Part shown: piece by piece, positions 1 to 64,000 of the stretch
Numbering within the stretch: position 1 is the first letter of the stretch
Layout: each line of letters starts with the position of its first letter
NCBI RefSeq assembly: GCF_014203395.1
Contig: NZ_JACHIW010000001.1
Span: 2,897,501 to 2,961,500, forward strand
Reading direction: 5' to 3'
DNA length: 64,000 nt
Source of the DNA: Saccharopolyspora phatthalungensis
GTDB lineage: Bacteria; Actinomycetota; Actinomycetes; Mycobacteriales; Pseudonocardiaceae
Position numbers and translations under genes: made by a program
Notes under the pieces: generated by a model
The model's database searches: none
Told to the model about the DNA's origin: nothing
The model's input: the letters and a program-made list of their open reading frames with translations, nothing else

Positions 1-150
1 TTTTCCGCTGTGGGTGCTCGATGGATTGTGGAACACACTAACGTCAACAAGACAGTTCGCTGTTGGGTGTCTGAGGGAGCACATTGTGTGTGTTTTCTTG
101 TGTGTTTGGTTGTTGTTTGAGAACTGTATAGTGGGTGCGAGCATCTTTGT
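1..150 (+). other. 16S-23S internal transcribed spacer (3' part) with 23S processing stem
   Basis: No protein gene is supported here. The sequence has the look of an actinobacterial 16S-23S spacer, ending in a TTTGAGAACTGTATAGTGGG-like stretch just before the 23S start. Bases about 123-151 are closely complementary to about 3222-3252 beyond the 3' end of the 23S (CCCACTATAC and CACAAAGAT segments pair with their complements). This forms the long precursor stem that RNase III normally cuts. No tRNA is visible in the part of the spacer present. Confidence 0.8.
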
Positions 151-3221
<3,071 letters not shown>

Positions 3222-3351
3222 CACAAAGATTGCTACGCACCCACTATACGGTGTCTGAGACAACAATCAGACATGTTGATAAATTGGATAATCGTTTGTC
3301 GGTTATCGATGCCCGAGTTTTCCCGCTGCTTGTGGTGGTGGGGTGTGGGTT
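3222..3351 (+). other. 23S-5S spacer
   Basis: Transcribed spacer between 23S and 5S rRNA. Its first 30 or so bases complete the 23S processing stem with bases 123-151. The rest is unremarkable and holds no tRNA or gene. Confidence 0.8.
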
Positions 3352-3467
3352 GTCGGTGGCGATGGCGGGGAGGGTCCGCCCGGTCCCATTCCGAACCCGG
3401 TAGCTAAGCTCCCCAGCGCTGATGGTACTGCACTCGACAGGGTGTGGGAGAGTAAGACACCGCCGAC
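3352..3467 (+). rRNA. rrf: 5S ribosomal RNA
   Basis: About 116 nt with the canonical CCCGGTCCCATTCCGAACCC core and the GATGGTACTGC and GGGAGAGTA segments. The ends GTCGGTGGCG and CGCCGAC pair to form helix I. It lies about 130 nt after the 23S, as expected for an rrn operon. Confidence 0.97.
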
Positions 3468-3477
3468 ACACAACTAA

Positions 3478-3523
3478 GAGGGGCTCCTTCTTCTGGAAAC
3501 GGAAGAGGGAGCCCCCTTTTTTT
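3478..3523 (+). terminator. Rho-independent terminator of the rrn operon
   Basis: GGGGCTCCTTCTTC and GAAGAGGGAGCCCC form a 14-bp stem with one G-U pair around a short loop. A run of seven T follows. It lies 11 nt after the 5S gene. Confidence 0.93.
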
Positions 3524-3549
3524 GCTTCAACAGGAAAGGCTTGAAGACT

Positions 3550-3581
3550 AAAGGGGCTGGCCAAGCCGGCCAACCCCTTTT
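3550..3581. terminator. Bidirectional terminator between rrn and the methyltransferase gene
   Basis: AAAGGGGCTGGCC and GGCCAACCCCTTTT pair around a 5-nt loop, with A-tract and T-tract flanks. It can therefore stop the leftward methyltransferase transcript as well as residual rrn readthrough. Confidence 0.8.
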
Positions 3582-3592
3582 GATCTCTTCGG

Positions 3593-4369
3593 TCACGCCA
3601 GCTTGCGTCGAAGCAGCTCGAAGCAGAGCACAGCGGCAGCACTGGCGACGTTGAGCGATTCCACCCCGCCAGCCATCGGAATGGCCAACGGCTGTGCGAT
3701 GCGCGACTGCACGTCTTCCGAAAGACCTGCGGTCTCGCTGCCCAGCACGAAAACGGCACGCGAGCCGAAATCGGCGTCGAAGATGCTCCCCTCGGCGGAC
3801 GCCTCCAATGCGAACAACGGATATCCCGCCTCGCTCAGCATCTCCGCCGCCTCGCCGGCAGTTCGAGTCCGCAACACCGGGGCGTGAAACGCCACCCCTG
3901 CCGACGCCTTGATGACCAGCGGATCGAGACTGGCGACCCCGCGGTGCGGCACCACGATGCCGTCGACTCCGGCTGCCGTGGCGGTGCGCAGGATCATGCC
4001 TACGTTCGCCGGTGTCGTCAGGCCATCGAGCAACAGAATGGTCCGCGGCGCGTGCGCCGGGTCGGCTAGTGCGTCCGAAAGGGGCCGCATCTTGCGTGCG
4101 ACCACATCGGCCACCACGCCCTGGTCGTGCCGGCCGTTCCCGGCCAGCACCTTCACCCGATGCGCGCTCGCCCGGTGGATCCGCACTGCGCGGTCGGCGG
4201 CGGCGTCCTTGATCTCCTCGATCACCGGACCGCGCAGTCCCTCGGCGAGGATCACCTTGTCCACCCGCAGGTCGTAGTCCGCCAAAGCCTCCAGCACCGG
4301 CTTTCGGCCGTAGACGGTAACGAATCGATCTTTCGGGGAAACTTCGCTGGTCACGCTTTCAAGTGTCAC
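3593..4369 (-). CDS. TrmH/SpoU-family RNA 2'-O-methyltransferase
   Basis: The 258-residue protein has the three SpoU motifs. Motif 1 is NVGMILRTA (about 122-130), motif 2 is LGSETAGLS (about 209-217) and motif 3 is IPMAGGVESLNVASAAAV (about 230-247). These form the trefoil-knot AdoMet site. The N-terminal 100 residues resemble the RNA-binding substrate domain. It should methylate a ribose in tRNA or rRNA, but the target base cannot be told from sequence. The listed start is GTG; an internal GTG a few codons later is possible. It is divergent from the acyltransferase gene, with 68 nt between starts. Confidence 0.9.
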   Translation of the reverse strand: MTLESVTSEVSPKDRFVTVYGRKPVLEALADYDLRVDKVILAEGLRGPVIEEIKDAAADRAVRIHRASAHRVKVLAGNGRHDQGVVADVVARKMRPLSDALADPAHAPRTILLLDGLTTPANVGMILRTATAAGVDGIVVPHRGVASLDPLVIKASAGVAFHAPVLRTRTAGEAAEMLSEAGYPLFALEASAEGSIFDADFGSRAVFVLGSETAGLSEDVQSRIAQPLAIPMAGGVESLNVASAAAVLCFELLRRKLA

Positions 4370-4437
4370 ATGCGCTGCCGGGTGCTCCTCGACTGGAACC
4401 CCTCGGGCTCGGCCGGTTGTGTGCCAGGATCGCGGTC

Positions 4438-5874
4438 ATGTCCGATCGTCTCTCCGCAGTCGACGCCTCCTTCCTCTACCTGGAGGACTACACGACGCCG
4501 ATGCACGTCGGAGGCGTCGCGGTGTTCCGACGGCCGCGCACCGGGTTCGACTACGACAAGGTGCTGGCGCTGATCGACCGTCGACTGGGCCTGGTACCGC
4601 GTTACCGGCAGCGCGTGATGCAGGTACCGGGCAAGCTGGTCCGCCCGGTGTGGGTGGACGACCAGGACTTCGACATCACCTACCACGTGCGCCGGTCGGC
4701 GCTGCCTAAGCCGGGCAACGACGAGCAACTGCACGACCTGGCCGCCCGGTTGATGTCCCGAAAGCTCGACCACACCCGCCCGCTGTGGGAGATCTACCTG
4801 GTGGAGGGCTTGTCCAAGAACCGGGTTGCGGTGATCACCAAAACACACCAGGCGATGGTGGACGGCATCGGTGCGATCGACATCGGACAGGTGATCCTGG
4901 ACGTGGAACGCGACCGGCAAGTCCCGGACGCCGACGAGCTGTGGATGCCGCGCCCGGAGCCGAGCGTGGCGGAGTTGGTCGTGGAGGCGATGACCGACGC
5001 AGTGCAACGGCCCGGCGAGGTGGTGGAGAACGTTCGGGCAGCGGTGGTCGACGCCACCGCGACGGTGCAGAAGGTCACCCGGGCGCTCGGCGGTGTCGCC
5101 TCGGCGCTGCGGACGGCTGTTGTTCCGGCGCCGAGCGGGCCGCTGAACGCGCCGACGTCGACCCAGCGGCGTTTCGCGGTCGCGCGGGCCAGACTCGACG
5201 ACCTTCGGGCAGTCCGCCGGGCGCACGGCAGCACGGTCAACGACGTTGTGTTGGCCGTGGTGACTGGTGCGCTGCGGGCCTGGCTGTTGTCTCGCGGTGA
5301 GGTGGTGACGCCGTCGACGACAGTGCGTGCGATGGTGCCCGTGTCAGTTCGCTCCGACGACGCAGCGGCGCGCGCGACCTATCCGGACACCGGCAGCCTC
5401 CCGGTTGGTTCGGTCGGCAACAAGGTGTCGGCGTATCTCGTGGACCTGCCGGTGGGGGAAGGAAACCCCACGGTTCGGCTGCACCAGGTCAGCCACGCGA
5501 TGCGCGCGCACGCGGAGTCCGGCCAGTCGGTGGCGGCCGGTGCGCTGGTCAAGGTGTCGGGCTTCGCGCCGCCTACCCTGCACGCGTTGGGTGCGCGGGT
5601 CGCCAACCAGTTCTCCGACCGGCTGTTCAACGTGTTGGTGACCAACGTGCCGGGACCACAGGTGCCGTTGTACGCGGCGGGCGCGAGGATGATGGAGATG
5701 TTCCCGGTGGTGCCGTTGGCCAAAAACCAGTCGCTGTCGGTAGGCGTGACCTCCTACGACGGCGGCGTGTACTTCGGGTTGAACGCGGATCGGGATGCGA
5801 TGCCCGACGTGGACGTGTTGGCGGCGATGATCGGAGAAGCAGTGGACGAGATGATCGGGACGGTCGACGCATGA
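4438..5874 (+). CDS. Wax ester synthase/diacylglycerol acyltransferase (WS/DGAT) family
   Basis: The protein has 478 residues from the ATG that gives MSDRLSAVDASFLYLED, the usual WS/DGAT opening. A start 25 codons upstream adds an atypical tail. The N-terminal half is the acyltransferase domain and the second half is the family's C-terminal domain (NVPGPQVPLYAAGA near residue 400). The active-site motif normally written HHxxxDG reads HQAMVDG at about 137-143, so the second histidine is glutamine. Active members make triacylglycerol or wax esters from acyl-CoA. The substitution makes activity uncertain. The stop overlaps the next start (ATGA). Confidence 0.88.
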   Translation: MSDRLSAVDASFLYLEDYTTPMHVGGVAVFRRPRTGFDYDKVLALIDRRLGLVPRYRQRVMQVPGKLVRPVWVDDQDFDITYHVRRSALPKPGNDEQLHDLAARLMSRKLDHTRPLWEIYLVEGLSKNRVAVITKTHQAMVDGIGAIDIGQVILDVERDRQVPDADELWMPRPEPSVAELVVEAMTDAVQRPGEVVENVRAAVVDATATVQKVTRALGGVASALRTAVVPAPSGPLNAPTSTQRRFAVARARLDDLRAVRRAHGSTVNDVVLAVVTGALRAWLLSRGEVVTPSTTVRAMVPVSVRSDDAAARATYPDTGSLPVGSVGNKVSAYLVDLPVGEGNPTVRLHQVSHAMRAHAESGQSVAAGALVKVSGFAPPTLHALGARVANQFSDRLFNVLVTNVPGPQVPLYAAGARMMEMFPVVPLAKNQSLSVGVTSYDGGVYFGLNADRDAMPDVDVLAAMIGEAVDEMIGTVDA

Positions 5875-6374
5875 GGGTTTACTTGCCCGCCACGGTGCCG
5901 ATGTTGCGGCGACTGGTGGAGGAAAAGCAGCTGCAGCCGTTGGGCGGGACCGCGTTCGCGTTGACCCCTGCGCTACGCGAGTCCTACGCCAGCGGCGACA
6001 CGGAAGAGCTGGAGTACGCGGCGATGCGGGAGGCCACTCGCGCTTCGCTGCGGTTGATCGCCGGCGATCTGGGCGCGGGCGAGAAGGTGGATCTCCGCCG
6101 GGTGGTGATCTCCGCCGATGTCGAGGACGTGACGCTGCGGCCGGATCTGGACTACGCCGTGGTGAAGGTTTCCGGCCCGGTGCAATGGCAGCAGGTCGCG
6201 GCGGTGCACGTGGACGCGACGGAAGCCGAGGACGCGGTGCGCCCGGCGGCCGAGGTGGTCGACGCGGCCGATCTCGGTGATCCGGACGCGGACTTCATCC
6301 TCGGCGAGGCCGAAGACCACGAATTGGCTTGGTACGCACCGCAAGAAGTGCAGTTCCTGCTGGAACTGATGTGA
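5871..6374 (+). CDS. Conserved actinobacterial protein, DUF6912-like
   Basis: A 167-residue acidic soluble protein that begins MRVYLPATVPMLRRLVEE. Its start overlaps the stop of the WS/DGAT gene by four bases (ATGA), which implies translational coupling. No catalytic motif or membrane segment is visible. I recall similar proteins, annotated only as hypothetical or DUF6912, in many actinomycetes. No function is assigned. Confidence 0.8.
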   Translation: MRVYLPATVPMLRRLVEEKQLQPLGGTAFALTPALRESYASGDTEELEYAAMREATRASLRLIAGDLGAGEKVDLRRVVISADVEDVTLRPDLDYAVVKVSGPVQWQQVAAVHVDATEAEDAVRPAAEVVDAADLGDPDADFILGEAEDHELAWYAPQEVQFLLELM

Positions 6375-6468
6375 CGTGCGTGGCCCGGGGCGCGCTGCCC
6401 CAGGCCGCGCCGCTACGGCGGCACCTGCACCTGGTTCGCAGGTGGGCGCTGATCTGCACCGTCTTGCC

Positions 6469-6660
6469 CTAGTCCGCGTAGCGCATGGTCAAGGTCATCT
6501 CGGGAACTTGCTGGCTCGCCATGCCCATCGCGGGCGTGGTCGAGGAGACCTTGAGCGGTAGGTCCTCGGAGTCCACCCGCACGGCCTGTTTGAGCTCGAC
6601 GATTAGGGTGGTTTGCCGGAAATCGGTCAGCGCGGCGTTTGCGGGGCCCGCGCCGAGTGG
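6469..6660 (-). pseudogene. Orphan in-frame stretch after the lipoprotein; possible frameshifted C-terminus
   Basis: Directly beyond the lipoprotein stop, a different minus-strand frame stays open and has strong third-position GC bias. It encodes a plausible sheet-like tail (LTDFRQTTLIVELKQAVRVD ... VPEMTLTMRYAD) before a TAG at 6469. There is no start codon or ribosome-binding site for it near 6660, and upstream this frame is only the shadow of the lipoprotein. It may be the original C-terminus cut off by a single-base shift, or a gene remnant. LppX-like lipoproteins do not need such a tail, so the case is open. Confidence 0.35.
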
Positions 6661-7490
6661 CCGCGAAAGGTGCCGACCTGCTCGGCCGGTGGGACCGGGA
6701 TCTCGGTGGGCGTCCCCCAGGCGCGATAGGTCGAGGTCAGCGACACCTTGCCAGCCTGGGCGACGTCCTGGGTGGCCGCGAACCGCGCGGGCAGGCCGGT
6801 CTCGTCCAGCCAAAGCTGGTAGCCGAGTTCTGCTTCCCCGGCGTCGGCGGCCTGCTGGAACCGGGCCCGCTGTTGCGGGTCGGCGGAGACCTCGGCGGCT
6901 TGCGCGGTGATGATCCGCAGTTCGTAGCGCGTGGTCGGCTTGCCGTCGACGGTGTCTGGCGCGCTGGTCTGGATGCGGGTGGCCGGTTCGACGCCGGTGA
7001 AGGTGGCGCGCGGATCGACCGCCTCGTGTAGCTGGTCCAGCGCAGGACTGAGGAGTTTAGCGCCCAAGTCCTCGCCGCCGGGCGCGATCTTGAGCCAGGG
7101 CTTGTTCGGTTCGGGGCGCACCATCGGGGCGTTCAGGTAGCCGACGCCGTCCACGATGGACAGTTTGATGGGCTGCGGCGGCTGGCTGTTGGTGGTCCGG
7201 GTCTGCCCGCCGAAGGTGAGATCGGAGTCCGGTCCCCGGTACCGAACTGCACCTTCCGCGGTCAGTTCGCCCACCACACCAAGACTTCCGCGCACGCTGC
7301 TGTGTACGCTGCCGCGCTCGCTGATCTTCCCGATGACCTGAGACAACATTCCAACTGCGGAGGGGCGCGGGTCGGGGCGGGCCAGCAACGCACTTGGCTG
7401 CGTGGGTAGCTCGGCACTGCAGGCGCCTAGTGCGGCGATCAGGGCGAGACCGGCGGGCAACACCGCGGTCCTGGTGCGGGCTCGTGGCAT
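6627..7490 (-). CDS. LppX/LprAFG-like secreted lipoprotein
   Basis: The protein has 287 residues from the ATG preceded by GGAGGAG seven bases upstream; a GTG ten codons earlier is less likely. A lipoprotein signal peptide ends in the lipobox LGAC at about residues 20-23. The rest resembles the LppX_LprAFG fold (VDGVGYLNAPM, PDTVDGKPTTRYELRI, LDETGLPARF). Such proteins sit on the outer leaflet of the cell membrane and carry lipids in mycobacteria; that role is inferred here. The C-terminus may be affected by a frameshift (see 6469-6660). It is monocistronic. Confidence 0.8.
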   Translation of the reverse strand: MPRARTRTAVLPAGLALIAALGACSAELPTQPSALLARPDPRPSAVGMLSQVIGKISERGSVHSSVRGSLGVVGELTAEGAVRYRGPDSDLTFGGQTRTTNSQPPQPIKLSIVDGVGYLNAPMVRPEPNKPWLKIAPGGEDLGAKLLSPALDQLHEAVDPRATFTGVEPATRIQTSAPDTVDGKPTTRYELRIITAQAAEVSADPQQRARFQQAADAGEAELGYQLWLDETGLPARFAATQDVAQAGKVSLTSTYRAWGTPTEIPVPPAEQVGTFRGHSARAPQTPR

Positions 7491-7674
7491 CGGGCGAGCT
7501 CCTCCGGCTGGCGACGGCACTTTCTCGTGCGGTTACCCGCACGCCCGTTGGCCAGCACGGCAAGGAAAAACGAGCCGCGCAGACCTGAACCCACGCTAGC
7601 AACGATGTCGGGACTCCACAGGGGACGATCGCGCCCGTTCGGGGGAAGTAGTCAGCAGCGGTGACCCGGAATGC

Positions 7675-8682
7675 TCAGGCTTCGTCGAGCCCGGCACGGG
7701 AGCGCAGCAGACGGCGCAGCGAGGCGAGTTGTTCGGCGCTCCCGCCATCGGATGCGTAGATGTCCAGGTGACAGTCCGGATCGTCGGAGCCGCCTAGGTG
7801 CCCGCAGTTCGACGGGCATTCCTCGGCCGCTTCGGCGAACCCTTCGAACGCGGCGATCACGTCATCTGCGGTGACGTGCGCCAGGCCGAACGAGCGGATG
7901 CCCGGGGTGTCCACCACCCAGCCGCGTTCGGGCAGCGGCAACGCGACTGCGGAGGTCGAGGTGTGCCGGCCCTTGCCGACCCCGCTGACCTCGCCGGTCG
8001 CCCGGTCGGCGGCTGGCACCAGCCGGTTGACCAGGGTGGACTTCCCGACCCCGGAGTGGCCGACCAGCGCGGACACCCGATCGGTAAGCAGCGACCGCAG
8101 TTCCACCGGTTCGGCGTCCAGCCGGGTGATCGCGATCGGCATGTCCAAAGAGGAGTACGTGTCGATCCACTCGCCGGGGTCGGCGAGGTCGGCCTTGGTC
8201 AGGCACAGCACCGGGGTGAGCCCGCCCGCGTAGGCGGCGACCAGGCAGCGGTCGATGAAGCCGGGGCGTGGCGGCGGATCGGCGAGCGCGGTCACGATGA
8301 CCAGCTGTTCCGCGTTCGCCACGACGACCCGCTCGTAGGGGTCGGTGTCGTCGGCGGTGCGGCGCAGCACGCTGGTGCGGTCGGCGACCCGCACGATCCG
8401 GGCCAGCGTGTCCGGCCTGCCGGAGATGTCGCCGACCAGGTCGACCCGATCCCCGACCACCACGGGCGTGCGGCCGAGTTCGCGCGCCCGCATGGCGGTG
8501 ACCAGCCGGTCCGGGTTCCCGTCCAGCGCGCAGGTCCACCGACCGCGGTCGACGGCGACGACCATCGCCGCCACGGCCTCCGCGTGCTTTGGGCGTTGCT
8601 TGCTGCGCGGACGGCTGCCGCGGCGTCCGGGGCGCACCCGCACATCGGACTCGTCCAGATCCCGCCAGCCGCGCTTGCCCAT
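7675..8682 (-). CDS. rsgA: Ribosome small subunit-dependent GTPase A
   Basis: A 335-residue circularly permuted GTPase. It has an N-terminal basic tail and OB fold, and a P-loop GHSGVGKSTLVNRL near residue 212 that follows the G4-like TKAD (near 164), which shows the permutation. The C-terminal zinc knuckle is ECPSNCGHLGGSDDPDC. It acts in late 30S maturation by hydrolysing GTP on the small subunit. It lies 19 nt downstream of aroA on the same strand, so the two are probably co-transcribed, an arrangement common in actinomycetes. Confidence 0.96.
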   Translation of the reverse strand: MGKRGWRDLDESDVRVRPGRRGSRPRSKQRPKHAEAVAAMVVAVDRGRWTCALDGNPDRLVTAMRARELGRTPVVVGDRVDLVGDISGRPDTLARIVRVADRTSVLRRTADDTDPYERVVVANAEQLVIVTALADPPPRPGFIDRCLVAAYAGGLTPVLCLTKADLADPGEWIDTYSSLDMPIAITRLDAEPVELRSLLTDRVSALVGHSGVGKSTLVNRLVPAADRATGEVSGVGKGRHTSTSAVALPLPERGWVVDTPGIRSFGLAHVTADDVIAAFEGFAEAAEECPSNCGHLGGSDDPDCHLDIYASDGGSAEQLASLRRLLRSRAGLDEA

Positions 8683-8701
8683 CAGACCGCCGCCTCCGGG
8701 A

Positions 8702-9970
8702 TCACGCCGATCCCTCTAGCATCGCCGCCCACATCCCGGGGAAGTCGGGGATCGTCTTGGCGGTCGTCGCGATGTCTTCGACGACCACGCCGGGCACCTT
8801 GAGCCCGAGGATCGCACCTGCCGTGGCCATCCGGTGGTCGGCGTAGGAATGCCAGTTTCCGCCGCTCAGCGGCCGGGGCTCGATCAGCAGCCCGTCCGGG
8901 GTCTGCTCGACCGCACCGCCCAGCTTGTTGAGCTCGTTCTGGAGGGCGGCAAGCCGGTCGGTTTCGTGGCCGCGCAGGTGTGCGATGCCTCGCAGTCGCG
9001 ACCGACCGGCGGCGAGCGCTGCCAGCGCGGCGACGGTCGGCGTGAGCTCGCCGACGTCGTGCAGGTCGATGTCGATCGGGGTGAGTTCCTCGGGGCCGGT
9101 GACGGTCAGCCCTGCCGTGGTGCGCTGCACCTGCGCGCCGAGCTGGCCGAGGATGTGGCGAATGGCATCGCCTGCTTGCGTAGTCTGCGCGGGCCAGCCG
9201 GGCACGGTTACGGTGCCGCCGGTGGCCGCCGCAGCGGCGAGGAACGGGGTGGCGTTCGACAGATCAGGTTCGATCTCGACGTTCAGCGCGTGGATCTTGC
9301 CCGGGGCCACCCGCCAGGTGTTCGGTTCCTGGTCGTCGACGTCGACGCCGGCTGCCCGCAGCATCGACACGGTCATTTCGATGTGCGGCAGCGACGGCAC
9401 CGGGCTGCCTTCGTGCAGGACCACGACGCCCTGCTCGAAGCGCGGCGCGGAAAGCAACAGGCCGGAAACGAACTGCGACGACGCCGAAGCATCGATGGTG
9501 ACCGCGCCACCGGCGAGCTTCCCGGTGCCATGCACGTCGAACGGCAGGGCATTTCCGTCGATGTCCGCTCCCAGCTCACGCAGTGCGTCAAGCACCGTGC
9601 CCAATGGCCGCTGGCGAGCCTGCGGGTCACCGTCAAAGGTGATCCGGCCCGAGGCCAAGGCCGCCACCGGTGGCACGAACCGCATCACGGTGCCGGCCAG
9701 GCCGCAGTCGACCTCGGCCGGACCGCGCAGCGCGGTCGGCGTGACCTGCCACGAGCCCTCCGGCCCGTCCTGCACCTCTACCCCCAGCGAGCGCAGTGCA
9801 CCGGCCATCAGCTCGGTGTCCCTGCTGCGCAGCGGGGCGCGCAGGGTCGACGGGCTCTCGGCGAGCGCAGCGAGCACCAGCGCACGGTTGGTGATGGACT
9901 TCGAACCGGGCACCGGGACGGTTGCGCGCACCGCGGCGGGTGCGACAGGAGCAGGCCAGAGCTGGGTCAT
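8702..9970 (-). CDS. aroA: 3-phosphoshikimate 1-carboxyvinyltransferase (EPSP synthase)
   Basis: The protein has 422 residues, the normal length, when started at the ATG giving [14 protein letters not shown]; longer upstream extension is not protein-like. It has [17 protein letters not shown] near residue 20, the inter-domain segments, and [12 protein letters not shown] near 340. It joins shikimate-3-phosphate and phosphoenolpyruvate to EPSP for aromatic amino acid synthesis. It heads the aroA-rsgA unit and is divergent from the first SRAP gene, with a 135-nt spacer. Confidence 0.96.
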
Positions 9971-10105
9971 AGGGCAATGATCCCCCACCCGGCCCGCCGA
10001 TTTCAGCAGCGGGGGCAATCCGGCCGCGCCGCTCGCCTGCGACGATGCGGACTGCAAGGATGAGGTCGACCGTTCCACTACGAGGCGACGGAGGTTCGAC
10101 CAGGC

Positions 10106-10870
10106 ATGTGCGGCAGGTACGCCTCCACGAAGGATCCCGGCAAGCTCGCGGCCGAGTTCGCGGCGTTGGACGCCACCGGCGGGGCCGCCCCCGGGGCCGA
10201 TTTCAACGTCGCGCCGACCAAGAACGTGTTCAGCGTGGTGCAGCGGCACCCGCGCGACGAGGCCGGTGATCGGGATCCAGATCGAACGGAACGCACCATC
10301 CGGGTGATGCGGTGGGGCCTGGTGCCGATGTGGGCGAAGGACAAGTCCATCGGCAACAGGATGATCAACGCCAAATCAGAGACGGTGACCACCAAGCCCG
10401 CCTTCCGGAACTCGATCAAGCGCTACCGCTGCCTGCTGCCCGCCGACGGCTGGTACGAGTGGAAACGGGAGGGCGCCGCCAAGCAGCCGTTCTTCATGAC
10501 CTCCCCGGACGGCAACAGCCTGGCGATGGCCGGGATCTTCGCCACCTGGCACGATCCCCAGGCCGAGGACGCGTCGCCGCTGGTGACCTGCGCCGTGCTC
10601 ACCACCAGTGCGGTGGGGCAGCTGACCGATGTGCACGACCGGATGCCGCTGGTGCTGCCCACGGCGGCGTGGGATCAGTGGCTCGACCCCGACCTCACCG
10701 ACGTCGCCGACCTGCTGGGCCCGCCATCGCGGGAGCTGGTGGACAGCCTGGAGGTTCGACCCGTGTCGACTGCGGTCAACAGCGTCCGCAACAACGGCGC
10801 TCAACTCGTGGAACGCGTGTCGCTCGATGCGCAAGCGCAGGCGGTAGGTTTGGACCGGGAAGTGAAGTGA
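10106..10870 (+). CDS. SRAP domain protein (YedK/HMCES family), copy 1
   Basis: The 254-residue protein starts MCGRYAS, leaving Cys2 at the mature N-terminus after methionine removal, as the family needs. Other family features are [35 protein letters not shown] and the histidine in [14 protein letters not shown] proteins trap abasic sites in single-stranded DNA as a thiazolidine DNA-protein crosslink. It is followed 56 nt later by a paralogue. Confidence 0.94.
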
Positions 10871-10926
10871 GTCGACGGCTCGGGTGCCGGGCAGAACACG
10901 ACGCAGGCGAACCGGGGTGAGTTCTG

Positions 10927-11652
10927 ATGTGTGGTCGGTACGCCGTCCGGCAGGATCCGGCGGCGCTGGCCGAAGAGTTCGCGGCAACGGATCGCACGGC
11001 AGGTGCCGTCGGCGCGGACTTCAACGTTACGCCGACCAAGACGGTGCCGATCATCGTGCAACGCGGCATCGAACGGAGCATGCGTCCGGTGCGCTGGGGG
11101 CTGGTGCCAACCTGGGCGAAGGAGATTGGCAGCGGGCCGCCGATGATCAACGCGCGGGCAGAGTCGATCACCACCAAACCGGCCTTCGCGGACTCGGCGC
11201 GTCGTCGACGATGCCTGATGCCGGCCACCGGCTGGTACGAGTGGCGGCCCGGTGACCAGCGGCGGCAACCGTACTTGTGCACCCGGGGGGATGGCGCAAG
11301 CCTGGCGATGGCCGCGGTGTTTTCCGCATGGTGGGCACCGAATTCCACCGATCAGCCGCTGGTGACCTGCGCCGTGGTGACCACCGACGCCGTCGGTGAA
11401 CTGGCCGACATCCACCACCGCATGCCGCTGGTTTTGCCGGAACATCGCTGGGCCGATTGGCTCGACCCCCAGCGCAACGAGATCACGGATCTGCTGAGGC
11501 CCGAACTGGAGGTGCTCGACGAACTGGCGATCCACCCCGTCTCCATCGAGGTGAACAGCATGCGCAACAACCATCCGGAACTGCTGGAACGGGTCGAACC
11601 CGCTCCCGAACCGGCCGAACAAGCCGCGCTGTTTGATCATGACCAGGGTTGA
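10927..11652 (+). CDS. SRAP domain protein (YedK/HMCES family), copy 2
   Basis: The 241-residue protein starts MCGRYAV and has the same Cys2, NVTPTKT, RWGLVPTWAK, NARAES, CLMPATGWYEWR and DIHHRMPLVL signature as its upstream neighbour. It differs enough to be an old duplicate. The catalytic cysteine and histidine positions are kept, so both copies should be active abasic-site crosslinkers. Its 3' end overlaps the start of the following hydrolase, which suggests one operon. Confidence 0.94.
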   Translation: MCGRYAVRQDPAALAEEFAATDRTAGAVGADFNVTPTKTVPIIVQRGIERSMRPVRWGLVPTWAKEIGSGPPMINARAESITTKPAFADSARRRRCLMPATGWYEWRPGDQRRQPYLCTRGDGASLAMAAVFSAWWAPNSTDQPLVTCAVVTTDAVGELADIHHRMPLVLPEHRWADWLDPQRNEITDLLRPELEVLDELAIHPVSIEVNSMRNNHPELLERVEPAPEPAEQAALFDHDQG

Positions 11653-12250
11653 CGTCGAGACTCCGCACGGTCCGGCCCGGGCCGAACTGCACTGTGCGGA
11701 AGAGGGCCGTGCCGCATTGCTGCTCGGACACGGCGCAGGCGGCGGATTCGAGGCACCTGACCTGGTGGCGGTGACCCGAGCCGCGACCGAAGCCGGGGTG
11801 CACGTGGCGCTGATCGAGCAGCCCTACCGGGTTGCCGGTCGCAGGGCGCCTGCCCCGGCCAAGCAACTCGATGCGGCCTGGCTCGCGGTGGTGGAGGATC
11901 TCGGCGAACGCTGGTTCGCGGACCTGCCGTTGATCTTCGGCGGTAGATCTTCCGGGGCAAGGGTGGCCTGCCGCACCGCCGAGGCCGGTGCCGCCTCGGC
12001 GGTGCTGTGCCTGGCGTTCCCGGTGCATCCCCCGGGCAAGCCGGAGAAGTCGCGACTCGCGGAACTCGACGGGGTGGAAGCGCCGGTGCTGGTGGTGCAG
12101 GGCGACCGGGACGCGTTCGGGCAGCCGGAGCCCTCGCACGACCGCGAGGTGGTGCTGGTGCCTGGTGACCACTCGCTGAAGGCCGATGTGGACGCTGTCT
12201 TCCGCGCGGCCCAGGAATGGCTCGGACGAGTTCTCCGCCTCATCGACTAG
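11639..12250 (+). CDS. Small alpha/beta hydrolase (KANL3/Tex30-like)
   Basis: The protein has 203 residues from the ATG at 11639; a TTG two codons earlier is also possible. It has LLLGHGAGGGF near residue 30 (oxyanion turn), a nucleophile elbow GGRSSGAR near 100, an aspartate strand VLVVQGDRDAF, and a catalytic histidine in VPGDHSLK. It is probably a serine hydrolase of unknown substrate. It overlaps the end of the second SRAP gene by 14 bases and is likely translated from the same message. Confidence 0.85.
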   Translation: MTRVDVETPHGPARAELHCAEEGRAALLLGHGAGGGFEAPDLVAVTRAATEAGVHVALIEQPYRVAGRRAPAPAKQLDAAWLAVVEDLGERWFADLPLIFGGRSSGARVACRTAEAGAASAVLCLAFPVHPPGKPEKSRLAELDGVEAPVLVVQGDRDAFGQPEPSHDREVVLVPGDHSLKADVDAVFRAAQEWLGRVLRLID

Positions 12251-12308
12251 CCACCGCTTCGCCAAGGGGCAACGTATTCCCCACCCACCCCAAGACCGAT
12301 GCGAGCAT

Positions 12309-12458
12309 GGGAACCTTTCTGTCACCCCAGGCGCGCACGACCAGCAGCATGGGAACCTTCCTGTCACCCGTCACCGGCCTTGGGCTGCGGCGTGTGAGGA
12401 AGGGAACCTTCCTGTCATCACATGCGGGTGGGCAGGGAAGGACGGGAACCGTTCTATT
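12309..12458 (+). repeat. Dispersed 3' repeat array A (4 copies)
   Basis: Copies of GGGAACCTTCCTGTCAC or close variants lie at 12309, 12351, 12402 and (degenerate) 12443, spaced 42, 51 and 41 bp. Unit 3 is extended to AGGAAGG-GAA-CCTTCCT, a small hairpin. The array starts 58 nt past the stop of the hydrolase and lies between two convergent genes. No gene is visible in 12251-12701. Confidence 0.85.
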
Positions 12459-12483
12459 AGTTTTCTGAACGCGTCGAAAGTCG

Positions 12484-12529
12484 ATGCGGATGGCGTCCAG
12501 CAGATGAATCCATCTGATGGACACCGCAT
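12484..12529. terminator. Hairpin between convergent genes
   Basis: ATGCGG ... GTCCAGCAGATG pairs with CATCTGATGGAC ... CCGCAT around a short loop, with one mismatch. No T-run follows. It is a candidate terminator for the leftward ybaK-like gene or the rightward hydrolase operon. Confidence 0.5.
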
Positions 12530-12701
12530 TCAGCTGCACGTTCGGTCAAAGTGGCGTTCGCTTGCGAATCACGCGAAATGCCGATGCCTCCGGACACGAG
12601 GCCGCCCAGCCGCGTTCGGGTGTGGTTGTTGCGCCGCCGGCTTTGCCAGGTCGTGCGGATGGTCCAGGCCCGGCTCGTCGGAGGGCACTGCCCACGGGAA
12701 G

Positions 12702-13178
12702 TCAACCGGCGATATCGGCGACGCGTGCGTCGAGCAACCGAACCAGATCATCGGCAGCTAGCTCGATTTCCAGGCCACGGCGCCCGGCGCTGCAGTAGAT
12801 CGTGTCGAACCCAGTCGCCGACGTGTCGATCACCACGGGCAGGCGTTTCTTCTGGCCGAGCGGTGAGATGCCGCCAGCGACGTAGCCGGTGGCGCGTTCG
12901 GCGTCGGCGATCTCGGCCATCTTCGCCTTCTTCCCGCCGACGGCCGCGGCGAGCGCCTTGAGATCGAGTTGCCCGGTGACCGGGACCACGCCCACCGCGA
13001 GCTTGCCGTCGACCTCCGCGACCAACGTCTTGAAGACCCGCTGCGGAGGCTGGCCCAGCGCCTCGGCCGCTTCCAAACCGAACGAATCGGCACGTGGATC
13101 GTGCTCGTATGCATGCACCTGGTGTGGGATTCGTCGCTTGCTCAACAGCGCCGTCGCCGGCGTGCCCTTGCCTGCCAT
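12702..13178 (-). CDS. ybaK: YbaK/EbsC-type Cys-tRNA(Pro) deacylase
   Basis: The protein has 158 residues from the ATG giving MAGKGTPATALLSKRRI, the typical family start; the frame continues upstream without homology. It contains PQRVFKTLV, the GVVPVTGQLDLKALA segment, KMAEIADAERATGYVAGGISPLGQKKRLPVVID, and a C-terminal GLEIEL. The family hydrolyses mischarged Cys-tRNA(Pro). Its 3' end faces repeat array A. It diverges from the sigR promoter region. Confidence 0.92.
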   Translation of the reverse strand: MAGKGTPATALLSKRRIPHQVHAYEHDPRADSFGLEAAEALGQPPQRVFKTLVAEVDGKLAVGVVPVTGQLDLKALAAAVGGKKAKMAEIADAERATGYVAGGISPLGQKKRLPVVIDTSATGFDTIYCSAGRRGLEIELAADDLVRLLDARVADIAG

Positions 13179-13198
13179 GCGCGTCACTGTAGAAGGCC

Positions 13199-13225
13199 GG
13201 AATAACGCTTGACGCCGATTGCGTT
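13199..13225 (+). promoter_or_regulatory. SigR/SigH-type promoter upstream of sigR
   Basis: GGAATA is separated by 18 nt from GTT, matching the published actinobacterial SigR/SigH consensus GGAAY-N16-20-GTT. It lies about 180 nt upstream of the sigR start, as expected for autoregulated sigR. The transcription start itself cannot be seen. Confidence 0.7.
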
Positions 13226-13405
13226 GCACGGGGCGTGACGATGGACTCGACGAACACTTGCGTGCTGAACCGCCTCGCGCGTACACCGCTGTCACAACCG
13301 AGTATTAGCAGGCGAGCACGGGTATCCTCGAACACGGACCATGCAAAAGATCGCATGGGTTCGTCGCCTGCAGTCACCTCGTCCAGGCGGCGGGAAAGGA
13401 GCCCG

Positions 13406-14113
13406 GTGCCAAGCAGCACCCCAGAGCACCCGGACACGACCGGGCGGCCCGGCGACGCCCGGCGGCTCAGCACTGCCGATATCGAGTTGCCGGTCGGCTC
13501 GGCCGAAGTAGACCGCAGCGAGGAGACCGACGCGCAGCGCGCCACTCGCTTTGAGCGGGACGCGATGCCACTGCTGGACCAGCTCTACGGCGCGGCGCTG
13601 CGGATGACCCGCAACGCACAAGACGCCGAGGACCTGGTCCAGGAGACCTATCTCAAGGCCTTCTCCGCCTTCAAGTCGTTCGCGCAGGGCACGAACCTCA
13701 AGGCCTGGCTGTACCGGATTCTCACGAACACCTACATCAACGGTTACCGCAAGAGGCAGCGGCAGCCGCAGCAGCAGCCGACCGACGAGATCGCCGACTG
13801 GCAGCTCGCGCAGGCTGAGAACCACACCTCCAGTGGTCTGCGCTCGGCCGAGGTCGAAGCGCTGGACCGGCTGCCGGACACCGATGTGAAAGCCGCCCTC
13901 CAACAGTTGGCCGAAGAGTTCCGCATGGTCGTCTACCTCGCGGACGTGGAAGGCTTTGCCTACAAGGAGATCGCGGAGATCATGGGTACGCCCATCGGCA
14001 CTGTGATGTCCAGGCTGCACCGTGGTCGCCGGCAGCTGCGTGAGATGCTCACCGACGTCGCCCGTGATCGAGGCTTCTTGCGGGAGACCAAGCGGGAGGT
14101 GAGCACTTCATGA
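13406..14113 (+). CDS. sigR: ECF sigma factor SigR/SigH (thiol-oxidative stress)
   Basis: The protein has 235 residues from a GTG five bases after AAAGGAG; the frame is open further upstream. Region 2 ([22 protein letters not shown], about residues 65-90) and region 4 ([29 protein letters not shown], near 185-215) are clear. It directs thioredoxin, mycothiol and proteolysis genes upon disulfide stress. It overlaps the anti-sigma gene by ATGA and has its own SigR-type promoter. The gene order matches sigH-rshA of mycobacteria. An alternative GTG or ATG start upstream would give the longer unstable SigR' form described in Streptomyces. Confidence 0.95.
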
Positions 14114-14442
14114 GTTGCGGTGGGCCGGGAGAGGCCTCCTGCGAGGACGTGCTCGCCGAGGTGTGGCTGTTCCTGGACAACGAGTGCGACCAGCAGCGGC
14201 GGGCAGCCGTGCAACAGCACCTCGACGGTTGCGGGAGCTGTCTCGAACACTTCGGTATAGAAGAGCACATCAAGGCGCTGCTGCACCGCAAGTGCAGTGG
14301 TGAGCACGCGCCCACGGAGCTGAAGGATCGGCTCCGGGCCTCCATCCGCGAGGCTGTCCTGCGCAAGGCGGAGGTGACCGTCGAACGCGGCCCGGAAGGA
14401 ACCTCGGTCGAGGTGCGGGCCAAGCGAACCTCGGCGGAATGA
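14110..14442 (+). CDS. rsrA: Zinc anti-sigma factor RsrA/RshA
   Basis: This 110-residue protein of the ZAS family has Cys11 and the HLDGCGSC motif (His37, Cys41, Cys44), the zinc ligands that double as the redox switch. It holds SigR inactive until oxidation forms a disulfide and ejects zinc. It is translationally coupled to sigR through an ATGA overlap. A strong hairpin follows 13 nt after the stop. Confidence 0.95.
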
Positions 14443-14454
14443 CCATAAGACAAC

Positions 14455-14490
14455 GAATGGCCCCGGACCGCGTGGTCCGGGGCCATTCGA
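14455..14490. terminator. Terminator after sigR-rsrA
   Basis: A perfect 16-bp stem, CGAATGGCCCCGGACC and its complement, with a 4-nt loop. There is little T-run, a common actinobacterial form. It separates rsrA from the convergent bL37 gene and can act in both directions. Confidence 0.85.
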
Positions 14491-14516
14491 GCTTTCGACG
14501 GCTGGTGCCGCCGCGC

Positions 14517-14594
14517 TCACGAGCCGTTGGGGCGCTTGCCGTGGTTGGCCTTGTTCTTGCGCCGGTCCTTCTTCTTGCGGGCCCGCTTACCCAT
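14517..14594 (-). CDS. Ribosomal protein bL37 (tiny, basic)
   Basis: A 25-residue, very basic protein (MGKRARKKKDRRKNKANHGK then RPNGS) with GGGAGAGG just before the ATG. The C-terminal NHGKRPN matches the small actinobacterial large-subunit protein bL37 seen in mycobacterial ribosome structures. It stands in the conserved position between the anti-sigma gene and the biotinyl carrier. A longer frame upstream is not conserved-looking. Confidence 0.85.
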   Translation of the reverse strand: MGKRARKKKDRRKNKANHGKRPNGS

Positions 14595-14776
14595 GGCCTC
14601 TCCCTCAGGTTCGTCTGTCCAACCAGTCCGACCGTGGGCGGGCATTCGTGACCACCCGGTCTCCGCTGGGGTTTCGAGCATCCAGTCTGACATGGCCACC
14701 ACCTGCCACCGATGGGTGGTTCCGGTCGTGGTTTCCTAGTCAGGGGCCCACCGGGTCCGCGGTGAGGAGGAAAGCA

Positions 14777-14992
14777 ATGGCCGAGGAGATCCGCGCCGAG
14801 ATGGTCGCCAACGTGATGACGGTGTCGGTCGCGGAGGGCGACTCGGTCAGTGACGGCGACGCGCTGGTGCTGCTGGAGTCCATGAAGATGGAGATCCCGG
14901 TGCTCAGCGAGGTGGCCGGCACGGTCAGCACGGTGGCGGTCAGGCCCGGCGACGTGGTCCAGGAAGGCGATCTCATCGCGGTCGTGGAATGA
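14777..14992 (+). CDS. Small biotin/lipoyl attachment protein (TB7.3-like)
   Basis: The 71-residue protein consists of only a biotinyl domain, with LLESMKMEIPV around the biotinylated lysine (about residue 37) and a GDVVQEGDLIAVVE end. GAGGAGGA precedes the ATG. It corresponds in size, sequence and position to the biotinylated TB7.3 protein of M. tuberculosis. A role as a carboxylase carrier is possible, but the partner is unknown. Confidence 0.92.
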   Translation: MAEEIRAEMVANVMTVSVAEGDSVSDGDALVLLESMKMEIPVLSEVAGTVSTVAVRPGDVVQEGDLIAVVE

Positions 14993-15022
14993 CGCGACCG
15001 CGCCGACCCCGAGAGGCGGATC

Positions 15023-16516
15023 TTGTCCACGCTGAGTGATTTGCTCGCCGAGCACACCGGTCTGTCCGGCACCGCCGCCGACCACCTCCAACTCGTGGTC
15101 GCCGAGTGGCAGCTGCTGTCGGACCTGTCGTTCGCCGACTTTCTGCTCTGGGTGCCGATCGGCCCGCAGCACGCGCCGGATAGCCGCTTCCTGTGCGTGG
15201 CACAGGCGCGGCCCACCACGGCTCCCACGGCCCACCCGGAAGACGTGGTCGGCACCGAGGTCACCCAGGAGGAGCACCCGCAGTTGCGGCGCGCCGCCCT
15301 GGAGGGCCGGATCTGCCGCGAGGAGGACCCGCGCTGGCACCTGGGGGTTCCGGTGCGCCGCGAGACGATCCCCGTGCGGTTGGCCGATGAGATCGTCGCG
15401 GTGCTCAGCCGGGACACCAATCTGGCAGTGCCGCGGGTGCCGTCGCCGCTGGAGATCTCCTACCTGGGCAGCGCCGCCGACCTGTGCCAGATGGTCGCCG
15501 ACGGTTCCTTCCCGACTCCGGAGCCGGCCCCCGACGTGCACACCAGCCCGCGGGTCGGCGACGGTCTGATCCGCCTGGACAGCTCCGGCACGGTGGTGTT
15601 CGCCAGCCCGAACGCGTTGTCGGCTTATCACCGGATGGGCCACGCGGCGGACCTGGTCGGAGCGCAGCTAGCCCCGCTCACCCGGTCGTTGCTCAACGAT
15701 CCGTTCGACGCCGACGAAGTCGCGCAGCGCACCCGCAGGGCGGTGAGCGGGCAACCCAGCATGCGCATCGAGGCAGAGGCGCGCGGCGCTACTGTGCTGT
15801 TCCGGGCGCTGCCCCTGCGGCCGCGCGGACAGGCGGCCGGCGCGCTGGTGTTGGTGCGCGACGTCACCGAGGTCAAGCGCCGGGACCGCGCGCTGATGTC
15901 CAAGGACGCGACGATTCGCGAGATCCATCATCGCGTGAAGAACAACCTGCAGACGGTCGCGGCACTGCTGCGGCTGCAAGCGCGGCGCACCGGCAACAAC
16001 GAGGCTCGGCTCGCGTTGGACGAGTCAGTTCGGCGAGTGACGTCGATCGCGTTAGTGCACGAAACGCTGTCGATGTCGGTGGACGAACGGGTGGATCTCG
16101 ACGACGTGGTCGACCGCGTGATCCCGATGATGAGCGATGTCGCCGCGGCGGAGACCGGGGTGAAGGTGCGCCGCGAGGGACGTTTCGGGGTGGTCTCGGC
16201 CGAGCTGGCCACGCCGTTGGTGATGGTCCTGACCGAGTTGGTGCAGAACGCTTTCGAGCACGCTTTCCCGGAGGGGCAGGGCGGCGAAGTCGTGGTGCAG
16301 GCGGAGCGTTCGGCGCGTTGGCTGGACGTCGTCATTTCCGATGACGGTCGCGGCCTGCCGAAGGGTTTCTCCCTCGAACGCGCCGAACGTCTCGGCCTAC
16401 AGATCGTGCGGACCCTCGTGGAATCTGAGCTCCGAGGGTCGTTGAGCTTGCGCGGTCGCGGTCGGCAACCTGGTACCGAGGCGGTGTTGCGGGTGCCTCT
16501 GAAGTACCGGCGCTGA
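15023..16516 (+). CDS. pdtaS: PdtaS-type sensor histidine kinase
   Basis: The 497-residue soluble kinase is read from a TTG start giving MSTLSDLLAEHTGLSG. An N-terminal GAF-like domain (about 1-150) is followed by a PAS domain (about 180-280). The HisKA_2 dimerisation helix carries REIHHRVKNNLQTVAALLRL near 300, and the ATPase has TELVQNAFEHAF and DDGRGLP. Its partner in mycobacteria is the ANTAR-domain regulator PdtaR, which binds RNA; that gene is not in this window. It follows the carrier gene by about 30 nt, so the two are probably co-transcribed. Confidence 0.94.
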   Translation: MSTLSDLLAEHTGLSGTAADHLQLVVAEWQLLSDLSFADFLLWVPIGPQHAPDSRFLCVAQARPTTAPTAHPEDVVGTEVTQEEHPQLRRAALEGRICREEDPRWHLGVPVRRETIPVRLADEIVAVLSRDTNLAVPRVPSPLEISYLGSAADLCQMVADGSFPTPEPAPDVHTSPRVGDGLIRLDSSGTVVFASPNALSAYHRMGHAADLVGAQLAPLTRSLLNDPFDADEVAQRTRRAVSGQPSMRIEAEARGATVLFRALPLRPRGQAAGALVLVRDVTEVKRRDRALMSKDATIREIHHRVKNNLQTVAALLRLQARRTGNNEARLALDESVRRVTSIALVHETLSMSVDERVDLDDVVDRVIPMMSDVAAAETGVKVRREGRFGVVSAELATPLVMVLTELVQNAFEHAFPEGQGGEVVVQAERSARWLDVVISDDGRGLPKGFSLERAERLGLQIVRTLVESELRGSLSLRGRGRQPGTEAVLRVPLKYRR

Positions 16517-16736
16517 CGTCGGCCCGGTTGGTCGGGCGCCGCGCCAGTGCGTCGATCTCCGGTGACACGCCGGTCGGGGTGGCGTGTCGTGGCCGATCAG
16601 GTCGGGTTCCCGGCGGTCGTGAGCTCATCGAACGGAGAGCTTCTTTCCGGGGCCGACATCGACGCGGATCGGCCGGGGGTCTCGTTGGGGTTTGTTGAAT
16701 GGTCAGTGCGATGGCCGTTCGTTCGAACGGGGTGAA

Positions 16737-16779
16737 AACGTGCGGTCGGTCACCGGGGGTGCGACCGACCCGGCACGTT
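16737..16779. terminator. Terminator between pdtaS and whiB1
   Basis: AACGTGC-GGTCGGTC pairs with GACCGACC-CGGCACGTT around a 9-12 nt loop. It lies 19 nt past the whiB1 stop and can also end the convergent pdtaS transcript. The rest of 16517-16736 shows nothing I can name. Confidence 0.75.
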
Positions 16780-16797
16780 CTCGGCGAGCTTCGCTAC

Positions 16798-17052
16798 TCA
16801 GGCGTTCGTGCGGGCCCGGGTGCGAGCGTTGCGCCGCTTGAGCGCGCGCCGCTCGTCTTCGCTCATACCGCCCCATACGCCGGCGTCCTGCCCGCTCTCC
16901 AGTGCCCAGGCCAGGCACTCGGAGGCGACGGGACAACGGCGGCAAACGGCCTTCGCCTCGGCGATCTGCAGCACCGCAGGACCGCTGTTCCCAACGGGGA
17001 AGAACAGTTCCGGGTCCTCGTCACGGCAAACCGCACGGTGGCGCCAGTCCAT
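16798..17052 (-). CDS. whiB1: WhiB1 iron-sulfur transcription regulator
   Basis: The 84-residue Wbl protein has four cysteines, one near residue 9 and then CRRCPVASEC (about 37, 40, 46), that bind a [4Fe-4S] cluster. The turn DAGVWGGMSEDERRALKRR and a basic tail (NARTRARTNA) bind DNA. WhiB1 is essential in M. tuberculosis, NO-responsive, and binds the principal sigma factor. AGGAGTAAGGAACG precedes the ATG. The upstream region has two CRP-like sites. The position next to pdtaS matches mycobacteria. Confidence 0.95.
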   Translation of the reverse strand: MDWRHRAVCRDEDPELFFPVGNSGPAVLQIAEAKAVCRRCPVASECLAWALESGQDAGVWGGMSEDERRALKRRNARTRARTNA

Positions 17053-17111
17053 CGTTCCTTACTCCTCGCTAGGCGCGCCCACGCGCGCCGCTCGTTATCG
17101 TTCGGGGTGTT

Positions 17112-17156
17112 TGTGAATGCTTTCACGGAGTCCGTGTGCTTGTGAATGCTTTCACG
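17112..17156 (-). promoter_or_regulatory. Two CRP-like operators upstream of whiB1
   Basis: TGTGAATGCTTTCACG occurs twice, at 17112-17127 and 17141-17156, 29 bp apart. Each fits the CRP/Rv3676 consensus TGTGA-N6-TCACA except for the last base. They lie 60-105 bp upstream of the whiB1 start. In M. tuberculosis whiB1 is controlled by cAMP receptor protein through two sites, so the assignment is well supported by analogy. Confidence 0.75.
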
Positions 17157-17301
17157 AACTGCCGCGATGTCAAGACTTCGATCTCGCGTGGTGAGGGAAC
17201 TCACCTGAAAGATCGAAAGGACCTGACCAGGGGTTTCGGTATGCCATCGGTCGCAGATGGGGGTCGCGAGCCGACAACTACGTTCATCCGTTACTAGAAG
17301 G

Positions 17302-18228
17302 TTATACAGCGACGCGGACAGCGTCCGGAACGGAGAAGAACTCGATCTCCGAGCGCTCGCCCAGGCAGTCACCGTCGACCTGCAGGCGCAACGGCTCCGT
17401 ACAGGTTACGCGCAGATACCCCACGTCCGCACGCTGAATTGAGTTTCTCAGGTGTGGTTTCCCTCTACCGCGTAGCATCTCGGCTACATGTTGTAACACA
17501 GGGTAAACGCTCATCTTGTGCAACGCAAAGACGCCAAGGCCGGTATCGAAGCTGGTCTCGGGGCTCATGCGGACCGGTCGCGAGCCCAGATACGTCCATG
17601 GGTCGGTGTTCGAAACAAACACACTGTGTAGTCGCTCGATCGGTTCCTCGTGACCGATTCGCAAACTGATCAACGGTTCCCGGCGTGCCATGCGGAAGTA
17701 GCAGCTCAACGCGGTGCGCGCGTACAGGGCAGGGGTGACGTTCCGGCCGTGGGAGCGTTGCCGCTCAACCTCGGCCACGACGTCGGCGTCCCAACCAACG
17801 CCGGCGTTGAAGGTGAACCACCGGTCGTCGGCCTTGCCGAGCCCGACCCATCGGCCACTGCCGTCGGCCACGGCCCGCATCAGCCGGTGCGTGGCCTCGA
17901 CGGGATCCCTGGGCAAGCCGAGAGCTCGGGCGAACACGTTCGCCGAGCCGCCGGGTACCACGCCCAGCGTCGGCATCGTCCGATCGCCGAGTTCGGCGGC
18001 CGAGAACATGCCGTTGACCACCTCGTTCACCGTGCCGTCGCCGCCATGCGCGATCACCAGGTCAACGCCGTCCTCGACCGCCGCTCGGGCGGTGGCGGAG
18101 GCGTGGCCCCAGTACTGCGTTTCGACGACGTCCAGCTTCAGCTCGCTGGCCAGCGCGTGGGCGATCACGTCCCGGCCGGCCGCAGTAGTGGACGTCGCCT
18201 GAGGGTTGACGACGAGTACGGCGCGCAC
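17302..18228 (-). CDS. DagK/YegS-type lipid kinase
   Basis: The 308-residue protein starts at GTG, MRAVLVVNPQATSTTAAG. It has the nucleotide motif IAHGGDGTVNEVVNG near residue 60 and VVPGGSANVFARALG near 90, both diagnostic of the diacylglycerol kinase catalytic fold, plus the C-terminal beta-sandwich. It probably phosphorylates diacylglycerol or a related lipid at the membrane. The ribosome-binding site is weak, so the start is not certain. Confidence 0.9.
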   Translation of the reverse strand: MRAVLVVNPQATSTTAAGRDVIAHALASELKLDVVETQYWGHASATARAAVEDGVDLVIAHGGDGTVNEVVNGMFSAAELGDRTMPTLGVVPGGSANVFARALGLPRDPVEATHRLMRAVADGSGRWVGLGKADDRWFTFNAGVGWDADVVAEVERQRSHGRNVTPALYARTALSCYFRMARREPLISLRIGHEEPIERLHSVFVSNTDPWTYLGSRPVRMSPETSFDTGLGVFALHKMSVYPVLQHVAEMLRGRGKPHLRNSIQRADVGYLRVTCTEPLRLQVDGDCLGERSEIEFFSVPDAVRVAV

Positions 18229-18297
18229 ACCCGCAGCCTAGGCGAGGCCATTGCGAGCCTATGCACCGTCCGGCGTTCGGCGGCGTCGCGCCGCGGG

Positions 18298-18543
18298 TCA
18301 GCTCTCCCGGCAGGCCCCCTTCCGCAGCAGGCCGCACACCGACCGGCCGACGTGCCCGACCACGGTGGGGTCGGCAGGCTGAGACACCGGTAACGGGTGC
18401 GCCGTGCCGTTGACTACCACCAGGATCCGGTGGAAACCGGATGCGCAACCCCGGAGCGCATCCGATCGTCGTCCACCGGTACGTGCCGGGCGCACGGCGA
18501 ATCGCAAGGACACCCCGTCATCCGCGACCGCCGCTCCAGCCAT
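18298..18543 (-). CDS. Small unknown protein (81 aa)
   Basis: The reading frame from the ATG giving MAGAAVADDGVSLRF has actinomycete codon bias, strongest in its second half. It has cysteines near residues 35 and 73 and near the end (VCGLLRKGACRES), with no membrane segment. It diverges from the membrane protein at 18652 and lies in series after nothing obvious. I do not recognise it. A chance frame cannot be excluded. Confidence 0.45.
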   Translation of the reverse strand: MAGAAVADDGVSLRFAVRPARTGGRRSDALRGCASGFHRILVVVNGTAHPLPVSQPADPTVVGHVGRSVCGLLRKGACRES

Positions 18544-18651
18544 GATTCGATCATTGCGCGCGACCGTGGTCGCAGCCATGCGGCGTTCGGGCGGTATTAC
18601 CATCGAGGGCGCATACGCAGCGTCACCGAGTTGATTCCCGGAAAGGCCATA

Positions 18652-19089
18652 GTGACCGTGCCGACCGAAGTCGTCCCGCGCACCATCCGCATCGCGGGTG
18701 TCCTGACCACTCTGCAGGCGGTGGCCGGGCTGGTGTTCGTCGCGGCGCTGCTGATCCGCAGCACTGCCCCTGACCTCGGCGGAGTCGGGCAGTTCGAGCG
18801 CGGCCAGATGTTCGGCGAGGCCGGGTACTACACGCTGCTGGCGTCCGGGGTGCTGGCCACGGGCATCGGGCTGTGGAAGGGCAAGCACTGGGCACGCACC
18901 CCGGCCCTGCTGTTGCAACTGTTGCTGCTGGGTACCGCGTGGTACGCGTTCGGACCGTCTGGGCAGCCCGTGATCGCATTGATGATCGCAGTGCCCGCGA
19001 TCGCCGTGCTGTGGTTCCTGTTCAACCGCGAGGGGCGTGCCTGGGGGTTCCACTCGAGCACCGCCCCGGATGCCGACCGCGAGGAGTGA
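18652..19089 (+). CDS. Small membrane protein with four helices
   Basis: The protein has 145 residues from a GTG with GGAAAGG eight bases upstream; the frame is open further upstream but lacks protein character. Four hydrophobic spans are visible, near residues 10-33, 60-80, 87-106 and 112-131. The tail is GRAWGFHSSTAPDADREE. No catalytic motif is visible. It looks like one of the uncharacterised small integral membrane proteins common in actinomycetes. Confidence 0.75.
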   Translation: MTVPTEVVPRTIRIAGVLTTLQAVAGLVFVAALLIRSTAPDLGGVGQFERGQMFGEAGYYTLLASGVLATGIGLWKGKHWARTPALLLQLLLLGTAWYAFGPSGQPVIALMIAVPAIAVLWFLFNREGRAWGFHSSTAPDADREE

Positions 19090-19098
19090 ACCTGCGCG

Positions 19099-19566
19099 TC
19101 AGGTGCTGAAGGTGCGCAGCGCGTCGCCGGTGAGACGGTATGCGGTCCACTCGTCCATCGGTATCGCGCCGACCGCCTTGTAGAAGTTGATCGCGGGCTC
19201 GTTCCAGTTCAGCACCGACCATTCCAGCCGCGCGTAACCGCGTTCCACGCACGCCCTGGCCAGGGTCTGTAACAGCTCCTTGCCGAGCCCGCGGCCGCGG
19301 TGCCCGGGACGGACGTACAGGTCCTCAAGGTAGATGCCGTGCACGCCTTCCCAAGTTGAGAAGTTCAGGAACCACAACGATAAACCCACGACCGCACCGT
19401 CCACTTCGGCCACGTGGCCGAATAGCGCCGGTGCCGGACTGAAGAGCGCTTCGCGCAGCTGCTGCTCGGTCAGGTGGCACTGCTCCGGCGCCTTCTCGTA
19501 AAGCGCCAGCTCGTACACCAGCTCGACCATGGCGGGTATGTCGGCTTGGGTCGCCCGGCGGATCAT
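19099..19566 (-). CDS. GNAT N-acetyltransferase
   Basis: The protein has 155 residues from the ATG that follows GGAGG at a good distance (MIRRATQADIPAMVELVYEL). The acetyl-CoA motif is VRPGHRGRGLGKELLQTLA, preceded by GIYLEDLYV. The overall pattern (LALYEKAP, LNWNEPAINFYKAVGA, TAYRLTGDAL) is close to spermidine/diamine N-acetyltransferases. The substrate is not certain. It lies downstream of the histidine phosphatase on the same strand. Confidence 0.88.
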   Translation of the reverse strand: MIRRATQADIPAMVELVYELALYEKAPEQCHLTEQQLREALFSPAPALFGHVAEVDGAVVGLSLWFLNFSTWEGVHGIYLEDLYVRPGHRGRGLGKELLQTLARACVERGYARLEWSVLNWNEPAINFYKAVGAIPMDEWTAYRLTGDALRTFST

Positions 19567-19640
19567 CAACACCTCCACAAGAGTTGCATCGCCCAGAATA
19601 TTCGGCGACGAGCAACCCCCGACGCAGCGGTGCAACCGGG

Positions 19641-20237
19641 TCAGCCGTGCTGCCACGGCGGGATGTTGGAACGCTGCACCTGCGGCGCACCCCGCTCGCG
19701 GCCAAGCACCGTGATCCCCGCCGGATCGAGAGCGAAGTGCACCCCCGAGGTGGCCGGCAATCCCAGCCAGCGCGCGATCAGGCAGCGGCTGAAGTGCCCG
19801 TGCCCCACCAGGACCACGTCGGAATCGGTGTTCCGGATGCGGGTCAGGAGCTTGTCGGCGCGCACGGTGACGTCCGCCGCGGTTTCGCCGCCGGGGCAGG
19901 GGTGCGTCCACACCGTCCAACCCGGCACCTTCTCGCGGATCTGCGGCGTGGTCAGGCCTTCGTAGTCGCCGTAATCCCACTCGGCGAGCAGCGGTTCGGT
20001 GACGACATCGGCCAGCCCCGCCAATGTCGCCGTGCGCTGCGCGCGCTGCCGGGGGCTCGCCAGCACCACGACCGGCCCGGCCGGGCGCAGCGCGGATAGT
20101 GCCTCCCCGGCCTGCCGCGCCCGCAGCTCGCCCTCGACAGTCAGCGGGATGTCGGAACGACTGGTGTGCCGACCGGTCCGGGACCATTCGGTCGTGCCGT
20201 GCCGGAGCACGTAAACGCGGTGCTCATCCGGTGTCAC
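19641..20237 (-). CDS. Histidine phosphatase (phosphoglycerate mutase-like)
   Basis: The RHG motif in VYVLRHGTTEWSRTG carries the phosphorylated histidine, and HPCPGGETAADV and LVGHGHFSRCLIARWLGLP supply the second arginine/glutamate/histidine set. I chose the GTG giving VTPDEHRVYVLRHG (198 residues), because the family normally starts close before RHG. The frame is open to 20348, so a longer form is possible. The substrate is unknown; acid phosphatase-like relatives act on small phosphomonoesters. Confidence 0.88.
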   Translation of the reverse strand: MTPDEHRVYVLRHGTTEWSRTGRHTSRSDIPLTVEGELRARQAGEALSALRPAGPVVVLASPRQRAQRTATLAGLADVVTEPLLAEWDYGDYEGLTTPQIREKVPGWTVWTHPCPGGETAADVTVRADKLLTRIRNTDSDVVLVGHGHFSRCLIARWLGLPATSGVHFALDPAGITVLGRERGAPQVQRSNIPPWQHG

Positions 20238-20447
20238 CGGTCGAGCGTAACCGCGCTGCGCAGGGGCTACCGCTTCACACACGACGGCCACCAGTGCGGG
20301 GTCCGCCTGCGCCTGCGATCCGTTGTGAAACGGCGGTAGCTCGTTCAAACTCGTGTGCCAACTGGGAGATACCCGGGACGACCACCATGTCGGGTCGAGC
20401 GAGTTCAGCGAAATCGCCAGTGCGCGGTCTGAACCGGACGTGCGTGG

Positions 20448-20523
20448 CTGGTTGGCGGGGCAGGCCGGGGGAATACCGCCCCGCCAACCAGAGGTCAGCC
20501 CCTTGATTCGGGGCGGGCTGACC
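20448..20523. terminator. Two adjacent hairpins before the accessory block
   Basis: A perfect 14-bp inverted repeat (CTGGTTGGCGGGGC, 20448-20461, with 20478-20491) is followed two bases later by GTCAGCCC/GGGCTGAC around a short loop (20494-20523). They lie downstream of the leftward small-gene operon and probably end its transcript. The rest of 20238-20614 shows no supported gene. Confidence 0.7.
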
Positions 20524-20614
20524 GCTCTTCTACAGGTGGACGCGCACTCGCCGACGGCGCATTCGTTGCCATTCGCGGTTCTGTCGCCAGCGCCGCAAGA
20601 ACTTCACAATCACC

Positions 20615-20887
20615 TCAATGCCCGCCTTCCAAGACGCCGAGTTCGGCGACAGCAGTAGCGATGGATTCGTTGAGCCGAAACGTGTTTCGCCATCCCATCG
20701 TGTAGACGGTCGGTGTCCGGCAGTCGATGAGCAGGTCCACGGTGTTGAACTGCGGCCACACGCGCGTCTCGATCCGGGTGCCGTCCACGATCAGCAGCCG
20801 CGTCGGCGACCTGATCGGAACCGTGACGCCACTCGGGACACCAGAAGGCAACGACCGCTTGAACGGATCAGTCAAGACGCCCCTCAC
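20615..20887 (-). CDS. Unknown small protein of the accessory operon (90 aa)
   Basis: The protein has 90 residues from a GTG, or 86 from a TTG at 20875 that is preceded by GAGGGG and overlaps the upstream stop. A clear domain-like segment reads LLIVDGTRIETRVWPQFNTV and continues through YTMGWRNTFRLNESIATAVAELG. It has no membrane segment. It is the last gene of a three-gene leftward unit with overlapping ends. Not recognised. Confidence 0.7.
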   Translation of the reverse strand: MRGVLTDPFKRSLPSGVPSGVTVPIRSPTRLLIVDGTRIETRVWPQFNTVDLLIDCRTPTVYTMGWRNTFRLNESIATAVAELGVLEGGH

Positions 20888-21191
20888 AACGCCACTGGCT
20901 CACCGGGGCCTCAGCCTGCGATGGAGCTGTGATCAGCGATCCAGCAGCGGTGATGCCGGTGAATCCGGCGCACCGCCGTGCTTCGTGCTCGAACTGCCTA
21001 CCCGCGCGGACCAACTGCGTCGCGAACACCGCCGCCCGTGCAGCGGATTCGGGATCTTGCCCGATCGTGATCATCACGCTCGCGGACGGATCGTGAATCG
21101 CGAGCATCGGCGTCCCAGTCGTGTAGATCAAGCACTCCGCACGGGTGCCGTTGTCAGGCTGCACCGTGACAAAGATCGGCACTATTCTCAC
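20868..21191 (-). CDS. Unknown small protein of the accessory operon (107 aa)
   Basis: The 107-residue protein starts at GTG after GGAAAGGGC (MRIVPIFVTVQPDNGTRAEC). The middle has PMLAIHDPSASVMITIGQDP and ESAARAAVFATQLVRAGRQF, an alpha/beta pattern without known catalytic motifs. The start overlaps the stop of the preceding gene (GTGA), which implies coupled translation. Not recognised. Confidence 0.72.
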   Translation of the reverse strand: MRIVPIFVTVQPDNGTRAECLIYTTGTPMLAIHDPSASVMITIGQDPESAARAAVFATQLVRAGRQFEHEARRCAGFTGITAAGSLITAPSQAEAPVSQWRCEGRLD

Positions 21192-21451
21192 GCCCTTTCC
21201 GACCGCTCGTCAGCTGTCAACTCGTCCGTCCTGATCCCCGGCATGCTGCCGAGCGTGCACAGCGCGGCCCTGTCGGCGGGCAGAGAGACCGGAAATGCCT
21301 TGCCGAATCTGATCTCGACTAGGTCAGCGACCGACAGAGCCCGCACTCGAATTGGGAGGTCGGCCGTGACCGGGACATCGACCATTTCGCGCACCGCTCG
21401 CCTACTACGCCGTATACCCGACATGGGAGGTGAAGCGTGAGGAGATGTCAT
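21188..21451 (-). CDS. Unknown small protein of the accessory operon (87 aa)
   Basis: The first gene of the leftward unit. From the ATG giving MTSPHASPPMSGIRR it has 87 residues; a GTG ten codons earlier and a second ATG nine codons later are alternatives. The core is MVDVPVTADLPIRVRALSVA followed by LVEIRFGKAFPVSLPADRAAL. No motif is recognised. It is divergent from the HTH-sensor gene, with the regulator's presumed operator between them. Confidence 0.68.
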   Translation of the reverse strand: MTSPHASPPMSGIRRSRRAVREMVDVPVTADLPIRVRALSVADLVEIRFGKAFPVSLPADRAALCTLGSMPGIRTDELTADERSERA

Positions 21452-21557
21452 CGGGCATCCGTCTGCCTCCTGGTGGTTCACGCCGAGTCTTTCTCAGCTG
21501 GTAACCACGACCTTCGGCGAAATCCGGGGACATGATCACCGCAACGCGGGACCTCTC

Positions 21558-21587
21558 GGGACGTCCTTGCTACGGTCAAGGCGTCCC
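21558..21587. promoter_or_regulatory. Imperfect palindrome upstream of the HTH-sensor gene
   Basis: GGGACGTCCTTG and CAAGGCGTCCC form an inverted repeat with one missing base and a 7-nt centre. It lies 33-62 bp before the regulator start and 100-140 bp before the divergent operon. This is a natural place for an autoregulatory operator. Confidence 0.45.
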
Positions 21588-21619
21588 TGCTGATCCCTCG
21601 TTTCGTCGAAAGGGGCGCG

Positions 21620-22369
21620 ATGCCCAACGAACGTCTCCGAGATTCCCTGCTGCGTATGGGACTTACTCCTGACCAAGTCGCCGAAACCGTGGGCGTTGAC
21701 CGCAAGACCGTCGAGCGCTGGATCACCAAGGGGCGTAACCCGTACCCGAAGTACCGGTACGCAGTTGCGGCGATGGTGCGCGAGAGCGAAAGCTACCTCT
21801 GGCCGGATGCGGTGCCGACCGAGCGCAAGACGGCCGTTGCCGAGTCCGAGCTGGTGCAGATGTACCCGCACCGGAACTCCGTCCCGGTCGACCTGTGGAA
21901 CCGGCTGATCAGGGACGCATCGGCGACCATCGAGATCCTCGTCCACGCTGGCCTTTTCCTCATTGAGCGCCCCACCTTTATCAAGCACCTGATCAAGAAA
22001 GCTGAGAACGGCACGAACGTCCGCCTGCTGTTCGGCGACCCGGACAGCGACGAAGTAGAACTGCGTAGCGAAGAAGAGCAGCTGGGGGAGGGAACACTGG
22101 GCAGTCGTATCCGCAACGCCCTCGCGTTCTACCGACCGACCCGAGGCGTCACCGGGATCGAGCTGCGGCTGCACACGGCTACGCTGTACAACTCAATTTT
22201 CCGGTTCGACGACGAGATGATCGTCAACACGCACATATACGGCTTCCAGGGCGCATACGCCCCGGCCTTGCACCTACGTCAGCTCTCGGCTGGGGGGCTC
22301 TTCGAGATCTACTCTGAGAGCTTCGAGGCGGTCTGGGGCCAGTCCAAGCCTGCTGACCTCTGGGGATAA
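21620..22369 (+). CDS. HTH regulator with C-terminal sensor domain (DUF5919-like)
   Basis: The 249-residue protein has an N-terminal Xre-like helix-turn-helix (LRMGLTPDQVAETVGVDRKT then VERWITKG, residues 10-37). A large domain (about 75-245) shows ATIEILVHAGLFLIE, VRLLFGDPDSDEV and LRLHTATLYNSIFRFDDEMI, a layout that recalls phospholipase D-like folds. It stands immediately before a NUDIX gene and divergent from three unknown genes. I recall this HTH-DUF5919/NUDIX pairing from other actinomycetes. The signal it senses is unknown. Confidence 0.78.
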   Translation: MPNERLRDSLLRMGLTPDQVAETVGVDRKTVERWITKGRNPYPKYRYAVAAMVRESESYLWPDAVPTERKTAVAESELVQMYPHRNSVPVDLWNRLIRDASATIEILVHAGLFLIERPTFIKHLIKKAENGTNVRLLFGDPDSDEVELRSEEEQLGEGTLGSRIRNALAFYRPTRGVTGIELRLHTATLYNSIFRFDDEMIVNTHIYGFQGAYAPALHLRQLSAGGLFEIYSESFEAVWGQSKPADLWG

Positions 22370-22372
22370 GCC

Positions 22373-22843
22373 GTGGCTCGCATCGATTACCTTGACGACC
22401 CGAACGCGCCCGCCGCGAACAGCGTCGCCATCGCCGTCAGTGCGTTCGCGCAAGACGATCAGGGGCGCATCCTGATGATCCGTCGGACGGACAACGATTA
22501 TTACGCAGTCCCGGGAGGTCAGCTCGAACTCGGCGAAACCCTGGCACAGGCAGCGGTCCGGGAGGTAGATGAGGAAACCGGAATCGAAATCGAGGTCACC
22601 GGAGTGATCGGTTTGTACTCCAATCCCCGGCACGTCATCGCCTATGACGACGGCGAGGTCCGCCAAGAGTTCTCCATCTGCTTCCGAGCCAGGCCAATAG
22701 GTGGCGAGCTGCGAACCAGCAGCGAATCCAAGGAAGTCCATTGGGTCGAGCCAGAACTTCTGGCGGGGCTCAACATCCACCCATCGATTCGGCTTCGCCT
22801 TCAGCACGCCCTGGAAAACCGCCCTGAGCCGTTCTACACCTGA
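22373..22843 (+). CDS. NUDIX hydrolase
   Basis: The 156-residue protein starts at GTG three bases after the HTH-sensor stop. The Nudix box reads GGQLELGETLAQAAVREVDE followed by ETGIE (from about residue 48), with all catalytic glutamates. It follows ILMIRRTDNDYYAVP. Substrates of the family are nucleoside diphosphates linked to another group; the specific one is unknown. The pSAM2 immunity factor Pif also carries a Nudix motif, so a link to mobile-element control is conceivable but unproven. Confidence 0.88.
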   Translation: MARIDYLDDPNAPAANSVAIAVSAFAQDDQGRILMIRRTDNDYYAVPGGQLELGETLAQAAVREVDEETGIEIEVTGVIGLYSNPRHVIAYDDGEVRQEFSICFRARPIGGELRTSSESKEVHWVEPELLAGLNIHPSIRLRLQHALENRPEPFYT

Positions 22844-22903
22844 CAGTGCGCACGTTGCCGAACCTGTCCGTCCCTGGGCTGTTCTGTATCGGCAGGGGAC
22901 GAG

Positions 22904-22952
22904 AAAAGGACGCTGACCGGCGGACGGTGTTTCCGCTGGTCAGCGTCCTTTT
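22904..22952. terminator. Bidirectional terminator NUDIX/sodN
   Basis: AAAAGGACGCTGACC and GGTCAGCGTCCTTTT form a perfect 15-bp stem with a 19-nt loop and A/T-rich ends. It serves the convergent NUDIX and sodN genes. Confidence 0.9.
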
Positions 22953-22965
22953 AAAGCGATAGTGC

Positions 22966-23373
22966 TCAGCCCTGTTTGGTTTCCCAGAAGATCTTGTCGA
23001 TCTCGGCGATGTAGTCCAGCAGCTGCTGGCCGGACTTGGTCTCCATGGAGCCCTTCGTGCCCGACGCGCCGGCGGCCTTGGTGGCCTTGTTGATCAGCTC
23101 GTGCAGCTGCGGGTACTTCTCGAAGTGCGGCGGCTTGAAGTAGTCGGTCCACAGCACCCACAGGTGGTGCTTGACCAACTCGGAGCGCTGCTCGGCGATC
23201 ATGATCGCGCGGGTGCGGAACTCCGGATCCTCATTGGCCTGGTACTTCTCCTGGATCGCCTTGATGGACTCAGCCTCGATCCGTGCCTGCGCCGGGTCGT
23301 ACACGCCACACGGAAGGTCGCAGTGCGCGGTCGCCTCGAGGCGGGGGCTGAGGATTCGCGACAAGAGTCGCAT
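22966..23373 (-). CDS. sodN: Nickel superoxide dismutase
   Basis: The 135-residue protein has a short propeptide (MRLLSRILSPRLEATA) ahead of the nickel hook HCDLPCGVYDP. After cleavage the new N-terminal histidine, Cys2 and Cys6 bind nickel. The helical body matches Streptomyces SodN. It disproportionates superoxide in the cytoplasm. It is divergent from the maturation protease gene sodX, 81 nt away. Confidence 0.97.
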   Translation of the reverse strand: MRLLSRILSPRLEATAHCDLPCGVYDPAQARIEAESIKAIQEKYQANEDPEFRTRAIMIAEQRSELVKHHLWVLWTDYFKPPHFEKYPQLHELINKATKAAGASGTKGSMETKSGQQLLDYIAEIDKIFWETKQG

Positions 23374-23454
23374 GATTCCTCCCTGACAACAGTGAGTGCT
23401 CCGACACGCCCGACCCTACTCTTGAAGATCCTCGACGTCCTACCGGAGGTGACT

Positions 23455-23769
23455 GTGAAATCCCTCGGGCGGTGGCCCTGGCGGCGGTTGCTGGTGCGCG
23501 GGCCGTCCATGGCTCCCACCCTGCGGGATCGCGACGTGGTGCTGCTGCGGCTGCGGGCTCTGGCCAGGCCGGGAGACGTCGTGCTGGTCCGCTGGGCCCA
23601 GCGTCCCGGGCAGTTGTCGGTGAAACGCGCGCTGCGCCGCGAGGGCGAAGGCTGGCACGTCGAAGGCGACAACCACTTCGGCTCGACCGACTCACGGGAG
23701 CTCGGTCCGGCAGTGGTCCTGGGCATCATCCGCTGGCGCCTGTGGCCGAAGCCGGGTCGCGTGCGGTGA
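23455..23769 (+). CDS. sodX: SodX, S26-type peptidase for SodN maturation
   Basis: The protein has 104 residues from the GTG after CCGGAGG (MKSLGRWPWRRLLVRG). The signal-peptidase-like box GPSMAPTLRDRDVVLL holds the serine nucleophile, and SVKRALRR supplies the lysine. GDNHFGSTDSRELGPAVVLG is the third box. It removes the SodN propeptide. The sodN-sodX pairing is well established in actinobacteria and cyanobacteria. Confidence 0.93.
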   Translation: MKSLGRWPWRRLLVRGPSMAPTLRDRDVVLLRLRALARPGDVVLVRWAQRPGQLSVKRALRREGEGWHVEGDNHFGSTDSRELGPAVVLGIIRWRLWPKPGRVR

Positions 23770-23773
23770 CCGC

Positions 23774-24382
23774 TCAGCCCCGGTCTCGCAAGCTTTCATA
23801 ATGCGCAAGGCAGGTTTCGTAATCCGGAAGCATGCCCTGTTCGGCGGCTTGCGCCAGGCCGGGGGCGGTTCGGTCCTTTTCGGACAGGATCGGTTCGCCG
23901 TCGAGGTCGGACCAGGGCAACCCCAGGTCCGGGTCGAGCGGGTCGATGCCATGCTCGGCCGCGGGGTTGTAAGGCGTGGAGCAGAGGTAGTTCATCACGG
24001 TGTCGTCGGTGAGCGCGACGAACGCGTGTCCGAGTCCTTCGGCCAGATAGAAGGCGCGGTACTCGGTGGAGTCCAACCGGGCCGCCTCCCAGCGGCCGAA
24101 GGTCGGCGAGCCGACCCGGATGTCGACAACCACGTCCAGCAGCGCGCCCTGCGGGCAGTACACGTACTTGGCTTGCCCCGGTGGCACGTCCGAGAAGTGG
24201 ACGCCCCGGACGACGTTGCGGGCCGAGACGCTGTGGTTGGTCTGCGCGACGCGCAGCGGGTGTCCGGTGGCGTCGACGAACGCCGCTTCCTGGAACGGCG
24301 CCACGAACAGCCCCCGGCGGTCTGGGAAGGACTTCGGGGTGAACTCGTATGCGCCCGTGATCTCGAGTCGGCGTGCCTGCAC
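23774..24382 (-). CDS. dTDP-4-keto-6-deoxyhexose 3,5-epimerase family
   Basis: A 202-residue RmlC-type cupin. NHSVSARNVVRGVHF holds the catalytic histidine, and PPGQAKYVYCPQGALLDVVV and AFYLAEGLGHAFVAL are the family segments. It epimerises C3 and C5 of dTDP-4-keto-6-deoxyglucose on the way to L-rhamnose or other L-sugars. No other deoxysugar gene is nearby, so it may serve cell-wall rhamnose or a secondary-metabolite sugar encoded elsewhere. Confidence 0.92.
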   Translation of the reverse strand: MQARRLEITGAYEFTPKSFPDRRGLFVAPFQEAAFVDATGHPLRVAQTNHSVSARNVVRGVHFSDVPPGQAKYVYCPQGALLDVVVDIRVGSPTFGRWEAARLDSTEYRAFYLAEGLGHAFVALTDDTVMNYLCSTPYNPAAEHGIDPLDPDLGLPWSDLDGEPILSEKDRTAPGLAQAAEQGMLPDYETCLAHYESLRDRG

Positions 24383-24814
24383 AGCCGAAAGCCTAGGAGG
24401 CGGGCTGGAATGCGCTCCGCCGGGGCGGAGTTGCTATCGAGTTGTGCAATGAATCGCCATTTTCAAAACCGGACATACGTATTACGAAAATGGCCACCGA
24501 AATCGGACGTGCGTACTGCTGAGGGCTTGATCCAAAAAGAACGCGCGTACTGCGGAATGTTCTTGACATTTTGTTGAACGCGCTGGTGAGATGTGTGATC
24601 CTGGTCGCTGACATTGATCTCGCGGCCTGGCACACTATGCGAACCGCAGCGTCGCCGAGCCGCTGTCCGACCAGGACGGCCGGTCTCGGTCATTTTCAAG
24701 ACGTTCGCCCGCCCGGTACGCCCGGGCGGACGGCGTCTCACCGGCGGCGAATGCCGCCGATTCACCCGGCCTGGAATGTGCCCGGGCCGCAGGCATGGCT
24801 ACAGGAGGGACGCC
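24383..24814 (+). promoter_or_regulatory. Malic enzyme upstream region with promoter and direct repeats
   Basis: No gene is seen. TTGACA (24563) and TGAGAT (24587), 18 nt apart, form a vegetative-type promoter that would give a leader of about 215 nt before the malic enzyme. Just upstream, ACGTGCGTACTGC (24507) and ACGCGCGTACTGC (24541) are direct repeats 34 bp apart, possible activator or repressor sites. A GC hairpin lies near 24706-24734 in the leader. None of the known riboswitch classes is evident to me. Confidence 0.45.
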
Positions 24815-26017
24815 GTGACCACCGTGAACGGCAGCACCGCAAGCGGAGTCGGTGCGGATTTGACCAACGAGGAGATCTTCGCGGCGCACGAGGGCGGCAA
24901 GCTCGGTGTCCAGGTGACCGCGCCGCTGGATTCCGCGCGGGATCTGTCGATCGCTTACACCCCCGGCGTGGCGCAGGTCAGCCGGGCGATCGCCGGTGAT
25001 CCGGCACTGGCCGACCGCTACACGTGGACTCAACGGCTGGTGGCCGTGGTCAGCGACGGCACCGCGGTCCTCGGCCTGGGCGACATCGGGCCGCGGGCGT
25101 CGTTGCCGGTGATGGAGGGCAAGTCGGCGTTGTTCAAGACCTTCGCCGGGCTTGACTCGATTCCGCTGGTGCTGGACACGGTCGATGTCGATGAGATCGT
25201 GGAGACCCTGGTCCGGCTGCGCCCGTCGTTCGGTGCGGTCAATCTGGAGGACATTTCCGCGCCGCGCTGCTTTGAGCTGGAGCGCCGGGTGATCGAGGCG
25301 CTGGACTGTCCGGTGATGCACGACGACCAGCACGGTACCGCCGTGGTCGTGCTGGCCGCGCTGCGCAACGCCGCCAAGGTCGTGGGCCGGGCGTTCGCCT
25401 CGCTGCGAGTGGTGATCTCCGGCGCCGGCGCGGCCGGGGTGGCGTGCGCGAAGATTCTGCACACCGCCGGTGTCGGGGAGATCATCGTGCTCGACTCACG
25501 CGGGGTGATCCACTCCGGGCGGGACGGCGGCCTGACGTCGATCAAGCGGGAACTGGCCGGATTCACCAACCCGAACGGCGTGACCGGCGGGGCGGCCGAG
25601 GCGCTGCGCGGTGCCGACGTGGTGATCGGGGTGTCGGTCGGGCAGCTCGCCGAGGAGCTGGTGGCGACGATGGCCGAGGACGCCATCGTGTTCGCGCTGT
25701 CCAACCCGGATCCGGAGATCCACCCGGAGGTCGCTCGGCGGCACGCGGCCGTGGTGGCCACCGGGCGTAGTGACTTCCCCAACCAGATCAACAACGTGCT
25801 GGCGTTCCCCGGCATCTTCAAGGGCGCGCTGGCCGCCGGGGCGCGCAAGATCACCGACGGGATGAAGGTCGCGGCGGCCGAGGCGATCGCGGCGGTCGCC
25901 GCCGACGACCTCAGCGCGGACTACATCGTGCCCAGCCCATTGGACCCGCGGGTGGCGATCGAGGTCAGTGAGGCCGTCGCGCGGGCGGCCCGAGTCGACG
26001 GTGTCGCCAACGTGTAA
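24815..26017 (+). CDS. NAD(P)-dependent malic enzyme
   Basis: The protein has 400 residues from the GTG that follows AGGAGGG by five or six bases; the frame is open 67 codons further but without homology. SIAYTPGVAQVSRAI, VLGLGDIGPRASLPVMEGKS with the catalytic lysine, HDDQHGTAVVVLAALRNAAK with metal-binding aspartates, and the Rossmann motif GAGAAGVACAKIL are present. It is the short bacterial type and decarboxylates malate to pyruvate, linking the TCA cycle to pyruvate and NADPH or NADH. Confidence 0.95.
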   Translation: MTTVNGSTASGVGADLTNEEIFAAHEGGKLGVQVTAPLDSARDLSIAYTPGVAQVSRAIAGDPALADRYTWTQRLVAVVSDGTAVLGLGDIGPRASLPVMEGKSALFKTFAGLDSIPLVLDTVDVDEIVETLVRLRPSFGAVNLEDISAPRCFELERRVIEALDCPVMHDDQHGTAVVVLAALRNAAKVVGRAFASLRVVISGAGAAGVACAKILHTAGVGEIIVLDSRGVIHSGRDGGLTSIKRELAGFTNPNGVTGGAAEALRGADVVIGVSVGQLAEELVATMAEDAIVFALSNPDPEIHPEVARRHAAVVATGRSDFPNQINNVLAFPGIFKGALAAGARKITDGMKVAAAEAIAAVAADDLSADYIVPSPLDPRVAIEVSEAVARAARVDGVANV

Positions 26018-26072
26018 GCCGTTGAGGCTGTCGCTGCGGGGCCGGACGGCGGTACGTTCGGACTTGCGGGCG

Positions 26073-26110
26073 CGGGGCCGGGGGAGTCAGCAGCGGCTTC
26101 CCCGGCCCCG
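26073..26110. terminator. Hairpin after malic enzyme
   Basis: CGGGGCCGGGG and CCCCGGCCCCG form a perfect 11-bp GC stem with a 16-nt loop, 56 nt after the stop. The remaining intergenic bases to 26336 hold the promoter and ribosome-binding site of the next gene; no other feature is clear. Confidence 0.65.
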
Positions 26111-26336
26111 TCGTGTGGGCGGCGGCAGCCGAATTCCGTCGGTCGGCGTCATCATGTCGGGCGACGGCTGTCACCTCTCCAGGGAACCGGTCCGGGGCCC
26201 GGCACCATTGCGTTACCGCCGGTGCGTCGACCGGTAAGGTCTGCCGCACGGTTCGCTGTGTTCCAGGTCACTCGCCAGTGGCCTGCCGGGCGTCCGGAGT
26301 CGGCAGCCAGATGGCTGCTACGCAGGAGGGGTGCTG

Positions 26337-29147
26337 TTGACCGAGCGGAGCGAGAGGAACCGGGCGACCTCCGGCGGTCTCGGCCTTGCCAGCGCCCGCG
26401 CCGATGAATTCGCGCTGATCCCGCTGCCCCTCGCGCCAGCCCTGTTGAGCACCGAGGACGGGGTCGTGGTGCGCGCGACCGAGCAGGCCGTGAAGCTGGC
26501 CGGCGAAACCACCCCCGCCGCCCTGATCGGCTGCCGGCTCGCGGACCTGGTGGTGCGCGACGGGGCGGTGTCGCTGCTGCGGGCGCGCGGCGGCCGGATC
26601 CCGGTCCGCCCGCTGAGCTGGCCGCACGCCGACGACGAGCGGTTGCGCGTTACCGTGCTGCTCGATGTGTCGGACCTGACCGAGGCCGTGCCGGAGCAGA
26701 ACAACGTCGGCGACAGCAAGGAACGGCGCTGGTTGATCGAGGCGCAGCGGATCGCCAAGGTCGGCAGCTGGGTGTACTACCCCGAAACCGGCGAGATGTA
26801 TCAAAGCCCGGTGCTCTCGGAGTTCCTCGGCAGCTCGACCACCGACGACGCCACCAACGTCGGCGCGATGATCGCGTTGACCCACCCCGAGGACCGGCAA
26901 CGAGCCGAGCAGTTCTATCGCGATGTGCTCAGAGCTCGCGAGGACGAGCTGCTGGAGGTCGAGCTCCGCGATCTGCCGGGCAGACGGGTCTACCTGTGCA
27001 CCGGGCGTGCCGAGTACAACCGCTCCGGCCGGATCGAACGGGTGCAGGGCACCGTCCAGGACGTGACCGAGCACCGTGCCCTGGAGCGCCAGCTCCGCGA
27101 CGAGCGGCGCAAGCTGCAGGACGCGCAGCGGATCGCCCGGCTCGGCACCTGGGAGTGGGATCCGCGGACCAACGTCATGCGGTTGTCGACGATGCTGCAC
27201 GAAATCATCGGCAAGCCGACCACCGCGCACACCACCTTCGGCAGCTACCTGGAACGGGTGCATCCGGACGACCAGGAGTGGGTCCGGCAGGCGTGGCGGC
27301 CGCTGATCGACCGAAACGAGCCGGTCGAGGTCGAGCACCGCTACGTGCGGCTCGATGGTGCGATGCGGATCCTGCGCCTGCACGGCACCGCGATCCGGGA
27401 CGCGGACGGACAGACAGTCCTGGTCGGCACCGCTCAGGACGTCACCGAGCAGCGTGCCGTGGTGACCCGCATGGAACGTTCCAGTCAGCGGTTTACCGAC
27501 CTGGTCAGCATCACCCCGGTCGGGATTGGCGTGTTCGACGGGGCCGAGCGGCTGGTCGACGCCAACGACGCGCTGTGCGACCTGCTCGGCTACCGGCTGG
27601 AGCAGCTGCGCGGAATGACGGTGCCGGACATCACCCACCCCGACGAGCAGGCGACCGGCCTGCCCGCGCCCGGCGAGCGGTGCGGGATCCGGCGTCGGGT
27701 GCCGCAGCGGGTGCTGGTGCGTTCCGACGGCGAGCCGGTGTACTGCGAGCTGCACACCTCTTCGTCGGTGCAGGACGACGGCACGCAGTTCTGGCTGGTG
27801 GTGTTCCAGGACATCACCGAGCGGCGGCGCGCGGCCGAGGCGCTGCGCTATCAGGCGACGCACGACGACCTGACCGGGCTGCCGAACCGGGCGGCGGTGA
27901 AGGATCTGCTGAGCAATCTGCTCGGACGCGCGGACTCGCACCGCGTCGCGGTGTTGTTCTGCGACATCGACAACTTCAAGCGAGTAAACGATTCGCTGGG
28001 TCACGACGCCGGAGACGAACTGCTGGTGGCGCTGGCGCGGCGGTTGGAAGGCGGCTTGCCGGACGGTTGCACGGCCGCCCGGTTGTCCGGCGACGAGTTC
28101 CTGATCATCTGCCAGGACATCGAGGTGGTCGGCGGGGTTGACTCCCTGGCTACCAGGGTTTCCGGGCTGCTGCGCACCGCGGTTCCGGTGCACGGCCAGC
28201 TGATCCGGGTGTCCGCGTCGATCGGGGCCGCGGTGCCCAACGGAACCGGCGCCGGCGGTGAGGATCTGCTTCGGTTCGCCGATGCGGCGATGTTCGAGGC
28301 GAAGCGGCGCGGCACCGGCAAGGTTTCGCTGGCCAGTCCCGCGCTGATGGCCTCGGCGGACCGGCAGCTGCATTTGGAAGGTCAGCTGCGGGAGGCGTTG
28401 AACAACGACGGCCTGGCACTGCACTACCAGCCGGTGGTGAATTCGGACGGCGTGGTGGTCACCGCCGAAGCGCTGGTGCGCTGGCCGCACCCGGATCGCG
28501 GGATGCTCGCGCCGGACGCCTTCCTGCCAGTCGCGGAGCAGGGCGACCTGTTGCGCGAGCTGGATCGGTGGGTGCTGCGGACTGCTTTACGGGAGGCGGC
28601 GACGTGGCCCGCTCGCAATGGCCGCCCGGTCGGCGTCGCGGTGAACCTGGCGGGGCTGGTGCCCGGCGGCCCGGAGTTCGTCGACGCCGTCGCCGACATC
28701 GTCGCCGAGACCGGCATCGCCTGGGACCGGGTGATCCTGGAGCTGGTGGAGACCGCGCTGGTGGATCTGCCGTCGCGGACCCGGCACGAGATGGGCGAGC
28801 TGGTCGGGCGCGGGGTGCGGTTCGCCGTCGACGACTTCGGCACCGGCTACTCGTCGCTGGCCCGGCTCAAGGACCTGCCCGCGCAGATCATCAAGGTGGA
28901 TCGCCGGTTCGTTGCCGGGGTCGGCGGTGACGCGTCGGATTTCGCCGTGGCTCGGGCGGTTGTGGACATGGCACGCGCGATGGGTCGGCAGTGCGTGGCC
29001 GAAGGCGTGGAGACGGCGACGCAGTTCCACGTGCTCAGCGGTGTCGGGGTGGAGGCATACCAGGGCTGGCTGTTCTCCGGTGCGATTCCGGCCCATGCCT
29101 TCCGGGATCTCGTGGGTCGCGGCCCGCTGGCCATCCCGGGTGCGTAA
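26337..29147 (+). CDS. PAS-GGDEF-EAL cyclic di-GMP enzyme
   Basis: The protein has about 936 residues from a TTG six bases after AGGAGGG; a GTG at 26331 touches the Shine-Dalgarno and is less likely. Several PAS/PAC units (about 120-500, repeated QDVTEHRA, QDVTEQRA, QDITERRR ends) precede a GGDEF domain with ARLSGDEFLII near residue 585. An EAL domain follows, with EALVRW, DDFGTGYSSLARLKDLPAQI and IKVDRRFV. Both catalytic motifs look usable (SGDEF is a tolerated variant), so it could make and degrade c-di-GMP. It has no membrane segment. In actinomycetes c-di-GMP controls development through BldD. Confidence 0.93.
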   Translation: MTERSERNRATSGGLGLASARADEFALIPLPLAPALLSTEDGVVVRATEQAVKLAGETTPAALIGCRLADLVVRDGAVSLLRARGGRIPVRPLSWPHADDERLRVTVLLDVSDLTEAVPEQNNVGDSKERRWLIEAQRIAKVGSWVYYPETGEMYQSPVLSEFLGSSTTDDATNVGAMIALTHPEDRQRAEQFYRDVLRAREDELLEVELRDLPGRRVYLCTGRAEYNRSGRIERVQGTVQDVTEHRALERQLRDERRKLQDAQRIARLGTWEWDPRTNVMRLSTMLHEIIGKPTTAHTTFGSYLERVHPDDQEWVRQAWRPLIDRNEPVEVEHRYVRLDGAMRILRLHGTAIRDADGQTVLVGTAQDVTEQRAVVTRMERSSQRFTDLVSITPVGIGVFDGAERLVDANDALCDLLGYRLEQLRGMTVPDITHPDEQATGLPAPGERCGIRRRVPQRVLVRSDGEPVYCELHTSSSVQDDGTQFWLVVFQDITERRRAAEALRYQATHDDLTGLPNRAAVKDLLSNLLGRADSHRVAVLFCDIDNFKRVNDSLGHDAGDELLVALARRLEGGLPDGCTAARLSGDEFLIICQDIEVVGGVDSLATRVSGLLRTAVPVHGQLIRVSASIGAAVPNGTGAGGEDLLRFADAAMFEAKRRGTGKVSLASPALMASADRQLHLEGQLREALNNDGLALHYQPVVNSDGVVVTAEALVRWPHPDRGMLAPDAFLPVAEQGDLLRELDRWVLRTALREAATWPARNGRPVGVAVNLAGLVPGGPEFVDAVADIVAETGIAWDRVILELVETALVDLPSRTRHEMGELVGRGVRFAVDDFGTGYSSLARLKDLPAQIIKVDRRFVAGVGGDASDFAVARAVVDMARAMGRQCVAEGVETATQFHVLSGVGVEAYQGWLFSGAIPAHAFRDLVGRGPLAIPGA

Positions 29148-29217
29148 GGATTCCGTAAATCTTCGAGGATGGCCAAGTCCGCCCAGCCGACTCACGGCCC
29201 CGCGCGGGAACGGGGGG

Positions 29218-30762
29218 CTACCGGGTTGCGGAGCGGAGCACTTCGGCGATCCGGTGGCGGGGCAGGTCGATCAGGCGCAGCTCTAGGTCGGCGGCGTTGG
29301 GCGCGAGGGCGCTGACGCGTTCCTTGGCCTCGCGCTTGGTCAGGTCCGCCTCGGCATGCGTGATCAGGGCCTCCCGCCAGATGTTGCCCACCTTGCCGTG
29401 CGCCCGGTGCAGCAGGTAGCCCGCGACCGATGGGGTTGCCATCAGATCCGCCACCACGATCGCGTGCTTGGAGTCCGGACTGCTGCGGTGGAAACGCAGC
29501 CGGTACTTCGCCGAGACCACTTCGGCCAGGGCGTGCTGCGCGCGCTCGCTGGTGATGTCCGGGTGGTTGTTGTCGACCAGGAATCCGGCGCGTTCGGCGC
29601 TGCAGGCCAGCAGCATCCGCAGCAGCCACGGTCCCGGATCGGCCCGCAGGTCGAACACCGGTGCGCCCTGCTTCGACCGGATCGGCCGGGACCAGCCGGG
29701 CTCCCGCAGCGACGGGACCGGGCCCCCGACCCGGCCGCCGACCGCTTCCAGGAATGCCGCGGGCGCGGAAGCTTCCAACGCCTCCACCGACTGCGGGCCG
29801 TGGGTGTAGATGCCCGGCGCTTGGCGCAGCGCCAGTTTGCGGGTGTGCGCGGTCGGCTGGCATACGTACAAGTCGCTGGCGCTGCCAATGGCTTGCGCGC
29901 CGAAGTACCGGTGGAACCGGGGCAGGATCGCCTCGAACACCATGCCCAGCCGCAGCAACTCCTGCTGCACCTTGTGCCCCAGGGCCGGGGTCCGCGGGCT
30001 GTAGCCGTAGGCGATCAGCAGCCGGCTGTTCGGGCCGGCCAGGCATTCGGCGGCTCGCGTGGCGAACAGCCCAATGCCTTCCGGGGTGTAAGGCGGATCG
30101 GTGAACACCAGGTCCGCGCTGCTCTCCAGCGCCGGCGGCACCCCGAACCGCAGGTCCGCGTGCATCGTGCGGATGGCGAAACCGTGCTCGGCCGCGACCG
30201 CGTCGATGTGCTGCAAGATCCGCTCGTCGACGTCCACCACGGTCACCGATGCCGACGGCGCGACCATGCTCAACGCCAACGAAGTCAGGTCGTGATCACC
30301 CAGGCAGAGCACCTGCGCGCCGCGCAGGTCGTAGTTGTCGCGCAGCCATTCGGCACGGCGCAGCACGGTATCCGGCGTCGCCGTCACATGGTCGAGCGCC
30401 GCCGAAGGCGCCGGTCCGCTGTCGATGAAACCGCGCATCAGCTCCAGTCGTTCGGGCCCGGACGGCTCGGCGGCGCGCAGTTCGTCCAGCGCGAAGCGCT
30501 GCCGGTAGCGGTCGCGGGCCTGCGGCGTCAGCCGGTACGTTTCGTGGGTGGCCTCGACGTCGGGACCGGCGGCGGCGAGCAGGTCTTCTACCGTGCGCCG
30601 CGAGATGGCCGTCCGCCGGATCAGGTCGTCGAGCGACAACGCGCCTTCGGCGAGCTGTGCGAGGGCTTCGCGCAGGTGCCGGGCGAGGACTCCGGCGTCG
30701 GCGAGCATCGCCTGCACGGCGTCGATCGGCTCGGGAGTCGCGGGATGCTGAGCAGTGTTCAT
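29218..30762 (-). CDS. BpsA/DUF43-like aminopropyltransferase with long C-terminus
   Basis: The protein has 514 residues from the ATG after GAGGAACCCG. A winged-helix-like N-terminus (about 20-85) is followed by a Rossmann domain with CLGDHDLTSLALSM, VTVVDVDERIL and FTDPPYTPEGIGLF. These are the marks of N4-bis(aminopropyl)spermidine synthase, which makes branched polyamines in thermophiles. It is about 150 residues longer than archaeal BpsA, and the C-terminal part (from about 340) is not recognised. Its role in a mesophilic actinomycete is unknown. It is divergent from the ABC importer. Confidence 0.85.
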   Translation of the reverse strand: MNTAQHPATPEPIDAVQAMLADAGVLARHLREALAQLAEGALSLDDLIRRTAISRRTVEDLLAAAGPDVEATHETYRLTPQARDRYRQRFALDELRAAEPSGPERLELMRGFIDSGPAPSAALDHVTATPDTVLRRAEWLRDNYDLRGAQVLCLGDHDLTSLALSMVAPSASVTVVDVDERILQHIDAVAAEHGFAIRTMHADLRFGVPPALESSADLVFTDPPYTPEGIGLFATRAAECLAGPNSRLLIAYGYSPRTPALGHKVQQELLRLGMVFEAILPRFHRYFGAQAIGSASDLYVCQPTAHTRKLALRQAPGIYTHGPQSVEALEASAPAAFLEAVGGRVGGPVPSLREPGWSRPIRSKQGAPVFDLRADPGPWLLRMLLACSAERAGFLVDNNHPDITSERAQHALAEVVSAKYRLRFHRSSPDSKHAIVVADLMATPSVAGYLLHRAHGKVGNIWREALITHAEADLTKREAKERVSALAPNAADLELRLIDLPRHRIAEVLRSATR

Positions 30763-30946
30763 CGGGTTCCTCAGCTTACGGCGTGCCTCGCGGCGCCGCC
30801 GCCGCGCCGGGCTCCCAGCTGCTGGGATAGCACCGCTGGGACAGTTGGGAAGATCACGCAACGGTCTCGGTCGATCGCAAGATTCGGCCGGTCGAGCTAT
30901 GGTCGGCCGGGTTTGGGCGATCGCGACGATCTATGAGGGGGCTCGG

Positions 30947-32044
30947 GTGATCGAGTTCCAGGCCGTGCGCAAGCAGTACGACAACGGCACCGTCGCCGTC
31001 CACGAGCTGAGTCTGTCGGTGGAGACCGGCACCATCACCGTGCTTGTCGGGCCGTCGGGGTGTGGCAAGACCACCCTGATGCGGATGGTGAACCGGATGA
31101 TCGAGCCGTCGTCGGGAACGGTGCTGGTCGGCGGCACGGACGTGCGCGAGCGCGACCCGGCGCACCTGCGCCGCGGCATCGGCTACGTGATCCAGCAGGC
31201 CGGGCTGTTCCCGCATCGCAACGTGCTCGACAACGTGGCGACAGTGCCGCTGCTCCACGGCCGTAGTCGGCAGGAAGCGCGGCGGCGCGCCGGTGAGTTG
31301 CTGGAGCTGGTGGGGCTGCCGCGAGAACTGGGCAAGCGCTACCCGGCGCAGCTCTCCGGGGGCCAGCAGCAACGCGTCGGTGTGGCCCGGGCGCTGGCCG
31401 CCGACCCGCCGGTGCTGTTGATGGACGAGCCGTTCAGCGCGGTGGATCCGGTGGTCCGCGAGGGCTTGCAGGACGAGCTGCTGCGGCTGCAGGACGAGCT
31501 GGACAAGACGGTCCTGTTCGTCACCCACGACATCGACGAGGCCATCAAGCTGGGCGAGAAGGTCGCGGTGCTACGCCAGGGCGGTCATCTCGCCCAGTAC
31601 GCCGCGCCCGACGACCTGCTCGCGGAACCGGCCGACGACTTCGTGACCGCCTTCGTTGGCCGGGACCGCGGCTACCGACGTCTGTCCTTTGTGGAATCCG
31701 ACCGGGTGCGGCCGGAACCGGTGGACACGGTCGAACTGGGCACGCAGGTGGCGACGGAACTGCATTGGCGGCTGGCGCTGGACGGCGACGGGCGACCGCG
31801 CGGCTGGCTCCCGCCCGAGGCCGCGGTGGACGGCGCGCTCACCGAGGACCAACTCGCGGCCGGTGGTTCGCTCTACACCGAACACGCCCCGCTGCGCGGT
31901 GCGCTCGATGCCGCGTTGTCCGCGCCGTCCGAGCGCGGTGTCGTCGTCGACGCCGATGGCCGGTACGTCGGCGTGATCAGCGCCGAGCACGTGCTAGATG
32001 TCATCCAGCGGCACCGGCGCAAGGTCGGCCAAGGGCTGCCATGA
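30947..32044 (+). CDS. Quaternary-amine ABC importer, ATPase with CBS domain
   Basis: The protein has 365 residues from a GTG five bases after GAGGGGG. It has Walker A GPSGCGKTTLMRMVN, signature LSGGQQQRVGVARAL, Walker B VLLMDEPFSAVD, and the His-loop FVTHDIDEAIKLGEK typical of OpuA/ProV. A single CBS-like element ends the protein (RGVVVDADGRYVGVISAEHV), a site for ionic-strength or nucleotide sensing. It is the first of four overlapping genes for glycine betaine, choline or proline uptake. Confidence 0.94.
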   Translation: MIEFQAVRKQYDNGTVAVHELSLSVETGTITVLVGPSGCGKTTLMRMVNRMIEPSSGTVLVGGTDVRERDPAHLRRGIGYVIQQAGLFPHRNVLDNVATVPLLHGRSRQEARRRAGELLELVGLPRELGKRYPAQLSGGQQQRVGVARALAADPPVLLMDEPFSAVDPVVREGLQDELLRLQDELDKTVLFVTHDIDEAIKLGEKVAVLRQGGHLAQYAAPDDLLAEPADDFVTAFVGRDRGYRRLSFVESDRVRPEPVDTVELGTQVATELHWRLALDGDGRPRGWLPPEAAVDGALTEDQLAAGGSLYTEHAPLRGALDAALSAPSERGVVVDADGRYVGVISAEHVLDVIQRHRRKVGQGLP

Positions 32045-32697
32045 TCGATTTCTTCGACAGCCCAAGCAACCGGGAATTGGTGCTCAGCCAGCTCGGCGAG
32101 CACATCTACCTTGCGCTGCTGCCGCTGCTGCTCGGCGTCCTGGTGGCGCTGCCGCTGGGGCGGCTCGCCCAACAGGTCCGCTGGTCGCGCGGCGTGCTGC
32201 AAGGCGGGGCGAACATCCTCTATACGATCCCGTCGCTGGCGCTGTTCGTGCTCATCCCCGGTCTGCTGGGCACGCCGCTGCTGTCGTCGATCAACGTGAT
32301 CATCGCCCTGACGCTCTACACCGCGGCGCTGTTGGTGCGCCCGGTGCGGGACGCGCTGGACTCGGTGCCCGCGAACGTCGTCGCCGCCGCGACCGCGATG
32401 GGATACCGGCCGGGTCGGCGGTGGCTCACCGTGGAGCTGCCGCTTGCGGTGCCGGTGCTGGCCGCCGCCGTCCGGGTCGCGTCGGTCAGCAACATCAGCC
32501 TGGTCAGCGTGGGTGCCCTGGTCGGCATCGGCGGCCTGGGGCGGCTGTTCACCGACGGGTTCCAGCGGGACTACCCGGAGCAGATCGTGATCGGGATCGC
32601 GCTGACCCTGCTGCTGGCCCTGGTGGTCGACCTGCTGCTGGTGGCGTTGTGGCGGGTGTCGACGCCCTGGGCACGGGCGGGGGTGAGCCGGGCATGA
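32041..32697 (+). CDS. Quaternary-amine ABC importer, permease 1
   Basis: The 218-residue inner-membrane protein has five or six helices and the EAA-type loop AAATAMGYRPGRRWLTVELPLAVPV. YTIPSLALFVLIPGLLG and LVGIGGLGRLFTDGFQ are typical of the OpuCB/ProW family. It overlaps the ATPase gene by ATGA. Confidence 0.93.
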   Translation: MIDFFDSPSNRELVLSQLGEHIYLALLPLLLGVLVALPLGRLAQQVRWSRGVLQGGANILYTIPSLALFVLIPGLLGTPLLSSINVIIALTLYTAALLVRPVRDALDSVPANVVAAATAMGYRPGRRWLTVELPLAVPVLAAAVRVASVSNISLVSVGALVGIGGLGRLFTDGFQRDYPEQIVIGIALTLLLALVVDLLLVALWRVSTPWARAGVSRA

Positions 32698-33374
32698 TCG
32701 GCGAGCTGATCACTTGGCTGACCGACCCGGCGCACTGGACCGGGCCGAGCGGGATCCTGGCGCAAACCCTGCTGCACCTGTATTACTGCGTGTTCTCGGT
32801 CGTCGTCGCGTCGGCGGTCGCCGTGCCGCTCGGCGTCTACATCGGACACACCGGGCGCGGTGCGGTCTTCGTGGTGGGGATCAGCAACGCGATGCGGGCG
32901 CTGCCGACCTTGGGCTTGGTGACGCTGCTGGTGCTGTGGTTCGGGCTCGGTACAGGTCCCGCCCTGGCCGGGCTGGTCATCCTGGCCATCCCGGCGATCC
33001 TCTCCGGCACCTACGCCGGGATCCGCAATGCGCCCGCCGATGCGGTCGACGCGGCCAAAGGCATGGGGATGACCTCCGCGCAGCGGTTGTGGCAGGTGGA
33101 GCTGCCGACGGCGCTGCCGCTGGTGTTCGGCGGGGTGCGTAGCGCGATGCTGCAGGTGGTTGCCACCGCGGCGGTCGCGGCCTATGTCGGTCTCGGCGGG
33201 CTGGGCCGGATCTTGCTGGACGGGCTGAAGATTAGCGACTACGCGCAGATGGCCTCGGCCGCGATCGTCATCGCGGTGCTCGCGGTGCTGCTCGACTTGG
33301 TGTTGGCCGGCGCGACCCGGCTGTTGGTGCCGCGCGGTCTGGTGCTGGCCGCCCGACGGGGAGGTAAGGATTGA
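32694..33374 (+). CDS. Quaternary-amine ABC importer, permease 2
   Basis: The 226-residue permease resembles the first, with MRALPTLGLVTLLVLWFGLG, AAKGMGMTSAQRLWQVELPTALP and VGLGGLGRILLDGLK. It is the OpuCD-like partner. Two different permeases in one operon are the normal OpuC/ProU-like arrangement. ATGA overlap with the gene before. Confidence 0.93.
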   Translation: MIGELITWLTDPAHWTGPSGILAQTLLHLYYCVFSVVVASAVAVPLGVYIGHTGRGAVFVVGISNAMRALPTLGLVTLLVLWFGLGTGPALAGLVILAIPAILSGTYAGIRNAPADAVDAAKGMGMTSAQRLWQVELPTALPLVFGGVRSAMLQVVATAAVAAYVGLGGLGRILLDGLKISDYAQMASAAIVIAVLAVLLDLVLAGATRLLVPRGLVLAARRGGKD

Positions 33375-34252
33375 TGAAGAGGTTGCTGGCGTGCGCGGCT
33401 GCGGCGGCGCTGTTGCTGACCGGCTGCGGTTCGCAGAATCCGTTGGAAGCCAACCGGAACCAGGGCGGCGCGCTGGTGATCGGCTCGGCCGACTTCGCCG
33501 AGAGCGAGCTGCTGATGTACATCTACGCCGAGGCGTTGAAGACCACCGGAGCGGACGTGCAGACCCGGCCGCGCATCGGCGCCCGGGAGTTCTACGTGAA
33601 CGCGGTGCGCAACGGGGAGCTCTCGGTGGTGCCCGACTACACCGGGAACCTGCTGGAATACCTGGACCCACAGTCGTCGGTGACCGAGACCCAGCAGGTC
33701 TACGACCAGCTCAAGCGGGCCGTCCCGGCCGAGATGGAGCTGCTGGAGCAGTCCCCGGCGGAGGATTCCGACGTGCTGACCGTCACCGCCGCCACGGCCG
33801 GGTCCGGGGTGCGGTCGATGAGCGACCTCGGCCCGCGCTGCGGCGAGTTCGTGCTCGGCGCGCCGGCGGAGTGGAAGTCCCGCTGGGAAGCCAAGATCGC
33901 GCAGGACTACGGCTGCCGGTTCAAGGAGATCCGCCCCGTGGAGGCGGGCACCATCACGGTGAACGCGTTGGTTGACAACCAGATCCAGGTGGCGAACCTG
34001 TTCACCACCTCGTCGCAAATCGCCGCGAAAAACCTCGTCAAGCTGGACGACCCGAAGAACATGTTCCCCGCGCAGAACGTGGTTCCGCTGGTGCACAAGG
34101 GGAAGCTGACCCCGCAGCAGGCCGAGGCGCTGAACAAGGTGTCCCGCGCCCTCAGCACGGACAAGCTCACCGAGCTCAACCGCCGCCTGGAGGTCGACAA
34201 GGCCAACCCGGCCGACGTGGCCAAGGAGTTCGTCGCCTCCGCCGGACTCTGA
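33374..34252 (+). CDS. Quaternary-amine ABC importer, substrate-binding lipoprotein
   Basis: The protein has 292 residues with signal peptide MKRLLACAAAAALLLTGCGS; the cysteine of LTGC is the lipid anchor. The OpuAC domain follows (IGSADFAESELLMYIYAEAL, VPDYTGNLLEYLDPQS, ALNKVSRALSTDKLTELNRR). The stop of permease 2 and this start share a base. A TTG one codon earlier is an alternative start. It binds glycine betaine, carnitine or choline outside the membrane; the ligand cannot be told. Confidence 0.93.
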   Translation: MKRLLACAAAAALLLTGCGSQNPLEANRNQGGALVIGSADFAESELLMYIYAEALKTTGADVQTRPRIGAREFYVNAVRNGELSVVPDYTGNLLEYLDPQSSVTETQQVYDQLKRAVPAEMELLEQSPAEDSDVLTVTAATAGSGVRSMSDLGPRCGEFVLGAPAEWKSRWEAKIAQDYGCRFKEIRPVEAGTITVNALVDNQIQVANLFTTSSQIAAKNLVKLDDPKNMFPAQNVVPLVHKGKLTPQQAEALNKVSRALSTDKLTELNRRLEVDKANPADVAKEFVASAGL

Positions 34253-34317
34253 CCGCTCGCGGCAAGGGCACCCAGCGGAGCGCCTTTCGTTGCACGTTGG
34301 CGATTTCGCGCCTGCTA

Positions 34318-35109
34318 TCAGGCGGTGCGGCCGCTGATTCTGGTGGTGAGTTCCGCGGCGGTGTGGTGGACCTGGTCGGCCAGGTCCGGCCAGCTCTGGT
34401 CGCAGGGCGTGCCGTCCGGGGTGTCGCAGAAGTGCCGGAAGGTGACGCTGATGGCCGCGATGGGGCGGGCACCGTGGTCGAACACCGCGCCCGCCACCGA
34501 AGCGAAGCCCGCGGTCACGAAGCCGTCCTCGACCGCCCAGCCGCGGCGTCGCTCCGCCGCAAGCAAGCGACGTAGTTCGGGCAGGTTCCGCGGGCCCCGG
34601 TCGGTCCGGCGCACGAACCGCTCGCTCGACGGCAGCAGGGCGCGCACGTGCGCGGCGGGCAAGTGCGCGAGCATCGCGCGCCCGGACGCGGTCAGCTGTG
34701 CCGGCAGCCGGACTCCGACGTCGGTGACCAGCGTCTGGGGCTGGGACGGGCGCTCCTTGATCAGGTAAAGCGACTCGCCGCCGTGCAGGACACCCAGGTG
34801 CGCGGTGTGGCCCACCTGGTCCACCAGCCGCCGCAGCAGCGGCCCGGCGAGTCGTTCCAGCGGGTCGTGGCGCAGGTAGGCCGAGCCGAGCTCGAAGGCC
34901 GCCATGCCCAGCCCGTAGCGCCGCTCCTCCGGCAGGTGGGTCACGAAACCGGCCCCGACCAACTCGGCCAGCAGGTGGTATGTCGTCGACCTGGGCAGGT
35001 TCAGGTCGCGGGCGATGACCCCGGCCGACACCGGCCCGGCGCGGCCCGCGAGCACCCGCAGGATGGCCAAGCCCCGCCGAAGCGCGGGCACGTCGCTGCT
35101 GTGGCCCAC
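34318..35109 (-). CDS. IclR-family regulator of the hut genes
   Basis: The 263-residue protein has an N-terminal winged helix (LRRGLAILRVLAGRAGPVSA and VIARDLNLPRSTTYHLLAELV) and the IclR effector domain (about 80-255, with LTASGRAMLAHL and GWAVEDGFVTAGFASVAGAVF). It is divergent from hutH across a 99-nt spacer that holds a perfect palindrome, so it probably controls histidine utilisation; inducer presumably urocanate or a later intermediate. Confidence 0.9.
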   Translation of the reverse strand: MGHSSDVPALRRGLAILRVLAGRAGPVSAGVIARDLNLPRSTTYHLLAELVGAGFVTHLPEERRYGLGMAAFELGSAYLRHDPLERLAGPLLRRLVDQVGHTAHLGVLHGGESLYLIKERPSQPQTLVTDVGVRLPAQLTASGRAMLAHLPAAHVRALLPSSERFVRRTDRGPRNLPELRRLLAAERRRGWAVEDGFVTAGFASVAGAVFDHGARPIAAISVTFRHFCDTPDGTPCDQSWPDLADQVHHTAAELTTRISGRTA

Positions 35110-35138
35110 GGTCTCTCCCGGTCGGCTCGAAGGTTTTA

Positions 35139-35154
35139 GTCTGGGATCCCAGAC
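35139..35154. promoter_or_regulatory. Perfect 16-bp palindrome, likely IclR operator
   Basis: GTCTGGGATCCCAGAC lies 30 bp upstream of the iclR-type start and 55 bp upstream of hutH. A perfect palindrome in the only space between regulator and target operon is the obvious operator candidate. Confidence 0.65.
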
Positions 35155-35208
35155 ATTCTCACCCTATCCGGGCTTCTTCCGGTCGCGCAGCAGCGCTGGT
35201 ATGGAGTT

Positions 35209-36768
35209 ATGCAGGACAACATGCTGAATGTTGGCCGCGAGCCGCTCTACCGCGATCAGGTCGTCGACGTCGCGCGACGCGGCACGCTTGTGGAACTGAC
35301 CCCGCTCGCCGAGCAGAGCATCGCCGCGACCCGAAAGCACGTGGCGGCACTCGCCGCCGAGCAACGCCCCGTCTACGGGGTGTCGACCGGCTTCGGGGCG
35401 CTGGCCGTGCGGCACATCCCCGCCGACCGGCGCACCGCCCTGCAGCGGTCCTTCGTGCGTTCGCACGCGGCGGGCGCCGGTCCGGCCGTGGAACCGGAGG
35501 TGGTACGAGCGCAAATGCTGCTGCGGCTGCACACGATCGCAACCGGGCACACCGGCGTCCGCCCGGAGACCGCGCACGCGCTGGCCGCGATGCTCAACGC
35601 CGGCATCGTGCCCGTAGTGCACGAGTTCGGGTCGCTGGGCTGTTCCGGCGACCTCGCACCGCTCGCCGCCGTCGCGCTCGCCCTGACCGGCGAAGGTGAC
35701 GTCTTCGATGCGTCGGGACGACTCCGCCCGGCGGCCGAAGTCCTGGCCGAAGCGGGGATCGAGCCGCTGGTGCTCGTGGAAAAGGAAGGCCTGGCGCTGA
35801 CCAACGGCACCGACGGCATGCTCGGCATGCTGGTGCTCGCCCTGCACGACCTGTCGGCGCTGCTGGACGTGGCCGACGTGACGGCGGCCATGAGCGTGGA
35901 GGCGCTCCTGGGAACCGACCGGGCGTTCGCCGCTGACCTCCAGCGGCTGCGCCCGCATCCCGGGCAGGCGGTTTCGGCAGCGCGGATGTCGGCGCTGCTG
36001 GCGAACTCGCCGATCGTGGAAAGCCATCGCGGGCCCGAGTGCACGCGCGTGCAGGACGCGTACTCGCTGCGGTGCGCGCCGCAGGTGAATGGCGCGGCGC
36101 GGGACACCGTCCGCCACGCCGAGACCGTGGCGGATCGGGAACTCGCGGCAGCCATCGACAACCCGGTGGTGCTCGACGACGGCCGGGTCGAGTCCAACGG
36201 CAACTTCCACGGCGCTCCGCTGGCCTATGCGTTGGATTTCCTCGCCATCCCGCTGGCAGACGTCGCCAGCATGGCCGAGCGTCGCACCGACCGGATGCTC
36301 GACGTCGCGCGCTCGCACGGGCTGCCCGCGTTCCTCGCCGACGACCCGGGCGTGGATTCCGGGCACATGATCGCCCACTACACGCAGGCCGGGGTGGTGA
36401 CGGAGCTCAAGCGGCTCGCCGTCCCGGCATCGGTCGACTCGATCCCGACGAGCGCGATGCAGGAGGACCACGTGTCGATGGGCTGGTCCGCCGCGCGCAA
36501 GCTCCGTCGCGGCATCGACGGCCTAGTGACCGTGCTCGCCGTCGAGTTGCTGACCGCCGCCCGCGCCCTGGACCTGCGTGCGCCGCTGAAACCGGGTCCG
36601 GCCACCGGCACGGTACGGGACCTGTTGCGCAGCCGCGTTCCCGGCCCGGCTGCCGATCGCCACGTCGCGCCGGAGATCGCCGCGGCCGAAGAACTGATCC
36701 GTTCCGGCGCGGTGCGCGACGCCGTCGCCGGCTTCACGGACTCCACAGTGGACCGGAGGGTGTCATGA
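35209..36768 (+). CDS. hutH: Histidine ammonia-lyase
   Basis: The protein has 519 residues from the first ATG, or 515 from a second ATG at 35221 that is better placed after AGGA. The segment that forms the MIO cofactor reads [18 protein letters not shown], with CSG where most family members have [13 protein letters not shown] near residue 45, SSN-like [18 protein letters not shown] and the C-terminal lyase helices are normal. It converts L-histidine to urocanate and ammonia. It overlaps hutU by ATGA. Confidence 0.96.
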
Positions 36769-38417
36769 GCGAAGCCCGACCCGTGCGTGCCCCGCGCGGG
36801 ACGAAGCTGACGGCGCGCAGTTGGAGCACCGAAGCGCCGCTGCGGATGTTGCAGAACAACCTCGACCCGGAGGTCGCCGAGCGGCCCGACGACCTCGTCG
36901 TCTACGGCGGCACCGGCAAGGCGGCGCGCAACTGGGCGTCCTTCGACGCGATCGTCCGGGAACTGACCGCGCTGCGCGCGGACGAGACACTGCTGGTGCA
37001 ATCCGGCAAGCCGGTCGGGGTGCTGCGGACCCACGAGTGGGCGCCGCGGGTGCTGATCGCCAACTCCAACCTGGTCGGCGACTGGGCCAACTGGTCGGAG
37101 TTTCGCCGCCTCGACGCGCTCGGCCTGATGATGTACGGGCAGATGACGGCCGGGTCGTGGATCTACATTGGCACGCAGGGGATTCTGCAGGGCACTTATG
37201 AGACGTTCGCGGCGATCGCGGCCCGCCGCTTCAGCGGCAGCCTAGCGGGCACGCTGACCATCACCGCAGGGCTCGGCGGCATGGGCGGTGCGCAGCCGTT
37301 GGCGGTCACGATGAACGAGGGCGTGGCCCTGGTCATCGAGTGCAACCCCGAACGCGCGCACCGCCGGGTCCGGCACGGCTATCTCGACGAGGTCGCCGAC
37401 GGTCTGGATGCCGCGATCGAAAAAGCCGTCGCGGCCAAGAAGGAGCGACGCGCGTACTCGGTCGCGATGATCGGAAATGCCGCCGAGTTGCTGCCCGAGA
37501 TACTGCGGCGCGGCGTGGCCGCCGACATCGTGACCGACCAGACCTCCGCGCACGACCCGCTGTCCTACCTGCCGTTGGGCGTCGACCTGGACGACTGGGA
37601 CGACTACGCTGCCACGAAGCCAGACGAGTTCACCGAGCGGGCGCGCGATTCGATGGCCAAGCACGTCGAGGGGATGGTGGGGTTCCTCGACGCCGGGGCG
37701 GAGGTGTTCGACTACGGCAACTCGCTGCGTGGCGAAGCCCAACTCGGGGGCTACGAGCGAGCGTTCGCCTACCCCGGTTTCGTGCCCGCCTACATCCGGC
37801 CACTGTTCTGCGAGGGCAAGGGCCCGTTCCGGTGGGCGGCGCTGTCCGGGGAGCCGGCCGACATCGCCAGGACCGACCAGGCGATCCTCGACCTGTTCGG
37901 CGACGACGAACACCTCGCCCGGTGGATTCGGTTGGCCGGCCAGAAGGTGTCGTTCCAGGGGCTTCCCGCGCGGATCTGCTGGCTCGGCCACGGCGAGCGC
38001 GCCGCGGCCGGCCTGCGGTTCAACGAGATGGTGGCCTCCGGCGAGCTCACGGCGCCGCTGGTGCTGGGCCGGGACCACTTGGACTGCGGGTCGGTGGCCT
38101 CACCGTACCGGGAGACCGAGGCGATGGCCGACACCTCGGACGCGGTCGCGGACTGGCCGCTGCTGAACGCCCTGGTCAACACGGCCTCCGGCGCGACCTG
38201 GGTGTCGCTGCACCACGGGGGCGGCGTCGGCATGGGGCGGTCGCTGCACGCAGGCCAGGTCACGGTCGCGGACGGCACCGAGCTGGCGGCGGAGAAGTTG
38301 GCGCGGGTATTGACAAACGACCCGGGCTTGGGCGTCATCCGGCACGTCGACGCGGGCTACGAACGAGCGGAGCAGGTCGCCGCGGACCGCGGCATCCGCA
38401 CCCCGTTGGTCGGCTGA
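36765..38417 (+). CDS. hutU: Urocanate hydratase
   Basis: The 550-residue NAD-dependent enzyme contains [20 protein letters not shown], the nucleotide-binding [13 protein letters not shown] near residue 165, [14 protein letters not shown], and [12 protein letters not shown] near 405. The catalytic region [10 protein letters not shown] and the C-terminal [16 protein letters not shown] agree with HutU. It makes imidazolonepropionate. The length is normal, and its start overlaps hutH. Confidence 0.97.
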
Positions 38418-38469
38418 ATCCCGTTGTGTGGGCGATTTCCATGAAATCGCCCACCCGGAAGGAGCAGAT

Positions 38470-39672
38470 GTGGCGGGACCGAACGAGTTGTTGGCGGCCC
38501 TCGATGGTGTCGGCGCGGACCGGCGCCGGGGCGGGTACTCCCGGCACGTCTTCGACGATGCCGAGCGGGAGCTGCGCGAGTGGTTCGTCGAGCAAGCCGA
38601 GGCGCGCGACCTGCGCACCACCACCGACCAGAATGCCAACGTCTGGGCCTGGTGGGGCGATCCGGGCGAGGGCGCCGTGGTGACAGGCAGCCATCTCGAC
38701 TCGGTGCCCGGCGGCGGTGCGTTCGACGGCCCGTTGGGCGTGGTCAGCGCGCTGAGCTCGGTGGACCTGTTGCGGGCCAACGGGTTCACGCCCCGGAAAC
38801 CGCTCGCGGTGGTGGTTTTCGCCGAGGAGGAGGGCGGCCGGTTCGGCGTGCCCTGCCTGGGGTCCAGGCTGCTGACCGGCACCATCGATGCCGACCGGGC
38901 CGGCGCGCTGCGCGATCCCAGCGGGGTGACCTTCGCCGAGGCGATGCGTTCCTCCGGAGCGGACCCGGCACGGATCGGCCGGGACGAGGCGGCGCTGCGG
39001 CGCATCGGGCAATTCGTCGAGCTGCACGTGGAGCAGGGCCGCGGCCTGATCGACCTGGATCGGCCGGTTGCGGTCGCGTCGTCGATCCTGGCGCACGGCA
39101 GGTGGCGATTCCGGTTCAGCGGCCAGGGCAACCACGCCGGCGCAACGCTGATCTCCGATCGGCGCGATCCGATGCTGCCGGCTTCGCAGTTGGTCCTGGA
39201 AGCACGCCGGATCGCGGCGGGCGTCGAAGGCGGTCGGGCGACGGTGGGCAGGCTGGTCCCGAACCCAGGAGGTACCAACGTCATCGCCTCCGCGGTGGAC
39301 GTCTGGCTGGATGCGCGATCGCCCGGCGACCGGCCGACGAGGTCGATCGTCGAAGACCTCTCCGGAGCGGCGGCAAAGTTCGCCGCCGCGGAGGGCTGCG
39401 AGCTCGACGTGACTGAAGAGTCCTACGCGGACACCGTGCATTTCGACGCGGCGTTGCGCGACCGGCTCAGCGGCCTGCTCGACGACGCACCCGCGCTGCC
39501 GACCGGAGCCGGGCACGACGCGGGCATTCTCGCCGCCGAAGTTCCGACGGCGATGCTCTTCGTGCGCAACCCGACCGGCATCAGCCATGCCCCAGAGGAA
39601 CACGCGGAGCCCGAAGACTGCGATTCGGGCGCACACGCGCTCGCGAAATGCCTGGCACACCTGGCGGGGTGA
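38470..39672 (+). CDS. M20-family amidohydrolase in the hut cluster (allantoate amidohydrolase-like)
   Basis: The protein has 400 residues from a GTG after AAGGAG (MAGPNELLAALDGVG). The metal ligands are GSHLDSVPGGGAFDGPLGVV (His, Asp), FAEEEGGRFGVP (Glu) and VELHVEQGRGL (His), and HAGATLISDRRDP is the dimerisation lid. It is annotated as allantoate amidohydrolase in relatives. Its place between hutU and hutF suggests it instead removes the formyl group from N-formylglutamate, replacing HutG. That is inference. Confidence 0.88.
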   Translation: MAGPNELLAALDGVGADRRRGGYSRHVFDDAERELREWFVEQAEARDLRTTTDQNANVWAWWGDPGEGAVVTGSHLDSVPGGGAFDGPLGVVSALSSVDLLRANGFTPRKPLAVVVFAEEEGGRFGVPCLGSRLLTGTIDADRAGALRDPSGVTFAEAMRSSGADPARIGRDEAALRRIGQFVELHVEQGRGLIDLDRPVAVASSILAHGRWRFRFSGQGNHAGATLISDRRDPMLPASQLVLEARRIAAGVEGGRATVGRLVPNPGGTNVIASAVDVWLDARSPGDRPTRSIVEDLSGAAAKFAAAEGCELDVTEESYADTVHFDAALRDRLSGLLDDAPALPTGAGHDAGILAAEVPTAMLFVRNPTGISHAPEEHAEPEDCDSGAHALAKCLAHLAG

Positions 39673-39676
39673 AGTG

Positions 39677-40993
39677 GTGAACACATACTGGTGCGACTGG
39701 GCCTGGCTACGTAACGGGCCCGCGCAGGGCGTGCTCTTCGAAGTCGACGGCGGCCGAATCACCGCCGTCGGGTTCACGCGAACCCCACCGGAGCAGGCCG
39801 AACGGCTGCCGGGAATGACACTGCCCGGCCTCGCGAACGCTCACTCCCATGCGTTCCACCGCGCGCTGCGCGGCTGGCACCCCGGCGCTCGCGGCACGTT
39901 CTGGACCTGGCGCGACCAGATGTATGAGGTGGCTGCGGTACTAGACCCGGACAGCTACTACCGGCTCGCCCGCGGTGTTTACGCCGAAATGGCGTTGGCC
40001 GGGATCACGTGCGTCGGCGAGTTCCACTACCTGCACCACGCCCCCGACGGCGCCCGTTACGACGACCCGAACGCGATGAGCCAAGCCCTCGCGCAGGCCG
40101 CACTGGACGTGGGGATCAGGATCACCCTGCTGGACACGTGCTACCTCGCGGGTGGTTTCGGTCAGTCGCTGGACGGCGTGCAGTTGCGCTTCTCTGACCA
40201 TGCCGCCACGGATTGGGCCGACCGGATCGAACGGTTCACGGTGGACGGCGACCGGGTCCGCATCGGTGCCGCGCTGCATTCGGTCCGCGCGGTGCCCGCC
40301 GAGGAAATCCCGGAAGTGACCGGCTGGGCACGCAAGAACAAAGCCCCGCTGCACCTGCACCTGTCCGAACAACGCGCCGAGAACGAAGCGTGCCTGGCGG
40401 CGCACGGCTGCACTCCGACCCAACTGCTGGAGTCGCGCGGAGCGTTGGGCGCCGACGTGACCGCCGTGCACGCCACACATCTGGCGGCGTCCGACGCGGC
40501 GCTGCTGGGCGGTAGCGGGACGGGGGTGTGCCTGTGCCCGACGACCGAGGCCGACCTCGCCGACGGCATCGGACCGGCGGCGGTGTTGAGCGTTGCCGGA
40601 AGCCCGCTTTCGATCGGCAGCGACGGGCATTCGGTGATCGACCCGTTGGCGGAGGTGCAGTCCGTCGAGTCGTACCTGCGGCTGGCCACCGAGACACGCG
40701 GGCACTTCGCGGCCGAGGAATTGCTGGCGATGGCCACCACAGCCGGGCACCGGTCGCTCGGCTGGTCCGATGCTGGTTGGCTCGGTGTCGGCGCCCGCGC
40801 CGACTTCGTAGCAGTCGATCTCGGCTCAACCCGCCTGGCGGGCGTCGCACCGGAGGCGGTTCCGGCGGTCGCGCGCGTCGACGACGTGCGGGGCGTGGTC
40901 GCCGACGGACGCCGCATCGTGCAGCACGGCAAGCACCACTCGATCGACGCGGCACGAGAGCTCCAGGACGCGATCACCGCACTTCGCGCGTGA
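39677..40993 (+). CDS. hutF: Formimidoylglutamate deiminase
   Basis: The 438-residue amidohydrolase starts at GTG ([15 protein letters not shown]). The zinc-binding [13 protein letters not shown] near residue 57, [15 protein letters not shown] with a metal histidine, VHATHL and [17 protein letters not shown] complete the site. It deiminates N-formimino-L-glutamate to N-formylglutamate plus ammonia, so this organism uses the two-step HutF route rather than HutG-type formimidoylglutamase. Confidence 0.94.
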
Positions 40994-41066
40994 GTGTTTT
41001 TCCGGCTCTCACCGGTCTGCTCACGCACGAGCACTCGACGATACGACAGGGCGAGGATCAGAAACG

Positions 41067-42224
41067 ATGACAAGCACTGTTATTACGGAGATCGGCGAGC
41101 TGACGACGAACGACGACGAAATCGGCACGCTCACCAATGCCGCGCTGGTCATCGACCACGACCGGATCGTCTGGGTCGGCCCCGCGACGAGCGCCCCGGA
41201 CGCCGACGAGCGCCTCGACGTCGGTGGGCGAGCGGTACTGCCGGGGTGGGTCGACAGCCACACGCACCTGGTGTTCGCCGGGGACCGAACCGCTGAATTC
41301 GCCGCCCGGATGGCCGGAAAACCCTACCAGGCAGGCGGAATCGCGGTGACGGTGCGGGCTACCCGGGCCGCCACCGACGAGGAGCTGGCGGCGAACCTGC
41401 GCAAGCACATCGCCGAAGCCGCAGCCCAAGGCACGACGTGCGTGGAGACCAAGACCGGCTACGGCCTGACAGTCGCCGATGAGCTGCGCGCCGCCAAGAT
41501 CGCCGCCCAAGCCGACGAGGTGACCTTCCTCGGCGCACATCTGGTGCCGCCCGGCGGGGATGCGGACTCCTATGTGGATCTGGTGTGCGGGGAGATGCTC
41601 GACGCGGTGGCCCAGCACGTCGGCTGGTGCGACGTGTTCTGTGAGAAGGGCGCATTCGACGCGGACCAGTCAAGGCGGGTGCTAGTGGCAGCGAAGGAAC
41701 GCGGGCTGGGCCTGCGCGTGCACGGCAACCAGCTCGCTCCCGGGCCCGGCGTGCGGTTGGCGGTCGAACTCGGTGCCGCGAGCGTGGACCACTGCACCTA
41801 CCTGTCGGAGTCCGATGTGGATGCCTTGGCCGGCTCCGACACCGTGGCGACGCTGCTCCCCGCATGCGATCTGTCGACCCGCCAGTCACTGCCGGACGCT
41901 CGGGCGCTTGTCGACGCAGGAGCGACGGTCGCCTTGGCATCCAACTGCAACCCGGGTTCCTCCTACACCTCGTCGATGGCGTTCTGCGTGGCCACTGCCG
42001 TGCTTCAGATGCGGATGAGCATCGATGAGGCAGTGCGCGCCGCGACTTGGGGCGGTGCGCGAGCATTACGCCGGGAGTCGGGCGAAGGCGCGGTAGGCGT
42101 GCTCCGCGTCGGCGCGCGAGCGGACGTCCACGTCCTGGACGCCCCGAGCGCAACCTGGCTCGCATACCGGCCCGGCGTCCCGCTCACCCACGCCGTGTGG
42201 CGCAGGGGGGTCCGGGTCCGGTGA
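41067..42224 (+). CDS. hutI: Imidazolonepropionase
   Basis: The 385-residue amidohydrolase carries [20 protein letters not shown] near residue 70, [35 protein letters not shown] and [14 protein letters not shown], all HutI hallmarks. It opens the imidazolone ring to N-formimino-L-glutamate. It is the last hut gene and is separated from hutF by 73 nt. Confidence 0.96.
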
Positions 42225-42320
42225 GCCATCCATCTCGAAAGGGGTGCCTCCATCGCCGCGATGTTCCTGCGCTCCTGAAGGCGCCCTCCTTTCGCTACCA
42301 GCGCATTCCACGGGTGGTGG

Positions 42321-42466
42321 GTGACAGGAAGGTTCCCTTGCTGCGGTGTTGTGGGGTGGTGGGTGACAGGAAGGTTCCCTTGCTGCGGTGTGGTGGGGGT
42401 GGTGGGTGACAGGAAGGTTCCCTTGCTGCGGTGTTGCCGAGGCGTGGTGACAGGAAGGTTCCCTTG
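42321..42466 (-). repeat. Dispersed 3' repeat array B (4 copies, 42-bp period)
   Basis: GTGACAGGAAGGTTCCCTTG begins at 42321, 42363, 42406 and 42447. The first three units are nearly identical over the whole 42-bp period (the repeat plus CTGCGGTGT and G-rich filler), so this array is a true tandem repeat. It lies 96 nt after hutI between convergent genes. No gene is supported in 42225-42634. Confidence 0.92.
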
Positions 42467-42634
42467 CTTCCATCCGGCATCGCTGCCATTCGCTGAGGCG
42501 GACCCGCTCGAACACGATCAGCGTTGGCGAGTTCGTCGTACCGCTGACCATGTCGCCGCCACCGACGCACTGGGCCTGACCGGGCAGGCCTCGCACGAAC
42601 TCAGCGGACACCATCGCCCGGATCGTCCGCTTCC

Positions 42635-43549
42635 TCACAAAGGCCAAATAGCGCCGCATTCTTTGCTCGCCAACAGCGCATCCAGCACGACGCGGACCAA
42701 CGGGTGATCCTCTCGTCCGCGCTGGACGGCCGCGAAGACGCGGCGGGTCGGCGGTTTACCCGCGACCGGCAGTGCCACCACACCCTCGCTGCGGGTGATG
42801 GCGGTGCGGGGTACCAACGCAACACCGGTGCCTGCCGCGACCAGCGCCACCACGGCGTGGAAATCATCGGAAGTGTGCGTGATGGTCGGAACGAACCCCG
42901 CATTCTCGCAGCACACCTGGGCCACCGCGCGGCACGGGTTGCCCGGCAGCGGCGCGATCCAATCCTCGTCGCGGAGTTCGTCGATCGCGACCTCAGCGGC
43001 GGCACCGAGCCGGTGATCTGGTGGCAGCACGACGTCGAACGGCTCGGCGTAGAGCGGAAACCGGCTCACCCGGCGCGCGTCGGCCTGCAACATCGACGTG
43101 TATTCCATCGAGATCGCGATGTCGATCTCCCCGGCTAGCAGCATCATCAGGCTGTTGTGGCCCTCGGCGTCGCGAACCAGCACCCGGACATCCGGTGCTC
43201 GCTGGCGCAACGCAACGATCGATGGCGCCACAACCTGCGTGATCGCCGAGGCGAATGACGCCACACCGACCGTGCCGACAGTGCCTTCGGCGCACGCCGC
43301 CAGACTCGCTTCGGCGCGCTCCAACTCGGCAAGCACCGCCTTGGCGTGCTCGACCAGCAGCTCACCAGCTGCGGTCAGCCGCACCCGGCGGCCTTGCCGG
43401 ACCAGAAGCGGCTGCCCGACCTCGTTCTCCAACACGGTGAGCTGCTGCGACACCGCAGAAGGCGTCAAATACAGCTTCTCCGCCGCCGCGCGCACAGTGC
43501 CATGATCGGCCAGCGCGCGGAGGACCAGGAGACGCCGAGGGTCGATCAC
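42635..43549 (-). CDS. LysR-family regulator linked to tdh-kbl
   Basis: The 304-residue protein has an N-terminal winged helix ([20 protein letters not shown] and [20 protein letters not shown]) and a LysR effector domain (about 90-300). Its start overlaps the stop of kbl by four bases, so it is co-transcribed with threonine catabolism and may regulate it or the wider glycine pathway. LysR regulators are more often divergent from their targets; here it is in series. Confidence 0.92.
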
Positions 43550-44733
43550 CGGGCGATGGTACCCAGCTGATCGCGCGCCGCGACGAACGCAGAAACCGCA
43601 CGTTCCACGTCCTCGGTGCGGTGCGCGGCCGACATCTGGGTGCGGATGCGGGCCTTGCCCTTGGGCACCACGGGGTATGAGAAGCCGATGACGTAGATGC
43701 CCTCCGCCAACAGCAGGTCCGCCATCCGCGCCGCCTCGGCCGCATCGCCGATCATCACCGGGATGATCGGGTGCTCCCCGGGCAGCAGGTCGAAACCCTC
43801 CTCAGTCATCCGGCGGCGGAACAGCGCACTGTTCTCCCGCAGCCGCTCCCGCAACTCCGGTTGCCCCGCCACGAGGTCCAATGCGGCCAGCGAAGCGGCC
43901 ACGATCGACGGCGCGAGCGAATTCGAGAACAGGTACGGCCGAGAACGCTGCCGCAACAGCTCAACGATCTCGGCGCGTGCGGACACGTAGCCGCCGCTGG
44001 CGCCGCCGAGCGCCTTGCCGAGCGTCCCGGTGACGATGTCGACCTGGTCGGAAACGCCGAAGAGCTCAGGAGTGCCCGCGCCGGTCGGTCCGGCGAACCC
44101 GACCGCATGCGAATCGTCGACCATCACCAGCGCCCGGTACTTCTCGGCGAGTGCACAGATTTCGTCCAGCGGCGCCAGGTATCCGTCCATGGAGAACACG
44201 CCGTCGGTGACGACGAGCTTGTGCCGCGCGTCGGAGTTCTCCGTGAGCAGTCGCTCCAGGTCGGCCATGTTGCGATTCCGGTACCGGCCACGGCGGGCCT
44301 TGGACAGCCGAATGCCGTCGATGATGCTCGCGTGATTGAGCTCATCGGAGATCACCACGTCCCGATCGTCGAGCAATGTCTCGAAAACGCCGCCGTTTGC
44401 GTCGAAGCACGAGCTGTACAAGATCGTGTCATCGGTGCCCAGGAATTCCGAAAGCCGCCGCTCCAACTCCTTGTGCGGGGCTTGCGTGCCGCAGATGAAC
44501 CGCACCGACGCCATCCCGAAACCCCACTTCGCCAGTGCCTCCTCGGCCGCGGCGAGCAGTGCGGGGTGATCCGCCAGCCCCAGGTAGTTGTTCGCGCAGA
44601 AGTTCAGCAACTCGGCACCGCCGACATCGACGCGCGCGCTCTGCGGCGAGTCCAGCACCCGCTCGTCCTTGTAGAGGCCTGCGGCCCGGATCTCGGCCAG
44701 CTTGGCCCGGACGTCGTCAGCGATCGTGTACAT
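43546..44733 (-). CDS. kbl: Glycine C-acetyltransferase (2-amino-3-ketobutyrate CoA ligase)
   Basis: The 395-residue PLP enzyme of the alpha-oxoamine synthase family begins [15 protein letters not shown]. It has [47 protein letters not shown] and the PLP-lysine site [19 protein letters not shown] near residue 240. It cleaves 2-amino-3-ketobutyrate with CoA to glycine and acetyl-CoA. Start and tdh stop overlap by one base (TGATG). Confidence 0.96.
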
Positions 44734-45773
44734 CAGGCGGAACCCTCCGTTGTCCAATCGAGGATGACCTTGCCGCAGCGGCCGCTGCGGGCCGTCTCGA
44801 ACGCCTCGGCGTGCTGCGTGTACGGGAAACGGTGCGTGATCACCGGCGTCAGGTCCAGCCCGGACTCCAGCAGAACCGACATCGAATACCAGGTCTCGAA
44901 CATTTCGCGTCCGTATATGCCCTTGACGGTGAGCATCTTGAACACCACCGCGCTCCAGTCGAGCGGGAAGCTCTCGGCGGGCAACCCCAGCATCGCGATC
45001 CGGCCGCCGTGCGCCATATTCGCCACGATCTCCCGCAACGCGTCGGGCTGACCGGAAACCTCCATCGCGACGTCGAAGCCTTCGCTCATGTCGAGCTTCT
45101 GCTGTGCGTCCGCGATCCGGGTCTGCGACACGTCCACGGCCAGATCCACCCCGAGGCGACGGGCCAGCTCCAACCGGTGTTCGCTGACATCGGTGATCAC
45201 CACGTGCCGTGCACCTGCGTGTTTGGCCACGCTCGCCGCCATCAGCCCGATCGGCCCGGCACCGGTGATCAGCACGTCCTCGCCGACCACCGGGAAGCTG
45301 AGCGCGGTGTGCACCGCGTTGCCGAACGGGTCGAAGATCGCCGCCACGTCCGGATCGACCTCGCTGCGATGCACCCAGACGTTCTGCTCCGGCAGCACCG
45401 CGAACTCGGCGAACGCGCCGTTCTGGTGCACCCCGAGTCCCTTCGTGTGCGCGCACAGGTGGCGTCGGCCGGCGAGGCAGTTGCGGCATCGGCCGCACAC
45501 CAGGTGGCCCTCGCCGCTGACGAAGTCGCCGATCGCCGCCTGAGTGACCGCGTTGCCGATGGCCACCACCTCACCGGCGAATTCGTGACCGACCACTAGC
45601 GGGGTCGGCACGGTGCGGGCCGCCCACTCGTCCCACGACGCGATGTGCAGGTCCGTGCCGCAAATCCCGGTGCGCATCACCCGCACCACGACCTCGTTCG
45701 GCCCGGGCGCCGGGTCCGGGAGCTCGGTCAGCTCCAGGCCGGGCGCGGGCGAGGTCTTCACCAGAGCGCGCAA
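44733..45773 (-). CDS. tdh: L-threonine 3-dehydrogenase
   Basis: The 346-residue zinc-dependent medium-chain dehydrogenase is read from a TTG with GGAGGAACC before it ([18 protein letters not shown]). The catalytic zinc segment is [15 protein letters not shown] and GHEFAGEV; the structural zinc cysteines are [15 protein letters not shown]. The NAD fold has [19 protein letters not shown]. It oxidises threonine to 2-amino-3-ketobutyrate, the substrate of the next enzyme, kbl. Confidence 0.96.
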
Positions 45774-45881
45774 GGTTCCTCCGCTCTCGACGGCTTCGTC
45801 GCAACGGAGTTTGTCCTGGTGAGGCGCGGCGGGTCCATCGCGACTTTCTGCACTGGCTGGTTAGCGGCACTGCACAGCGCA

Positions 45882-45916
45882 CCGCGCCCCACCCGCCTTC
45901 GACGAGTGGGGCGCGG
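45882..45916. terminator. Terminator of the small secreted-protein gene
   Basis: CCGCGCCCCAC and GTGGGGCGCGG form a perfect 11-bp stem with a 13-nt loop, 14 nt past the stop at 45930 on the minus strand. It has no T-run. Confidence 0.75.
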
Positions 45917-45929
45917 AACCTGGCGGGGG

Positions 45930-46202
45930 TCAGCCGATCCCGGTCGACCCGCGCATCGAGCCGGAACCCTTCGGCGGGGACGACTGGACATCGTGCTGCT
46001 GTAGGGCCTGATGCGAGTGTTGTTCGTGATGGCTCAGCTGGCCGTTCTGAGACGGCCCCTTCGGACCGTCGATAGCTGCGGTGACAGCGGAGAGGACCTG
46101 CTCCGGCGTCAGCGGTTTGGGCTCATCGCTGGCATTGGCCGTTCCGGCCGCGCCCAGCACGACGAGGCCGGTGAGCAGGGTGCTGGCAAGCAGACGTCGC
46201 AT
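45930..46202 (-). CDS. Small secreted protein of unknown function
   Basis: The 90-residue precursor has a clear signal peptide MRRLLASTLLTGLVVLGAAG ending TANAS at about residue 25. The mature part has a conserved-looking EPKPLTPEQVLSAVTAAIDG segment and a His/Gln/Ser-rich tail (SHHEQHSHQALQQHDVQSSP). GGAGGAATATTCA precedes the ATG. The histidine-rich stretch could bind metal. No family is recognised. Confidence 0.8.
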   Translation of the reverse strand: MRRLLASTLLTGLVVLGAAGTANASDEPKPLTPEQVLSAVTAAIDGPKGPSQNGQLSHHEQHSHQALQQHDVQSSPPKGSGSMRGSTGIG

Positions 46203-46396
46203 TGAATATTCCTCCGGTGAGGCGTTGGCATTGCCAGCACGAACACGATCACATATCTGCCCCGTGCGCCGGGCGGATCACTCGGTAGAGGATCGAGTTA
46301 CCAGCCCGGGCCACCCGGCAAGGGGAGCCGCACGACCTGGCACGGGTGGCTCCCACAATCGGCGAACCCGAGCGCCCGGCTGGGAGATCGAAGCAA

Positions 46397-46950
46397 GGGA
46401 ACCTTCCTGTCACCGACAGACGGGGCATTCGCGGTTGCGAGGATGGGAACCTTCCTGTCACCGCCAAGCCCGAACAGAGCCCTGTGGCCGGAGGATGGGA
46501 ACCTTCCTGTCATCCAAACCGGCCCTGACGGGTGCGGATGTGATCGAACGGTCTGATCAGGTATCGCTCGCCCGGCAACGTGCAACCGGATCGGCCGGGC
46601 GCCGCGCTTCGCCGCCTACTTCGACGTCGGCACGCAGCCGGGTGGTGAGCTACACGAAGTGGACGAACGAAGCCGTTCTCGCCAACAGCCCCCCAGAACC
46701 GGCGACCTCCAAGTAGCCTCCGCCGACTACGGCGAAACCCTACCCATCACCGGGCCTGGGCTGCCGGGGCAAGGGAACCTTCCCGCCACGGAGGCGCGTG
46801 ACGCGCGAAACCGGTGTGGCGGGAAGGGAACCTTCCTGACGTCGCCGAACCGCCGGCTACGGGGAAGGAGCATGGGAACCTTCCTGTCACCAGCCGATCG
46901 GCGCTCTCCGCTGCCGTGGCGGGGGCGAGCGGATGGGAACCTTTCTGTCG
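46397..46950 (+). repeat. Dispersed 3' repeat array C (7 copies)
   Basis: Copies of GGGAACCTTCCTGTCAC or variants begin at 46397, 46445, 46497, 46773, 46826, 46874 and 46935. Spacing is 48-61 bp within each group, with a 260-bp gap between the two groups. The second group has more variants (TCCCGCCAC, TCCTGACG, TTTCTGTCG). The 46203-46998 region, about 800 bases, holds no supported gene. Confidence 0.85.
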
Positions 46951-46998
46951 CAAGGCGGCCAGTGCGGACCGGGAGAACCCTGCGTCAGGGCTTCGCCG

Positions 46999-47175
46999 TC
47001 ACTCCTCGTCCGCGTCGTCGCGGGCGAGGAATGTGGCCAGCCGCTCGGTAGCGTCCTCGAACTCGGGGTTGAGATCGACGAAGGCCCGCATCCGGTCGGC
47101 GACCCAGGCCAGCGTGACCTCGTCGTCACCGCGACGATCTTCGAGTTCCTCAATGCCGCGGTCGGTGAAGTACAC
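46999..47175 (-). CDS. DUF6104 family protein (58 aa)
   Basis: The 58-residue acidic protein starts at GTG after AGGAGGACGCG (VYFTDRGIEELEDRRGDDEV, then LAWVADRMRAFVDLNPEFE, RLATFLARDDADEE). It matches the very short DUF6104 family that sits beside kgd in Streptomyces and relatives. It is probably a small alpha-helical regulator or assembly partner; its function is unknown. The gene lies downstream of kgd on the same strand, separated by the kgd terminator and repeat D. Confidence 0.85.
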   Translation of the reverse strand: MYFTDRGIEELEDRRGDDEVTLAWVADRMRAFVDLNPEFEDATERLATFLARDDADEE

Positions 47176-47284
47176 CGCGTCCTCCTAGTTTTTCCGTCCT
47201 TGACCGGTGCGATCGATGTCGGCAGAACAGCAGAGTACGAAACGCCACGTCGGTTGTGGCAGGGGAACCGTGCGTTGCTGGATG

Positions 47285-47414
47285 GCAGAAAGGTTCCCAT
47301 GCTCCTCGGACGCTCCCAGGCTGCCCGCCGGAGATCGGAGCCGAACTCTAATCCGCCGCCCCAGATCACTCCCAGCCGGGGAGCCTGACGTGTGGATGGG
47401 AACCTTCCTGTCAC
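47285..47414. repeat. Dispersed 3' repeat pair D (opposite orientations)
   Basis: One copy on the minus strand (GCAGAAAGGTTCCCATGC, 47285) and one on the plus strand (GGGAACCTTCCTGTCAC, 47398) lie between kgd and the DUF6104 gene. The second stands about 45 bp beyond the kgd terminator hairpin. Confidence 0.8.
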
Positions 47415-47458
47415 CTCACGGCCGCGACGGGTTTGCGTTGTCGGCGTCGCGGCGCGCA

Positions 47459-47499
47459 AAACGGGCCGCCGGTTCCGGATGGGAACCGGCGGCCCGTTT
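47459..47499. terminator. Terminator of kgd
   Basis: A perfect 18-bp stem (AAACGGGCCGCCGGTTCC and complement) closes a 5-nt loop, 10 nt beyond the kgd stop. The A/T ends give a short U-tract on the leftward transcript. Confidence 0.92.
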
Positions 47500-47509
47500 C
47501 AGCCGGGGA

Positions 47510-50500
47510 TCAGGCGAAGGCGTTCTGCACGACCTCGGCCTGCTCGACTTCGTGAACCTTGGCCATGCCGGTGGCCGGTGCGGCCATCGGGCGACGGGAA
47601 ACCCGCTCGAGCCTGCCCACCAGCTGCGGGAACAGCTCCGGCAGGGCAAGGCCGAGGAACGGCCACGCACCCTGGTTGGCGGGCTCTTCCTGCGTCCACC
47701 GGATCGAGGTGGCGTTGGAGTACCGCTCGAACAGCGCGCCCAGCTTGCGGTGCGGCAGCGGGTAGAGCTGCTCCAACCGGACGACCGCGGTGTCGGTGAT
47801 GCCGTGCTTGTCCCGGTACGCGGCCAGCTCGTAGTAGAGCTTGCCGGTGCACAGCACCACGTTGCGCACCCCCGCCGGGTCCGGCTGTGCCGGGTCGTCG
47901 ATCACCGAGGTGAACTTGCCTTCGGTGAAGTCCTCGACCGAGCTGGTCGCGGCCTTCAACCGCAGCATCGACTTGGGCGTGAACACCACCAGCGGGCGGT
48001 GGATGCCGTCCATCGCGTGCCGCCGCAGCAGGTGGAAGTAGTTCGCCGGGGTCGACGGCATCGCAACCGTCATCGACCCCTCGGCGCACAGCTGCAGCCA
48101 CCGCTCGATGCGACCGGAGGTGTGGTCCGGGCCCTGGCCCTCGTGCCCGTGCGGCAGCAGCATGACCACGTCGGACCGCTGACCCCACTTGGCCTCACCG
48201 GACGAGATGAACTCGTCGATGATCGACTGCGCGCCGTTGAAGAAGTCGCCGAACTGCGCTTCCCACAACACCAGGGAATCCGGGTTGCCGACCGAGTAGC
48301 CGTACTCGAAGCCCAGCGCCGCGAACTCCGACAGCGCCGTGTCGTAGACCAGGAACTTCGCCTGGCCTTCGGACAGGTTCTGCAGCGGCGTGTACTCGGC
48401 GTCGTGCTTGCGGTCGATGAGCACCGAGTGCCGCTGGCCGAACGTGCCGCGTCGGCTGTCCTGACCGGTCAGGCGGACCTGACGGCCCTCCATGACCAGC
48501 GAACCGAACGCCAGCAGCTCGCCGAACGCCCAGTCGATGCCGCCCTCGCGCCCCATCTTGGCGCGCCGCTCCAGCACCGGCTTGACCCGCGGGTGCGGGG
48601 TGAAGCCCTCGGGCAGGTTGATCTGCGACTCGGCGATGCGCTCCAGGGTCTCCTGCGAGATCGCGGTGGACAGTCCGCGCGGCACCTGCTGCTCGGACTC
48701 CACGGAGGGGCTCGGCGCCGGTGGGTGCTTCTCCAACTCGCGGACCTCGTTGAACACGTGCTCCAGCTGAGCGGCGTAGTCCTTCAGCGCCTTCTCGGCT
48801 TCTTCGACCGTGATGTCGCCGCGGCCGATCAGAGCCTCGGTGTAGACCTTGCGGACGCTGCGCATCTTGTCGATCGCGTCGTACATCTTCGGCTGCGTCA
48901 TCGACGGGTCGTCGCCCTCGTTGTGCCCGCGGCGGCGGTAGCACACCATGTCGATCACGACGTCCTTGCCGAACGCCTGGCGGTATTCCACCGCGAGCTT
49001 GGCCACCCAGACGCAGGCCTCGGGATCGTCGCCGTTGACGTGGAACACCGGTGCGCCGATCATCTTCGCCACGTCGGTGCAGTACTTGCTGGAGCGCGAA
49101 TGCTCCGGCGCAGTGGTGTAACCGACCTGGTTGTTGACGATCACGTGCACCGTGCCGCCGGTGCGGTAGCCCCGCAGCAGCGACAGGTTCAGGGTCTCGG
49201 CGACCACGCCCTGACCGGCGAACGCGGCGTCACCGTGCAGCAGCACCGGCAGGACGGTGAAGCCCTCCTGGCCCTTGTCCAGGATGTCCTGCTTGGCGCG
49301 GACGATGCCTTCGAGCACCGGGTCGACGGCTTCCAGGTGCGACGGGTTCGACGTCAGCGACACCTTGGTCTCGCCGTCACCGAACATCCGGAAGTACTTG
49401 CCTTCGGCACCGAGGTGGTACTTGACGTCACCGGAGCCGTGCGCTTGGCCAGGGTCCAGGTTGCCCTCGAACTCCCGGAAGATCTGCGAGATCGGCTTGC
49501 CGACGATGTTGGCCAGCACGTTGAGCCGACCGCGGTGCGGCATGCCGATGACGACCTCGTCCAGTTCGTGCGCCGCCGAGGTGTCCAGCACCGCGTCCAG
49601 CAGCGGCACCACGGTTTCGGCGCCCTCCAGCGAGAACCGCTTCTGCCCGACGTACTTGGTCTGCAGGAACGTCTCGAACGCCTCGGCCGCGTTGAGCTTC
49701 GACAGGATGTACTTCTGCTCGGACGGCTCGGGCTTGGTGTGCGGCTTCTCGACCCGCTGCTGCAGCCATTCGCGCTCGTCGGGTTCGAGGATGTGCATGT
49801 ACTCGACGCCGACCGTGCGGCAGTAGGAGTCGCGCAGCACGCCTAGCACGTCGCGCAGCCGCATGTGCTCCTTGCTGGCGAAGCCACCGACGGCGAATTC
49901 CCGGTCCAGGTCCCACAGCGTGAGACTGTGCGACAGGACGTCGAGGTCCTCATGCCGCCGCTGCCGGTAGTTCAGCGGGTCGATGTCGGCCATCAGGTGG
50001 CCGCGGGTGCGGTAGGCGTCGATCAGCTCGAGCACGCGGGCGGTCTTGTCCACCGCGCCCTCGGGAATGTCCTGGGTCCAGCGCACCGGCTCGTACGGGA
50101 TGCGCAGCGAGGCGAAGATGTCGTCGAAGAACCCGTCCTCGCCCAGCAGGAGCTGGTGCATCCTGCGCAGGAAGTCGCCGGACTCCGCACCCTGGATGAC
50201 CCGGTGGTCGTAGGTGGACGTGAGCGTCACGATCTTGCTGATGCCCATGTCGACCAGCGTCTTCTCGCTGGCGCCCTGGAACTCCGCCGGGTAGTCCATG
50301 GCTCCGACGCCGATGATCGCGCTCTGCCCCTTGGTCAGCCGCGGCACCGAATGGTTGGTGCCGGACGGGCCGGGGTTGGTCAGCGAGATCGTGGTGCCCG
50401 CGAAGTCGTCCGCGGTCAGCGCGTTGTTGCGGGCCTTGCGGATGATGTCTTCATAGGCCTGCCAGAACTGCTGGAACGTCATGTCCTCGCAGCCCTTGAT

Positions 50501-51181
50501 GGAGGCGACCACGAGGTTGCGCGAACCGTCCTTGCCCGGCAGGTCGATGGCCAGGCCCAGGTTGATGTGCTCGGGCGTGACGGCTGCGGGCTTGCCCTTG
50601 GCGTCCTCGCCGTAGTGGCGGTTCATGTTCGGGAAGTCCTTGACCGCCCGGACCAGCGCGTAGCCGATCAGGTGGGTGAAGGAGATCTTGCCGCCCTTGT
50701 TCCGCTTGAGGTGGTTGTTGATGACGATGCGGTTGTCGAACAGCAGCTTCGCCGGCACCGCGCGCACGCTCGTCGCGGTCGGCACCGTGAGCGACTGGTC
50801 CATGTTCTTGGCGATCGCAGCCGCAGCCCCGCGGAGTGTTTTGACGTCGCCACCGGCCTGGGGCTCCTTCACCGGAGCCGCCTTGGCGGCCTGCTGCGGG
50901 GAGGGCTTGGGTGCGGCTGCGGGCGTGGTTGCCGGAGGCGCGGTCGGCGGGACCTGGCCGTTGGCCTCACTGGGGCGCGTCGCGGTGGCCGTGGTCGTCG
51001 GGGCCGCTGCAGCACCGGCCGCAGCAGCGGTGTTCTCGGTGGCTGCCTGGCCCGGCTTGTAGTCGGCGAAGAATTCGTGCCACGCCGAGTCTACGGAAGC
51101 GGGATCTTGGAGGAACTGCTCGTACATCTCCTCGATCAACCACTCGTTGGGGCCGAACTGTGACGCAGGGCTGCTGGACAC
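47510..51181 (-). CDS. kgd: Multifunctional 2-oxoglutarate decarboxylase/dehydrogenase (Kgd, SucA-E2 fusion)
   Basis: The 1223-residue protein is read from the GTG giving [20 protein letters not shown]. The N-terminal E1 tail ([20 protein letters not shown]) is followed by an Ala/Pro/Thr linker and an E2-type acyltransferase domain (about 120-360, ending [20 protein letters not shown]). The thiamine E1 domain carries [20 protein letters not shown] and [19 protein letters not shown]. This fusion is specific to actinobacteria; in mycobacteria GarA inhibits it. It converts 2-oxoglutarate to succinyl-CoA or semialdehyde. The frame opens upstream, so the exact start is not certain. Confidence 0.95.
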
Positions 51182-51619
51182 GGCTGGCGTTCGCCTCGAT
51201 CCATATGCTCGTGATTTACAGACACACTCAGGTACCAGGCTAGCGGTCCGATTCGCGAGGTTGACACACAGTACGGCCGTTAGGTCGAGGAGCTCGGTCA
51301 CAAAATCGATCAGGAAAGCCCAGCTTACGGGGAACTAGCCCCGTCCGGCTCACGCGAACGATCATGGACCGCATCTTGCATGCCTCACTCGAGGTCGGCG
51401 TTGCTCGGTACTACTCCATCCCAGTTGTCGTCCACTACCAGTATGACGTTTCACGGACACGCTGTGTTCCTGTTTTGCGGGGAAGGTTTCCCGATCCTTG
51501 GGCCTCTGCGACGCTTCTGCCTCACCCGTACCAGCAAGGTGTGACCAACGCGGAAAATGGTCGCGGAGAGTGCTGTATTGGTCCCCGTCCGTGTCATGCC
51601 GCTGCCCGCGCCGGGCTAG

Positions 51620-51744
51620 GTGACAGAAAGGTTCCCTTGCTTTCGCTCCGCCCCGGAGCGCCGGGCCATGGATGACAGAAAGGTTCCCTTCCTCACACCC
51701 AGACGCTTGCGTGAGCGGCGGGGATGACAGAAAGGTTCCCTTGC
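51620..51744 (-). repeat. Dispersed 3' repeat array E (3 copies)
   Basis: TGACAGAAAGGTTCCCTTGC-type copies begin at 51621, 51673 and 51725, each exactly 52 bp apart. The last ends 10 nt before the stop of the fused ABC transporter (minus strand), so the array sits in its 3' untranslated region. The kgd upstream region (51182-51619) shows no gene. Confidence 0.9.
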
Positions 51745-51753
51745 TGCGTCCGG

Positions 51754-54700
51754 TCAGGCGATGTGGGTCGCGTCGATGTTCGGTGTCGGTTCACTCGGCG
51801 CTGCGTCAGCCGCCCGCCATAGGCGCGCGTAGGGGCCGTTGGCCGCGAGCAGTTCGGTGTGGCTGCCCTGCTCAACTATTCGGCCATCGTCGATCACGAC
51901 TATGCGATCTGCGCGTGCGGCTGTCGCCAGCCTGTGCGCGACGATGAACGTGGTGCGCTGAGCGGCGACCCGGTCGCTGGCCGCGACCACCAACGACTCC
52001 GTCGCCGGATCGAGCGCCGCGGTCGCCTCATCGAGCAGCAGAATGTCGGGGTCGACCAGCTCGGCGCGCGCCAGCGCGACCAGCTGCCGTTGGCCCGCGG
52101 ACAGGCCGCGCCCGCGCTCGCCGACCTGCTGCCGGAACCTGCGCGGCAGCATGGCGATCCCCGGTAGCGCGCCGACCGCCCGGGCGGCGGCCTCCACATC
52201 AGCGGGGCGGGCATCCGGCTGCGCGTAGGCGATGTTGGTGGCGATGTCCCCGGTGAACAGGTGGCCCTCCTGCGGCACCACGGCGAGCCGCCGGTGGAAC
52301 GCCGCCAGGTCGTATCGGCGGATGTCCTGGCCGTCGACCAGCACCGCGCCCTCGGTCGCGTCGTAGAACCGGGCGATCAGTTTGATCAGCGTCGACTTGC
52401 CCGCACCGGTCGCGCCCACCAGCGCCACGGTCTCGCCGGACCGCACACGCAACGCGATGTCGCGCAGCGCGTACTGCTCGGTGCCGGGGTAGCGGAACGA
52501 CACCGACCGCAGCTCGACGCCGCCTTCGAACCGTTCCGGCACGGAGGTCGGCTCGGTCGCCGCGGGCACCGACGTGCGGGTACGCAGCAGATCCCCGATC
52601 CGCTGCAACCCCACCTTGGCCTGTTGGTAGCCGTCGAAAACCCCGGACAACTGCTGCACGGGCGAGAAGAACAGGCCGAGGTAGAGCAGGAACGCGACCA
52701 GCACCCCGGCGGTCAAGCTGCCCGACGCCACGCGCCCCGCGCCGACGCCCAGCACCGCGGCCTGTGCGATCTCCGACAGCAGGGCTACGAACGGGAAGTA
52801 AGTGGCGATGTAGCGCTGGGCGCGCAGCCGAGACCGCCGGTATGCGTCGCTGCGCTGCGCGAACACCTTCGCGGCGTGCCCTTCACGGCGGTGTGCCTGC
52901 GCCACCCGCATCCCGGAAACGTTCTCCTGCAGGTCGGCGTTGACCGTGCTCACCCGCTCGCGCGCTTCGGCGTAGGCGGTCGCCGACACCTTGCGGAAGA
53001 TCGCTGTGGCCACCAGCAGGGCCGGTAGCACCGCCATGGCCACCAACGCCAGCGGCACATCCGTGATCAGCAGTGCGCCCGCGATGCCGAACAGCGTCAG
53101 CACGCTGACCACGAACGTCGCCAGCCCGGTCTGCAGGAACGTCGACAACGCGTCGACGTCGGTGGTCATCCGGGTCATGATGCGGCCAGCGAGCTCGCGT
53201 TCGTAGTAGTCCAGCCCGAGCCGTTGCAGATGCGCGAAGCTGCGCAATCGCAGCAGGTAGAGCAGGGTTTCACCGGTTCGCGAGGTGACGACGGTCTGCA
53301 GCTTGACCACCAGCCAGCCGACGGCGACGACGACGGCACCCAGTCCCGTCGCGATCCACAGCACGTCGATGTCGCTGGCCCCCACACCGCCGTCGATTCC
53401 GTGGCGGACCAGTGACGGCAGCGAGATCGATGTCAGCGCGTCCCCGGCCACCAGCAATACGGTCAGCAGCAGGCCCCAGCGGATCGGCCGCAGCAGCCGG
53501 GACAGCCTGAATTCCGGGTCCGGCGCGGCGGGATCTTCGCCGTGCAGATCAGGCTGATCGGTTGCGGGCGGGAGCTTCCGGATGCCTTCGATCAGCTCAG
53601 GTGTCGGGGGCATCGCCGTGCCGCCCATGCCGCGCGACCCGGTCAGGACGGCTGTGTGACTGGTCGCCGCCGATTCCGCCGCGTCCTCCGGCGGCCAAAG
53701 CTCCGGCGTGATGCCCTCCGAATTTGTCGCGACCTGACCGTCGCAGCGGTTGTCGATCGACTCCCCGGGGCCGGCTAGTAGTGACCGGAACAGCTCGCAC
53801 CGCTCGGTCAGCTCGTCTTCGGTGCCGATGTCGACGACGCGTCCCTCGTCGAGCACTGCGATCCGGTCAGCCAGTGCCAGCGTTGACCGGCGGTGCGCGA
53901 TCAGCAGCGTGGTGCGCTGGGCGGTCACCGACCTGAGGGTGTCGTGGATCGCTGCCTCGGTAGCGGGGTCCACCGCTGAGGTGGCGTCGTCGAGCACCAG
54001 GACGCGCGGGTTCGAAAGCAGTGCCCGTGCGAGCGCCACGCGTTGGCGTTGCCCGCCGGACAGCGTGAGACCACGCTCACCGACCACCGTGTCATAGCCG
54101 TCCGGCAGGGCTGTGATGAATTCGTGCGCTTCGGCTGCCCTCGCCGCAGAGACCACGTCGGCTTCCGAAGCGTCAGGTCGGCCGTAGGCGATGTTGCCGC
54201 GAATGGTGTCGGAGAACAGGAAAGCCTCCTCGAATACCACCCCGACTGCGGCCCGCAGCGAACCCAAGCGCAGGTCACGGATGTCGTGGCTTGCCGCAGC
54301 GTCGTCGGCTGGTCCGATCGTGATGCTTCCCGAGTGCAGGTCGTAGAAACGCGGCAACAGCAACGACACCGTCGATTTCCCTGATCCCGCCGGGCCGACC
54401 AGCGCCATCGTCTCGCCTGGACGGACGTCAAGCGACACGTTGCACAGGACCGGCTGGTCCCGGGTGTAGCCGAAGCTCACATCTTCGAGCCGGACCTGCA
54501 GCGGCTCGTCCGGCAGCGCCCCCGCTTCTGGTTTCTCCTGCACCTCGGGCTGGGAATCGATCAGTTCGTGGATGCGCTCGACACCGGCGCGGGCGAGCTG
54601 CGCCTGGATCATCACGCTCGACAACATCCGGGCCGGACCGGCCAACATCGCCACGTATCCGGCGAAGGCGACGAAGGTGCCGAGGGTGACCTGGTCCTGC

Positions 54701-55524
54701 AGCACCATCCAGCCACCGAGGCCGAGCACCCCCACCTGTCCAGCGGAGGGCAGCGCGGCCAGACTCGCCGCGGGCGTCGAGGTCATCCGGGCGGCGCGCA
54801 GCCGTTCCGCGAACAGCCACCGCGCACGGCCTTCCAGCCGACCGACCTCCCGGTCCTCCTGGCCGAAGCCCTTCACGACCCGGACACCGGTGACGGTTTC
54901 CTCGACGTGCTGCGCGATGTCCGCTGCTCGCTGCTGGGCCGACCACGTCGCCGGGAATAAGCTCTTCTTGCTGCGAGCGGATACCACGGCGATGAGCGGC
55001 GCGACGATCAGAGACACGACCGTGAGCAGCGGCGACAGCCACAACATCGCGATGATCGCGAACAGCGCGAGCACCGCTGTCCCGGCCGCCAGCGGCAGCA
55101 TCGCCAGCAGCGAGTTCACCAGCTGCAGATCGCTGATGGAGCGGGACACCACCTGACCGGTGCGCAGCGCGTCCTGTTTCCCACCGTCCAGCCGCTGCAT
55201 CGCCGCGAACACTGCCCGTCGCAGGTCGTGTTGCACGTCGAGGGCCAGCCGCCCAGCGCTGTAGCGGCGAACGAACGCCGAAGCGAAGCGGAACGCGCCG
55301 AGTGTGACCAGTGCGATCACGATCCACCACAGGCGGTCGGTGGTGCGTGCGACGGCGTCGTCGACCGCGAGTTTGGTCAACAGCGGAACCAGCGCCTCCA
55401 ACCCGACAGCCGTGACGGAAGCCCCCAAGGCCAATGTCAGGGAGACGGGATGCCGACGGCCGGCGGCAAGGAGGCGACGGATCCAACCGCCGGCCGGAGG
55501 GCGGGGATTACCGGAATCGCTCAC
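51754..55524 (-). CDS. Fused double ABC exporter (TMD-NBD-TMD-NBD)
   Basis: The 1256-residue protein has two ABCB-type halves joined by a linker (about 600-670). NBD1 has GPAGSGKSTVSLLL, LSGGQRQRVALARALL and VLVLDDATSAVD, with aspartate in place of the catalytic glutamate. NBD2 has GATGAGKSTLIKLIARFY, the signature LSAGQRQLVALARAEL and LLLDEATAALD with the glutamate intact. Walker B of NBD1 and the signature of NBD2 form one nucleotide site, so the changes mark an asymmetric transporter with one degenerate site. A lipid or drug exporter is likely; the substrate is unknown. Confidence 0.93.
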   Translation of the reverse strand: MSDSGNPRPPAGGWIRRLLAAGRRHPVSLTLALGASVTAVGLEALVPLLTKLAVDDAVARTTDRLWWIVIALVTLGAFRFASAFVRRYSAGRLALDVQHDLRRAVFAAMQRLDGGKQDALRTGQVVSRSISDLQLVNSLLAMLPLAAGTAVLALFAIIAMLWLSPLLTVVSLIVAPLIAVVSARSKKSLFPATWSAQQRAADIAQHVEETVTGVRVVKGFGQEDREVGRLEGRARWLFAERLRAARMTSTPAASLAALPSAGQVGVLGLGGWMVLQDQVTLGTFVAFAGYVAMLAGPARMLSSVMIQAQLARAGVERIHELIDSQPEVQEKPEAGALPDEPLQVRLEDVSFGYTRDQPVLCNVSLDVRPGETMALVGPAGSGKSTVSLLLPRFYDLHSGSITIGPADDAAASHDIRDLRLGSLRAAVGVVFEEAFLFSDTIRGNIAYGRPDASEADVVSAARAAEAHEFITALPDGYDTVVGERGLTLSGGQRQRVALARALLSNPRVLVLDDATSAVDPATEAAIHDTLRSVTAQRTTLLIAHRRSTLALADRIAVLDEGRVVDIGTEDELTERCELFRSLLAGPGESIDNRCDGQVATNSEGITPELWPPEDAAESAATSHTAVLTGSRGMGGTAMPPTPELIEGIRKLPPATDQPDLHGEDPAAPDPEFRLSRLLRPIRWGLLLTVLLVAGDALTSISLPSLVRHGIDGGVGASDIDVLWIATGLGAVVVAVGWLVVKLQTVVTSRTGETLLYLLRLRSFAHLQRLGLDYYERELAGRIMTRMTTDVDALSTFLQTGLATFVVSVLTLFGIAGALLITDVPLALVAMAVLPALLVATAIFRKVSATAYAEARERVSTVNADLQENVSGMRVAQAHRREGHAAKVFAQRSDAYRRSRLRAQRYIATYFPFVALLSEIAQAAVLGVGAGRVASGSLTAGVLVAFLLYLGLFFSPVQQLSGVFDGYQQAKVGLQRIGDLLRTRTSVPAATEPTSVPERFEGGVELRSVSFRYPGTEQYALRDIALRVRSGETVALVGATGAGKSTLIKLIARFYDATEGAVLVDGQDIRRYDLAAFHRRLAVVPQEGHLFTGDIATNIAYAQPDARPADVEAAARAVGALPGIAMLPRRFRQQVGERGRGLSAGQRQLVALARAELVDPDILLLDEATAALDPATESLVVAASDRVAAQRTTFIVAHRLATAARADRIVVIDDGRIVEQGSHTELLAANGPYARLWRAADAAPSEPTPNIDATHIA

Positions 55525-55675
55525 CCTGCCAGGTTATGCCGCCCGACCGACCACGCAGACCGACCGAGCCGGTGCGACCCTCGGCAAACGGGGGAGCTGG
55601 TGAAAGCTCACCAACGGCCTTGTGCGGGCGGCGGATCTCAGTGACGTCGACCCGCGACGGGCAGGGTCGGGCGTG

Positions 55676-56530
55676 TCAGGTGATGTCGCGGCGACGGCTG
55701 ACGAGCCAGCCGCCGGCGACGAACACGGCGGTGTAGCCGACGAAGGTGAGCAGGCTCGCCCACCAGGGGTGGCCGTAGCTGCCGCCGAAAAAGAGGTGCA
55801 GGAACTCGAAGGCGACCCGTGGCGTGTTCGGCTCGTCTGGCCCGGCCACCGCGGCGACGAACAACGGCACCGCCAGGTTCGAGACGATCCCGTTCCCGGC
55901 CGCTCCGGGCAGGTAGGCACCGACACCGGCAGCTGGGGATTCGATCAGGCTCAGCGACAGGATGAACTCGACCACGAATTTGTAGACCAACGGGACGATG
56001 ATCGCGAGCACGGCGTTAGCGACCAGCGCGCCGAACCCGACTCCGAGCAGCGTCCACAGCACCATTGCGAACACCCCGGCCGCGCCGACGCTGAGCCAGT
56101 CGGCCAGGCTGCCGAAATCGCCGAAGTCCTGGCCCGCCCCGAGCAAGCCGCCCAGGCTTGCGAACAGTACGTTCGCGAGACCGTAGATCAGACCGATGCC
56201 CGAGCATGCGATCAGTTTCGCCACTAGCACGGCACCTCGCGGGTTGCCGGTGAGGTAGGTCGTCGTGATGCTCTTGTTCCGGTACTCACCGGCGAACGCC
56301 ATCGCCCCGAAGAGCGCCGCGAAGATCGTGCTGAAGTTCGTCGACATCGACACCGAGAGCAGCCCGAGCGGCAGCGATCGGTCGTACTGCTGCACCATGT
56401 CGATGAGCGCGACGATGGCGGTGCCCAACCAACCCGCGCCGAAACCGAGCAATGCCACCGGGATGAGCAGCGCCCACCACAGGCTCGTGGTGAAGATCTT
56501 GCGGAACTCCGCCTTGACCAGCCCGCCCAT
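55676..56530 (-). CDS. ABC-2 type transporter permease
   Basis: The 284-residue protein starts at the ATG giving MGGLVKAEFRKIFTTSLWWA. Six hydrophobic spans and the early SITTTYLTGNPRGAVLVAKLIA loop are typical of ABC-2 permeases linked to drug-resistance ATPases. Its start overlaps the stop of the ATPase by one base (TGATG). The terminal SRRRDIT faces the cytoplasm. Confidence 0.92.
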   Translation of the reverse strand: MGGLVKAEFRKIFTTSLWWALLIPVALLGFGAGWLGTAIVALIDMVQQYDRSLPLGLLSVSMSTNFSTIFAALFGAMAFAGEYRNKSITTTYLTGNPRGAVLVAKLIACSGIGLIYGLANVLFASLGGLLGAGQDFGDFGSLADWLSVGAAGVFAMVLWTLLGVGFGALVANAVLAIIVPLVYKFVVEFILSLSLIESPAAGVGAYLPGAAGNGIVSNLAVPLFVAAVAGPDEPNTPRVAFEFLHLFFGGSYGHPWWASLLTFVGYTAVFVAGGWLVSRRRDIT

Positions 56531-57519
56531 CAGGCGTTCCCCCCGAATCCGCGGCCGTCTGGTGCGGCCCACTGCGCGTCGCCGTGCTGTTGGACACCGG
56601 TGTATTGGCCGCTGGTGAGCTGGAAGAACAACTGCTCCAGGCCGATCCGTTCGTCCTGCATGCCGTACAACGCGATCCCGGCATCCAACGCGAGATCCGC
56701 GACCGCGCGGGAGTCGGCGCCGGTCACCGCGATCCGGCCGTCCGGGAGGTACTCGATACCGAGCCCGGCTTCCTGCAGCTTGTCGACGAGCCTGCCCGGG
56801 TCGGCGGCCTGCACGAGGGCCCTGGAGCGCTGCGCGGCACGAAGCTGATCGAGGTGGCCGTCGAAGACGCATTGCCCGCGGCTGATGATCACGAGCTGGT
56901 CCACGGTGTGCTCGATCTCCCGGAGGAAGTGGCTGGACATCAGCACCGTTCGACCACTCGAGGCGAAGGCCTTCAGGAAGTTCCGCAGCCAGGCGATGCC
57001 CTCCGGGTCCAGCCCGTTGGCCGGTTCGTCCAGCACTAACACCTGCGGGTCGCCGAGCAGCGCGGTGGCCAATGCAAGGCGCTGCCGCATGCCCAGCGAG
57101 AAGGCGCCCGCCTTGCGCCTCGCGGCGGCGGACAGGCCGACGAGCTCAAGCGCGCGGTCCACCTGCGCGTCCGGCACGTTCATCGCGGCGGCGTAGCACT
57201 GCAGGTGGTGGCGGGCGGTGCGGCCTGGGTGGAAGCTCTGCGCGTCGAGGACGGCGCCAACCACCTTCGCCGGGTTCGGTAGCTGGTGGAACGGGAGACC
57301 ATTGATCGTGGCCGTGCCCGAGGTCGGCGTGACCAGGCCGAGGAGCATCCGCAGCGTCGTCGTCTTGCCCGACCCATTCGGACCGAGGAACCCGGTCACC
57401 GCGCCGGGCCGCACTGTGAAACTCAGGTCCTGTACCGCGTTGACCGGCCCGAAGCTCTTGCTGAGACCCTGCACAATGAGCCGGCCACTGCCGTCGTGCA
57501 CACGCCCCTCCATCGTCAC
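56530..57519 (-). CDS. ABC transporter ATPase, drug-resistance (DrrA-like) type
   Basis: The 329-residue protein starts at GTG, or at ATG two codons later. It has Walker A FLGPNGSGKTTTLRMLLG, signature FSLGMRQRLALATALLG with the LSGGQ motif changed to FSLGM, Walker B VLVLDEPANGLDPEG and the C-terminal extension common in this family. Together with the next gene it forms an ATPase/permease pair for export. The substrate is unknown. Confidence 0.93.
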   Translation of the reverse strand: MTMEGRVHDGSGRLIVQGLSKSFGPVNAVQDLSFTVRPGAVTGFLGPNGSGKTTTLRMLLGLVTPTSGTATINGLPFHQLPNPAKVVGAVLDAQSFHPGRTARHHLQCYAAAMNVPDAQVDRALELVGLSAAARRKAGAFSLGMRQRLALATALLGDPQVLVLDEPANGLDPEGIAWLRNFLKAFASSGRTVLMSSHFLREIEHTVDQLVIISRGQCVFDGHLDQLRAAQRSRALVQAADPGRLVDKLQEAGLGIEYLPDGRIAVTGADSRAVADLALDAGIALYGMQDERIGLEQLFFQLTSGQYTGVQQHGDAQWAAPDGRGFGGNA

Positions 57520-57597
57520 CTGTTCAGCCGTCGGTCCCCATCCTGCCGGACACGCACCGGTGCTCAGGTGCGGAGTCGTCGATTTCCCAGGTCGTTC

Positions 57598-57690
57598 TCA
57601 GCGGTATCGCGGCCGCAGCCAGCGGATCGACCGGTCGATCACGGATGCCGGGTAGATCTTGCCGCGATCGGTTTCGAAGTGGCGGCTCAT
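57598..57690 (-). CDS. Very small protein coupled to the upstream gene (30 aa)
   Basis: Thirty residues, MSRHFETDRGKIYPASVIDR then SIRWLRPRYR, with good codon bias. The ATG overlaps the stop of the upstream gene in an ATGA, a usual mark of coupled translation. It is basic and has no membrane segment. I do not recognise it. It may be a real microprotein or the remains of a longer C-terminal gene. Confidence 0.4.
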   Translation of the reverse strand: MSRHFETDRGKIYPASVIDRSIRWLRPRYR

Positions 57691-58148
57691 CGGCAGCGGG
57701 AGCCGCGACCCGGTGGCCAGATCGGGGCGAGCTCGTTGGTGTCCCCGTCGCTCGGCCCGGGACCGGTCGAGGGAACGATCTGCCCCGGCATGACGGCGAC
57801 GTACTTCGCCGTGTCCGCGATGCTGCGCCACAGCTTGCGGCGCACCGATTCGAGGCGCGGGCCGAGGGCGTGCGCGGGTTGCCCGGAATGGTCACCGAAG
57901 AGTTGCCTGTGCGCGGCCTCCCACACTGTGCACGGCCAAGGCCGACTACGCAGCGTGCCTGGACACGAGGGGCATCGGCCGTCCTCGTCTGGGAGGTGTT
58001 TGTCGAGTAGGGCGCGCAGGCCTTCGGTGAGCCGGTAAAGCTCGGAGCGTGCCAGCGGCAGCAGCACCTCTGGCGCGTCGTCTGCCGCAGCCAGGTCCAG
58101 CCTGTCGAGTCGATCGAGGACAGCTTGTCGCAGCGCCGGATCCGTCAC
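57687..58148 (-). CDS. Uncharacterised actinobacterial protein with CxxC element
   Basis: The protein has 153 residues from the GTG eight bases after GGGAG (MTDPALRQAVLDRLDRLDLA). The middle has RLTEGLRALLDKHLPDEDGR, then CPSC and PWPCTVWEAAHRQLFGDH, where two or three cysteines may bind metal. The C-terminal half is unremarkable. Homologues in related genomes are hypothetical. It is followed by the 30-residue frame. Confidence 0.7.
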   Translation of the reverse strand: MTDPALRQAVLDRLDRLDLAAADDAPEVLLPLARSELYRLTEGLRALLDKHLPDEDGRCPSCPGTLRSRPWPCTVWEAAHRQLFGDHSGQPAHALGPRLESVRRKLWRSIADTAKYVAVMPGQIVPSTGPGPSDGDTNELAPIWPPGRGSRCR

Positions 58149-58584
58149 GTCATCTCCCACCGTCGTCGAGCGTTTCGGGTTCGTCGGTTTTGTCGGCGGA
58201 GATTGCGGGGATACGAGCACCCCGCACTGACTCCAACGGGTGACATCGGCAGTCGGAGTGCACGCCTGCACGGGCATCTCCCGATGCTCACCCCATCGAG
58301 TGGTTATCGATTCGGCCTTAAATTGGCGGCAGTGCGACCGCTCGCGTCGTCGGCAAACGGGCGATCGTGTCCTACACTGACAGTGGCGGCCTGCTCCCGG
58401 TGACCCCCAGGCTGGTTGAGCGGGCCGCCCCGTTCGGCTGTTTGACGCTTTCACCTGTTCGGTGAATTGTGTCCGGTGCGTTCCCGGATTGCGTTTCTAG
58501 ATCATGCTGCGGACGCGCTTGCGTTCCCAAGTCAAGTCGACGCCCGCCCCCATCCGGCCCAGTGCGGCGCAAGTCGTTGCGAAC

Positions 58585-58624
58585 AAGGGAACCTTCCTGC
58601 CCCTTGTGACAGGAAGGTTCCCTT
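58585..58624. repeat. Dispersed 3' repeat pair F forming an inverted repeat
   Basis: AAGGGAACCTTCCTG (58585) and CAGGAAGGTTCCCTT (58610) form a perfect 15-bp inverted repeat with a 10-nt loop, 18 nt beyond the ald stop. It can act as a terminator, the clearest indication that the repeat family may have a role in RNA 3'-ends. The rest of 58149-58642 shows no gene. Confidence 0.85.
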
Positions 58625-58642
58625 GCTCGCGGTTGTCGGCGA

Positions 58643-59758
58643 TCAGTGCAGGACGCTGCTGATCGGGGTGCTGGTGAGTCCGTGTGCCTCGGCGACCGGC
58701 TCGTTGACCAGGTGGCCGTCGTGGGTGTTGAGGCCACCTGCGAGCGCGGCGTCCGTGCGGCAAGCCTGCTGCCACCCCTGGTCGGCGATGCGCAGCACGT
58801 ACGGCAACGTAACGTTGGTGAGGGCGTGCGTCGACGTGTTCGGGACCGCGCCCGGCATGTTCGCCACGCAGTAGAAGACCGAGTTGTGCACCTGGTAGGT
58901 CGGGTCGTCGTGCGTGGTCGGGCGAGAGTCGGCGAAGCAGCCACCCTGATCGATCGCGATGTCCACCAGCACGCTACCCGGCTTCATCTCCGAAACCAGG
59001 TGGTTGGACACCAGCTTCGGCGCCTTCGCGCCGGGGATCAGAACGGCACCGATGACCAGGTCGGCAGCCCGCACAGCCCGCTCGACGGAGTAGCGGTTGG
59101 ACGTCACAGTGCGGATCTGGCCGTGGAAGTCGCGGTCAATTTCGCGGAGCTTGTCGACGTTGGTGTCGAGCAGTTCGACATCGGCACCCATGCCCAGCGC
59201 AACGCGTGCGGCGTTGAGTCCGGCGACGCCACCGCCGATCACCACGACCCGCGCCGGGTGCACGCCGGGAACCCCACCGGGCAGCACGCCGCGCCCACCG
59301 CAGGGACGCATCAACGAGTAGGCGCCCACCTGCGGGGCGAGGCGCCCGGCGACCTCACTCATCGGCGCAAGCAGCGGCAGACTGCCGTTGGCCATCTGCA
59401 CCGTCTCGTATGCGATACCGGTGACCCCGGACTTCAACATCGCGTCGGTCAGCTCGGCCGAAGCGGCCAGGTGCAAGTAGGTGAACAACACCTGGTCCCG
59501 GCGCATGCGCGGGTATTCCTCGGCGATCGGTTCCTTGACCTTGAGGACCAGCTGGCCCTCCGCCCACACCTCCTCGGCGGTGGGCAGCACCTTCGCGCCA
59601 GCCGCGAGGTAGTCCTCGTCAGGGATCGAAGATCCCGCGCCGGCGTTCGTTTCGACGAAAACCTCGTGTCCACGGGAGGCCAGCTCATGCACACCAGCGG
59701 GTGTGATCGCGACCCGGTATTCGTTGTTCTTGATCTCGCGCGGCACTGCGATCTTCAC
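58643..59758 (-). CDS. ald: Alanine dehydrogenase
   Basis: The 371-residue protein begins MKIAVPREIKNNEYRVAITP, the canonical start. Pyruvate and ammonia are bound at RVAITPAGVHEL and VLKVKEPIAEEY; the NAD fold is VVVIGGGVAGLNAARVALGMGA; QGGCFADSRPTTHDDPTY and CVANMPGAVPNTST match Ald. It reversibly deaminates alanine to pyruvate. A palindrome lies about 100 bp upstream and a PucR regulator 420 bp upstream on the same strand. Confidence 0.97.
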   Translation of the reverse strand: MKIAVPREIKNNEYRVAITPAGVHELASRGHEVFVETNAGAGSSIPDEDYLAAGAKVLPTAEEVWAEGQLVLKVKEPIAEEYPRMRRDQVLFTYLHLAASAELTDAMLKSGVTGIAYETVQMANGSLPLLAPMSEVAGRLAPQVGAYSLMRPCGGRGVLPGGVPGVHPARVVVIGGGVAGLNAARVALGMGADVELLDTNVDKLREIDRDFHGQIRTVTSNRYSVERAVRAADLVIGAVLIPGAKAPKLVSNHLVSEMKPGSVLVDIAIDQGGCFADSRPTTHDDPTYQVHNSVFYCVANMPGAVPNTSTHALTNVTLPYVLRIADQGWQQACRTDAALAGGLNTHDGHLVNEPVAEAHGLTSTPISSVLH

Positions 59759-59849
59759 GGTGGCATGTCCTTTCGTTCCTGTTGCGCATAACGATCCGCC
59801 GCCACTGCCAAAGGCGCATCATTCCCGCCGAATGAGATTGCCCCGGCCG

Positions 59850-59870
59850 CATTGTGCTCGCAGCACAATG
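59850..59870. promoter_or_regulatory. Palindrome upstream of ald
   Basis: CATTGTGCT-CGC-AGCACAATG is a perfect inverted repeat of 9-bp arms, 92 bp upstream of the ald start and downstream of pucR. It could be the operator of the PucR or of an Lrp/AldR-type regulator. It might instead be a hairpin in the pucR transcript. The sequence does not decide. Confidence 0.5.
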
Positions 59871-59931
59871 CCCTCTGACGAGGCGAATCGAGGCAAAAAT
59901 GCGAGGCGAAACGCGCATCGGAGGTGCGGTC

Positions 59932-60176
59932 TGACAGGAAGGTTCCCTTCCTCCCATGCACCTCGGCCGCCCCCGCGACGGCAGGAACCCGCCCCGCAAA
60001 ACGTGAGAGGAAGGTTCCCTTCCACGCCGCACCGAGGAGTGTCCTTGCCCGGCGGTGACAGAAAGGTTCCCTTGCTCTGGGGCGTGTCCGCGCATCCGCG
60101 GTGACAGGAAGGTTCCCTTCAGCTGATCCGCTGTCGCGCGGCTCATCGCGGTGGGAGTGACAGAAAGGTTCCCTTG
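59932..60176 (-). repeat. Dispersed 3' repeat array G (5 copies)
   Basis: Copies begin at 59932, 60004 (TGAGAGG variant), 60056, 60102 and 60158, spaced 72, 52, 46 and 56 bp. The last one ends 4 nt before the stop of the pucR gene on the minus strand. The array lies in the pucR-ald intergenic space, which holds no gene. Confidence 0.9.
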
Positions 60177-60179
60177 CTC

Positions 60180-61733
60180 TCAGCCGTGCTGCGCCCAGCG
60201 GTCGGCCAGCAGTTGTACGAGCAGTGCTGAGCGGACATCGGGGTCTTCGAGGTCGATGTCGACGTGTTGGGCGAGCCGCTTCATCCGGTACCGGAAGGTG
60301 TTCGGATGCACGCGCAACTCCCGGCTCGCCTGTCGTGGATCGCCGGGATGGCGCAGCCAAGCGTGCAGGGTGGCCAGGTACTCCGTGCCCTGCATGCGGT
60401 CGTGTTCGCGCAGCATCGGCACCGGCCCGAGGGTGCCGATGCCGGCATCAGTCGCCGCCCCGGCCATCCGGCTGAGCACCAGCAGGTGCCAGTTGTCCTC
60501 GTACACCGCCACCCGATCCTGCAACTGGCCGGTGCGCAGCAGACTGATCAGCTCCTCGGCCTGCGATCGGGATTGCGGCAGTTCAGCGACCGCTACCGCG
60601 GTGCCTACCGCGATCAGCGGGCGTGGCGACACGTCGTGGGATATGAGCGCTTGCCGCAGATCCGGCCACCCGCCGGTGCGGGCCCGGTCGGGCACGAGTG
60701 CGTAAAGCATGGTGCCGATCTCGGTGACCAACGGGCGCCGTCCGATCCCACGTGTGATCCATTCCCACATCGCCAGCCGATGCCCCTCCGCTGGGCCTGC
60801 GGACGACGGCATTTCAATGGCCACGACCCGATGGGTCTCGCTGGGCACCGCTAACTCGTTGGCGGCAGCCCGCCATCCTTCACCGCCCTCCAGCAGCACT
60901 CGGACCTGCTCGGCGGATCGTCGTCGCTCCGCGTCTGCCACGGCCCGCCACCGCAGCAATTGCAGTGCGACCAGCGGCGCGGTATCGGCGAAGGCGGTGG
61001 AGCGTTCTTCCGAGACCTCACCGGGCACCACGGCCCACATCGAGCCGAGCAGTTCGCCGCCCATCCGGATCGGCACCACAAGCCGCGGCAACGTACCGTC
61101 CTGCTGGGCGGGCACGAAGATCGCCGAACTGCCCTTGCTGATCTGCCGGAACGTGCCGCGCGCCCGGAACTTGGCGAGCACATCGTCGGGCTGCTTGCGA
61201 CCCATGATCGTCGACACCCGCGCCGAATCGGTGAGGTCTTGCCGGGCCGAATACGCCAGGACCTGCGAATGCGCATCCTCGATCGTGACCGGCGCATCCA
61301 CCACGTCGGCCACCGCATCGGCGAGCCGGAACAAATCGCCCACCCCGCTGCTGCGCGTGTCTTCTTCGATGCCCGTTCCGGCCAGCGCGGCACGTATCAA
61401 CCAAACCAACTGCGCCCAAGCGGTACCGGGCCGAACCTCGACCAGGGCCACCCCGGCCCGCTCGGCTGCGGTGGCCACGGCGTCATCCGCGGCGATCGGC
61501 GGTTTCAGCAGCACCGCTGCGGCGCCCTGCGTACCGCAAACCCGCGTCAGCTCCACCGCTTTCTCGCGACCCGTGACGGCCACACCAAGGACGAGATCAC
61601 CGCCCGCCGCAGTCGGCGGCTGATCGGGCTCGGCGATGACGACATCCCCTACGCAGACGGTCGGGTCCGGGACGATCACGGCGCGCAGCAGCGTCGGCCC
61701 GACCCGCTCGACCAGCGCCCGGATCTCCAGCAT
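60180..61733 (-). CDS. PucR-family transcription regulator
   Basis: The protein has 517 residues from the ATG after AGGAGG (MLEIRALVERVGPTLLRAVI). The N-terminal PucR domain (about 1-135) is followed by a GGDEF-like sensor part (about 140-430, with degenerate catalytic residues) and the C-terminal helix-turn-helix RQASRELRVHPNTFRYRMKR then LAQHVDIDL. PucR proteins control purine and amino-acid catabolism; the position next to ald suggests alanine or nitrogen control. Confidence 0.9.
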   Translation of the reverse strand: MLEIRALVERVGPTLLRAVIVPDPTVCVGDVVIAEPDQPPTAAGGDLVLGVAVTGREKAVELTRVCGTQGAAAVLLKPPIAADDAVATAAERAGVALVEVRPGTAWAQLVWLIRAALAGTGIEEDTRSSGVGDLFRLADAVADVVDAPVTIEDAHSQVLAYSARQDLTDSARVSTIMGRKQPDDVLAKFRARGTFRQISKGSSAIFVPAQQDGTLPRLVVPIRMGGELLGSMWAVVPGEVSEERSTAFADTAPLVALQLLRWRAVADAERRRSAEQVRVLLEGGEGWRAAANELAVPSETHRVVAIEMPSSAGPAEGHRLAMWEWITRGIGRRPLVTEIGTMLYALVPDRARTGGWPDLRQALISHDVSPRPLIAVGTAVAVAELPQSRSQAEELISLLRTGQLQDRVAVYEDNWHLLVLSRMAGAATDAGIGTLGPVPMLREHDRMQGTEYLATLHAWLRHPGDPRQASRELRVHPNTFRYRMKRLAQHVDIDLEDPDVRSALLVQLLADRWAQHG

Positions 61734-61783
61734 CCCCGGCCTCCTGATATCGGGGGCCGCCACGGGTCGAAGGGGGAGGGCAT

Positions 61784-61810
61784 TGACACCAGGGCTGGCC
61801 CGTTTATCGT
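61784..61810 (+). promoter_or_regulatory. Promoter of the glycine riboswitch operon
   Basis: TTGACA at 61784 is followed, 15 nt later, by TATCGT at 61805, a fair vegetative promoter with a slightly short spacer. It lies about 40 bp upstream of the riboswitch and divergent from pucR. Confidence 0.4.
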
Positions 61811-61850
61811 TGCTGAGCACATCGACAATCGCATACCGGCCGTTGACCCC

Positions 61851-62045
61851 GTGCGGGAGAGACCCTGCGAGCTCGCGCCGAGCCGCCAGGGCGCCGAAGG
61901 AGCAAGACTCCCCACAAACTCTCAGGCATCCATGACCGTTCGGGCGAGGCAACTCTGGAAAGCGTGCGTCCTCGTTGACGCTCCACCCACGGTGCAAGCC
62001 GCGACAGCCACGGCGAAGCTCTCAGGTTCCGCAACAGAGGGGGAG
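61851..62045 (+). promoter_or_regulatory. Tandem glycine riboswitch (gcvT motif)
   Basis: Both aptamers are visible: GGGAGAGACC, GCGCCGAAGGAGCAA and CTCTCAGGC (61919) for the first, and GGCAACTCTGGAAAGC, GGTGCAAGCC and CTCTCAGGTTC (62019) with CAGAGGGGGAG for the second. Tandem aptamers bind glycine and usually turn on glycine-cleavage genes. The control lies 50 nt before the gcvH start, in line with activation of gcvH-sdaA when glycine is high. Confidence 0.93.
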
Positions 62046-62094
62046 GCCCAGCAACTGGCATGCCCGTGCCCCGACAGCGATGGAGCCTCCCGAG

Positions 62095-62466
62095 ATGTCT
62101 CTGCCTGCCCACCTGCGTTACACCGAAGAGCACGAGTGGCTTGAGGACCGCGACGAGCTGGTCCGGATCGGCATCACGCAACACGCCGCGCAAGCGCTCG
62201 GCGACATTGTCTATGTGCAACTGCCCGAGGCCGGCAAGCAGATCGAAGCCGGCCAGGCCTGCGGCGAACTCGAGTCCACCAAATCCGTCAGCGACCTGTT
62301 CGCGCCGGTGACGGGCGAGGTCGTGGCCATCAACGAGTCCGTCGTGGACGACCCGGCGCTGGTCAACGCCGACCCGTTCGGCGAGGGCTGGCTGCTCGAA
62401 GTGCGCGCCACCGCAACCGGTTCGCTGCTCACCGCCGAGCAGTACGCGGACCTGGTCGCGGAGTAG
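62095..62466 (+). CDS. gcvH: Glycine cleavage system H protein
   Basis: The 123-residue lipoyl carrier starts [15 protein letters not shown]. The lipoylated lysine is in [20 protein letters not shown] near residue 62. It passes the aminomethyl group between the P and T proteins of glycine cleavage, which are not in this window. It lies under a tandem glycine riboswitch and is followed by sdaA, 28 nt downstream. Confidence 0.95.
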
Positions 62467-62494
62467 CGGGGGCAGGCGAGGCAGGAGGCGATCA

Positions 62495-63850
62495 ATGGCG
62501 ATCAGTGTCTTCGACCTGTTCTCGGTGGGCATCGGGCCGTCCAGTTCGCACACCGTCGGCCCGATGCGCGCAGCGAAGCTGTTCGCGCAACGCCTGCACA
62601 GCGCGGGCCGGTTGCCGCAGGTCAAGAGGATCAAGGCGGAACTGTTCGGTTCGCTCGGGGCGACCGGGCACGGGCACGGCAGCCCGAAAGCGGTGTTGCT
62701 TGGTCTGGAGGGGCACAGTCCCGAGACCGTCGACCCGGCGGCCGTCGAGGACCGTGTGGTGGAGATCAAGCAGACCGGGCGGCTGCGCCTCGACGGGGTG
62801 CAGGAGATCCGGTTCACCGTGGACCGCGACCTGGTGATGCATCGGCGCAAGTCCCTGCCGTTGCACCCCAACGGGATGCGGTTCACCGCGACCGGCACCG
62901 ACGATGCCCCGCTGGAAAGTGCGGTGTTCTATTCGGTGGGCGGCGGCTTCGTCGTCGACGAGGGAGCCAGCGGAGCCGATCGGATCAAACCGGACGAGAC
63001 CGCGGTGCGCTACCCGTTCCGCACCGGTGCTGAACTGCTGACCCGAACCGCCGAGTCAGGGCTGCCGATCAGTGGTGTCATGTTGGCGAACGAGCTGTCG
63101 TGGCGCGACGAAGACGCCGTGCACAAGGAGCTGCTAGGCATTTGGCAGGTCATGCGGGAATGCGTGGATAACGGATGCCGCAAGTCCGGCGAACTGCCCG
63201 GCGGGCTCAAGGTACGGCGTCGGGCGGCGGAACTGGCCGCTTCGCTCACCGATCGGGACGACCCGTTGGAGTGGGTCACGCTCTTCGCACTCGCAGTGAA
63301 CGAGGAGAACGCGGCCGGTGGGCGGGTGGTGACCGCGCCGACGAACGGGGCGGCGGGGATCGTGCCCGCGGTACTGCACTACTACATGCGGTTCGTGCCC
63401 GGCGCTGACGACGCCGGTGTAGTGCGGTTCCTGCTCGCGGCGGGCGCGGTCGGTGTGCTGTTCAAGGAGAACGCGTCGATCTCTGGGGCCGAGGTTGGCT
63501 GTCAGGGCGAGGTCGGATCCGCGTGCTCAATGGCCGCCGCGGGGCTCGCCGAGGTGCTCGGCGGAACCCCGAGCCAGGTGGAGAACGCCGCGGAGATCGC
63601 GATGGAGCACAATCTCGGGCTCACCTGCGACCCGATCGGTGGTCTGGTGCAGATCCCGTGCATCGAGCGCAACGCGGTCGCGTCTGTGAAGGCGATCACG
63701 GCGGCGCGGATGGCACTGCGCGGCGACGGCACCCATTTCGTCTCGCTGGACAAGGTGATCAAGACGATGCGGGAGACCGGCCGGGACATGAAGGTCAAGT
63801 ACAAGGAGACGGCACGCGGCGGTCTGGCCGTCAACGTCATCGAATGCTGA
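62495..63850 (+). CDS. sdaA: L-serine ammonia-lyase, iron-sulfur type
   Basis: The 451-residue single-chain enzyme starts [20 protein letters not shown]. The iron-sulfur cysteines lie in [16 protein letters not shown] and [26 protein letters not shown] stands just before the ATG. It deaminates serine to pyruvate and ammonia. In the same operon as gcvH it lets glycine flow through serine to pyruvate. Confidence 0.96.
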
Positions 63851-63857
63851 CCACGCC

Positions 63858-63900
63858 GCGCGACCGGTGAGCATGGGAACTTTCCTGTCACCGGTCGCGC
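63858..63900 (+). terminator. Terminator hairpin of sdaA with a dispersed 3' repeat in its loop (copy H)
   Basis: GCGCGACCGGTGA and TCACCGGTCGCGC form a perfect 13-bp stem. The loop and 3' arm together contain GGGAACTTTCCTGTCAC (63875), a copy of the repeat family. A further degenerate copy (GGGGAACGTTCTTGC) is near 63919. The hairpin begins 8 nt after the sdaA stop. The window then ends without another gene. Confidence 0.8.
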
Positions 63901-64000
63901 CCAGCACTCCTGCGGCGCGGGGAACGTTCTTGCGCCCCCGGCCTTGGCCCCGGTGAGTTTGTTCCTCGAGATCCGTTTCTCGGAGTGCAGGGCGTATCTG

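Follow-up and report, generated by a model that had tools for sequence, protein, structure and literature searches.

A short repeat with a nearly invariant core in the DNA of Saccharopolyspora phatthalungensis is concentrated in a single part of the chromosome, as all 63 exact matches in the 8.54-Mb genome of the window (the 64-kb stretch of DNA analysed here) fall within one 202-kb block. The copies share one sequence, are confined to a common block in three genera, lie at gene ends and keep characteristic spacings. Since the family, with roughly a hundred intergenic copies in Saccharopolyspora and two related genera, is confined to one stretch of 110–270 kb, the repeat probably marks this stretch for a DNA-binding protein, and we put at about one half the probability that the sites are double-stranded DNA binding sites of a putative protein marking the block as a chromosomal domain.

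Within the window 27 motif matches with at most 3 mismatches were counted (Table 1), against a mean of 0.08 and a maximum of 1 in 100 dinucleotide shuffles. A sequence-only reading of this DNA had listed about 28 copies, and every place it named carries the motif. The core of the repeat comprises 16 bp and is nearly invariant; the full site appears to be a pseudo-palindrome of about 24–27 bp, TGnnAG[C/G]A[A/T]GG GAA CCTTCCTGTCA[C]. Rfam at gathering score returned no match to the repeat, only rRNA and glycine riboswitch being found in the window.

Table 1. Sites of the repeat in the window, with strand and neighbouring genes.
Feature	Position	Strand	Context
3 sites, isolated left-edge cluster of block	12309..12417	+	58 nt past a + gene
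4 sites, spacing 41–43 bp	42322..42463	-	between ends of a + gene and a - gene
3 sites, spacing 48 and 52 bp	46397..46512	+	a - gene starts on one side, a small - gene (presumably DUF6104-like) ends on the other
4 sites, 3 with 2–3 mismatches to 17-mer	46773..46950	+	
1 site, 3 mismatches to 17-mer	47283..47298	-	
1 site	47398..47413	+	kgd 3' end 96 nt away
3 sites, spacing 52 bp	51621..51740	-	end of fused ABC gene 13 nt away
Convergent site pair (hairpin F)	58587..58622	.	29 bp centre to centre; + copy with 2 mismatches
5 sites	59932..60173	-	array ends 6 nt from end of pucR-like gene
1 site inside stem (copy H)	63875..63890	+	24 nt past a + gene

Counted over whole genomes, the matches inside the block amount to 77 of 77 in G000, 110 of 112 in G014 (the other two were left unplaced), 68 of 68 in G021, 43 of 44 in G034, 28 of 28 in G143 and 41 of 41 in G177, six genomes that represent three genera of one family. 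When up to two mismatches are allowed, 109 of 110 matches in G000 lie in the block and the reversed control gives 2; 17 segments of G143 outside the block (340 kb) held no loose match. The block measures about 110–270 kb, holds 47–116 loose matches and is the same orthologous region in the three genera (kgd, rho, ATP synthase), inverted in G034 and rearranged internally in G143 and G177. It lies mid-arm, about 0.9–1.4 Mb from the origin where this was measured (relative to parS or dnaA), and contains ordinary core genes, which include those for ATP synthase, rho and transporters. One exception is a G034 copy at 4.71 Mb, the core of which starts 13 nt past a gene without relatives in five blocks; the gene 5' of this copy we take to be PhoX-like. 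The family had been described as dispersed, which is correct locally but not genome-wide, given the single 202-kb block.

How stable are the sites in evolution? Occupied intervals are inherited, with 29 shared by G014 and G021 and 1 differing between them among 113 comparable intervals. Opposite 35 of 50 G000 sites a near-identical core is found in G014, the bases beside the sites being less alike. Averaged over all copies, motif identity in G006, G014 and G034 is not above that of other intergenic DNA because copy number turns over. The strict motif is absent from G013, from G020 and, in the third genus, from 2 of 6 genomes, and is therefore dispensable. G013 has kept 1 of 22 comparable sites, and most block genes checked are still present there; its relics include an inverted GGGAACCTCCCGG pair, and GGAGGTTCCC, which is near the core, occurs in 5 of its intergenic intervals. 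A variant motif in G013 was considered and rejected, the best 10-mer being found in 6 intergenic intervals versus 4–5 in shuffles. In G020 decayed forms of the site persist.

Such a history could also be that of a small palindromic element, mobile or selfish (of REP or MITE type), whose spread in an ancestor was only short-range and whose copies were then kept or decayed at inherited positions. Many copies in G034 and G010 are arranged as paired palindromes, some arrays consist of simple tandem duplications whose flanks are identical, and the inheritance of site positions and the decay of the family in G013 and G020 would be expected as well. We nevertheless consider this origin unlikely, albeit worth keeping in mind. 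To our knowledge no element keeps to a single block across three genera. As a check for a known transposon, plasmid and phage collections were searched with one typed 56-nt palindrome pair and gave no match, and the base frequencies reveal neither a GTAG nor a CGTC end tag in the repeat. Moreover, the decay in G013 shows that unselected copies vanish over an evolutionary distance that leaves the core of others almost unchanged.

Relative to genes the sites prefer 3' ends, as had been proposed: in 7 of 7 blocks tested their number near 3' ends exceeds that in all 500 random placements, the enrichment being strong within 60 nt. Because 5' gene ends are only mildly depleted of sites, this preference exceeds the prediction of mere promoter avoidance. 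That all copies are intergenic is almost correct, since of 100 copies in the block 4 fall within ORFs of 60 aa or more as called with our own gene caller, but the rule that arrays start 4–100 nt past a stop codon fails for two large arrays beyond the window, with 7 and 11 copies, which sit between divergent gene starts. Where the flanking genes are co-directional, 49 single-strand clusters are sense and 39 antisense (88 in all, p = 0.34), indicating that orientation is random. A KOPS-like test of arm polarity gave plus/minus single-strand clusters of 15/21, 19/30, 16/27, 9/18 and 5/11 (p = 0.41, 0.15, 0.13, 0.12 and 0.21), with more minus than plus clusters on the contig in all five.

That all seven blocks are strongly enriched in sites close to gene 3' ends (60 nt or less) could be taken to mean that the sites are protein-roadblock terminators or insulators, with a bound protein halting RNA polymerase from either direction. 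Eukaryotic Reb1 and TTF-I are bound proteins that stop RNA polymerase, and random orientation would suit a symmetric block. However, there is no evident reason for terminators of this kind in a single block, and the arrays of 7 and 11 copies lie between divergent gene starts, making this explanation rather improbable.

The randomness of strand relative to transcription is difficult to reconcile with an action as RNA 3'-end element, one of the options of the sequence-only reading, and with RNA hairpins that serve as intrinsic terminators or mRNA-stabilising 3' elements. Hairpins do occur: pair F folds with z = −6.7 and the stem at 63855–63900 that contains copy H with z = −5.7, so that both features named in that reading are real. 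For the four direct-repeat arrays of the window the folding z is +0.1, −2.9, −0.2 and −1.2, and the second of these, like one G143 array (z = −2.95), is better than most shuffles; in G034 arm pairing is mostly kept, the exceptions being one position and a second that is mainly G.T. Yet the other three window arrays fold about as shuffles do. Arm pairing was counted in G000, G014, G021, G006 and G034, and in the first four the arms are conserved but not complementary, mispairing as G.G, T.T and C.C, so that no stem is held by complementary bases as in an intrinsic terminator. Hairpins would also leave the single-block confinement unexplained, a restriction that ordinary terminators would not show, and we regard them as very improbable. 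Operators of a regulon with genes adjacent by chance, though in keeping with intergenic and sequence-specific sites, are hardly credible given the preference for 3' ends over promoters and the diversity of the genes, whose products are as different as ATP synthase, rho and transporters.

The spacing of the sites bears on how a protein might occupy them. Where convergent neighbours are no more than 100 bp from each other, their distance is exactly 29 bp in G143 (19/19), G177 (16/16), G034 (13/13) and one G010 contig (12/12), and the third genus has spacings of 29 and 58 bp. This rule is not general, being followed by 6 of 15 convergent neighbours in G000, G014 and G021, where direct arrays are spaced otherwise. 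Direct-repeat spacings of the first genomes showed helical phasing (R = 0.30 at 10.5 bp, n = 126, p ~1e-5), but binding to the same face of the helix is not claimed because the best period is 11.9, not 10.5, and because of the 29- and 58-bp spacings of the third genus.

The nearly invariant 16-bp core, the 29-bp spacing in several genomes, the random strand and the non-complementary conserved arms in Saccharopolyspora fit binding sites of one protein. This part of the earlier interpretation survives together with the location at gene 3' ends, and the RNA 3'-end action is not supported. If the sites mark a chromosomal domain, one sequence-specific protein would bind the intergenic arrays, sitting in some genomes as neighbouring units with centres 29 bp apart, and could hold, fold or tether the block, as MatP does on matS in the E. 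coli terminus. The location at 3' ends may be favoured because a bound array there would disturb promoters least. Somewhat more tentatively, at slightly less than even odds, the block could be a dedicated lateral domain away from origin and terminus, with its own specificity factor and DNA code and as old as the three actinobacterial genera.

Is the binding protein encoded in the block? A gene lost alongside the sites should be absent from both G013 and G020. The stretches compared were genes 12–153 in G013 and genes 12–94 and 153–210 in G020. Among those of genes 12–153 that have relatives in at least three of G034, G014, G021 and G006, six have no match in G013 (47, 67, 102 and 145–147). None of them fits: G020 has gene 47, G014 lacks gene 67, and G034 lacks genes 102 and 145–147. 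Among genes 153–205, five are absent in G020 and present in G034 (168, 169, 172, 177 and 186). The sole regulator of these, TetR-family gene 169, has no match in G020 but is kept in G013 and was rejected; it has no match at E 1e-40 in the 92%-complete assembly of site-bearing G010. By our reading none of genes 168, 172, 177 and 186, compared with G020 and G034, looks DNA-binding. No binding protein was found in these comparisons.

A literature search found no printed description of this repeat; two 16-letter forms of the motif had no occurrence, and no title concerned actinobacteria. In the available part of the paper on macro-regions of S. erythraea the word 'motif' is absent (PMC3610266). 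Factors marking a defined part of the chromosome are known for origin and terminus, and a motif restricted to one block in mid-arm would provide a way to study the definition of lateral domains. The bacteria concerned make erythromycin and spinosyn. The natural loss of the sites in two species provides built-in controls for finding the protein.

How does the repeat compare with known systems? The parS sites of ParB and plasmid centromere arrays such as sopC are clustered or arranged like iterons, each unit containing an inverted repeat, a design that the present sites share. The repeat is however not the GTTTCACGTGAAAC near oriC expected of parS, as the chromosomal parS sites of these genomes are separate, another sequence in another place about 0.9 Mb off in G000. 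SlmA and Noc sites show a regional bias, and the SlmA site is palindromic, but as far as the source portion goes they lie outside the terminus region and not in one small block (PMC3116907). REP sequences with their RAYT transposases are likewise short palindromic repeats, many of them 3' of genes, but carry the GTAG or CGTC tag in the sections consulted (PMC3733652), unlike the present repeat, which is found in one block only. MaoP with maoS is a site-specific organiser of the Ori macrodomain, whereas maoS is described in the excerpt as a single 17-bp sequence near oriC (PMC5441646). Closest is matS with MatP, which according to the portions available has 23 copies of 13 bp in the E. coli terminus, was found in silico as a domain-specific motif and is likewise a short palindromic site scattered over one domain only, with some sites intergenic (PMC3116907, PMC5441646). 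The present sites differ from the 13-bp GTGACRNYGTCAC of the terminus in consensus and position, being about 24–27 bp long and numbering 47–116 per block, many in arrays, over 110–270 kb in mid-arm. As in a macrodomain-specific family of the matS type, they are restricted to one chromosomal domain, and this confinement is kept in related species, apart from the loss or decay of the sites in G013 and G020.

The motif GGGAACCTTCCTGTCAC is found 27 times in the window, on both strands and with up to three mismatches, against 0.08 matches in shuffled sequences, and every place where the sequence-only reading had seen a dispersed repeat holds it at this tolerance. A search of the window with Rfam returned rRNA and glycine riboswitches only and no family match for the repeat. 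The glycine riboswitch aptamers stand in tandem closely upstream of a gcvH-like gene. The window also holds an adjacent pair of related genes, both starting MCGRYA and presumably SRAP/YedK-like, the tandem duplication of which is kept in the Saccharopolyspora genomes G014, G021 and G013 and in G034 of genus g14.

A scan of named genomes gave at least 120 matching stretches; among the matches listed, 118 belong to Saccharopolyspora (S. spinosa, S. hirsuta, S. rosea, S. flava and others) and two are single matches in Citrobacter. Exact copies are present in 20 of 22 Saccharopolyspora genomes and absent from G013 and G020. Across the family, 22 of 249 sampled genomes have matches: 16 of the 17 from Saccharopolyspora, the only g14 genome in the sample, four of the six from genus g68, and G263 with a single copy; 42 of the 46 genera sampled are without any match.

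Where do the sites lie within a genome? In the window's own genome (G000, 8.54 Mb in six contigs) all 63 exact matches of GGGAACCTTYCTGTCA fall within one chromosomal block, the reversed control having none, and with up to two mismatches 110 matches are found versus two for the control, 109 of them inside the block. Likewise, GGGAACNTTNCTGTCA matches lie in the block in 77 of 77 cases in G000, 110 of 112 in G014, 68 of 68 in G021, 43 of 44 in G034, and 28 of 28 and 41 of 41 in the g68 genomes G143 and G177, over site-bearing spans of 202, 274, 190, 165, 110 and 117 kb, respectively. A looser pattern gave no match in 17 windows (340 kb) outside the G143 block versus 87 within it. An inverted site pair outside the G034 block (L076) has its core 13 nt 3' of a gene that we take to be PhoX-like, and its letters are nearly identical to those of a second pair.

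The block runs from near aroA/ybaK through kgd, argS, rho, prfA, the ATP synthase operon and murA to rnhA (names read from translations); it is inverted in G034 and internally rearranged in G143 and G177. Its left edge falls at corresponding genes (18-22) in G000, G014, G021 and G034, and its right edge at genes 193-205 in the first three and 196-197 in G034. In G006 (Saccharopolyspora) sites begin only near gene 52, and in G143 and G177 they span genes 51 to roughly 157, with a single loose match beyond in G177. From the first sites to a 23S rRNA gene it is about 7-11 kb in G000, G014, G021 and G034 and 45 kb in G006. The block lies 0.87-1.07 Mb (G000), 1.14-1.42 Mb (G014) and 0.89-1.08 Mb (G021) from parS, and at about 1.09-1.21 Mb (G143) and 1.03-1.17 Mb (G177) on contigs with a dnaA-like gene at position 1; it is therefore not at the origin, nor, judging from chromosome length, would it be at the terminus. 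Within the G014 block one stretch lacks strict and near-strict sites and contains an island of about 59 genes, most without counterpart in the G000 block.

Coordinates of the repeat block and of individual features
Feature	Coordinates	Size
Exact GGGAACCTTYCTGTCA matches, G000	C1:2,909,809-3,111,997	63 matches
Array L068, G000	C1:3111529-3111998	11 copies
Array L065, G000	3044493-3044754	7 copies
Stretch without sites, G014	C2:3977320-4019205	42 kb
Inverted pair L076, G034	C1:4711759	
Pair resembling L076, G034	3869669	
Glycine riboswitch aptamers	window 61844-62047	
gcvH-like gene	window 62095	
MCGRYA gene pair	window 10106-11652	

The sequence-only reading had placed the copies at gene 3' ends, and this is borne out: clusters no more than 60 nt from a 3' end make up 24 of 43 placed clusters in G000, 35 of 53 in G014, 30 of 45 in G021, 21 of 39 in G006, 12 of 30 in G034, 20 of 34 in G143 and 20 of 33 in G177; six of these seven genomes each have 1-2 further clusters that could not be assigned to an intergenic gap. 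In all seven the observed count exceeds the maximum of 500 placements (null means 4.8-8.1), gene ends coming from a less trained version of a purpose-made simple gene caller; single distances are approximate. At 5' ends the cluster count is mildly below the null. Relative to co-directional genes 49 single-strand clusters are sense and 39 antisense (p = 0.34; caller version with 81-88% coding coverage), and G143 and G177 pooled give 8 sense and 13 antisense. L068 and L065, the biggest arrays, with copies spaced mostly at 40-42 bp, differ from the majority of clusters in being flanked by divergent gene starts, on the rnhA-like and murA-like sides.

Site positions are retained between genomes. 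Among 113 comparable intervals, G000 and G014 have 23 occupied in common (1 G000-only, 7 G014-only), G014 and G021 29 (1 and 0) and G000 and G034 15 (9 and 10); these counts show retention; Fisher p-values on them presuppose that the intervals are independent, a condition violated by shared descent. In alignable intervals a near-identical core is found at 35 of 50 G000 sites in G014, 39 of 62 in G021, 27 of 49 in G006 and 10 of 40 in G034, and in the G006 and G014 profiles the core is better conserved than the bases flanking it. When all copies are averaged, the motif is no more conserved than other intergenic DNA (identity 0.67 versus 0.67 in G006, 0.68 versus 0.68 in G014, 0.47 versus 0.48 in G034), because copy number turns over. 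G013 keeps a near-identical core at just 1 of 22 G000 sites in alignable intervals. Since its other intergenic DNA is about as similar to G000 as that of G021 (0.586 and 0.609), this loss suggests the fate of the sites without selection. In G020 decayed forms persist, some of them arranged as inverted pairs.

The site consists of a nearly invariant core, GGGAAC[C/T]TT[C/T]CTGTCA, and a likewise conserved left arm, TGnnAG[C/G]A[A/T]GG. In G034 it approaches a full palindrome, GTGACAGnAAGGGAACnTTCCTGTCAC. The paired arm positions of G000, G014, G021 and G006 are conserved but mispaired (-6/12 G.G in 54-96%, -1/7 T.T in 49-77%, -3/9 C.C in 44-73%), which speaks for the sites being read as double-stranded DNA rather than as a hairpin. 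The window's hairpin pair and its copy within a stem, both noted in the sequence-only reading, do form stable folds (z against shuffled sequences -6.7 and -5.7); direct arrays of the window give z of +0.1, -2.9, -0.2 and -1.2, and a G143 array -2.95. The spacing of convergent neighbours within 100 bp of each other is exactly 29 bp in 19 of 19 cases in G143, 16 of 16 in G177, 13 of 13 in G034 and 12 of 12 on one contig of G010 (Saccharopolyspora), versus only 6 of 15 in G000, G014 and G021, where 31 and 32 bp also occur. Direct neighbours are at 29 bp in 18 of 33 cases in G143 and 8 of 17 in G177, Saccharopolyspora arrays have mostly 40-43 and 51-56 bp spacing, and divergent neighbours within 100 bp number two in seven sets.

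The site, its confinement and its retention being established, it is inferred that one protein binds the sites, that in some lineages it would bind beside itself on 29-bp centres, and that the sites would serve domain structure. Among the block genes compared (for G013, genes 12-153), none is absent from both loss species, G013 and G020, and present in all site-bearing blocks. A TetR-family gene from the 154-205 stretch fails as the binding protein, as it is present in G013 and has no match at E 1e-40 in the 92%-complete assembly of site-bearing G010. Genus g68, in which G090 and G122 are without the strict motif whereas G143, G161, G177 and G192 have it, offers another opportunity to identify the presumed lost protein.

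Among known kinds of repeats, REPs are described as classed according to their tag, GTAG or CGTC, and the phyla for which that source reports them do not include actinobacteria (PMC3733652). matS is described as a 13-bp motif with 23 copies in Ter, discovered as a domain-specific motif (PMC3116907), and a similar search in the lateral macrodomains of E. coli is stated to have yielded no such motif (PMC5441646). The repeat family itself is not matS, but matS is the nearest known kind in its presumed way of working.
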